A program made the translations under genes and the position numbers. Positions 1-64,000 of a DNA stretch of 64,000 nt are shown piece by piece. Positions within the stretch are counted from its first letter, which is position 1, and each line of letters starts with the position of its first letter. Origin of the DNA: Branchiostoma floridae (Eukaryota; Chordata; Leptocardii; Amphioxiformes; Branchiostomatidae); assembly GCF_000003815.2 (NCBI RefSeq), contig NC_049988.1:21062534-21126533 (forward strand), in the 5' to 3' direction. A model generated the notes under the pieces. The model worked only from the letters and a program-made list of their open reading frames with translations, was not told the origin of the DNA and did no database searches.

Positions 1-35
1 TCTTAAGCTACTGATTAATCTGCCTAGAGATTAGG

Positions 36-601
36 TGAAGTCTGCCATCTCTGACTGCCCCTGGGCATTATGGGTAAGGGGGTGAAGTCTGCCGTCTCTG
101 ACTGCCCCTGGGCATTATGGGTAAGGGGGTGAAGTCTGCCGTCCCTGACTGCCCCTGGGCATTATGGGCAACGGGGTGAAGTCTGCCGTCCCTGATTGCC
201 CCAGTATGGGTAAGGGGGTGAAGTCTTGCGTCCCTGACTGGCCCAGTGGGTAAGGGGTAAGGGGGTGAAGTCTGCCGTCTCTGACTGCCCCAGTATGGGT
301 AAGGGGGTGAAGTCTGCCATCCCTGATTGCCCCAGTATGGGTAAGGGGGTGAAGTCTGCCGTCTCTGACTGCCCCTGGGCATTATGGGTAAGGGGGTGAA
401 GTCTGCCGTCCCTGACTGCCCCAGTATGAGTGAGGGTTTGAAGTCTGTATGTGTGAGGGGGTGAAGTCTGCCATCCCTGACTGCCCCAATATGGGTAAGG
501 GGGTGAAGTCTGCCATCCCTGACTGCCCCAATATGGGTAAGGGGGTGAAGTCTGACATCCCTGACTGCCCCAATATGGGTAAGGGGGTGAAGTCTGCCGT
601 C
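36..601 (+). repeat. intronic minisatellite, about 14 units
   Basis: Units of roughly 40-58 bases built on gggtaagggggtgaagtctg and ctgactgcccc. Each unit contains a GGTAAGGGG donor-like motif. It fills the intron up to about 30 bases before the first exon seen. The same family recurs at 13415-13575. Confidence 0.9.
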
Positions 602-631
602 CTGACTGCCCTGTTGTCCCCCCTGTTTCAG

Positions 632-17043
<16,412 letters not shown>

Positions 17044-18440
17044 GGGCAAAGGGCAAGGGTCAGCCAATAGGGCCAAAGGTCATGCTGAATCACCCTTAGG
17101 TTACTTGGTACATTTCACACCTGTATATTATACCTAATATGGTCAATATAACCTAATATGGTCATCTGACTACAATAGTCAGTGTTAGTGGTAGCATCAG
17201 ATTTATTTATTCTCCGTGTTGATGTTTGTTTTATAGATTTCCGGAGGAATCTCTACGGAGGCTTGTAAAGCCTCGTCAGCACCAGGTCTAATTAAGCACT
17301 AACGATGTATTTATGTACAATAAGAGGCTAGTAGACCAACATGATTGTGTATTTATTATCCGCAATGTGCAGTCTTGTCTGTTGTAATCTCACAGCAAAT
17401 TCCTTTGGGCGCCATGACAACCGGTAGTTTGAGTCACAACTCAGGCTGGAAAATGCTTGAATCTTATTGGCTGCTTACACACATGACATCATCGGAAGGG
17501 AACCAATCACAGAGCTCCTGCAGGTGGGGGCAGACTGAGGGCAGCTGTCGCCAAAGTTTTTTTTTTGTCATTCGCTAAAAGGTAGACATTTGGGAGATTC
17601 CTTTGTCCTCACCTGAAGGGCACCTGTACCTGCCAGGTGAGGTCACCAGGTGTGCTGTACTCACCTGTACCTGCCAGGTGAGGCCATCAGGTGTCCTGTC
17701 AGTGTGAACTCTGTAGTCGGTTCCCACAAAGCCATTTTCCCACCTGCTCAACCATAGACAGATTTTCCTTTGATAAGATCCATGCAAAAACTTCTGGGTC
17801 AAGGGTCACTGCTGGGTCAAGGTTCATGCTAAACTGAGATTACTGTGAGGCAGACCATGGTGGTCTGGTTGCCATGGTAACGTAGTCTGCATGTAAATAT
17901 GTAAAAAATGGAGAAAAAGCTGCCGGATTTGTGCGTTTGTGTACGATGTATAGTTGTTGCGATGGTTCATGTTGCTTACATGTAACAAAGTTGTAGGTAG
18001 CAGATTATATGGATAATTATACCCAGAGGATATATGCACCACCAACAGTATATAAACAAGTCTGTTTTGTTGACTTGACTGATGCTGTGTGAAACTTTAA
18101 AGGGGACTCCATGAAAATCGTGAGAAACATGTCAGAGATCAGAAATAACCAGGAGGTAGCTACAGGAAAAGTACTTTGAGAAAGGAAGTTGCAAAGATGT
18201 TCCCAAACTATTTTACGATGCAACCCTACTTTTGAAATGGAATGAGCTATTAACCTTTACCCCCTACCTTGTGGTGTCAGGTTTCATGTCCCCTTGTACA
18301 GCCAATGAACAAGCCAGGATCCCAGCAGTGTGGTTTATATAGTTACATGCTGTACATACTAGTTTCTACAGCCTCCACCACGATGGGTCTTGTGCAGTGC
18401 GTACTCTACTACTTTGTGGAATTGTGCAATGTTGAGCCAG

Positions 18441-18540
18441 NNNNNNNNNNNNNNNNNNNNNNNNNNNNNNNNNNNNNNNNNNNNNNNNNNNNNNNNNNNN
18501 NNNNNNNNNNNNNNNNNNNNNNNNNNNNNNNNNNNNNNNN
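18441..18540. other. assembly gap (100 N)
   Basis: Standard unknown-size gap. Confidence 0.95.
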
Positions 18541-18622
18541 GACAACTGTGATGCACATGCTAGTGGAAACCCTTGGTGGGTTGAGATGTGCGGATGTGAA
18601 TGGGGACTTGCTTGTGTCTTAA

Positions 18623-18933
18623 GGTGGGGTCACACCTGCGTATATATTTAAGTCCGTATGAGGCGCGCATGAGAGTACATGTATTTACCTCCACCAGGCT
18701 CCACAGGTCGTTAATGATAATAGAAATTGGACAAACGTAAACAGGTAACATGTCAGACGAGTTAGCTGGGTCGCTAACCATACTTCTCGGTCAGCTAACT
18801 CATCTGGCATGTTGTGTATCTATATTTGTCCGATTTGTACAATTTTTCCCGCGCCCTGTGGAGCCTGGTAGAGACTAAGAGCGTCATACGCACCTCAAAC
18901 GGACTTGAATATATACGCACGTGTGACCCCACC
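18623..18933. mobile_element. Harbinger-type MITE with TAA target duplication
   Basis: Termini GGTGGGGTCACAC and GTGTGACCCCACC with extended inverted similarity (atatatt..aagtccgt). Flanked on both sides by TAA (18620-18622 and 18934-18936). No coding capacity. Confidence 0.82.
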
Positions 18934-19814
18934 TAAAGAATAGGTGGACGTTCCCGCATAATTTCTAGCACCAAGTAATTTTTTTCCACAAATATACATT
19001 TTTATAGTGTATTTTTTCCACGATTTTGGAATAATATACACGAAAGAATAATATATTTTTTATTTAACTAAAGGGAAAAGGAAGTTTGAGGCAGAAAGTC
19101 ACAGGAGGTTTTGTTGTTCTTTCCTCTCGTTCAAAGTCGAAGTGTCAGAAATGCTACAAAAGTGGAAGAAGCCTTACTTGACCCCCCCCCACACACACAC
19201 ACATCTGCACCCCCACACACACACCTGCCCCCCCCACATCTGCCCAACCCCCCCCCCCCCTCTGGTTTTCCACTGACATGTGCAGAAGCTGAGGTTCTTT
19301 GTCCGAGTCGTTCTTGATGCAGTGAAATATGAAGTGTTATCCCGGTGCAGTAGAAAGTATTTTTGTATGCAATTGTACGGATGTGAAAATGCAGTATTGT
19401 GATACGATATGGCACCCTGTAGGTAGTAATTTACCTTCTGAGTTGTCAACATCCCTTTTTTCATGTGGGCGAATCGCTGGTTCTTTATACATAAACCAAG
19501 ACATAAAATCACATCCGCCTTGTTGGCAGTGACACCTGCCTGCAGTGTGGACATTAAATCACATCCACCATATTTGCAGCGACACCTGACTGCAGTGTGG
19601 AATAGAGTGGTCAGTATTGCCCTGAGCAAGGCGACAGTTATGTTATTGTTAGGGTTACTGGGTGGGCTGACTACTCTCTCTACTCGACCTTACAATAGTC
19701 GGGGCTAAAATGCAAGTGTCTGGAGCGGCTGTCATTCGGCGCTAACTCAGGTGACCTCAATACGACAGTAATTGCCCCAGGTGCGGCCATACGACTGTAG
19801 AGTTGAACTACTCA

Positions 19815-19925
19815 CACCGGGAAGGACCCCTACTCTTTTCGATAAGTGTGGTGGGTTCTTAAAAGTGCTCGAGGTGTGGCTCTCCTCAAACACGGGACCC
19901 AAGACGGTCACCGGAACTTTGGCTG
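19815..19925. repeat. dispersed repeat, copy 1 (cgataagtgtggtgggttct)
   Basis: cccctactctttt, gtgtggtgggttctt and gtgtggctctcc recur at 42720-42835, and more weakly at 31730-31790. Family not recognised. Confidence 0.6.
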
Positions 19926-20146
19926 TGAGTTTATGTCTTGGTTGTGATTAGAGAACGTTGTTGTGTTATCCACTGAGTTGTCAACCCTTCGGGCACACCT
20001 TAAGTTCGTTTCTTACCTGGTTTACAGGTGTTTTATATACTTCAGCTGTTTTACTCTACGTAGTCTTCACAAAGGTGGCGCTAAATTAATTAATTTTTCT
20101 CAGACATTTTCAAGTAAAACTGAAGCAGGGAGGGCAGCATGAAAAC

Positions 20147-20340
20147 TAGTCTCTACCAGACTCCGGATCGCTGGAAAAATCGTAGAAATGGAACAAATAG
20201 AGGAGTAAGCCGGCCAAAGGAATATAACCGTCTAGGGAACAGCACGCGATCCATCGCGAGCTGTTCCCTGGCCGGTTATATTCCTCTCTATTTGTTCCAT
20301 TTCTACGATTTTTCAGCGATCCGGAGTCTGGTAGAGACTA
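20147..20340. mobile_element. near-perfect palindromic MITE, copy 1
   Basis: Begins tagtctctaccagactccgg and ends with its inverse. The arms (about 90 bases) include cgtagaaatggaacaaatag. A second copy begins at 63824. Confidence 0.88.
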
Positions 20341-20517
20341 CTTGAAAACAGGGTTGGGAGGGGAACTTGAGTCTGACTCCATGAAACTTTGTGTGCCAAG
20401 GAACAGACTTTCCCTCAGCATCTGTTTTCATGTTGGAATTCCAGTTTTGGTTTATCTTTCTAGATTCAACAAACTAAACTGTCATCATCTCTCTTCTGTG
20501 TAATGTTAGTTCACCAT

Positions 20518-20703
20518 TATCCGCGGGGTAACCTATATCCGTTGTATTCTAAAGCAGGGAATTTTGGTACGTCAAGTCGAAGGATGGTATTTTCAAAACT
20601 GCAATATTTTGAAAACTGCAGTTTTTGAACCACCGTCCGTAGACTTGTCATTCCTCATAACCCTGTTTTTAAAGACAACGGACATAGGTTACCCCACGGA
20701 TAA
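20518..20703. mobile_element. palindromic MITE
   Basis: ttatccgcggggtaacctat and its inverse (ataggttaccccacggataa) bound an element of about 186 bases with a second inner palindrome (actgcaatattttgaaaact). Confidence 0.82.
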
Positions 20704-21939
20704 AGGTGACCTAAGCGTTACCTGTAGTACCTCGCGTCTCAGGATTCAGGTTTGCATACATCAGAAACGTCCTCTACACAGACTTTAGAAAATAGAACTT
20801 CATGCACAAAAATTTATCGAAAGTGATTCTTTTCCATGTCATGTTGATGCCAACCTTGAGATTGTCGATTTTCTGTATAAATCTTGTTTTTGATGAGTTC
20901 GGATAAAAAGCCGTGTTTCCGTCCAATGATGTTCCCTCTGGGAACAAGAGAGAACGCCGATTGTGTGAAACCTGTGCGATTTTGTGGCCTGGGTCCCGCG
21001 TACGGTGTTGTCCGTTGTTGCCGCCATGATACCATGGTCCGTCCGTGCCATGTCCGCTGTGCAGTGTGTCTGTATCTTACAGTATATTGTGTCGCCAACC
21101 GACTTTTGTATTGTATAATATCAGGAAATAATTCTACACCAACCTAGAGCCCCTCATGTATATAGACTTTTAATTTATTTCTATGTACTTAAAATAAACA
21201 CTGAAGTGAGTTTAGTGATGTAGAGTTCACCACAATTTGATTTTAGACTCTATCGTCAGGCAGCCGTTAGTGTAGGCTGCCTCGTCATGTTGCCAAACTT
21301 GGTTTCATTTTAACCCTTTTACGCAATGTTGGCTGTTATAGAGGTGAGAGTTTGGGACAGAAGTTGAAGAAAGATTGCTATGAATTTTGATTTTTTTTCC
21401 TTCAGCTTTTTATGGTTTTGTGAATGATTCATTGTAGCTGACAGTGTAAGTAAATATCGAAGATAAAATCTTGCAAAGGATTTAACCCCAGAATTTATGC
21501 AGATTGAATTAATTGCGGAAATTGTCAAATTTCTTGTAACAAAATTTAGGAAATTTTCACTATTTGAAGACTAGCCAGAGAAGTTCGCAGCAATGCTGAA
21601 AGAGACGCGTGTCTTGAAAAAGCAGCACGAAAAAGTTCTGTCTGCTCTTTCTCTCAAAAGTCTTTAAACCATTTACAGCAAGCGTTTTTCTGTCATAGTT
21701 GTAGGACCGAGCTGTGCCTCAGAGTTAACCCCTGGCCTGCTACCCCCACCCCCGTTTGCCAGTGTCTATGTGGTACATGGACACCCATAGTGAACCAAGC
21801 TTAAGGGTTAAACTGTTGTATTGTATAATATATGAATTATGCAACACTGTTTTGGACTTGTGGAAGGTACTTGTCAGGGAAAGCTGTGAACTCTGACCTT
21901 TGCCAGGAAATGGTCAGAGTGATTATATATGAATTGTTT

Positions 21940-22320
21940 CCTTTTCAAGGGGAAAGTTTGGAACTCGGAATTTCTCTGCAATTGGTTAGGAAAATTGTGA
22001 AACTTTTCCTGGAATTAGTATGTAAGAGCTGTAAACTCTGACCTCTATCAGGAATGATTCAGGAGAAAGTCGTGAACTTTAACCTTTTCCTGGAATGGAT
22101 CTTAATAGAGCTACTTGAAAGAGCTGTAAACTCTGACCTCTTGTTGGAATTGTTCAGGTGAAAGTCCTGAACTTCGACCCTTTCCTGGAATGGATCAGAA
22201 AAAGTTGTAAACTCTGACCTCTTCCAGGAATTGTTAAAGGGGAAATATTTGAACTTTGACCTCTTCCAGGAATTGTTAAAGGGGGAAAGTTTTGAACTCT
22301 GACCTCTTCCAGGAATCATA
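21940..22320. repeat. degenerate tandem repeat, 40-60-bp unit
   Basis: Around eight units with gtaaactctgacctcttcca, ggaattgtt and ggggaaagt. Not near an exon. Confidence 0.8.
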
Positions 22321-22858
22321 TGCAATATACCACAGTAAGATGTGCTGCAAGTTCATGTCCAGATTTGAACATTCATTTCCCAAATTTTAAAGGTACAATG
22401 TTTGAAATATTAGATTCATCATAATCATACATGCGTCAATGCTTATTTTGCGTCATGGAGTCTTTATCATTGCCATAAACTTGACATTTTAGAGACATTT
22501 TACTTGCAAAAGGGAATGTCCATTGCCAAATTTGCAGTATGTTTCCAAACAGTGTGATATTTCCTGGCACACTTAAAACGGAACGGAGCAGAAACAGCCA
22601 ACATGGCCATTTGGTCAGTTTCAGTGAGATTATTCATGATTATACCCGAACGTTCTCTGCATGTGTTTTGTGCTTCTGATTATTAACAACTTTTCCTGTT
22701 TAATTTTGAAGACATCGATGCCATGCTCTGTAAGAAATAAATTCTATGGGAAAATAGGAAAATGTGGCAATTTTTTTATTGTTTGTTAATCAAAGTGAAC
22801 GTACATGATTGGAGATCTTTGTATTGTAGGAGAGAGAGACCGAAAAGTAGTGTGCATT

Positions 22859-23100
22859 TGTTTGTGTGTGTGTGTGCGTATGTGTGTGTGCATGCGTTTG
22901 TTTGTGTGTTTGCTTATGGGTGTGCGTGCGTGTGTATGCGTTTGTGTGTGTGCGCATGTGTGTGTATTTGCGTTAGTGTGTATATATGGGTGTGTGTAAG
23001 AGTATGTGTGTAAGAGTGTGTGTGAGTGTTTTTGTATGTGCGTATGTGGGTGTGTATGTGTGTAAGGGTTCGTGTGTTTTGTGTGTGTGTAAGAATGTAT
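22859..23100. repeat. (TG)n-rich microsatellite
   Basis: Imperfect gtgtgtgtgcgtatg tracts. Open frames through it are artefacts of the dinucleotide repeat. Confidence 0.9.
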
Positions 23101-23487
23101 GTGTGCATCTTTGCATGTTCAGGTTAGTGTGTTTACTCGGCAATCAGAAAACTGGTACACACGCAGAAAAACTGCTCCATGTTTAAAATCAGAAAACGGG
23201 TATACAAGCAGAACACTAGTGACGCTGTACAGTAAGTACAGTATCGAAGCAAAGCAATTCTCTGCTTTACTTTTCTGCTTAACAAGTTGGTTAGAACATA
23301 GGCTCGTTTAAGTGATTTCGGTACGTTCTTTTGGCGAATTTCCTAGTCGAAACAATATCTGGACAACACACGGATATTTGGGGCCTTTGCTCTAACAACT
23401 CCAGATGTACGATTTACTAGTTACTTTTACTGCGGAGAGCATACATACAGATACAGAAGGTGCTATTTATTCCAGGTTCTATATTTT

Positions 23488-23600
23488 ATTGGTTAGTTTA
23501 ACTATACTGCTCATCGTCGGAGAGCCGCTGCATAGTGGTGGTGAGAGTTCCGCCTGTCGCCTACGGACGTCCTGCAAAACATTAACAGAAATGACAGGGA
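23488..23600 (-). repeat. lectin-unit 3' flank module, copy 1
   Basis: cggagagccgctgcatagtg, gtgagagttccgcctgtcgc and ctacggacgt recur at 27275-27385 and 34995-35100. It lies just downstream of CTLD-1, so it marks the 3' edge of the duplicated unit. Confidence 0.85.
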
Positions 23601-23702
23601 TCAGATGTGATGTGTTTTGACATGGTTTATAACAAGAGTATCGATGGTCTAACGTGCTTAGTCAGATGAATAATTGTGGCATGTTTAAAAGATGGAAGGG
23701 TG

Positions 23703-24124
23703 TCAGGAAATGGGACGGTTAGAGCCAGTACCTGGGGCAGCCTGGCATATGAAGTAAAACACACTGTCGCATGGGTAGTCGTGCAACTCGGTTGCTGATC
23801 CGGTGTAAAGAACGCAATCTTCGTTGCCCACATAGCTGTTCGGTTGTCCCGGAGCCCAGGAGTTGTAGGTCCCAAGTGCAGAACCATCCACCCACTCAAA
23901 GCTTCCCTCTTCGCGCTGATCGTGCAGGCCGATCCAGTAGGGCAGCCTGTCGCGCACGGACTTGTACAAGGAGTTCAGGAAGGCGTCGGTCTCAGCGTCT
24001 CGGGGCATGGCGAGGGTGCCGCCGTCTTCACGACAGGCCGCGGCCGCATCGCTGAAGGTCTTCTCTGTGTTGAAGGCCTTGTAGCAGATTCCACGGAACA
24101 CTGCGTAACCTTCAGGACAAGATG
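23703..24124 (-). CDS. CTLD-1 exon 4: C-type lectin domain
   Basis: Acceptor ttccag on the minus strand, phase 1 in, TGA stop at 23705-23703. One exon holds the whole domain of about 130 residues with the usual six Cys positions (CPEGY, CYKAF, ACRED, EDCVL, YPCDS, FICQA). Confidence 0.9.
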
Positions 24125-25428
24125 CTGGAAACAAATTAGGTCAACAACATACATATGAATAAAGCTACAAGTTAATGGAGAGATGTGATGAAATGTATGT
24201 AATTGTTAATGACTTGTAATTATTAGAATAATGATAGTCCCCTAAGTTTAGACCGTCACATGGCAACTCAAACCCAACTTACGCAGCGCCTTACGCATCT
24301 CGTGAAGACTCTGCTCTAAGGCGGCGGTTCGGCTTTGCTCCTTGTCCAGGTCTCGCTTCAAGGCGTCAACAGTGGTGAATAGTTGGCGCATGTCGTCTTG
24401 GTCGCGCTTTAAGGCGTCAACAGTGGTGGCCATGTCGCCTATGTCACGATTCAAGGTGTCAACAGTGGCAGACATGTCGTCTTGGTCGCGCTTCAAGGTG
24501 TCAACAGTGGCAGATATGTCGTCTTGGTCGCGCTTCAAGGTGTCAACAGTGGCAGATATGTCGTCTTGGTCGCGCTTCAAGGCGTCAACAGTGGTGGATA
24601 TGTCGTCTAGCTCACGCTTCAAGGCGTCAACAGTGGTGGACATGTCGTCTTGGTCGCGCTTCAAGGCATCAACAGTGGTGGACAGCTGGCACATGCCATC
24701 ATGGTCGCGTTTCAGGGCGTCAACAGTGGCGGAGAGTTGAGTTATTTCCTAAAGACGAAAGTCAGATTATCACAAATAAGTAGAAAAGTAGAGGGGAAAC
24801 AGCAGTATGTTCCGTGGTAGGTAGTCAATTAAAACGAAGAGCAGAACAACGGAAAGATGTTTGAAAATAGTTTTGTGTACAAACGTGTTTACCTCCTTAT
24901 TCATGACAGTCAGAGGGGCGAATGCCAGAGCAACTAGACCTAGAAGCACGGCAATGCCAGCGGCCATGTAGCTACGGTGGGAGCGGATGAAGCTACAGCG
25001 AGCACGGCAGCCGCTTGCTTCACCGGCATACGTGCGGTCTATTAGAAAAACATATTTGTCTCAGTCACACAGTGGTAAGATAAGTAATGAGAAGAAAGTG
25101 ATTATTCCCTATCTCTAACTGATATTGTGTCTTCTTTTTGTCAAAATGGCAAGATAATTGTATCACTGAAAAAAAAGGCAAGTTACATAAACCGACGGCT
25201 ACCTGCAGACGTGTACGTGGCATAACGTTTCACCGCCTCGGCTTCTTCGTATGTGTCTGTAGACGTTTCTTGGTCTCCTTGCCACTTGTCAAAAGCGCCG
25301 TTGCCATGGCGGCCACGTCCGCGGGAACCACCCTGATGGACAGGAGGGGGTTGGGACGGCGGCCCGCTGGTTTGGCCGCTGTCAGGGCGCGGGAAAGGGG
25401 ACCGGACTGGCTCTGCTTGCTGGTACAT
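23703..25428 (-). CDS. CTLD-1: type II membrane C-type lectin with coiled-coil stalk
   Basis: Complete four-exon model: 25428-25203, 25038-24893, 24748-24283, 24124-23703; 1260 nt, 419 residues, phases 1/0/1 all consistent. An in-frame stop just upstream of the ATG supports this start. Order: a Pro/Gln-rich cytoplasmic tail (starts MYQQAEPVRSPFPRPDSGQT, includes TYEEAEAV); one membrane helix (MAAGIAVLLGLVALAF) with no signal peptide; about nine copies of a 14-17 residue repeat (STTVDALKRDQDDM) forming a predicted coiled coil; and a C-type lectin domain with CYKAF, WIGLHDQ, FEWVDGS, WAPGQPN, NEDC and FICQA. The calcium/sugar motif is QPN, and LHD replaces the usual WND, so sugar binding is uncertain. 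It is a likely surface recognition receptor; the ligand is unknown. Confidence 0.88.
24283..24748 (-). CDS. CTLD-1 exon 3: coiled-coil repeat stalk
   Basis: Acceptor ctttag, donor gtaagt, 466 nt, phase 0 to 1. Nine repeats of the STTVDALKRDQDDM type with occasional RQL inserts, then a terminal ALEQSLHEMRKAL segment. The opposite strand gives long open frames rich in SWSRFKASTVV, which are artefacts of the repeat. Confidence 0.9.
24893..25038 (-). CDS. CTLD-1 exon 2: transmembrane segment
   Basis: Acceptor taatag, donor gtaaac, 146 nt, phase 1 to 0. RTYAGEASGCRARC and basic residues precede a helix of about 22 residues (AAGIAVLLGLVALAFAPL), matching a type II (N-in) orientation. Confidence 0.87.
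25203..25428 (-). CDS. CTLD-1 exon 1: cytoplasmic tail
   Basis: Starts MYQQAEPV and ends at a gtagcc donor in phase 1 after YATYTSA. Rich in Pro, Gly, Arg and Gln (PPSQPPPVHQGG). Tyr residues in TYEEAE and RYATYTSA could be phosphorylated, but they do not fit a strict ITIM or ITAM. Confidence 0.85.
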
Positions 25429-25526
25429 GACCGCACTGTACAGTCAAGAAGCAAACAATACAGCAGCCAACGTCAAGGTGCATGAATATGGACAACAATG
25501 CCATGATTAGTCTGGAGAATTGAGGA

Positions 25527-25660
25527 TGTCTTTGCCCATATTTGGAGGGATGACGCGGTATGACGTGCTGAAGATGACATTTTGTTTTTCTGCAAGAGGC
25601 AGACTAATTTTCTGGGAAAAGAAGCTAACCTTTGGGGCTGGGAGGTCGAGGTGGAAACAT
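25527..25660 (-). promoter_or_regulatory. conserved 5' flank box, copy 1 (upstream of CTLD-1)
   Basis: Starts about 100 bases upstream of the CTLD-1 ATG. Shared elements: tttggagggatgacg, attttgtttttctgcaag and gactaattttctgggaa. Copies at 32935, 33502, 35205 and 43517. Promoter role is inferred from position and conservation only. Confidence 0.6.
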
Positions 25661-26035
25661 GGAAAATATGATACATTGACAATGTAACATGCAACGGCTG
25701 AAGGCCTTTTGAAGGTTTTAAAACAATATTGAATGTTTCAGCAATGTTTTGTTTCTTTATCTTTTGATACTTTCAAAATGCTGTCGGTTGTGCGGATTAC
25801 GAAACGGTGCAATATAAGCATGGGCGCCAGGGGGAGCCGTATGCTGGTCTAGAAAATTGTTAAATCTTTTGACGCAAAACAACATCTTCTAACGCAAAAC
25901 AACCACCCTCCCAATGGAAGTACAAGAATGAAGAATTTGTTCTTGTAAAGCAGGACTAAGCTGCGTTAGTGAAGAAAAGCCCGCCATGATTGGAGCACAG
26001 TTTTGGATACAGCATGCCCTATACTATGATAACAT

Positions 26036-26285
26036 AAGTCACATTCAGCATCAGGTAACATAAGTCACATTCAGCATCAGGTAACATAAGTCACATTCAG
26101 CATCAGGTAACATAAGTCACATTCAACATCAGGTAACATAAGTCACATTCAGCATCAGGTAACATAAGTCACATTCAACATCAGGTAACATAAGACACAT
26201 TCAGCATCAGGTAACATAAGTCACATTCAGCATCAGGTAACATAAGTCACATTCAGCATCAGGTAGCATCAGTCACATTCAGCTT
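26036..26285. repeat. 26-bp tandem repeat, about 9 copies
   Basis: Unit aacataagtcacattcagca plus tcaggt, nearly perfect. Confidence 0.93.
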
Positions 26286-26394
26286 AACAGCAAACACTTT
26301 ATAAGCACCATACCTTTATGCCTCATGTGATTAATATTGTCAGTGTCCAAATTTGGACAACACGTATATATATGGAGCGGACTGACGCTAGCTG

Positions 26395-26860
26395 ACATCT
26401 GTCTCACCACAGTCACCCCTCAGTAAGACAGCCGGAGCCGCAGAGTTCCCGTTTACAACATTTATTCAGTCTGTCTATTCAGGCCTTCAGACCGGTTTAA
26501 TCAATGTGGCTTCTTCAGTGGTCCAGGCTCAAATGAGCACAGTATACAAACTTTGGAGTACAGCAAGAAAATCTCTATGACTTATTTCAAGCTTCTTGTA
26601 AAGGAAATTCCATCGACTGATCCTCACGCTAACCGACACGTTTCCCACCACAGTCACCCTCAGTAAGACAGCCGGAGCCACAGAGTTCCCGTTTACAATT
26701 TTTATTCAGTCTGTCACACAAAGCGGTTTCGCCTTTGTGGCTTCTTCAGTGGTCCAGGCTCAAATGAGCACAGTATACAAACTTTGGAGAACAGCAAGAA
26801 AATCTCTATAACTTGGTTTAGGCTTGTTACAACGGAAATTCCTTCAATAAATACCAGCAA
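26395..26860. repeat. intergenic module duplicated in tandem
   Basis: Two copies of caccacagtcacccctcagt ... cttcttcagtggtccaggct caaatgagcac (about 245 bases apart). Further copies at 34366-34560 and 43998-44250 belong to the receptor repeat unit or to a transposon carried with it. Confidence 0.8.
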
Positions 26861-27059
26861 TTCTGGTATTGTGTTTTTTGTCCGTTTACAACAACAAAAG
26901 GAAGGAAGTCTATTGCGAAAACAGTGAGGTTACGCTTCATTACAATGAGTGAAGTTGTCCTTACATTTTGTTAGTCCTGTCTATCAGCATTTTGTAGGAA
27001 ACGCTCCAGAAACAGGCAATAGATTTGATACAGCCAAACCAGGAGCTTTCCAGCTTCTA

Positions 27060-27385
27060 GCAAGTTTTCTATGTTTAAAAATGGCTATGTGCATATCTTA
27101 CGAAACGTACATTTTCTCTGTATGAAAACTCAGCGTGTCTACCACTGTAAAGTACGTGATCCATTGCTTTGGTGCCCATTCACTATTTCTTCCATTAGCT
27201 TTCTACTCAGCAAACTCTTAAACGTATTCATAAAACAACGCGCCTGTTGCTATAATTCCAGGTTTCACGTTTTACTGGTCAGTCTTACTGCGGATGGTCG
27301 GAGAGCCGCTGTACAGTGGTGGTGAGAGTTCCGCCTGTCGCCTACGGACGTGCTGAAAAATATTAACAGAAATGGCAGGGATATG
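27060..27385 (-). repeat. lectin-unit 3' flank module, copy 2
   Basis: Collinear with 34775-35100 and, for the final part, with 23488-23600. Lies downstream of CTLD-2. Confidence 0.85.
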
Positions 27386-27673
27386 ACGTGAAGTGTTTAT
27401 AACAATAGCAATACTAATTAGCAATACTAACTAGACTACCTCCATGAATCAATTTATGCATGGGATGTTCACCTTCAACAAACTTACACATGTCACAACT
27501 ATAAGATTCTCATAATTTATCATTAAAAGATTTTGCAATTTTTGTTTAAAATATGCAAATCAGTCCCTCATTTGCATGTGTGATATCTGTATATTTCATG
27601 GCTGTTATGATAGTCTAATGCACTCCGTGTAATGGATACTTAAGCTGTGGCATGTTCACTAGACAGAAAGGTT

Positions 27674-28101
27674 TCAGGAAACGGTACGTTTATAAATACC
27701 TGGAACAGCCTGGCAGATGAAGAGACGTGGCATGTGGCATCGGTAGTCGTACCACTTGTCTTTATAGATGTCGGAGTAAAGAACGCAATCCTCGTTGCCC
27801 CTATAGCTGTCCGGTTGTCCCGGTCCCCAGGAGTTGTAGGTCCCAAGTGCAGAACCATCCACCCACTCAAAGCTTCCCTCTTTGCGCTGATCGTGCAGGC
27901 CGATCCAAAAAACACCCCTGTCGCTGTCGCTCACGGGCTTGTACAAGGAGATCAGGAAGGCGTCGGTCTCAGCGTCTCGGGGCATGGCGAGGGTGCCGCC
28001 GTCTTCACCACAGGCCGCGGCCGCAGCGCTCCAGGTCTTCTCTGTGTTGAAGGCCTTGTAACAGATTCCGCGGAACTCTGCGTAACCTTCAGGACAAGAT
28101 G
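27674..28101 (-). CDS. CTLD-2 terminal exon: C-type lectin domain
   Basis: Acceptor ttccag, phase 1 in, TGA at 27676-27674. Very similar to the CTLD-1 domain through NSWGPGQP, then diverges over the sugar-site loop (DSYRGNEDC, YKDKWYDYRC). Confidence 0.9.
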
Positions 28102-31100
28102 CTGGAAAACAGCGAGTCAAGCCATTACATTTACTGCATCAGAAGGCCATATCTCTCATTAGTTTTATTCAATACCAGTATAATTAGTAAATGATATGAG
28201 TTAGTGAAACACTACGTAAAACATAACAACATGCATATATGCACATATACATGTACGGACATGATTGATGATGAGGATGATGAATACCACATGTGTACGT
28301 GCTCCATTCATGCTAGAAATCCTGCAGGCATATGAATGATTGATAAGGTAAATATTTTATAGTATAATGGTCACAAAATTTCCTGCTATTACACTAGCTA
28401 CGTTGCTATTACAAATAGTCCATTTGACAACTAAATAACCAACCTACCTGGCGACTTTTTCATCTCGTGAAGACGCTGCTCCAAGGCGGTGGTTCGGCCT
28501 CGCTCCTTGTCCAGGTCGCGCTTTAAGGCGTCAAGAGTAGTGGACATGTCGTCTTGGTCGCGCTTCAAGGCGTCAAAAGTGGCGGACAGTTGGCGTATGT
28601 CGTCTTGGTCGCGCTTCAAAGCGTCAACAGTGGTGGATATGTCGTCTTGGTCACGCTTCAAGGCGTCAAAAGTGGCGGACAGTTGCCGTATGTGGTCTTC
28701 GTCGCGCTTCAAGGCGTCAAAAGCGGCGGACAGTTGGCGTATGTGGTCTTGGTCGCGCTTCAAGGCGTTAATAGTGGTGGACAGTTGGCGCATGTTGTCT
28801 AGGTCGCGCTTCAAGGCGTCAACAGTGGTGGACAGTTGGCGCATGTCGTCTTGGTCGCGCTTCAAGGCGTCAACAGTGGTAGACATGTGGTCTTGGTTGC
28901 GCTTCAAGGCGTCAACAGTGGCGGACAGTTGGCGTATGTCGTCTTGGTCGCGCTTCAAGGCGTCAACAGTGGTGGACAGTTGGCGTATGTCGTATTGGTC
29001 GCGCTTCAAGGCGTCAACAGTGGTGGACAGTTGGCGCATGGCGTCTTGGTCGCGCTTCAAGGCGTCAACAGTGGCGGACAGTTGGCGCATGTCCTCTTGG
29101 TCGCGCTTCAAGTCGTCAAAAGTGGCGGACAGTTGGCGCATGTCGTCTTGGTCGCGCTTCAAGGCGTAAACAGTGGTAGACATGTGGTCTTGGTTGCGCT
29201 TCAAGGCGTCAACAGTGATTGGCAGCTGGCGTATGTCGTCTTGGTCACATTTCAAGGCGTTAACAGTGGTGGACAGTTTGCGCATGTCGTCTTGGTCGCG
29301 CTTCAAGGCGTCAACAGTGGCGGACAATTGGCGCATGTCGTCTTGGTCACATTTCAAAGCTTGAACAGAGGTGGACATGTTGTCTTGGTCGCACTTCAAG
29401 GCGTCAACAGTGGTGGACATGTTGTATTGGTCGCGCTTCAAGGCGTCAACAGCGGTGGACAGTTGGCGCATGCCGTCTTGGTCACATTTCAAAGCCTGAA
29501 CAGATGTGGACATGTTGTCTTGGTCGCGCTTCAAGGTGTCAACAGTGGTGGACAGTTGGCGCATGTTGTCTTGGTCACGCTTCAAGGCGTCAACAGTGGT
29601 GGACAGTTGGCGCATGTCGTCTTGGTCGCGCTTTAAGGCGTCAACAGTGGTGGACAGCTGGCGCATGTTGTCTTGGTCGCGCTCCAAGGTGTCAACAGTG
29701 GGGGACAGTTGGCCCATGTCGTCAAGAGTGGTGGGCATGTCGTCCTGGTCGCGCTTCAAGGCGTCAACAGTGCTGGTAAGTTCAGATGTTTCCTACGAAC
29801 GCATAAACGTATATACGTACGCCAGACCAAAGGTTGAAACAACAATATGAAACATCAGAAAGTTATGGCTTGATGGACTCAATAAACAGAACAGAGGCAA
29901 TTACTTTGCAGCAGGCCTTTATGATTCAAGAGCGCTTACCTCATTGTTGATGAACGCCAGGAGGGCGAGTCCCACAGCGACCAGGCTTAGCAGCACGGCA
30001 ATGAACGTGGCGATGTAAATAAGCTTCGAGCGGATGAGGCTACACAGAGCGCGGCGGCCACTTGCTCCACCCGGATATGTGCGGTCTGTTAGAAAACAAA
30101 ATGATTTTTCAAAACTTTGAACTTGAATTTCCAACGCGAAAATTGAACGCGAGAGTTTTGACTATCCAACTCCCGTCTTTGTCAAGGATATGCAAAAACT
30201 GGAAAAGACTTGAGATGGCATGGACAGCCGAAAATTTGGGGAAGTCAAATTTTCGTGCTGGAAATTACATACATAGCTTAATTTTCATCCAGATTAGACA
30301 AGTTGGTACTAACGCACAATTAATTACATGGTAGTAGAAAATAAAAAGCACGATCGGTAATTCACCAAGCAATCTATTTCATACTACTAAAGTTCTGTAC
30401 TATGATTACTACCAACACAGATGAGCTTTCATAATAAGCAATCTATTTATTCATTTGTATTTCTTTAACATACAAAAAGCTGACCGATTTTGTCTATATT
30501 ATAATTGCCTCTTTAAAACAACTAAACAACATTGATTGGCTTATTTCGATGACCTTTAGCTCAGATTGAGCTAATCTTTCAGGGCTCATACAATAAAACG
30601 GGTCATTAAACATTGTTCTTCAAACGAAGCAGTGTACCAAAATATAAGTTTTCATTATTGCATGATCTGCTCTTTCAACTTTGCCCCGTTTGTTTCAATT
30701 CTATAATTGCTAAAGAAATCATATTTGTATTAAAGTCGAGTTTGTATCATAGCGACGCAGTCACATCCGTCGAAGGTTGTCATAAGATTTTAATGTTGAA
30801 GAGTTATCAACAGTCTATGACAGAATCAACCGGAGGCAAGCTTCTACGGCAGTCCTTTCCCAACAAGACAGTTGATTTCTTTTTACAAAACCTGCTTGTA
30901 ATCTGCTTGTGATCTTACGGCAATCGTACGACGAATATGAGACAAAATTACAGAGTTTTACCTGCTCTGGAGACGTACAAAGCGTTGGGAATGCTCGCAG
31001 CGACGTCCGCAATGGACTGCCAATAAGTCTGCGGCTGCTGCACGGGTGTGGTGCCTGGGGGAAAATTATAAAATTAAACACGCTCCAGATATAGGACAAA

Positions 31101-32190
31101 ATGTACGTATAAAAGCGAGACAGGAACAGGACGCCGTAAGCAAAAAAAACGATTTACCTGCTCCGGAGGCGTACATAGGGTTGGGCACACTCGCAGCGGC
31201 GTCGGCACGTGCCAGAAAATCAGTCTGCTGCCGCTGCATGGGTGTGGTGTCTGGAGAAAAATTACAAAATTAAAATGGCGCCGGCGGTATGAATTAAGGA
31301 GACAGTCACTTCAAGAGTTTAATGAAGCAATATACAACATGATTTGAACAAATGTATATCCAGTAACTATGGTAGTATCATTTGATTTAGAACACCAGTG
31401 GAACTGTGGCAAATGGACACCCTTCTCCAGTTATTGTACATCGCACCATCAGAGAGTCATTTTTCAGACTCAAGTTGTTTTTGTCGCATGGAAATACAAA
31501 TATGACTTGTGATGACATCACAGTAAACGTAGCGACAAGGTTTGAAATTAGAATCTGGGTTCGAAAAATGTTATATTCAAGACAGAAAAAAACATTGCTT
31601 GATCATCGTGGTTAAATTGTGCGATATCATAATATTACATATATTTTATGGCCTTCATCTTGTACGTTTCATTTTGAGCAGCGATGCTGGGTTCCAAACT
31701 GGTTATATTTTCAGCCAAACGCACCTACACTTCTCGATAAGTGAGTCGGGTTCTTTCACGTGCGGAGGTTTGACGACTAAGGACGAACTTAACGCCCGAT
31801 GCTTCCTATGTACGGGGCTTTACTTCACCATCGGAAATGGTGAATTTACCCCATTTTACGCCATTCCGCAAGCGGGTTCGCACTTGATCCATATGGTGAG
31901 GCAGTCCCCCTATATACCTGCCCCTACTACTTGTGCCCCCCCCCCCCCGCGGGATAGAGAAAATACTGCCATAAAAATGCATCCTCCAGGCTTCATGCCT
32001 CGGCCAAAAGCTAATTAGAAGAATGAACATATAGAAATGCACGGCACTGGGTAATTTTAAATCTTAGAGTTGTCGTTACATAGTTTTTTAAAACCAAATC
32101 CCCTTGGCCACTGACATATGAGAGAGAAAATATTCTAAACATTTATTTACCCGTGTCACCAGTTTGGGACTGCTGTTGCCCTCCCGGCAT
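27674..32190 (-). CDS. CTLD-2: long-stalk type II C-type lectin with alternative cytoplasmic exons
   Basis: Six-exon model: 32190-32151, 31250-31158, 31054-30962, 30085-29940, 29792-28448, 28101-27674; 2145 nt, 714 residues, every junction in phase. The tail differs from CTLD-1: MPGGQQQSQTGD, then two homologous 31-residue modules on tandem 93-bp exons. The TM exon has the same length as in CTLD-1 (146 nt) and similar sequence. The stalk exon (1345 nt) has about 27 repeats of the VDALKRDQDDM type. The lectin domain has CYKAF, WIGLHDQ, WGPGQPD, NEDC, WYDYRC and FICQA; the QPD motif is the galactose-type signature in animal lectins. Distinct first exons on a shared body suggest promoter and exon capture after duplication. 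Start choice at 32190 rests on phase and the donor and is less certain than the rest. Confidence 0.85.
28448..29792 (-). CDS. CTLD-2 coiled-coil exon
   Basis: 1345 nt, acceptor gttcgtag, donor gtaggt, phase 0 to 1. About 27 repeats: 14-residue units (two heptads) mixed with 17-residue units carrying RQL. It ends with ALEQRLHEMKKSP as in the sister genes. Confidence 0.9.
29940..30085 (-). CDS. CTLD-2 transmembrane exon
   Basis: 146 nt, acceptor ctaacag, donor gtaagc. RTYPGGASGRRALC, then the helix FIAVLLSLVAVGLALLAF. Confidence 0.88.
30962..31054 (-). CDS. CTLD-2 cytoplasmic exon, 93-bp copy B
   Basis: Acceptor cccccag, donor gtaaaa, phase 1 to 1. Encodes TTPVQQPQTYWQSIADVAAS followed by a PNALY motif. 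Homologous to the 31158-31250 exon and equal in length. Confidence 0.8.
31158..31250 (-). CDS. CTLD-2 cytoplasmic exon, 93-bp copy A
   Basis: Acceptor tctccag, donor gtaaat, phase 1 to 1. Encodes TTPMQRQQTDFLARADAAAS followed by PNPMY. A symmetric-phase exon, so duplication or skipping keeps the frame. Confidence 0.8.
32151..32190 (-). CDS. CTLD-2 first coding exon
   Basis: ATG at 32190 (context gcaccatgc), 13 codons (MPGGQQQSQTGDT) plus one base, donor gtaaat. The phase matches the following 93-bp exon. Short, so supported mainly by phase and splice signal. Confidence 0.65.
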
Positions 32191-32934
32191 GGTGCGACTT
32201 GTCAGGTTTCTGCACAGCAAAAATACACGCCCTGCGTCAGGCGGGGTCCGAGACGCAATGTGAAATATGAAGAAATTAGAGTCCAAAGATGAAAGAAAAT
32301 CACGAGTGACAAACAACGCACGTTTCCAGACAAATCAGATGCACACGTAATCGTTTTCTTTGTTGCATATTGAAAGAGAGGTATCGAAAACAATTTTGAA
32401 AGACTTTCTACCTTATTCATCATGTTTGAAAATCCATCACATACATTGAATTCATCTATATTCGCCCATAAGAGAAAAACAGTTGTGTTTATTTTCTTCC
32501 TCTGAAATTTTCGGTCTTCGTCACACACGTAGACAGTAATCACACATAAGACTTTTACGTTAACGCATACCTTTACAGATTTTCTACAATAAATTTTCAT
32601 TATCTTGGCGTCTTCACCCAAGCAACACCCAAGTGACAAACCCATGCTTAGCGCTGCAGTATTGCTAAGAGTTGTCAGGTGGCGTTATTTACAGGTCAGA
32701 ACGTCAGGGTCGACAAGGAGAATATGTATATATTGTTAAACTGATCGTGGAAATCTCGTAGAAATGAATTTGATTCATGCATCCCTGTAAATTATCTGAC
32801 AGATTTTGATATAAACATGTAGAAATAAGTATATTTTATCATAATAATTTTATGTTGTGTCGTGCAGTACATAAATGTGTAAGACACATGAATATACCAA
32901 GTAATACCTTAATTAGTCTGACGACGTAAGATCA

Positions 32935-33060
32935 CATCTAACCTTATTTGGAGGGATGACGTGGCATCATGTGGTGCGAATGGCATTTTGTTTTTCTGCA
33001 AGTGGGAGACTAATTTTCGAAGTTAATCTGGCCTGAAATGGAGAGATGAAAAAGTTGTTT
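32935..33060 (-). promoter_or_regulatory. conserved 5' flank box, copy 2
   Basis: ggagggatgacgtggcatca, then attttgtttttctgcaagtg; the ttctgggaa block is lost. About 750 bases upstream of the CTLD-2 ATG, further than in the other genes. Confidence 0.5.
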
Positions 33061-33501
33061 TTTACATGAAAACTCTTCAGTGTAAATGTAGTCATTAAAT
33101 CTCCGTGTTTTTCTGGAGACATTGCAAACCCTTTCTGAAATTCTGGGTTAAACGCGTAAAGTGTACTATAATATAGCACTGTGTGCTGCAATAACTTACA
33201 TTCATTTCAAGTGTAACTGTATATCAAACAGAGGAATTCAGAGTTTGTTTTAGAACGTTTAACTTCAGTAATATGATCGAGTACATTTTAGACTACAGTG
33301 ATTGACATGTGTCATGAACGTCAATGAACAGCGCAGCTATACGCTATGTTGTTCTTTCAGTTCAGCATAACCAGAATATCTTTTTTTGTCCAAAAACCGC
33401 GAAATTGAATTGATGAGACCTAAAGATACCAGAGTTCCACAATGATAATACACAACATACCCAGTAAACACAAACAACAACAACAGGCCATAATTATATT
33501 C

Positions 33502-33630
33502 ATTTGGAGGGGTGACGTGGCATTAGGTGGTGCGAGTGGCATTTTGTTTTTCTGCAAGTGGCAGACTAATTTTTTGGGAAACGAAGTTAATCTGGGCTGG
33601 GAGTGAGAAACGTCAAAAACTTTGTAAGGG
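33502..33630 (-). promoter_or_regulatory. conserved 5' flank box, copy 3
   Basis: ggaggggtgacgtggcatta, attttgtttttctgcaagtg and ctaattttttgggaa. Second box upstream of CTLD-2. Confidence 0.5.
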
Positions 33631-34365
33631 AGAACTCTTAATGTTGTCACTGAATGCCCATGTTTTTTTCTGGAGACATTGCAGACCCTTCCTTTGTGCA
33701 CCCCGCCAGTTCCCATCATTTTATAAACTGATGAACGTCTGAGATGAGACTGTATGATAGTTTACAAATGAGATAGTTGTGTTTTGAATAGTTCCTACAT
33801 TTGTGTTTATCAGGGAGTTTCTGCCTTCAGTGTTTTATCTGCCTCTATAAATATTGAAAGCATTGTTTTTGGTGTATGTCTATATGTTTCCACATATTTC
33901 AGCCAGCAGAAAGTAACTTAAGCTCGGAGTGGATGGTGATTATATGTGACAATTTGGCGCCAGGGGTAGCCGTTTGCTGGGCTGAATTTTTGTCACAACA
34001 TCGTTTGAAGCAAAACAACAAACCTCCGACCAACTTGGTCCATTTTGTGTTTTTGTTGCCTTTTATATCGGACCTTCCGTTTCCCAGAGCTGCCCGGCCG
34101 GGCCCCTTTGTTGTGGCGATGTGACGTGCCCGGGCACGTTGGGTAAGACAGGACGGCCATGAGTGGAACACAGTTTTTGTGCACATCACGCCCTGTACTG
34201 TAATATAGCAATGCGAATCTACTAGCATAACTCACACTCAGCTCAACCGCAAACACATCATAATCGCCGCACCTTCATGCCTCATGTGGTTTTAAAGGAC
34301 AGTTTCCAAAAGTTAGATAACATTTATGTATGGAGCGGACTGATCCTCACGCTAACCGACATCTT

Positions 34366-35100
34366 TGTCACCACAGTCACCCCTCAGTAAGACAGCCGGA
34401 GCCGCAGAGTTCCCGTTTACAACTTTTATTCAGTCTGTCACACAGACCGGTTTCACCAGTCTGGCTTCTTCAGTGGTCCAGGCTCAAATGAGCACAGTCT
34501 TCAAAGATTTAAAATCTCTATAACTTGGTTCAGGCTTGTTACAAAGGAAATTCCCTCAATAAATACCAACAGTTCTGGCATGGTGCTTTTCGTCCGTTTA
34601 CAACAACAAAAGGACATCTGTTTATTGTGAAAACAGTGAGGTTACGCATTATCACTATTAGTGAAGTTGTGCTTACATTTTGTTGTCTTGTCTGTTTAGC
34701 ATTTTGTAGAAAACGCTCCAAAAACAGGCAATAGGTTTGATACAGCCAAACAAGGAACTTTCAACTTTCTAGAATGTTTTCTATGTTCAAAATATGGCTA
34801 TGTGCATATCTCACGAAATGTACATTTTCTTTGTATAGAAACTACTTATCGTGTCTACCACTCTATAATAAGTGATCCATTTCTTTGGTGCCCATTCACT
34901 ATTAGTTTTCTACTCGACAAACTCTTTAACGTATTCAGAAAACAACGTGCTGATTTGACCTGTTGCTATAATACCAGGTTTCACGTTTTGCAGGTCAGTT
35001 TTACTGAGGATGGTCGGAGAGCCGCTGTACAGTGGTGGCGAGAGTTCCGCTAGTCACCTAGGGACGACCTGAAAAGTGAGCAAAATTGGCCGGGAAGAGA
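34366..35100 (-). repeat. lectin-unit intergenic and 3' flank module, copy 3, without a gene
   Basis: Repeats the order of 26640-27385, but instead of a lectin exon the next recognisable sequence is a 5' box at 35205. Confidence 0.8.
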
Positions 35101-35204
35101 TATGGGATGATGTGTTTTGACATGGATTAGAACCAGGGAAATGATGATCCACCGTTCTTAATGTACTGGGTTTTAGTCTGGTTTCATTAGTCTGACGACG
35201 TGAG

Positions 35205-35345
35205 GCCATGTTTGCCCTTTCTGGAGGGATGACGTGGCATCAGGTGATGCGAATGGCATTTTGTTTTTCTGTAAGTGGCAGACTAATTTTCTGGGAAAAG
35301 GAGTTAATCTGGGCTGGGAGGGAGAAACATAAAAAAAAGTTGTAC
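35205..35345 (-). promoter_or_regulatory. conserved 5' flank box, copy 4, orphan
   Basis: ggagggatgacgtggcatca, attttgtttttctgtaagtg and gactaattttctgggaa. No first exon follows it on the minus strand; a 3' flank module abuts it. Confidence 0.55.
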
Positions 35346-35349
35346 GTGA

Positions 35350-36630
35350 GAACTCTAAATGTAGTCATAATATCTACATGCTACAGTTTGGGAATATATG
35401 TGGACATAATCAGATTTTCCATGACAGGTTAGGCCTTTTTCTCAGCTGTTGATTCATTTGTCAAAATAACAGACCACACCGATAGATACCTGACTACATA
35501 GACTGGTTTAATAAAGGCATAAGCTGTGTTGTTTGAACTTCATTTTTACTCCAATCAAATGTTGTAACATAAGTAAACAACCATTAGATGTACGGTCAGT
35601 CAACCCTCTAAATGTATATGTCATCTTCACACATTACTATAGGTTTTCTTACTGTTTTCTTACAACCTTTTCTTGCATCCTTTCTTACAACATTTGATAA
35701 GTTTTCTTTCATCTTTCTCACAGCCTTTTTACAGCTGACGTAGAACATTTCTTACAGCCTTCTTACACTCTTTCTTACAGCCTTCTTGCAGTCTTTCTTA
35801 AACCTTTCTTACCACTTTCTTACATTCCTTCCTTACAGTCTTTCTTAGAACTTTTGACCCCCATTTTCCTACAGCCTTTCTCTGTACTATGTTAAATTTT
35901 CACCAAGGTCTTCTGTATCGATCAGCACATTATAGAAAAACTGCATTACAACATCTTGCAAAAGTCAATAGGTGCTTCGGTGGTGCTTACAACAAAAAGA
36001 CACACTATATATAATCACGCTTATTAATCTATAGAGTTGTAATTTAACTCTCGGTAAAAAAAACTACTATGTATGTTATTTGCTCTTGTATAAAGCATCT
36101 TGTGTACTATTTTCACGTTCCAATATATTCACATTGTTCTTATTCCATGTTCAAAGGTCCTTATAAGACATCGAACACACCAGTTCTTGATGTACAGTCT
36201 TTAGAGCACTTAGCTCGTCTCGGCCAACCTTCCAGTCTTATTCTCCAGACGTCTCTTAATATCTTCGTTTCTTTCTAACCCTCTGGGCCCTACCATTCCT
36301 CTGCCTACAAGGGGGATTACCATGGTTAATCTGTTTATCTGTTTAGTGAAGTAAGAGCACAAATATATTTTTCAAATATTCCTTTAGGGTCACTTTTTCT
36401 CTGTCTACAATGTATCGTGTAAGTATTAACAACCAAAACATTAAAAAGAATGAAATCCAAAGTGCGGCAAACGTTTTTTTTCGATCACGTGCAGCATACA
36501 TTCAAGATTGAAGGGTTCTTATGTGTCATTTCATGTGGTCAAGAACTCATGAATTTTAATAAATGGATCATGGCATTAAGCGTTCTTGTTGTTTAGATTG
36601 ATAGATCCAGAAAGGCAACAGAAAGTATGT
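35350..36630. other. intergenic region, no gene seen
   Basis: 35640-35880 is a T/C-rich run of ttcttacagcctttcttaca-like units. No coding signal. It probably includes the 3' UTR and downstream DNA of FReD-1. Confidence 0.55.
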
Positions 36631-36633
36631 TGT

Positions 36634-36946
36634 TTATGGCCTGATCTTCATAGAAACGGACTTCAGGGAGTAATACCCGCCTCTCCAGTGGAGCCACACC
36701 ACACCTTGTGAGGATGGACAGGAGTACCCACAGTTGCCCAGGTAGCGGCCGTTGAGGAGGGAGTAGCTGCAGGTCCAAAACCATTAGCCGGCCTGTCCCC
36801 ACCGCTGAGAACAATGGCCGCTCCAGTCATCATTGTCCCTGTCCACAGTGGAGAACCTGTGCCCGTTGTTGTAAGTCATGGAGTCTCCCGCGGTGCCTGA
36901 ATACCCGGAAATGTGCAGCCGGTACCCGTCCGACTCACCGGACACC
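36634..36946 (-). CDS. FReD-1 terminal fibrinogen exon with premature TAA
   Basis: Acceptor caaccag, phase 2 in, normal stop at 36636-36634. Encodes VSGESDGYRLHISGYSGTAG through WSGHCSQRWGQAG, then TAA, then continues in frame with WFWTCSYSLLNGRYLGNCG and VVWLHWRGGYY. The open frame after the stop implies a recent lesion. Confidence 0.85.
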
Positions 36947-37329
36947 CTGGTTGGGAATATCACACAAGTGGGCTAATACACCTTTCTCACGCGGCGGCCA
37001 TGATAGATCGAAGACGAGGTCAATGAGGCAAACAGACAAAACTTATTTTTAAAATCAGCAGCCATTTAGATTTCCCTCAGACCACACAAATTTTCACAAT
37101 ATAAGATCAAATAATAAATATTATAACTAGTGTTATGCATCGAAAGATGTAGCAATTAAGAGTAGCGTAGACTGACCCCATAGTCCCTTAAGACATGCAA
37201 AATAAAAACATAATAATGTAGATATTTGACGGACATGCAGCCATTCTCTTATTGGTCGCTTTCATAATTGATAGGCTATCATTGGTTGAGCTGCTAATTA
37301 TGAGGGGCAATTTGATTCGACGAATAATA

Positions 37330-37503
37330 CAGTAGAAGCCAGTTAATTGCACAGCGGATTAACACACACTCCTGTTAACTGCACGGAATCCTAACATCCC
37401 AAACCGGTGCGATCCAGCTAGATAACTTCGCATTATTGCACCAGTCGGATAATTGCACAAAATTCACTGACAAATAGGCCGTGCAATTAAGCGGCTTCTA
37501 CTG
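37330..37503. mobile_element. pogo/Tigger-like MITE with TA target duplication
   Basis: cagtagaagcc and ggcttctactg termini with cagttaattgcac / gtgcaattaagcg inner repeats, flanked by TA on both sides. Lies within the FReD-1 intron. The superfamily is inferred from the CAGT ends and TA duplication. Confidence 0.78.
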
Positions 37504-37555
37504 TAATAAGTTAACATAATTTGTGACCACATATTCATACTCACGAAGTACAAAC

Positions 37556-37765
37556 AAGATTTACCCGCAGGTAACCACCTAAAGGTGTTTTACTCAACTA
37601 AAGATGTTTTATTCACCCGAAGGTGTTCTACTCACCTGAAGGTGTTTGACCCTGAAGGTGTTTCATTCACCTGAAGGTGTTTTGCTCACCTAAAGGTGTT
37701 TGACTCACCTGAAGGTGTTTTACTCACCTGAAGGTGTTTTACTCACCTGAAGGTGTTTTACTCAC
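37556..37765 (-). repeat. donor-edge array of the FReD-1 central exon, about 10 copies
   Basis: 19-20-base units; on the minus strand each reads caccttcag/gtgagtaaa, repeating the exon end and donor of 37766-37982. Confidence 0.92.
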
Positions 37766-37982
37766 CTGAAGGTGCTGTACTCTGCGTAGCGTGATTCGTT
37801 GTTCCAGTCCACGAGGTCAATCCTCATGCGATAGTTTTTCTGATTGGTCAGGAGGTGGATGTTCTCGTTCCCCAGCCAGTACTCCCCGTTCTTGTTCCCA
37901 AAGCCCAGTTTGTACTCCTCCCAGGTCCGGTTGAAGGGAACCGACCCGTCCTGCCGCCGTTGGATCACAGTCCACCCGCCTC
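37766..37982 (-). CDS. FReD-1 central fibrinogen exon
   Basis: Acceptor ccccacag, donor gtgagt, phase 1 to 2. Encodes GGGWTVIQRRQDGSVPFNRT, EEYKLGFGNKNGEYWLGNEN and RMRIDLVDWNNESRYAEYST, the hallmark FReD core. Confidence 0.9.
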
Positions 37983-38094
37983 CTGTGGGGAGAAAGTAAG
38001 GTTAGCAAATAGGACAGAAATGTAAGCACTCACGCACACATGTAGAATAAAAGGTTAACAAATAGGAAAAAACTGTAAGCAATTTGTTAGTGAA

Positions 38095-38290
38095 AGGGAA
38101 AACATACTCGTACACACACACATACATACAAACAAACATACACACACGCACACCTGCGCATACAATAATTCATACACACATACGCCGGCACATGCACATG
38201 CACACGAACATGCACACAAACACAAACACATACATACAAACACACACACAAACACACAGACACACACACGCACACACGCACACACACATG
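38095..38290. repeat. (CA)n-rich microsatellite
   Basis: Imperfect acacacacatacaaac tracts in the FReD-1 intron. Cys/Val-rich minus-strand frames here are artefacts. Confidence 0.92.
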
Positions 38291-38339
38291 TAGAATAAAA
38301 GGTAAAGGCATAACTTGCCATGTTTAGCAGAAACCCTAC

Positions 38340-38447
38340 CTGCGGTATCCATGTCACAGAACGCCTCCACATCAGCGGGGAGGATGCCGATTGAGTAGAC
38401 TCCGCTTGTTGTCGATCCGGATGAATGGTACTCGGCACAGTCTTCCT
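38340..38447 (-). CDS. FReD-1 first fibrinogen exon
   Basis: Acceptor ttttctag, donor gtaggg, phase 1 to 1. Encodes EDCAEYHSSGSTTSGVYSIG and VEAFCDMDTAG. The phase-1 start is the same as that of the lectin exons in the sister genes. Confidence 0.88.
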
Positions 38448-38576
38448 CTAGAAAACGATTAAAAGGAAAAAGTAAATATTTGTGTTGAATTTCAATATCA
38501 AAAACACCGTCCTCACAGACAGACCTCACTGGCCCGTAGCGTTTTCAACCACAACCGGCCTTCAAGTGGATCGAGT

Positions 38577-38734
38577 TAGCCTCCATAGCAGGCTTTCTGG
38601 GGCCTTTTTTTGGGGCCCCCGAAAGGCCGGCAACCAGAAAAGGCCAGCAATCAGCGACCGAGTACAAATAGAAATGGGCAGCAAAAGTGTATTATGAGCC
38701 AAAAAAGGCACCAGAAAGCCTGCTATGGAGGCTA
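38577..38734. mobile_element. MITE with perfect 9-bp target duplication
   Basis: tagcctccatagcaggcttt and its inverse form 24-base terminal repeats. GGATCGAGT flanks both ends (38568-38576 and 38735-38743). A 9-bp duplication suggests Mutator-like transposition. A one-ended relative begins at 56349. Confidence 0.88.
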
Positions 38735-38774
38735 GGATCGAGTGTTGCCAGCCGAATTTGAGTACCTCCAACTC

Positions 38775-39657
38775 CTTGTTTGTTTGTTTGTTTAATTTAT
38801 TTTGAACGACACTTATGTATCAGGCCTCTTAGTGACTGATATATCTCACCACTTTCCAATCTTTTATAATAAAAAAACACTTGCAAGAGTCAATATAAAA
38901 AAATAAAATAAAATAAAATAAAGTAAAATATAATAAAATAAAATAAAATAAAATAAAATAAAATAAAATAAAATAAAATAAATAAATAAATAAATAAATA
39001 AATAAAAGAAAATTAGTCTTATTTATCCCTATCTCTCGTTCTGTAACATTGTATGGGCGAGTACTTAAACCACTCTTTTTACTTCAGAAACGGTTCATCA
39101 GAATAGCCTCAAATGCTCCCTTCACTTTCCCAAAAGCCCCGCTTTTTACAAATTAAAGTTAGAAATCTGAACAGTATACGACATGAATAGAATTCAAACT
39201 ATTTTTTACGTCTAATATCATTCAGAAATGTTCCTACCTTTCTGAAATTTACTGTAATACCTTTTTATCAAACTCAGATATCCACAGCCATCACACAAGA
39301 AATAGCAGCTATCTAAGGCCTATTAATGCAAAAACTATCCAACGGCAATTCTGCTTCATGTTCTACAGTTTGGAACAACTTGGCTAGTACATTAAAGTTA
39401 GGTCCCTCTTTCGCTACTTTCAAGTGTCACACTAAAGCTGAATTTTATTATTTTTTGCAATGTGTTTTCATTCCATCGACTACGTTATTTGTTCCATCGA
39501 CTACGTTATTTGTTATCCATTCTTATTTCTTTTGTTTAATTTCTATCAATTGTAATTCCCATAAGCAGGCGCTTTTGGCCTCCCTTGCACTGTTTATGTT
39601 TTATAATTCATTGTCATGTATTTTGTTTTAAGTGCGAAACAAATTAAACAAACGAAT
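38775..39657 (+). mobile_element. non-LTR retrotransposon remnant (LINE 3' end)
   Basis: 39326-39460 encodes STVWNNLASTLKLGPSFATF, which resembles the WNxLPxxLKxAPSxxxFK block at the end of many LINE reverse transcriptases; a preceding HSHHTRNSSYLRP frame matches the HSYNTR block one frame away. It ends in an A-rich aattaaacaaac tail at about 39657. Frameshifted and inactive. Confidence 0.75.
38899..39006. repeat. (AAAAT)n / (AAAT)n microsatellite
   Basis: Uninterrupted aaataaaataaaat runs inside the LINE-flanked segment. Confidence 0.93.
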
Positions 39658-40012
39658 ATTGGTGATCACTGACAAACCATTACAGTTACTGCATCAAAAG
39701 GCCATATCTCCCATTAGTTTTACTCAATACCAGCATAATCAGTAAATGGTATGAGTTAGTGAACAACTATGTAACATAACAGGTATATATGCACATGTAC
39801 ATGTAGGGACATTATTGATGATGTGAATAAGATGATACTGAATACCACACGTGTACGTGCTTCATTCATACTAGAAATCATGCAGGCATGTGAATTATTG
39901 ATAAGGGAAATTGTAGCATTAATGAAGTAATGATAGTGAAAAACTTTCCTGCTATTATACCACTGACGTTAACATCACAAATAGTCCATTTGACAGCTAA
40001 AAACCGACCTAC

Positions 40013-41357
40013 CTGGTGACTTACTCATCTCGTGAAGACGCTGCTCCAAGGCGCCCATTCGGCTACGCTCCTTGTCCAGGTCGCGCTTTAAGGAATCAAC
40101 AGTGGTGGACATGTCGTCTTGGTCACGCTTCAAGGCGTCAACAGTGGTGGACATGTCATCTTGGTAGCGCTTCAAGGCGTCAACAGCAGTGGACATGTGG
40201 TCTTGGTCGCGCTTCAAGGCGTCAACAGTGGTGGACATGTCGTCTTGGTCACGCTTCAAGGCGTCAACAGTGGTGGATATGTCGTCTTGGTCTCGCTTCA
40301 AGGCGTCAACAGTGGTGTACATGTCGTCTTGGTCGCGCTTCAAGGCGTCAACAGTGGTGGACATGTCATCTTGGTCGTGCTTCAAGGCATCAACAGTGGT
40401 GGACACGTTGTCTTGGTTTCGCTTCAAGGCGTCAACAGTGGCGGACAGTTGGCGCATGTCGTCTTGGTCGTGCTTCAAGGCTTCAACAGTGGTGGAAACG
40501 TTGTCTTGGTCGCGCTTCAAGGCATCAACAGCGCTGGACATGTCGTCTTGGTAGCGCTTCAAGGCGTCAACAGTGGTGGACACGTTGTCTTGGTTGCGCT
40601 TCAAGGCGTCAACAGTGGCGGACAGTTGGCGCATGTCGTCTTGGTCACGCTTCAATGCGTCAACAGTGGTCGACAGTTGGCGTATGTCGTCTTGGTCGCG
40701 CTTCAAGGCTTCAACAGTGGTGGCCAGTTGGCGCATGTCGTCTTGGTCGCGCTTCAAGGCGTCAACAGTGGTGGACAGTTGGCGTATGTCGTCTTGGTCA
40801 CGTTTCAAGACGTCAACAGTGGTCGACAGTTGGCGAATGTCGTCTTGGTCGCGCTTCAAGGCGTCAACAGTGGTCGACAGTTGGCGTATGTCGTCTTGGT
40901 CGCGTTTCAAGGCTTCAACAGTGGCGGACATGCCGTCTTGGTCGCGCTTTAAGGCGTCAACAATGATGGACGTGTCGTCTTGTTCACGCTTCAAGGCATC
41001 AACAGTGATGGACGTGTCGTCTTGGTCACGCTTCAAGGCGTCAACAGTGGCGGACAGTTGGCGCATGTCGTCTTGGTCGCGCCTCAAGGCGTCAACAGTG
41101 GCGGACAGTTGGCGCATGTCGTCTTGTTCACGCTTCAAGGCATCAACAGTGGTGGACATGTCGTCTTGGTCGCGCTTCAAGGCGTCAACAGTGGTAGACA
41201 GTTGAGTTATGTCGTCTTGGTCGCGCTTCAAGGCCTCAACAATGATGGACAATTGGCGAATGTCGTCTAGGCTGAGTTTTAAGGCATCAATAATAGTGGA
41301 CATGTCGTCTTGGTCGCCCTTCAAGACATCAACTGTGCTGGACAGCTGTGCTATTTC
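40013..41357 (-). CDS. FReD-1 coiled-coil exon
   Basis: 1345 nt, acceptor gtctttag, donor gtaggt, phase 0 to 1; about 28 repeats of the VDALKRDQDDM type. Same length to the base as the CTLD-2 stalk exon although the order of 14- and 17-residue units differs. Confidence 0.88.
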
Positions 41358-41486
41358 CTAAAGACGACCGTCAAAGTAGAAATAGTTTAGGAAAAACTGC
41401 AGCATTGGTCTGTCTTGACATTCCATTGGACAAACGACAGAAGCAATGTAAAGAAATGCTTGAAAAGAAGTCTGTTAAATGTTTAC

Positions 41487-41617
41487 CTCTTTATTGATGA
41501 ACGTCAGAGAGGCCAGTCCCACAGCAGACATGCTGAACAGCACGGCGATGCCGACGGCCAAACAGCTGCAGCTACAGCGAGCACGGCGACCGCTTGCTCC
41601 ACCCGGATACGTGCGGT
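41487..41617 (-). CDS. FReD-1 transmembrane exon
   Basis: Acceptor ctccacag, donor gtaaac, 131 nt (15 nt shorter than in the CTLD genes, in frame). RTYPGGASGRRARCSC, then the helix AVGIAVLFSMSAVGLASL. Confidence 0.85.
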
Positions 41618-41688
41618 CTGTGGAGATGATAACGGAGGTTACCTCCACATACCGGATCAAGCTTAAGAAGTAAAATAACGAGGAGATG

Positions 41689-41788
41689 NNNNNNNNNNNN
41701 NNNNNNNNNNNNNNNNNNNNNNNNNNNNNNNNNNNNNNNNNNNNNNNNNNNNNNNNNNNNNNNNNNNNNNNNNNNNNNNNNNNNNNNN
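41689..41788. other. assembly gap (100 N)
   Basis: Unknown-size gap in the FReD-1 intron between cytoplasmic and TM exons. Confidence 0.95.
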
Positions 41789-43203
41789 TTTTCTATCAAT
41801 TTGATACAGCAAATACATAGGAGACACAGTTTAACATTGTTACGTTTAAATGCATTGTCAATACAAATATACATTGTAGGAGCACATGTACAAGCAGAAC
41901 TAAATAATCTGAACGAAGAAGTAAAAGATCACTGGAGACAGTGTCTGTGTCTGTATCAATACAGTCGGTATAACCGCCCTTCGGCGTATAATGTTAACTA
42001 TGTCTTCTTGCATGTGAACTAAGAAGAAGTTTGAAAGCTGTCACTTGCAAGCGTTGCACCCAAAATTAGTTTAGGATTTGCGGGGTTATGCTAGACTCGG
42101 TCGGTTGACAACATTTTTCCTAGGCTTAAATGACATCAAAATACCATAAAACGAAGATTGAGGTCGGTTATTGCAAGAACATTCTAACAAACTGTGATTC
42201 CGTTGCTGATGTTTTGGCGTGCGGTCTGCACTGGTAGGAGGGTGGAGTGGTGAAAACATTCATCTATGGTGGCGATTGTGTTTCTTTAACATCGTGGATA
42301 CTAATTACAGACTCGCGAGTTACGATCTCTCACATCGTCGTAATTTATCGCTTTTTGTGGTCAAATTGTGTTCCAACAATATTGTTTTGTCTTGTTGTAA
42401 ATTTCGTTTTGTTACATGACCTTCGATGGACACCAAGCGCCCCAGCTGTGTACCCCAACAGTAGTAGTAGTAGAAGTAATAGAAGTCATACAGTGTATTA
42501 CAGCACCGTTGGGGTTATACCGCTCCTTACGGGGTGGCATACGCTTTCGTCAAGCTGAATACAAGACGGGGATGCACCAGGTCTCCCGTCCGGGTGAATG
42601 ATGTAAATCACCGTGGCTTGTGGCTGATACGAGATGAAGGTTTGCCAGGCCTCCATAAGGGTAATTTGAAGTGAATCACCAACTCCCGACGGAAGGATTT
42701 GCACCATCACACACCGGGGCATGCCCCTACTCTTTTTTCAAAGGTGTGGTGGGTTCTTTAATGTGTGTAGGGTGTGGCTCTCCCCAAACACGTCCTATCC
42801 GAGGGACGGCCCTAGCCAAAGCTAGGTAATCATTTTTCACTTGAGTGAAGTTCCCCAAAGTGAGGTTCTTTTAATTATCAATATCACATCTATAGTACTA
42901 AAAGTAACATATACATGTACAGGTAAGGGTATCAGTCTATTTTGGGAGGACGGGGTAGCTAGGTTCCCAGCCATGATTCCTAGCCTCTGCCTAATGTAAA
43001 GTATGTCTATCCGTACGTGATAGGACATCATTTTTGCTTGAAAACTTTCAAATGATTGGACAACTGGCTTGACAACTAAATGCCCATGTTGCATTTGTAT
43101 CAGTAATTTGATCGTACACCATTTTTACTGAAAACCTCAGCTGATTTTACAACTATATCCCCATGTTGTACTGAAAAGGGCAAGTTACGAAAACATTTCC
43201 TAC
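41789..43203 (-). other. FReD-1 first intron
   Basis: No exon supported. A second copy of the cccctactctttt / gtggtgggttctt dispersed repeat lies at 42720-42835. Confidence 0.6.
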
Positions 43204-43408
43204 CTGCAGACGTGTACGTTGCGTGACGTTTCACTTCGACCTCTTCGTACGTGTATGAAGGCGCGACTTGCGACTTGCCAGCCCCGTTGAAAGGATGGAC
43301 ACGCCCGCGGGAACCACCCTGATGGACAGGAGGAGGGTGGGACAGCGGACCGCTGGTTTGGCCGCTGTCAGGGCGGGAGAAAAGGACCGGCTCTGCTTGC
43401 TCGTACAT
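43204..43408 (-). CDS. FReD-1 cytoplasmic exon
   Basis: ATG at 43408, donor gtagga, phase 1. Starts MYEQAEPVLFSRPDSGQTSG and ends HATYTSA; homologous to CTLD-1 exon 1 with small deletions. The frame is open upstream, but the matching stretch in CTLD-1 contains a stop, so this ATG is preferred. Confidence 0.8.
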
Positions 43409-43516
43409 GACCGTACTGTGTAGACGACAGGCGAACAGTGCAGCAGCAAACGTTAAGGTACATATATAGGCAGAAATGCCATGAATGGTATGAGAAAATA
43501 AGGATAAATCTTTGAT

Positions 43517-43635
43517 TCTATTTGGAGGGATAACGTGCCGCAAACGGCATTTTCTTTTTCTGCAAGAGCCAGAATGATATTCGAGGGAAAGAGGTTCATT
43601 TGGGCTGGGAGCTCGACGTAGAAATATAAAAAGGC
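43517..43635 (-). promoter_or_regulatory. conserved 5' flank box, copy 5 (upstream of FReD-1)
   Basis: ggagggataacgtgc, cattttctttttctgcaaga and gatattcgagggaaa. Starts about 110 bases upstream of the FReD-1 ATG, the same spacing as at CTLD-1. The most diverged copy. Confidence 0.55.
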
Positions 43636-44109
43636 CATTTTACAGGTAAGCGAGAAGTCTTAATGTAATTGTTTAATTAGATTGTGTTTTGCCGTTTCCA
43701 TAGCAGACAAGTCCAACTGCAAGTCTCTCCCACCCTTCATTGATTGCCGACAAATAGTAAGAATACAGCGGCGGGAATATTCACACCCTCTTTCTTAGTC
43801 TCGAATGTCATACTTTGAATAGACTTAAGTTTGTAACACCAGGGGAAAGCTGTTTGATGGGCTGGGTGTTTTGTTACGACCTACGATCCTTTGAAACCCA
43901 AACAGCTAAGCCCCGGATGGAAGAACACGACTTGAGGATTTGTTCTTAAAAGCAGGACTTATAAATTAGCTGTGCTCGGGAGCCTTGGTCACGAAAAGAG
44001 CGCCATAAGCAGTCACCCCTCAGAAAGACAGCCGGGGCCGATTTTTTTCGTATTTGGAACTTTTATTCAGTCTGTCACACAGACCAGTTTCGCCAATGTG
44101 GCTTTTTCA

Positions 44110-44222
44110 TAGCCTGGGTACCATCCGTATTTTACCGGGGCTCCTTACACTCGCTACCCCTAAAAAATTTTCGGGAAGTGAGTGTAATGAGCCCCGGTAA
44201 AAATAGGATGGTACCCAGGCTA
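44110..44222. mobile_element. short palindromic MITE with 9-bp target duplication
   Basis: tagcctgggtaccatcc and ggatggtacccaggcta termini; flanks gctttttca and gcttcttca differ at one base. Inserted into a copy of the receptor intergenic module, which confirms the insertion point. Confidence 0.82.
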
Positions 44223-44339
44223 GCTTCTTCAGTGGTCCATTCCGTCAATTCACTCTATATGAAAACTGGTGCTACATGACTACACTTGTACAGTACAGCT
44301 TGTTTAGATTTCATTCACTATTCTAATATCCTTCTTATT

Positions 44340-44479
44340 TCCTTGCGACTTGTCAGAAGCGCCGTTGTCATGGCGGACACGCCCGCGGGAACCACCCTGA
44401 TGGAGGGGGTCGGCCCGCTGGTTTGGCCGCTGTCAGGGCGCGGGAAAGGGGACCGGACCGGCTCTACTTGCTCGTACAT
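44340..44479 (-). pseudogene. relic of a fourth receptor first exon
   Basis: Starts MYEQVEPVRSPFPRPDSGQT like CTLD-1 exon 1, then a deletion of the PPSQPPPVH region shifts the frame and it ends in a stop after KEIRRILE. No donor equivalent and no downstream TM, stalk or lectin exon is found before FReD-1 begins. Best read as a decayed duplicate. Confidence 0.75.
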
Positions 44480-44591
44480 TTCGAGCGTACTGTGCAGGCA
44501 AAAGTTGGACAATGCAGCAGCCAACTTCAAGGTATATCTAGATGGACAAAAATGTCATGATTGGCCTGAGAAAAAAAGGATATATCTTTGA

Positions 44592-44722
44592 NNNNNNNNN
44601 NNNNNNNNNNNNNNNNNNNNNNNNNNNNNNNNNNNNNNNNNNNNNNNNNNNNNNNNNNNNNNNNNNNNNNNNNNNNNNNNNNNNNNNNNNNNNNNNNNNN
44701 NNNNNNNNNNNNNNNNNNNNNN
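44592..44722. other. assembly gap (131 N)
   Basis: Falls where the 5' box of the relic unit would lie and covers the left end of the next transposon. Confidence 0.95.
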
Positions 44723-45632
44723 CTAGTTTTATAACAGGCTCATTTTTTCATCGAATGAGATGAAATTTGGCACAAAAGGTAAAGCCATATATCTTCTGCA
44801 GATTAGAATATCTCAATTTGTTGTTAAAATTTTTATGAGCAACTGAGTTGATTTCAAGATAACCATACCCCTGGAAGTTTGTCAGAAGATCAGTTCCTCT
44901 AGATCTGACCCTCTTATAACTACTGTAGGAAGCCGAAATCTCACCTGTATAATAACAAATGTCTTTATAAGTTACATGCCAATTTTCATATCTGAACTCC
45001 CAATGGTTAATCTTTTACGGCTGCTAGAAAGGAGCGAGTTACTATATTACAGGCAGTTTGATTAATAGCCAAATACGTGGTTTATTTATGAAAGGTTTTG
45101 TAGACTAATTTGCCATCAACTAAAAGATACGAAACTTGGCACAGTTATTGGTTGTCTCTAGACCAAGAAGTGTGCAAAGTTTGATTTCTTTCTGTTTATT
45201 GAAAAGTCCACTACAGAAACTTTAATCAGCCCACCCCTGATTAACGGCACTGATGACCGGGGTCATACCTTACTTCTCCCAAGGAACGAAAAAAGAAAAC
45301 ATGATTGGATTTAAAAGGCAAAAATTGACATGTGTCTTACGGATAAATGGAACTTGATACATGTGCAGTTTTAGTTTAATACAATTGCTGCAAGTGAGTC
45401 AGGGATATTATCAATTGCACCTTAATTGAACCTCTAATTTCTTTCGACGGGAAAACAAGGGTGTGGTCATCTTGAACTCAACTCAGTCACTCATAAAAAC
45501 GTGAACAACAAAGTGGGATATCTCACTTTCAAGAGGATATATGCCTTTACCACTGTACCAAATTTCAACTCATTCGGTGTAAAAATGAGCCTGTCAGGAA
45601 ACTAGTGACATTACTTTTTGAAACCCCCTCGT
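44723..45632. mobile_element. DNA transposon copy with long terminal inverted repeats, left end in gap
   Basis: 44723-44860 is the inverse of 45470-45610 (aaaaatgagcctgt, tacca/gccaaatttcatctca). The right end reads aaaccccctcg before TA, resembling Tc1/mariner-type ends (CGAGGGGG...). No transposase frame in between. Confidence 0.7.
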
Positions 45633-45639
45633 ACCTTCT

Positions 45640-46798
45640 TCCTTCCTCTCTAATGCCAGTCTTCAAATGGACTTAAGTGTTTCACAGCAGGCCGGATATC
45701 AGCTGTCAATTTCTTTAAGTATATCATACCAAGGAGGCGTCTGAAGCCTTTTTCAACCTCCTTGGCATATAGCCGATCGCGAATGTAGCTCCCGAAAACC
45801 AGCCGACGGTATCCAGCCGACCCGTAGCCCACTCAGGTCGGCAGTAGTTCGGGAGCAGTCTGACCAGTTTAGGCCACGCATATCTTTTAGCGCCGAACAT
45901 GTCCTAACCATCTTACTTCCGACTGTGTCGCGAATGCTAACCATAAAATAGCACTAGTACTGTAACCAAGGACAACAAAACTAAACTGATGAGGCCCAAA
46001 GTAAGCAGAGTTTCACTGTAATAAGTCACAACAAACCAAGAAAATACAACACACCGTCAATAAGACTTGTATTTCTTTAATAATAATACACAATGATGGG
46101 ATAAAATATGTCAATACAATATTGACTGCTCCAAATTACAAAGAGTTTCCGTGCAGGGCACAGGGAAATATGAAAAATGCAAATGCACCATAAGGTACAC
46201 ATTAAATACAAAACAAGCAGCATTTCAAATAACAGCAATTCACATTACTTCTGTCTCCTCTTAACTCTTTCACACGTCGTGTGAGACCAGTCCTTCCCAC
46301 ATCTAAATTGTAGAATAGCCTCTAACACAAAATCAACATCCAGACATTTCGTAAACATGTTTTTAATCATCCCTACAAATCAAATCAAAACAGCATAATA
46401 CCATCATAATCAGTCATTGATTATCAATTAACACAGGAACACGTTATGTACAAAGGAGGAAAAATTGCTCGCAAGGTTCAGTTGTTATGGAAGTTTTTGT
46501 GTGAGGCCACATTCAATGTGCACTTCAGAAAAGTATGATTCAGGAGCATTGTTGTATTTTGTGTTCAAATAATTATAATGTTACATTATATAGTCATATA
46601 TGATGCATCTACAGTTTGCAACCTGCACTGGCAAAGGGAAATGAGGGAAGAAATGAGAGGAAGGCGGATAAGGACAGCCTTTGCGTGGCCATGCTTTTGT
46701 ACTGTTACAGCGATATTGTCATAACTTCTAGCGTTACACATCTAAAAACCTGAACAGGACCATGCAAGTCCTTTCTACAACTCAAACACTATTTAATC
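45640..46798 (-). other. region downstream of TMEM106, possible 3' UTR
   Basis: No coding signal. A hairpin ccaaggagg...cctccttgg lies at 45731-45765. An ATTAAA on the minus strand near 46075 is a candidate poly(A) signal for TMEM106. Confidence 0.4.
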
Positions 46799-47587
46799 NN
46801 NNNNNNNNNNNNNNNNNNNNNNNNNNNNNNNNNNNNNNNNNNNNNNNNNNNNNNNNNNNNNNNNNNNNNNNNNNNNNNNNNNNNNNNNNNNNNNNNNNNN
46901 NNNNNNNNNNNNNNNNNNNNNNNNNNNNNNNNNNNNNNNNNNNNNNNNNNNNNNNNNNNNNNNNNNNNNNNNNNNNNNNNNNNNNNNNNNNNNNNNNNNN
47001 NNNNNNNNNNNNNNNNNNNNNNNNNNNNNNNNNNNNNNNNNNNNNNNNNNNNNNNNNNNNNNNNNNNNNNNNNNNNNNNNNNNNNNNNNNNNNNNNNNNN
47101 NNNNNNNNNNNNNNNNNNNNNNNNNNNNNNNNNNNNNNNNNNNNNNNNNNNNNNNNNNNNNNNNNNNNNNNNNNNNNNNNNNNNNNNNNNNNNNNNNNNN
47201 NNNNNNNNNNNNNNNNNNNNNNNNNNNNNNNNNNNNNNNNNNNNNNNNNNNNNNNNNNNNNNNNNNNNNNNNNNNNNNNNNNNNNNNNNNNNNNNNNNNN
47301 NNNNNNNNNNNNNNNNNNNNNNNNNNNNNNNNNNNNNNNNNNNNNNNNNNNNNNNNNNNNNNNNNNNNNNNNNNNNNNNNNNNNNNNNNNNNNNNNNNNN
47401 NNNNNNNNNNNNNNNNNNNNNNNNNNNNNNNNNNNNNNNNNNNNNNNNNNNNNNNNNNNNNNNNNNNNNNNNNNNNNNNNNNNNNNNNNNNNNNNNNNNN
47501 NNNNNNNNNNNNNNNNNNNNNNNNNNNNNNNNNNNNNNNNNNNNNNNNNNNNNNNNNNNNNNNNNNNNNNNNNNNNNNNNNNNNNNN
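46799..47587. other. assembly gap (789 N)
   Basis: Probably contains the missing last coding exon of TMEM106. Confidence 0.95.
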
Positions 47588-47597
47588 TCAGACTTAC

Positions 47598-47651
47598 TGC
47601 AGCTGCAGGAAAAGGTGGTGCACCCAGTCTATAGGGTTGGAGCACAGTTCC
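47598..47651 (-). CDS. TMEM106 exon 6: luminal
   Basis: Acceptor ttttacag, donor gtaagt, phase 2 to 2. ELCSNPIDWVHHLFLQLQ keeps the conserved Cys and VH. It ends 10 bases from the 789-base gap. Confidence 0.85.
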
Positions 47652-50600
47652 CTGTAAAACATAACAAACTCATTCTCAGCGTCGCTGACGAAAAACAATG
47701 GATCTTGTTTGAAATGTCTGACCCTTTCCAAAATCATATCCAGTTGCTTGTGTATTTTCTTTTGGGCGTATCTCTACAAATCTGGCTAGTTATTGTACAC
47801 TATGTGTGCACACAGACCCCAGTGCTGGAAACTTGTCACAGCCTTATTTGTGAGATTTGTGCAGCACTAGCTTTACAGCGAAATAGCATGAAACCAGCTA
47901 CAAGTCATCATACTTACGCCACGTAGCCGAGATCCTTTGAATCATCGAACGTCGTGTTTACGGAAACTTTCACCTGCAGGTGGATAAAACAGAGAGAACG
48001 ACTTAACATCAGCAAAATCTTGATTCTCTAAAGTTTTGTATGGTGATAGTTGACCTTTATTGTGTGTGTACTTTATATTGTATTAGGAAAGCAGGTATTG
48101 AGGGAGAGATGAAGCAATACCACCAGAAACATGACAGAGACATCATTTAAAAAGCTGCAATAATCACAGATTCAAAGCCACCAAAGTCAGAAACTATCCG
48201 TCCCTTATTGGATTAACCGTGGTAACAATAACAGTATCAGTAACAGATGCTTAGGGGTGGAGTCCATCTCCATTTCTGTAGCCCTTGGGCCACACATTTT
48301 TGCAAGCCACTACAGCAGGGGGCTGGTCCGCTTGTAGTGATGTGTGTGTTCAACTTCCATACTCTTTGGCACCACAAACCACTGGACTAGTCAAGGTACC
48401 TAAAGCGAGAGCCCCACCTGCTTGTGTGCGCGGATTGGGACCATGTCGGTGGCCGTGGTGAGAGATTTGCCGACGACCGTCTCATGGTACAAAACCTGGA
48501 GACTCATGCTGCCCATGGTCACAGGGAAGAAATTCCAGTTGGTCACGTTTACTTCACTCTGTGGGGAAAACAGCACATTTTCAGTACAGTAACAGCACAA
48601 TAATAGTACGATAGGATCATAACAGCACAGGTATAGCACGGATACAGACTCATGCTTCCTATGGTCACCGGGAAGAAGTTCCAGTTGGTCACGTTTACCT
48701 CACTCTGTGGGGAGGACAGGACATTTTCAGTACAGTAACAGCACAATAATAGTTTAATAACAGTATAATAACAGTATAACAGCACAGGTATAGCACGGAT
48801 ACAGACTCATGCTTCCTATGGTCACCGGGAAGAAGTTCCAGTTGGTCACGTTTACCTCACTCTGTTGGGAGGACAGCACATTTTCAGTACAGTAACAGCA
48901 CAATAATAGTTTAATAACAGTATAACAGCACAGTAATAGCACAGATACAGACTCATGCTGCCCATGGTCACAGGGAAGAAATTCCAGTTCGTCACGTTAA
49001 CCTCACTCTGTGGTGAGGACGACATATTTTAGTACAGTAACAGCACAATAATAGTTTAATAACAGTATGATAACATTATAACAGGATAATAACAGCATGG
49101 TTACAGACTCATGATCCCCATTGTCACAGGGAAGAAATTCCAGTTTGTCACGTTTGCCTTAGTCACATATATGTACCTCTATTTCAGTACAGTAACAGCA
49201 CAGCAATGATACAAAAACCCTATGATAGGACCATCACAGCACAGTAATTAATCACTAATATAGACTTGTGCTGTCCATTGTCATACACAAGAAATTTGGG
49301 ATCGTCATCTTTACCGGTTTCTGTGAAAAACAGCATCATGATAGCGTCACACAATATGACCGTAACCCAAACAAAAACAACACGCAAATAACACCCGGAC
49401 AGTTCATAAGCATCTCCAAAACAGCACTATTAGAGTTGCTATCAATTTTTCTTCTATGTACTGGTAGACATCTAAAATTTGGAGGTACGTTCTCTACCTT
49501 TAATAAACAGTCACTGCAAGAAGAAAAATTGATAGTAGATAAACTGTAAACATACGTGACTGATAAACCTCACCAACGATGTTAGCACTATTACAGCAAA
49601 GAAGAAAAACGACCTTGACGACTGACCTCCATATAAATCCAGACGGTGCCCTGAGTTTTGTTGACGTGGACGTCGATTTTTTTGATGTGGTTATTCGACA
49701 CCTGAACCTCCCGCGGCATCAGGAAAAATATCAGCAGGCCGCAGGCAAGTAACGTTATAAACACCGCGATAAACACGTAAAGTTTCCTGTAAACAACAAA
49801 CAAAAATATCACATAAAGCTTCTGTAAACAACAAACAAAAATATCACATAGAGCTTCTGTAAACAACAAACAAAAATATCAGCAATTTGCGAGGGAACTT
49901 TGAGGGACAAAACATGATTATAACGTTTCCTGACACAACAAACAATAGACATCTACAAAATATCATTACAAAGAAAGAAACAAACATGTACAGTACAGCT
50001 AGTCCCTATACAATCCCAAAATGCAGCTAAACAGTGATAGAATTCAAAACTACAAAAAGTAAAAACAACCAGCCAATTTTGTGGTAACTATGGCAACAAA
50101 CATATTTCAGAAGGGTGAAGGTGAGGGTTGGCTGTTATGAGGTCATCGACCTTCTTTAGCAACATGTCTTAGCAACAGGGTTCAACGACCTGGGCTGGGG
50201 AAACATGTTTTGCAGCTTGTATACCACAGGAACTGCACAACAAGGCCAGGGCCACAGGAGAGTGCAAGTGTAAGGCCAATCCAAGGAGGTTATCCTCCTT
50301 GGCCAATCCAAGTCATTTACTTGGTTCTTGGATGATGTTAAGGCCACATCAATCTAATTTCTTGGTTCACAGATTCGCTCGCTCCTATTTTTTTGAAAAA
50401 AAAAATTTTTTTAAAAATTACCACTCAGCAAGTTTTCACCATTAGTGAAACCATTCATCAACTTTCTGGTGTAGCAAATTGGCCTTTATATTATAAGCTC
50501 CTTAAAGTGTGGATACAGCTACTGTGCAGTAATAGTGTTTTTGTACTTTTTTCAACCTGAAAACTTTTTATTCTTTATGTTTTGGATTAGCCATTACCTT

Positions 50601-53600
50601 TACCCCAACCATTTTACCATTTTTATTTTGCCCTCTTGCTCCATATTTTTTAGAAAAAATCCGTGAAACAAGAAATTAAATTGGTGTGGCCTAAGTAAAG
50701 ATCAACACAGGAACAGAAGGCTGGGAGGAAAATATGAATCTGACTGTATTCACTACCTGAAACTATGTGTACCAAGGTACTGACTTTCCCTTTGACTCTG
50801 TTTTCATTCTGATCAATTTAGCAAAATCTTTCTACATCCGAGATCCAACAAGCTGAATTGAGGTGGCCCTAGATCACCGATATAACAGCCTCCGAAATAT
50901 CACAACTCAATGTCTTGGATTATTTGTCTTGGGAAGGAGGAATCCCTTCTAATCTTTGTGCAGTCTTTTGACTCTTTATAATGTCGTCTCGTGAGACGTC
51001 TTGTGAGACGTCTTGTGAGAAGACAAAATCATTGTAGATAAATAAACTCACGTTCTTCTGGGCTTGAGTCTGTTGTCTGAATAAGGAATCAGCGCCACCA
51101 ACTTGTCTTCCTGACCTGGGGAAGCAGGGAGACAACAAGATTGACAGCTGTCAATCAAAGTGCATCACAGTTTGGACATGAACTTGACCCAGTAGGGGGC
51201 CTGGATGCCATTTTGCATAGAGTGTAATAAGCTGCTTTCATCCTGCACATCATGGAGGGTCTGCATGGGGGGTCCCGACAACGATTTACGCTGAATTTAG
51301 AAGAACCCCCTACGTATTACGCTAAATCAAGGAAGGCAATTATGCTAAATTTGGTCGCCTCACTACGAATTACGGAGACAAGATGGTTTTCTCTACGAAT
51401 TACGGAGACAAGATGGTTTTCTCTACGAATTACGGAGACAAGATGGTTTTCTCTACGAATTACGGAGACAAGATGGTTTTCTCTACGAATTACGGAAAAT
51501 AAAAAAGGCGTCCTACAGACCCTCATCTGTCATCATGGCCTGACTGCTGTGGGTATGTGAATGTAGCATAACGGGGAGCCAACTTGATTTCTTGCTGAAC
51601 TCTAGCATAAAACTTTGCCAGTGACCCCACCACTAACACCACTAGCCTCCAAGCAGATCCTACGGTAGCATGAGATAGTTTCAAAAGCTCACAGAGGAGT
51701 GAAGCTGGCCTAGGAGTGTATGTGGCTTACTGGTAGGGAGGCCCACACCCTAATTTTATCACAATTACCATTTTTGTAAGGCTGGAATTTTTATTTTTGA
51801 CATCTATTTGTCATTTTGTATGGATTTCCTGGTAGTAGTACTGTACAAAGTAAGGTTAGGCCTAGGAAAAAAAATGTTGTGTTTCCTGTTTCAGTCCTGA
51901 AAAAATTAGGGTCGGTAGGTAGGTGATATCTTTTTTTTTTGTAATTTTTTTTAGGCTAGCCAAAAATCTAGTGATACATATTACAATACAGTTGAACAAA
52001 AGAAACTGAAATGCATGAGGACATTTGTCTTTCGATGTCAAACTTTGATTTTGTGCACAATAGATAGGACAAGCAGACTGTTTTTACTTCAATAGGAAGC
52101 AGTTGAATAAAAATTCTAACTGGAAGCTATGTGACTCTACTGCCCACCCAAAAAAAAAGGCTAGGGTCGGCAGGTTTTTCTAGGGTAGGTAGGGAAACAG
52201 GAAACACAACATTTTTTTTCCTAGGCCTTAGTAAGTCCTGAAAATTTCACTCTTCTACGATATGGAGAAGGTAAAAAATTTGGTCCTCGAACATGCTTCC
52301 GAGAGCAATTTTGCCCCATAAAAAATACTGGTAGCCAAACATACTTTACTCCTCTGGCAGGGGCAGCTTTTAAGACTATCTTATGCTACCGTAGGATCTG
52401 CTTGAAGACAAACCACGGCGACATTCTTTATCAGAGTTATACTGGGCTTTCCTGCTGTTAGATCATTGCAATAAACAATCAGCATTTCCATATACATGTT
52501 GTACATACATAATGTATAAGGTTTCTCCCATGTGTAAATAATGACATTGGGCTGATCACACAGACAAATTAACACTGAACATAAATATCATCACCCCTGC
52601 AAACACTAATCTCCAAGCAGATCCACGGTGGCGTAATATAGTATTAGTATCAAACCGTTAGACTCCCTTTGGCCGTCTATATTTCTTTGCCAGCTTTGAT
52701 ACTATCTTATGGCACCGTAGGATCTGCTTGGAGATTAGCAAACACTAGCACACTGGTCAGGCCCGGGAACGTTTGGATTGTGAATTAACGAGTAGCAAGG
52801 GCGATTAGATCAGGGGATGTAATTAACCTGTGGCATTGTTAATTGAAGTTTTAAGATGTGGATAAGAGATGAGAGCTTTATTTTTGTTTTCGCAGTTTAG
52901 TACATAAAACTGAAATTCTAAACCAAATAAATTTGTATTCCACTGACTTCTTACTTCAACCAAGGAGTCCAAACAATACAAGGAGCTCTAGATCAACAAC
53001 AAAACGACAACACTGGGATGTGAAGTTTTGGTCATTAAGTGAGACAACAAAAGAATATTTCCTGATTATATCAAGGTTCTCATCTTCTGTGACCCAGATT
53101 GACCTGGTGATTAACTCTGAAGTGTGAAGATTTGGAATAAAAGGCTGTATGAGGTGTGAAAATGTCATGTCTGGGTTATCTATAGACAATAGATAAGGTG
53201 TCTTTACCAACACATGACATAAAAAATGCAACTCCCAGCAAAGGAGGCCATACCTCGTGGTGTAATATAGAATAAACATGTGAGGTGGGATTCTACTGTA
53301 AACTGAATGTGCCAGGTTAAAAACTCAATTTAAATTCACTCACATCCTGTTCAGATGCTCTAATACATACTCTGAATATATATCTCTGTTATTTATTTAT
53401 TTATTTATTTATTGGTTTGGCTGCACCGAACACACAGCCAGGGCTGCCCAACTACCCTATGGCTATTACAAAGGGCTAGCCCTGCTGACAAACACATAAA
53501 CAATACATATTAAAAAAGAACATTTATATGTACATGGTGTAGGACAACTTACATTTATATACTTTGTCTGACCCTTGCCTCTTCCCTCATGACCTCAATG

Positions 53601-55520
53601 AAAAGTGGCCTGCAGGCCAACTTGAGCTTTCATGAATAACAAACAAAACACATAACACTCAGAGGTGTGAAGACTTGGTCATGTTGATGTATGAGGTGTG
53701 AAAATGCTAATTCGTCCTTTTCAGCTTAGTAGTCTTATCAATACGTGAGATCAAGGGGGTAATCTAGGACCATTCAATGTATTTACATAGAAGTCAGGGC
53801 AGGCCAATTTAGGTCACAATTGGTTCTTCAGTTGCAGGTTCAAAATCGAAAGTTTTCCTGATCGCAGTCTTCCCAAATAGAGTTGTGCAGCACTTGTTTT
53901 TTTCCTGTGCAGAAGTTAGATAAGTTATCTGACTAACAACAGAAGCTCTAATCTCTCTTACTTAGTAGTCAGGCTCATCTGCAGACAAGTTTGATCCTAC
54001 ACGAGATGCCATCAGAGTTTACATATGCATTAAACAGCTGCCATCCCTGGCCATGTCTCATTCTAGTGCTAATTTCTGGGTGTGATTATGATAAACACAG
54101 ATCGTGACAGATGGGTATTCAACTTCAAGAAAGGGGAAGCTGGGTTTATCTGGGTTAATCTTGGGGAAAAAAACATGTTCTTGTTTTGGGTAGATAGATG
54201 CAGTGTTCTTCATTGTTCTCTATTCTTACTCCCTTTTCCCAACTGAATGAATTGAAGAAAGTCAACCTGTTTTCCTACAGGCCTTGTATTGTAACGTTAC
54301 CAAGCAGAGGTTAGACTCTGGCTGGTTTTTAATGTTTTTTGCAGTAGCAAGGCATAAAGAAAACAGTAACGTTACGAGTACAAAAGAGAAAGCCTGAAAA
54401 AAAATCCTACAAAGCTTTAAAACAACAGCCAGAGCCTATTATAACCCTTGTTGTTGTTGTTGTTGTTGTCCCCGTTTAAACGTCTATTATTTCGCTAGAC
54501 ATGGCCTCTTGGTGCTGAGTAACACATGGTTCGCTTTTGAGTCAAGAGACTCTCTTCCTTGTGCTTGAGAGTTGCTGGAGAAGTTTCTAGGAGAGTACGT
54601 CAAAACGGTGTGTACTCTCGTTACCCTCTGCTTGGAGAGTATACTGCCCCAGACATTGGGACACAGATGGTGTTTGGGAACATGTCATTGTTTAGAACGT
54701 AACTAGGTTAAGTCAACTCTGACTCCGCACATTCGCCTACACGTGAGGGGAGGACTCAGACTCTACAGGAAAACACAACGTAAAAAATGCATGAAAATTT
54801 GCTCATACTTTGATAATAACAAGAACTGAAACATAATTTGTCTAAAAATCTACCGCGACTAGCCCATGACGCAACCATAGTGGGGAGGGGGGCGGTGGCA
54901 TTTCTGGTACACCTCAACAATAGCATTTACCAAGCTTGACAGTTTGACTTCATACTAAACTACACAACAACAACAGCTATAGCTCAGAATGATACCTGTT
55001 TGCCAGATTTCAAGCGACATGACCATGCATTCCTCTCTAATGTCAAGATTTTGTACCCTCCAAGCAGAGGTTAGGCTGCGGTTTGTATACTTTTGACGTC
55101 TTCTTGTGCGTTTTTGTCGGGCTCTCTATTTTGTTGGTAACTAGCAATGACGTTATGTCAAGTAGCCGGGAAAAAGAAAACCTGACAAAGGAGAAAACCT
55201 GATAAAAACGCCCCCAAAAGCCGCCCAAAACAAGCCTACGCCGACCGTCTGCCATGTCGTCTGCGGTAGTGTGGGAGGGGGGCGCGCTCAGGTGTGATAG
55301 AACCATCCTTACCTTTGGGTATTTTCCCGGAACCGTTACAGGTAGGACACCTGACGTGTCTCGAGCCGATCAAGTCTTCAAACCAGGAGTCAGACGCGGC
55401 GGCGGCCATGACCTCCCCGTCCGTAGGCTCCCCATGCTCGCCCGACAAACCGTTCACACTCATGGTTCCGTAACTCTTCTTACGGGGACCGCGGAAATCT
55501 ACACTGGCCTTCCGCGTCAT
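47598..55520 (-). CDS. TMEM106: TMEM106 family protein (3' end incomplete)
   Basis: Single-pass type II late endosome/lysosome membrane protein; vertebrate TMEM106B controls lysosome size and acidification. Exons 55520-55313, 51115-51052, 49786-49627, 48558-48418, 47973-47918, 47651-47598, all in phase, about 227 residues. Seen: a cytoplasmic CPTCNGSGKIPKG double-Cys motif, VALIPYSDNRLKPRRTKLY, the helix VFIAVFITLLACGLLIFFLM, and a luminal domain with sequons (NVT, NTT) ending ELCSNPIDWVHHLFLQLQ, matching DFCTLISIKVHNIVLMMQ recalled for TMEM106B. The last exon (the expected VTVTTTY...HSEQ region) is not visible and probably lies in the gap at 46799-47587. The A/B/C paralog cannot be assigned; one ancestral gene is likely in this lineage. 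The start ATG has a good context (caccatgac). Confidence 0.9.
47918..47973 (-). CDS. TMEM106 exon 5: luminal
   Basis: Acceptor cacctgcag, donor gtaagt, phase 0 to 2. VKVSVNTTFDDSKDLGYV aligns with IDYTVPTVIAEEMSYMY. Confidence 0.8.
48418..48558 (-). CDS. TMEM106 exon 4: luminal
   Basis: Acceptor cccacag, donor gtgggg, 47 codons. SEVNVTNWNFFPVTMGSMSL and HETVVGKSL align with the NITNNNYYSVEV...KTVIGKARL block of TMEM106B. Four or five decayed copies of its 5' half lie upstream in the intron. Confidence 0.9.
48562..49260 (-). repeat. tandem partial copies of TMEM106 exon 4
   Basis: Four to five copies, each with acceptor and about 63 exon bases (SEVNVTNWNFFPVTIGSMSL) followed by an A/T-rich ataacagtataacagcacag spacer. 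Copies nearest the exon are best conserved; the farthest lose the acceptor. Confidence 0.92.
49627..49786 (-). CDS. TMEM106 exon 3: transmembrane
   Basis: Acceptor tttacag, donor gtcagt, phase 2 to 0. Membrane helix followed by MPREVQVSNNHIKKIDVHVN. Confidence 0.92.
49787..49885 (-). repeat. acceptor-edge array of TMEM106 exon 3
   Basis: Two further units of gttgtttacag/aagct on the minus strand with a tgatatttttg spacer, next to the real gtttacag/gaaacttt. Confidence 0.85.
50279..50305. repeat. perfect short palindrome
   Basis: ccaaggaggttatcctcctt then gg. Shares the ccaaggagg core with the hairpin at 45731. Confidence 0.75.
50342..50691. mobile_element. Harbinger-type MITE, family H1 copy 1
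   Basis: GGCCACATCAATCTAATTTC and its inverse (aaattaaattggtgtggcc), flanked by TAA (50339-50341, 50692-50694). Same terminal repeat family as 60166-60558. Confidence 0.87.
51052..51115 (-). CDS. TMEM106 exon 2
   Basis: Acceptor ccccag, donor gtgagt, 64 nt. Encodes GQEDKLVALIPYSDNRLKPR, the conserved juxtamembrane block. Confidence 0.9.
51358..51505 (+). repeat. 30-bp tandem repeat, 4 copies plus a partial
   Basis: Unit ctctacgaattacggagaca agatggtttt, nearly perfect, in the TMEM106 first intron region. The open frame is a by-product of the 30-base period. Confidence 0.93.
51647..52404. mobile_element. MITE of the CTCCAAGCAGA family carrying a nested MITE
   Basis: ctccaagcagatcctacggt and inverted accgtaggatctgcttg bound about 760 bases; most of that length is a second element at 51860-52231. 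Confidence 0.83.
51860..52231. mobile_element. nested palindromic MITE
   Basis: ggcctaggaaaaaaaatgtt, gtgtttcctgttt and its exact inverse (aacaggaaacacaac, attttttttcctaggcc) form arms of over 35 bases. Confidence 0.87.
52608..52736. mobile_element. short MITE of the CTCCAAGCAGA family
   Basis: aatctccaagcagatcc ... ggatctgcttggagatt, 129 bases, with the same termini as the element at 51647. Confidence 0.85.
53385..53640. repeat. (ATTT)n tract with dispersed-repeat-like segment
   Basis: atttatttatttatt is followed by a compact hairpin cagggct...agccctg (53440-53490). Resembles tails of dispersed elements but is not assigned. Confidence 0.45.
54296..54640. mobile_element. possible further members of the ccaagcagag repeat family
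   Basis: ccaagcagaggttagactct near 54301 and the inverse ccctctgcttggag near 54626, with an inner actctggctgg / cagccagagcc pair. Another end occurs at 55065 (ccaagcagaggttaggctgc). Boundaries uncertain. Confidence 0.5.
55313..55520 (-). CDS. TMEM106 exon 1: cytoplasmic domain
   Basis: MTRKASVDFRGPRKKS to CPTCNGSGKIPK, donor gtaagg, phase 1. A further in-frame ATG lies upstream (55601), but the 55520 ATG has the better context. Confidence 0.85.
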
Positions 55521-55601
55521 GGTGCTGGTGTGTGGGGTGTAACCTGAGCTGTGGTCAGCGGTAATGTGATACCTGCACACGGCTGGACTGGGACTGACCA
55601 C

Positions 55602-56350
55602 ACGGACCGGCTCGGTGGGGAGTTTGTTTACTTTGCCGTCTTGTTTGATATTTGGTGAATAATTAATGTTTTCTCACATAAATATAGAAGTTGTTGATGA
55701 AGTTCAAGTTTGAATGTTTCATTTATTTGTGAAAATAACAAACATTTTCTTTACCTTTATCAAGCCAGGGTCTTTGTATCAATTTCAATCCATAAAGCAA
55801 TTAATGAGGTTGTTGATTTAGATTATGTTTTGATTATAGAAAGTAACTGGAAGAGTTGTCTTATGATGTTGTGTGTATTTTTCGTTGTCCTCCAGATTGT
55901 GTATGAAACATTTTCAAGTCTAAACGCACAAAAGTAACGATGTGCACAAATAAACATTTCTTTGGGAAATCAGAATAAAGTTGAACACCCATCCTTCCAC
56001 CCCTCGGCACAAATGGACTCCCCCAGGTCAATGACCCCGGTGACCCAGTTTGACCGGGTGATCAGCATGTGATCGTGAGACAGATCACGTGATGAGACGT
56101 TAGTTTCTCCGAGTAGATGTTAAGAGGGAGATCGTTACGTTTTCTTTAATACAGATGCAAATTTTAATAAAAATACAGCGCTCGGAAAATAGTCCCGCTT
56201 TTAAACTTTTGCTTTGTTCTAACAAACACGATTATGACATGTAAAAATAAGTAAAGCGAAATGTCCCATTTTAGCCTTGTACACGATTTGAGCTTTCCTT
56301 TGTTTTGTGTTCAATTTTTCCTCATCCACAAAAAAACGCCTAAAACGTGT
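55602..56350. other. intergenic upstream of TMEM106
   Basis: Presumed TMEM106 promoter side. No clear gene or element. A one-ended copy of the TAGCCTCCATAGCAGG element begins at 56349. Confidence 0.5.
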
Positions 56351-56739
56351 AGCCTCCATAGCAGGCTCTCTGGGCCTTTCGTTGTGTGTGTGTGTGATCA
56401 TACTAACGGGAGGGGTCCAAAGTCCGGTAGGGGTCCAAAGTCCGGTAGGATTTTAAAATCATTTTTGCGGAGATATGCATAAGTGTCTGCACATAATAAG
56501 TGCAACTTGTTATGGACTAAACCTTGTTGTAAATAACTGAAAAGTCAGAGTATGTGTCCAAGTTGGTAATACCCAACAGATAACGATTGAAAAAAGTGTG
56601 GCAATTAAAATTATTGCCATGGCGACGGTTTTATTGTTTATAAATATCAAGGATTGTTGCTATTAATGGGTTTTAATAGTCGTATTCCATTCGCCTGGCG
56701 ATTAATGTTTAGAGAGCATTGCTGTCAAAAGGGGTTCTC

Positions 56740-57680
56740 TTGTGAGTGAAGGGTGAACTAATAATGTAAATGCTACTCATCAATTTTACAAATCAGACCC
56801 TCATTTACATAAATCATATCAGTTGATCATCTTCTCTAGCTAAATAATAATATGCTAGAAATATCAAAGTCTTAGCAAAGAAAGCTATTGTAGTCTTTTC
56901 TGATAATTTATGTAAATGAGACCCTAATTTACTTGATGTATGTCTAATAACGTTCAAATATCGTAGTTGCCAAATGTTGCAAGAATGAAATTATCATCAT
57001 CAATCACTTTGATATTATAACAATTTCTCAATGATTATGCAAATTAGATAACAATTTGTATTATTTTATGTCTATCTATATTTCTCTATTTTTGAATTAC
57101 ATATGCTATATGTTTGACTGAGTGCCCTATTACGCGGCTATGAATTGATAACTGATGTAGAGTCATACGCGCACGTACGGTCATGGTCCGGATGCGGCGC
57201 ACCACTTAGAGCAAGTCACACATGTTGAACTAGAGTTCCACGACCCCATACCTTCGTCATTAATTATGCAAATAAGGCTCTCATTTCCATAATTTATATA
57301 GCTTGATCATCTCCTTCACCAAACAGACGTGCGCAATATATGTTAAGAAAGAAGGATTTTGTCGCTTTTTCTGATAATTTATGCAAATAAGGACCTCATT
57401 TGCATAATTAATGTTCACCTGTACATAACTTCTAAATGCTACAAGTATGACATTCCCGCCATTTACCACAATGCCATGAAAGCATTTTCTCATTAATTAT
57501 GCAAATTAGGTCTTTATTTTGCATAATATATATCTATCAATATTCTCTTTTTAAGTTACAAAGGTCACATGTTGCAATGGTCCTATAATTGAACTGAGCA
57601 TGTTTAGACGATTTTCCAATTAATTATGCAAATTATCTTTATGCATAATTGATATGGAATTATATGAAGCATCACGTAAC
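56740..57680. repeat. AT-rich degenerate tandem array (tatgcaaat / catttgcataat units)
   Basis: About six diverged units of 100-170 bases with aattatgcaaat, ggctctcatttccataa and agcttgatcatct. Non-coding; family not recognised. Confidence 0.7.
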
Positions 57681-57689
57681 CTATCCACA

Positions 57690-58527
57690 TACTAAAAATC
57701 ATAACAATCCGTCAACCCCTTCTTGAGTTATTCCCTTTCAAAGTCTGACACTAAACCTGTCCTGCAGTTCCAAAACAAGCCGCTAGGGGGCCCAAAGCTA
57801 TACCACTTACTCACGGCATCAAGAGCTGTCTACCACTTAAAATTCATAGCCGCAGCATGTCCAGAACTCGAGATATCAAACCAGGAAGTTCCGCTGCAGT
57901 ACCGTTTAACAGGCCGCTAGGGGACCCAAAATCTAATCGTTTCGAGGTCTCAACAAGACCTACCCACATACTGAATATCAATACAATCCACCCAGGCGTT
58001 CTCGAGCTATGGTGGTCTTCTACAAACACACACACATACAAACGCTACCCAAAATATAACGTTCTTTAATGGCGAAGTTAACTATCACATCGCTATCTCA
58101 CAACCCCACATGTTATACATCGTTTAAGCTCAAACAATGCTTGTTTCAAACATTAGTTTGCATTTTTGAAACAAAGATATCAAGGGTGAAGAAGGCCACC
58201 AAACTTTCCAAACTCCAAACGAACGAACCCGGAAGTGATTTCCACGACTCACGGGTCATTTTCCGAGGAACATATTTCAACAATCCTTTATCCCCTGTTT
58301 CAAATGTTTACATTTCCATGACCACCATACTACATACTACATTTCTGGTACGTTTGAAGTCCTAGGCTTTTCTCAATTTTGCACGGCGATCAATCGAAAA
58401 TCGCCTCGCGAGAATACACTGCTGTGCACACCGCCACACGTATAGTGCCCTGCGACTGGAAAGCATACCCGTGGAGGTAATGGTTCAGTCCGGCATGATG
58501 CGCGGCATGATGCGCGGAAAAAAAATT
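57690..58527. other. no gene supported
   Basis: Two related blocks (aggccgctaggggacccaaa at about 57910 and a similar one near 57778) suggest a further dispersed repeat. A frame at 58380-58490 on the minus strand was not recognised. Confidence 0.45.
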
Positions 58528-59210
58528 NNNNNNNNNNNNNNNNNNNNNNNNNNNNNNNNNNNNNNNNNNNNNNNNNNNNNNNNNNNNNNNNNNNNNNNNN
58601 NNNNNNNNNNNNNNNNNNNNNNNNNNNNNNNNNNNNNNNNNNNNNNNNNNNNNNNNNNNNNNNNNNNNNNNNNNNNNNNNNNNNNNNNNNNNNNNNNNNN
58701 NNNNNNNNNNNNNNNNNNNNNNNNNNNNNNNNNNNNNNNNNNNNNNNNNNNNNNNNNNNNNNNNNNNNNNNNNNNNNNNNNNNNNNNNNNNNNNNNNNNN
58801 NNNNNNNNNNNNNNNNNNNNNNNNNNNNNNNNNNNNNNNNNNNNNNNNNNNNNNNNNNNNNNNNNNNNNNNNNNNNNNNNNNNNNNNNNNNNNNNNNNNN
58901 NNNNNNNNNNNNNNNNNNNNNNNNNNNNNNNNNNNNNNNNNNNNNNNNNNNNNNNNNNNNNNNNNNNNNNNNNNNNNNNNNNNNNNNNNNNNNNNNNNNN
59001 NNNNNNNNNNNNNNNNNNNNNNNNNNNNNNNNNNNNNNNNNNNNNNNNNNNNNNNNNNNNNNNNNNNNNNNNNNNNNNNNNNNNNNNNNNNNNNNNNNNN
59101 NNNNNNNNNNNNNNNNNNNNNNNNNNNNNNNNNNNNNNNNNNNNNNNNNNNNNNNNNNNNNNNNNNNNNNNNNNNNNNNNNNNNNNNNNNNNNNNNNNNN
59201 NNNNNNNNNN
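58528..59210. other. assembly gap (683 N)
   Basis: Preceded by a short direct repeat ggcatgatgcgc x2. Confidence 0.95.
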
Positions 59211-59639
59211 ACGTACGATGACAAAAGCCATGCGCATTCACTTAGAACAGTTACCGGACATTGGATCCCCCCCCCCCCCCGTACACTTTTGCTGGCCATT
59301 TCTTTTTGTACTCTTGCTTCTTCTTCTTAGAAATACAGGACAATATGCTTGTGAACAAAAACCCGAAACCCAACAATGATTTTCCTTGGCCCTATAATCC
59401 CCACTTATATCCTAGCCGTTCTCCATCCCCTTGTTGCAATCTATTCTCCATTTAGATTGCTAATGTTAATGACTAAAGTGGTGCAGGTTTCACATTAGGC
59501 CCTCCGAGTGCTTTTAATTTATCATCATCTCCCAGGTTTGGGGCATCTGCTCTTTGCTTACTTAATGTTAGACATTACCTTTATTAACACAGGTGAAATA
59601 AACAACATGCTACCCGGGGTTATTGAACCAGGTTTTGGG

Positions 59640-59840
59640 GACACCTGGTTTTATATACTGCATGTAAGTTCACAGGGATTTAGCGGGGAAAAGAACTTTT
59701 CCCGGTGGTTTTAAGTTCACGGTAGCACCATGCACTGTAGTCTTACCGCCATGGAAAAATGTTCGCGGTGGTTTTAAGTTCGCGGTGAAGCGGCCACCGC
59801 AAAAATTATACCCACCGGAACAGTTTCTGAATTTACAGTA
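59640..59840. repeat. dispersed repeat, copy 2
   Basis: gttcacggtagcaccatgca, ttcgcggtggttttaagttc and tttctgaatttacagta match 13858-14046. Confidence 0.72.
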
Positions 59841-60165
59841 GGAGTCAATGAACTCCAGACAGCTGCTTGAAACACAAAGGGGTTCAATAAACTCTGGTGT
59901 GGCCTTGGCACCAATTACAGATTAAATTAAAAAAAAATAACCAGAAGCACAAACAACTGCAACTACAGTCAAACCTGCGTAAGAGGGCCACCCAGGGGAC
60001 TTACAAAATGGTCTATGTGGACAGGTGGTCACTATAGTTTTAACGATTCTTATTTTTGTGCATGTGGGAAAATTATCTATTCTCTCCTTCCATGAAAAAA
60101 AAACCTTCGCAAAAGTACATGAATTTACAGCATCTAAATCATCAGTATACTGGATACTAAAGTAA

Positions 60166-60558
60166 GGCCATGCCAATCTAATTTGTCGTTTCTTGGATTT
60201 CCGGACCATATTTTCTTCCGATTTGAAAAAAAAAAACTTTTCCTATTGATGGCCACACCTCATGTTGACAAAATTTCACTGCCTCTCCTTTCTCAAATTA
60301 ACTAGTAGCTCAAATTCCAGTAGCTGTACGTGCCTATTTTGGACGGTACATTTATCATTTGTCTTCAAACTTTCAACTTTGCTACCAGGGAACCCCTAAA
60401 TGTTGAAATGTTGTTATTTCTGTTATGGAATTCGAGTAAGTCCCTCGATCTTTCCTAGTCCCGACTTTTTGCAGAAGTTTTTTTAAATCTTTTTTTTACC
60501 ATCTGACCCATTTTTTTCTGAAAAAATCCGAGAAACAACAAGCAAAATTGCTGTGGCC
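60166..60558. mobile_element. Harbinger-type MITE, family H1 copy 2
   Basis: GGCCATGCCAATCTAATTTG and inverted aagcaaaattgctgtggcc, flanked by TAA (60163-60165 and 60559-60561). Homologous ends to 50342-50691. Confidence 0.87.
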
Positions 60559-60589
60559 TAACTACAGTACTAACTAACAAAAGAGACAA

Positions 60590-62376
60590 AGTTTACATCT
60601 CAAGTCTCCAACTTCTTTATTACAGTCTCTTCTCCTACAGACTGGAACAGAACTAATCTAAACAGTTCACAGGATGTAACATTTCGTCATTACTGATATT
60701 GCACCAGTTCAGGTTTGTAGTTTACACTAGGAGAAAGGAAGAAAAGAAAGAGAAAAGAATGAGTACAACAGGTCAGAGAGAGAAAAGGAGTGAGGAATTG
60801 AAAGTTATGGATTTCTTTGTTCCTATAAAAATGGCATCAAATGTAACGGTCAACATGAAGCTAATATAAAAGTAGAAATAAAGAAAAGGAAATATTACCT
60901 TCAATTCTAATCCTAACTGGCATTTCTCTAACTGTCCAAGACTAAACTTTCCTCTATTTTCCACAGATTTGTTATTTCAGCCCAATGCGATGTTTTAAAG
61001 AATAAATCATTCTCATTCTTACAGACAGTGGCTGGTAGTGGTTTAGCTGAGGTCATCACAATAATCTTCAATATGTCCCAGCAACACAACCACACTGGAA
61101 AATTAGACACTGTAAGCTATATATAAACTCAGACATATCTTCATAACTATATACATGATGATAAGAACAAACGTACTGTAATATACAAGTCTGTAATATA
61201 CATGTATATGTTTCACCAGGAACAAAGAGAGTAAAAATAAGTAAGTAAGGTAGGTGTGTTCATGAAGGTTAGACAACCAGGTAAACAATGTTCAAATACA
61301 ATTCAATCTCTACAACTGGATAAAAAAATGGAGATTTACTTCCAGTTCCATATGTTTCGAGTGACATCCATCACTCTTCTTCAGCGTCACTAGAATGAAC
61401 TGGCAGAAACAATTCCATACAAGTACAGCTAACTAAAAAAATTGGTTGAACCACTAACTGCTAGGGATTGTTTGCAAATGTCACTCAAATGTAAATCATG
61501 TTTGCACAGGCAGATAGGTGTGCTCTGTCCAATAACGTGAGATTTTCAACACGGCTCCTTAAAGTCAGGAGAGTGACTTTATAGATCTAAAGTGTCCAAC
61601 ACTTCACTGTCTCCAGGACCCGTCCCTCCGTCCTGAGATGGACAGTTTCATGTTGGAATGGATAAAGATTTTAACCCATCCATTAAAAGATTCTGGACTC
61701 TACTCAAATTGATGAAAATGTTTGTTGGTAAGCTTAAAAAAATGGATTGAATTAAAAAAGTAACAACATAGACTCCAAAACAATGAGTGGGGAAAAAAAT
61801 AAAGCTGGGCACTATGAAATGGATTCTGACAGAAGACAGCTAGAGCCATTAATAACACGAATCGTTCATCATTACTCAGTTCTACAAAACAGAAGTTCCA
61901 AACACGCCAGGTTCTCGACAGCTGTCAATCAATGACATTGACATGCCAGGTTCAGGGTGTTGACAGCTGTCACTCACTCACACCTACGGGTCAGGTTCTC
62001 GACAGCTGTCAATCACTCACACTGACCGGTCAACTTCTTGACAGCTGTCAATCACTCACACTTACAGGTCAGGGTGTCGACAGCTGTCAATCACTCACAC
62101 TGACAGGTCAACTTCTCAACAGCTGTCAATCACTCACACTGACAGGTCAACTTCTCGACAGCTGTCAATCACTCACACTGACAGGTCAACTTCTTGACAG
62201 CTGTCAATCAATCACACTGACAGGCAAAACAGGAATGTCTATTTATCTCAGTTCTTTCCTACCCACAAAATATAACTTTTGTGATTTCAAGAAAACAGCT
62301 AATCCGATTGGTGTTGCCATAGCAACATGATAGTACACGTTCTTTGATCATCGCAGCATTGATGTGGTTTCCATGG
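60590..62376 (-). other. candidate CDK5 3' UTR
   Basis: A minus-strand AATAAA at 60622-60617 could end a transcript running about 1.75 kb past the stop. No ORF evidence inside. It contains the 61930-62225 minisatellite. Confidence 0.4.
61915..62225. repeat. 39-bp tandem repeat, about 8 units
   Basis: Units gacagctgtcaatcactcac and actgacaggtcaacttctc. Each unit contains the perfect palindrome gacagctgtc. Confidence 0.93.
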
Positions 62377-62475
62377 TTACCCTGTTCTAACGGCTGAGCT
62401 GAGGTCGTTGAAGTACGGATGGTTTAACCCCTCGTCAGCCGAGAGGCGATGGGCGGGGTTACAGACTAGCAGCCG
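62377..62475 (-). CDS. CDK5 terminal exon
   Basis: Acceptor tttgcag, 32 codons plus [23 protein letters not shown] then [12 protein letters not shown]. Confidence 0.93.
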   Translation of the reverse strand, partial: RLLVCNPAHRLSADEGLNHPYFNDLSSAVRTG

Positions 62476-63772
62476 CTGCAAAACAGGACAAGAACGGCAC
62501 GGTTATGGGACAGTGATTTCTGTTATAGCACAATTACAGACTAGCAGCCGATGGAAAACAGGACATGAACGGCACGGTTATGGGACAGTCATTTCTGTTA
62601 TAGCACAATTACAGACTGACAGGTAACACTATAAACCTAGAAAGACACTTTAAATCCACAAAAATTAAAAATAATTCTTTTTGGGAAGACAGTAACATTA
62701 TCTTGAATTGATGATGTTACATCATGATGCAGAATACCAGTAACTAAAACATCTTTTATTCTTCAAAATCTGCCCAACTTCTGGCTGAGCTTCCCAGAAC
62801 TCAGTAGAGTTTTCCTGAAGATAATAAAAATACACCCAAATATCCTGCATCATCATCATCATCATCATCATCGCCATTATCATCTCACCTGTAACAAGTC
62901 CCTTCCCAAACGTTACCTTCCCCCATCTCACCTGTAACAAGTCCCTGTCCTAACCTTACCTCCCCCCATCTCACCTGTAACAAGTCCCTTCCCTTGGGGC
63001 ACAGCTTGGGGACGACCACAGCTAACGATGTCGTGACTTGGTAAATAGGAAATGGCTGCAGGAAAACAAGAGACACAATTGATTGTTTTTGCGTATATCC
63101 TGTCTGTCACATCTAAGTCCTACTTACCTCTCCCAAAAAGGACAAAAAGACTTTTCACTGGAACTTGCTGTGCAGACTCAAATGATATGGCAATGTCGTA
63201 ATGGAATGCATTTATTCATCATGAGGAAACTGACAGCTACCATAGGTAGAACAAAGGTAAGAGAAAACTGAGGTAATGACTGGATGGAAAAGTCCTACCT
63301 TATAAGAAAGTGAAAGCCCTCCCTTAAAAGAAAATGAAAGTCCTACCTTATAATCAGGCAGTCTGGACATGCCTGGCCAGGTGTCTTCTGTGGGAGTCCC
63401 CAGCAATGTGCAGCGGAGTTAAGGAACTTTTCTTACTACAAGGAGAACACTACAGAAGTCTTCAACTTTCACTCGTTTGTAAGGTGCATCTGATCTTTGA
63501 TTACACAATCCTGCCATCTGCATAGCCTGCTGTAACCATGGATACAAAACACCATGGAAATGCATCTTCTACAGTTACTGTAGTAAAACCAGTCCTGCTA
63601 GGCAACCTCATTCCCCTGGGCACAGAGTCCCATGAGGGGCATTGCCCAGTACCATGTAGATTATAAAAAAATTGGCAAAAAGTAAAGCCCATAAAAGGAT
63701 ATCTGAATATCCTCTTGAGTTGGTCGTCCACATCGTTTCCCGGGAACAGCGGCCTGCCGGCGTTGGCCAGCT
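62377..63772 (-). CDS. CDK5: cyclin-dependent kinase 5, last four exons seen (5' incomplete)
   Basis: Proline-directed Ser/Thr kinase activated by p35/p39-type partners, best known in neurons. Exons 63772-63703, 63407-63347, 63055-62975, 62475-62377, stop TAA at 62379-62377; about 103 C-terminal residues. [70 protein letters not shown] and HPYFNDL follow vertebrate CDK5 closely and exclude CDK1/2 and the PCTAIRE/PFTAIRE kinases. The C-terminal tail is a few residues longer (SSAVRTG) than the human FCPP end. ATP-binding, PSSALRE and catalytic-loop exons lie beyond the window. One intron has AT-AC borders and U12 signals. Exon-edge minisatellites flank the last two exons. Confidence 0.93.
62461..62625 (-). 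repeat. acceptor-edge duplication at CDK5 last exon
   Basis: ttacagactagcagccg..g plus aaacaggacatgaacggcac recurs at about 62534-62580 and in part near 62610. The copy has lost the AG (tgcaaaa to tggaaaa). Confidence 0.85.
62880..62990 (-). repeat. donor-edge array of the CDK5 GRDLLQ exon, 3 copies including the real one
   Basis: catctcacctgtaacaagtc ccttcc repeats at 62882, 62926 and 62968. On the minus strand each reads gggacttgttacag/gtgaga. Confidence 0.9.
62975..63055 (-). CDS. CDK5 exon: TTSL...GRDLLQ
   Basis: Acceptor cctgcag, donor gtgaga, 27 codons, [20 protein letters not shown] then KGRDLLQ. Confidence 0.93.
63347..63407 (-). CDS. CDK5 exon after the AT-AC intron
   Basis: Begins after a terminal AC; first base completes the Arg codon, then [20 protein letters not shown]; donor gtagga. 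Confidence 0.93.
63408..63702 (-). other. U12-type AT-AC intron of CDK5
   Basis: Minus strand: donor ATATCCTTTT directly after the Arg codon AG; branch-site motif TTCCTTAAC at 63426-63418; acceptor AC at 63408-63409, about 10 bases on. Joining across it restores IFR/LLGTPTE exactly. Confidence 0.92.
63703..63772 (-). CDS. CDK5 exon: kinase C-lobe [12 protein letters not shown]
   Basis: Acceptor ccccag, phase 1 in; ends after ATATTCAG at a non-canonical AT donor (atatccttt), phase 2. Confidence 0.93.
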
Positions 63773-63823
63773 CTGGGGAGGAACAGAGTCAGCGGTCAGT
63801 ATCTGGACATCGTGGATCTTACA

Positions 63824-64000
63824 TAGTCTCTACCAGACTCTGAATCGCTGGAAAAATCGTAGAAATGGAACAAATAGAGGAGTAAGCCGGCCTGAGGAAT
63901 ATAGCTCTGACTCCGTGGATTGCGTGCTGTTCCCTACCCAGCTATATTCCTCTGGCCGGCTTAATCCTCTATTAGGTCCATTTCTACGATTTTTCCAGCG
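63824..64000. mobile_element. palindromic MITE, copy 2, cut by the window end
   Basis: tagtctctaccagactctga ... matches the element at 20147-20340, including cgtagaaatggaacaaatag and the inverted arm. Confidence 0.88.

Follow-up and report, generated by a model that had tools for sequence, protein, structure and literature searches.

Known receptors with a comparable layout

Type II lectins and fibrinogen-domain (FReD) receptors are usually treated as separate families. Among the lectins the closest described systems are DC-SIGN and L-SIGN (CD209, CLEC4M), whose neck repeats are 23 residues long. The number of these repeats varies (PMC11945572). The amphioxus genes described below resemble them in having a tail, a transmembrane (TM) exon, a tandem-repeat neck encoded by a single exon and a C-terminal C-type lectin domain (CTLD), but their repeats measure 14 and 17 residues and the same scaffold also bears heads other than CTLDs. 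On the fibrinogen side FIBCD1, a single vertebrate gene, shares with the FReD-headed amphioxus genes the order tail, TM, coiled coil and C-terminal FReD, a likeness in layout, from which our gene C departs by its truncated head. We know of no sharing of a stalk exon between FIBCD1 and lectin genes.

Exon shuffling in lancelets is described as using phase 1-1 exons as currency and as associated with transposons (Huang et al. 2014, PMC4284660); the text of that paper mentions neither lectin nor fibrinogen, nor one scaffold with exchangeable ends. A lancelet pangenome, again as far as the sections considered go, finds Lectin_C genes over-represented among dispensable genes, as the recombination model proposed below would predict, but it concerns presence or absence of whole genes, unlike an exchange of heads on a scaffold (PMC12373286). 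A receptor family with a shared scaffold was not found described in the open-licence literature searched.

Three tandem genes with a common scaffold

The window, i.e. the whole stretch of DNA analysed, comprises 64,000 nt of Branchiostoma floridae (GCF_000003815.2, contig NC_049988.1, positions 21,062,534-21,126,533). Its minus strand carries three consecutive genes, A, B and C, with a common type of TM exon and of tandem-repeat coiled-coil exon. The exon chains were read off the sequence, checked by tblastn and re-spliced by script, whereby AG precedes and GT follows every internal exon. A summary is given in Table 1. The re-spliced chains bear out the original prediction of homologous TM exons (phase 1 to 0) and stalk exons (phase 0 to 1), with a repeat spacing of 14 and 17 residues in all three genes. 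The predicted heads, CTLD in A and B and a three-exon FReD in C, are likewise found and are all entered in phase 1; within the FReD, exon 3 is entered in phase 2 and to that extent departs from what had been claimed. The region is rich in repeats and the window contains assembly gaps. An Rfam search of the window gave no match.

Table 1. Parts of the three tandem receptor genes (positions within the window).
Feature	Position	Strand	Evidence
Gene A tail exon, MYQQAEPV..., phase 0 to 1, A-type cytoplasmic tail	25203..25428	-	sequence reading, tblastn, re-splicing
Gene A TM exon, phase 1 to 0	24893..25038	-	sequence reading, tblastn, re-splicing
Gene A coiled-coil stalk exon, phase 0 to 1, 155 aa	24283..24748	-	sequence reading, tblastn, re-splicing
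Gene A CTLD exon, phase 1 to 1	23732..24124	-	Pfam Lectin_C 84.3 bits; re-splicing
Gene A last coding exon, GRP + stop	23561..23571	-	sequence reading, re-splicing
Gene B first tail exon, MPGG...	32151..32190	-	sequence reading, tblastn, re-splicing
Gene B 93-bp tail exon 1, phase 1 to 1, NPMY	31158..31250	-	sequence reading, tblastn, re-splicing
Gene B 93-bp tail exon 2, phase 1 to 1, NALY replacing NPMY	30962..31054	-	sequence reading, tblastn, re-splicing
Gene B TM exon	29940..30085	-	sequence reading, tblastn, re-splicing
Gene B coiled-coil stalk exon, about 449 aa of 14-/17-residue repeats	28448..29792	-	sequence reading, tblastn, re-splicing
Gene B CTLD exon	27700..28101	-	Pfam Lectin_C 78.7 bits; re-splicing
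Gene B probable last coding exon, RP + stop	27342..27352	-	homology to gene A
Gene C tail exon, MYEQAEPV..., A-type	43204..43408	-	sequence reading, tblastn, re-splicing
Gene C TM exon	41487..41617	-	sequence reading, tblastn, re-splicing
Gene C coiled-coil stalk exon, 448 aa	40013..41357	-	sequence reading, tblastn, re-splicing
Gene C intron part with homology to the intron between stalk and CTLD in CTLD genes	39660..40012	-	sequence comparison
Gene C FReD exon 1	38340..38447	-	Pfam, re-splicing
Gene C FReD exon 2	37766..37982	-	Pfam, re-splicing
Gene C FReD exon 3, in-frame TAA at 36786-36784	36634..36946	-	re-splicing, comparison with C148 copies
Additional, decayed copy of the A-type tail, upstream of gene C	44331..44479	-	tblastn

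The inner tails are of two types, as foreseen: the A-type (MYQ/EQAEPV) in genes A and C, whose tails match at 65%, and the B-type (MPGG plus two 93-bp exons) in gene B. The latter exons do form a tandem pair, but the NPMY motif ascribed to both is found in the first only. Chain A has 413 aa up to its stop and chain B an open frame of 706 codons as far as the CTLD donor. With the N-terminal tail, one TM helix, stalk and C-terminal CTLD seen in exon chains and Pfam matches (cut-offs 22.6 bits for Lectin_C, 22 bits for Fibrinogen_C), both fit the layout of type II transmembrane C-type lectin receptors and would presumably be oriented in the membrane as such. Calcium and sugar binding by C-type lectins is associated with the motifs EPN or QPD, plus WND. 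Gene A shows QPN and no WND, gene B QPD and WYD; WND is present in 12 of the 35 CTLDs printed.

The scaffold carries further heads outside the window

Searches beyond the window were scored at the best places only, namely 150 each out of 278 candidate stalk ends, 327 TM exons, 312 FReDs, 1305 CTLDs, 405 B-type tails and 275 A-type tails. The proximity of stalks to CTLDs or FReDs, for which a genome search had been suggested, is recurrent: within 8 kb downstream of the 150 best of 278 stalk ends a CTLD is found in 93 cases, a FReD in 17 and a pentraxin in 2, while 38 have no head assigned among the matches listed. Pairing of stalk ends with FReDs on the same strand exceeds chance, the 17 in 150 comparing with 0.76 on average and never more than 8 in 1000 shifts of the FReD clusters.

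The idea of one stalk scaffold common to both head types gains from 16 single-exon FReD loci fetched outside the window (L009-L024) and from two loci on contig C148 (L025, L026). All 16 have a stalk end with the FReD (open frames of 216-251 aa around the match), 15 have a TM exon, in the FIBCD1-like order TM, stalk end, FReD, and 14 a B-type tail exon within the stretch fetched. On C148 a three-exon FReD follows tail, TM and stalk of the same scaffold kind. Tail types are unevenly combined with FReD heads (14 B, 1 A, four more loci without an assigned tail).

Other heads are an H-type lectin at L052 (Pfam H_lectin 59.7 bits) and a pentraxin at L054 (Pfam Pentaxin 73.7 bits). The head counts took in 54 of 92 pentraxin rows and 33 of 34 H-lectin rows, and 15 of the 33 H-lectin matches entered have an A-type tail upstream. 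Three stalk-pentraxin links, counted without the blocking rule, were reached in 6 of 1000 shifts, and a single TM-H-lectin link in 11 of 1000. L057 carries a tandem domain with matches behind three TM exons on contig C9; Pfam and PDB sequence searches gave it no identity. At L031 the head runs into an assembly gap. Going by sequence assignment, one anchor-plus-stalk design is joined to two tail kinds and at least five unrelated head kinds, i.e. CTLD, FReD, pentraxin, H-type lectin and the tandem domain of no assigned family, with pentraxin and TM-linked H-lectin joins being few.

Scaffold and head have discordant histories

The proposed evolution by exon replacement is supported by an intron junction in gene C (see below), by the TM tree and by abrupt identity changes along paralogue pairs. 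A single origin of the FReD genes was rejected on the TM tree (p-AU 0.0077), and the pentraxin gene L054 is nested in a CTLD clade (support 100/98). The H-lectin gene L052 is absent from this tree as its TM exon was not found by the search pattern. L005 overlaps L002 and is the same gene; the trees omit it, and the two duplicate pairs it contributed to the 19 printed were not counted.

Near-identical parts are found next to diverged ones. L001 and L050 share 98.7% identity in the CTLD and 82% in the TM exon, L036 and L050 85% and 98%, respectively; B and L003 agree at 98.8% in the intron, 87.2% in the CTLD and 77.6% in the 3' flank. In a maximum chi-squared test no more than 8 of 1000 shuffles reached the observed value in 16 of 17 distinct pairs, which are non-independent and were chosen among all pairs for high identity in one segment; the exception, L051-B, has no significant break (66 of 1000 shuffles). 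In several pairs the breaks recur near the CTLD exon start. Across 29 CTLD genes the identities of TM exon and CTLD are weakly correlated (Mantel r 0.22, reached in 4 of 2000 permutations), hence exchange is not free.

A possible, if somewhat unlikely, explanation is ordinary lancelet exon shuffling in an expanded lectin family, with a handful of ancient head swaps and a scaffold that does not promote exchange today. Exon shuffling is reported to be faster in lancelets than in any other metazoans, with a phase 1-1 bias and an enrichment of transposon fragments at translocations (PMC4284660, in the sections considered). Moreover, just five changes suffice among the five head classes on the TM tree, and FReD genes of the same kind are clustered in tandem. 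However, a few ancient events leave the reassortment of CTLDs among near-identical scaffolds unexplained.

Gene C as a probable mosaic with a truncated head

The head of gene C reaches 192.4 bits for Fibrinogen_C and contains an in-frame TAA that had been missed. It is codon 723 of a chain that begins with MYEQAEPV and has 772 codons as far as the ordinary stop. All four exon-3 copies read (three loci, contig C148) have TGG at the equivalent site. The head thus lacks its last 50 residues, and gene C the complete C-terminal FReD of FIBCD1-like receptors.

In the intron behind the stalk, homology to the CTLD genes stops near 39660, about 45 nt short of the expected CTLD exon. The paralogue L025 has the same junction, followed in both genes by common non-CTLD sequence leading into the FReD exons. 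The homologous stretch is 89% identical to L025 and 81-82% to the CTLD genes L001, L003 and B. A break 16 nt before the CTLD exon was rejected: against L001 and L003 the distance is about 45 nt, and the lower estimate was misled by a local deletion in gene B, used in the first comparison. Gene C is best explained as a mosaic that combines an A-tail scaffold with a FReD 3' half of the type seen on C148, its head now being truncated. Since the AU test retains C, L025 and L026 as a possible TM clade (p 0.18), the case for C as a second recombinant is confined to tail type, 5' flank and tree position.

The FReD exons might instead be a separate gene or a dead remnant behind a headless stalk gene, for which the TAA and the 1.6 kb stalk-to-FReD intron with its repeat insertions could speak. 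We consider this decidedly unlikely, as L025 and L026 run from tail through TM and stalk into the same FReD exons, L025 across the same junction. Separate transcription had been named as a refutation of the original prediction; sequence reading between 40013 and 38447 revealed no alternative FReD 5' exons.

Synonymous and flanking divergence

That the CTLD exons differ by diversifying selection or local hypermutation rather than by exchange is very unlikely. Some pairs do reach dN/dS ≥1 (L003-L051 1.22, B-L051 1.13), and in two pairs the flank is less diverged (L002-L036 90.9%, L051-B 98.2%). However, dS rises together with dN, e.g. to 0.21 in the CTLD of L001-L003 against 0.03 in the TM exon, and such synonymous divergence in the head points to exchange and not to selection alone. 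Moreover, divergence extends to the non-coding 3' flank in B-L003 (see above) and L001-L003 (83.8% identity), and in L001-L050 near-identical CTLDs sit on dissimilar TM exons. An assembly artefact, haplotype mixing or collapsed repeats, as the repeats and gaps in the window and the gap in L031 might suggest, is highly improbable given the same part order across 16 FReD loci and breaks at one recurring place near the CTLD exon start.

Proposed mechanism and meaning

Taken together, homologous scaffolds, several unrelated classes of heads and tails, and discordant scaffold and head histories are what the sequence comparisons yield. They probably reflect an extensive family of germline-encoded type II lectin-like receptors that owes its diversity to recombination within the stalk and next to it. 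From the N-terminus to the C-terminus, each member would consist of a short inner tail, a single TM helix, a coiled-coil stalk and a recognition head. New members would arise by duplication and subsequent ectopic recombination or gene conversion between copies, the crossovers falling within the stalk exon, within the following intron or where the head exon begins. Since the stalk repeats all share a single reading frame and the junction to the head is in phase 1, such crossovers would preserve the frame, and a 5' half (tail, TM, stalk) would thereby meet a new 3' half. The exons are presumably spliced as drawn, including the stalk-to-head joins. The proteins, as putative innate immune receptors, may then reside at the cell surface as oligomers on a rod, with heads that could recognise glycans or different ligands, microbial or self, and tails that could drive uptake or signalling.

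It seems unlikely that the stalk exon and the following intron also act as a standing recombination platform, with heads of at least five folds passing to tails and TM exons in the germline so frequently that individuals differ in head-scaffold pairing. If true, this would amount to a combinatorial, non-somatic receptor repertoire in the germline.

CTLD, FReD, pentraxin, H-type lectin and a tandem domain of no assigned family would thus share one anchor and stalk, in genes whose halves have discordant histories. The family may serve as a natural set of constructs for the effect of stalk length and tail type at constant head. Moreover, it offers a testable case of an invertebrate chordate that may widen germline recognition through recombination between gene copies, without somatic rearrangement.

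Gene structure of the window

According to the original prediction, three minus-strand genes (A, B and C) of the window (G000:C10:21062534-21126533) join homologous transmembrane (TM) and coiled-coil stalk exons to exchangeable heads and tails. The exon chains are in line with this, all internal splice sites being AG/GT and the phases as claimed, and Pfam confirmed both the lectin (Lectin_C) and the fibrinogen heads (Fibrinogen_C). The order of parts is listed below together with scaffold loci from elsewhere in the genome.

Order of parts in the genes of the window and in further loci carrying the scaffold or related parts. A-type tail: MYQ/EQAEPV kind; B-type tail: MPGG plus 93-bp exons; CTLD: C-type lectin domain; FReD: fibrinogen domain.
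Gene or locus	Position	Strand	Parts
A	window	minus	A-type tail, TM, 155-aa stalk, CTLD, short stop-bearing last exon
B	window	minus	MPGG exon, two 93-bp phase 1-1 exons, TM, ~449-aa stalk, CTLD
C	window	minus	A-type tail, TM, 448-aa stalk, three FReD exons
L052	C3		A-type tail, related TM exon, different coiled coil, H-type lectin exon (PF09458, 59.7 bits)
L054	C5		TM, stalk end, collagen exon, pentraxin exons (PF00354, 73.7 bits)
L057	G000:C9:23447500-23450000	minus	TM, stalk, two copies of a ~100-residue unnamed domain
L058	C5:27881450-27883450		stalk, collagen exon, CTLD
L060	C17:16993400-16995600		stalk, collagen exon, CTLD

The stalk is built from units of 14 residues (STTVDALKRDQDDM) and of 17 residues, the latter being the same unit plus RQL. 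In our reading V, L, Q and M would occupy core positions of a heptad pattern, with RQL as a three-residue shift. Chain C contains a TAA at codon 723 of 773, inside FReD exon 3, which had been missed in the original prediction; four copies of this exon (loci L026, L027 and L028) have TGG at the matching site. Hence gene C either has a head lacking the last 50 residues, is a pseudogene or contains wrong base calls. Elsewhere in the window, a minus-strand ORF (55236-55601) gives a borderline match to TMEM106_N (24.8 bits, cut-off 24.5).

A scaffold with several heads and two tails

The genome (513 Mb, 431 contigs) was searched for the scaffold, each match being assigned the nearest same-strand head up to 8 kb downstream. 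The proposed pairing of stalk with CTLD or FReD is recurrent: behind the best 150 of 278 candidate stalk ends we found 93 CTLDs, 17 FReDs (including gene C) and 2 pentraxin domains, and behind the best 150 of 327 candidate TM exons 81 CTLDs, 14 FReDs, one pentraxin and one H-type lectin domain. No head was assigned to 38 stalk ends and 53 TM exons, often meaning that the head was not among the matches listed. Many of the stalk ends and TM exons among the matches listed fall within the 19-24 Mb region of contig C10. When head clusters were shifted 1000 times, neither the stalk-FReD links (17, mean 0.76 under shifting), the stalk-CTLD links (94, mean 7.0) nor those between A-type tail and H-type lectin (15, 0.36) were matched in any shift; weaker links were matched in 6 (pentraxin) and 11 (TM to H-type lectin) of the 1000.

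Nine anchors first left without a head were read individually. Six hold a CTLD (L029, L030, L055, L058, L059 and L060), L054 holds pentraxin, L057 the unnamed domain, and L031 runs into an assembly gap. By part order, L058 and L060 resemble a membrane-bound collectin. The unnamed domain has no sequence match in Pfam or PDB; it has 60 matches across the genome and, judged by coordinates, follows 3 of the 53 TM exons without assigned head.

FReD heads occur in two kinds. The single-exon kind was read in 16 loci (L009-L024, 52-58% identity to exon 2 of gene C), accompanied by the stalk end in 16, the TM exon in 15 and, inside the stretch read, a B-type tail exon in 14 of them. In exon 2, the three-exon genes of contig C148 show 88-97% identity with gene C (four loci read); within the stretches read, tail exon, TM and stalk are visible in two of these loci (L025 and L026). 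C148, a 452-kb contig with an array of such genes, accounts for 20 of the 150 FReD places that were scored. Among CTLD genes that match the scaffold, the tabulated hits give 46 with an A-type tail, 32 with a B-type tail, 2 with both and 43 with none assigned; the chains with both are probably two genes each. For FReD genes the figures are 14 B-type, one A-type (gene C) and 4 none assigned. All four pairings of tail and head are thus present, unevenly in number.

Discordant histories of scaffold and head

The postulated replacement of heads is backed by an intron junction, by the TM tree and by identity mismatches between head and scaffold. The intron behind the stalk of gene C is 89% identical to that of L025 and 81-82% to those of the CTLD genes L001, L003 and B. 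In alignment with L001 and L003, C and L025 both cease to be homologous after ATCACCA, ~45 nt short of the CTLD exon, and beyond this point C and L025 continue in common sequence. The 5' flank and tail of gene C are nearest to gene A (74%) and its FReD is nearest to the C148 genes, making it a probable mosaic of a gene A-like 5' part and a C148-like head. Farther from the stalk, part of this gene C intron is repetitive in the genome. Window 39014-39652, just behind the CTLD-to-FReD junction, recurs on C7, C8, C9 and C13 and may represent a mobile element lying at the break; 38577-38735, also in this intron, is a palindrome-like repeat with many genome copies in both orientations.

On a TM tree of 47 genes, L025 and L026 cluster (100/98) with CTLD genes resembling B, gene C is placed elsewhere and the single-exon FReD genes lie near other CTLD genes; the tree requires 5 changes of head and 6 of tail. 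With 53 genes, the pentraxin gene falls inside a CTLD clade of the TM tree; a single clade of all FReD genes was rejected (p-AU 0.0077), but one confined to the three-exon genes was not (p 0.18).

L001 and L050 share the head at 98.7% but the TM exon at only 82%, whereas L036 and L050 show the opposite (85% and 98%). For B and L003, identity falls from 98.8% in the intron to 87.2% over the CTLD and 77.6% over the 3' flank. Of 17 distinct CTLD-gene pairs listed, which are not independent and were selected for a segment of high identity, 16 have a significant break. Over all 17 pairs the break was placed in the CTLD exon in 11, the intron in 2 and the TM exon in 4; the test omitted the stalk, and a break at the TM 3' end may really lie there. 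In head exons, dS climbs together with dN. TM and CTLD identities are correlated (r 0.22, as high in 4 of 2000 permutations), which speaks against free exchange.

Known receptors and a probable mechanism

Type II receptors with a CTLD on a repeat neck (DC-SIGN and L-SIGN, PMC11945572) or with a FReD (FIBCD1) are each known, but as separate receptors. Lancelet exon shuffling is reported to be very fast with a phase 1-1 bias (PMC4284660), and dispensable lancelet genes are enriched in Lectin_C genes (PMC12373286). In open-licence literature we found neither a description of the shared scaffold nor a paper with its signature peptides; a 2008 survey of amphioxus immune genes, outside that scope, may contain parts.

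The products would most likely be type II proteins oligomerised through the coiled coil, their heads held off at a distance set by the number of stalk repeats; stop-to-stop frames at the stalk matches listed span 38 to 1017 codons. The B-type tail contains NPMY, a putative NPxY uptake signal, and the A-type tail of A, L052 and L053 a tyrosine in a YEEAE-like context, which reads YEEVE in C. The CTLD sugar motif WND is present in 12 of 35 CTLDs and absent from A and B, so that the ligands of these heads may differ. Unequal crossing-over within the stalk or its flanking intron would yield in-frame products, given that the repeats are multiples of three and that heads are entered in phase 1; we propose this as the reason for the mosaics.
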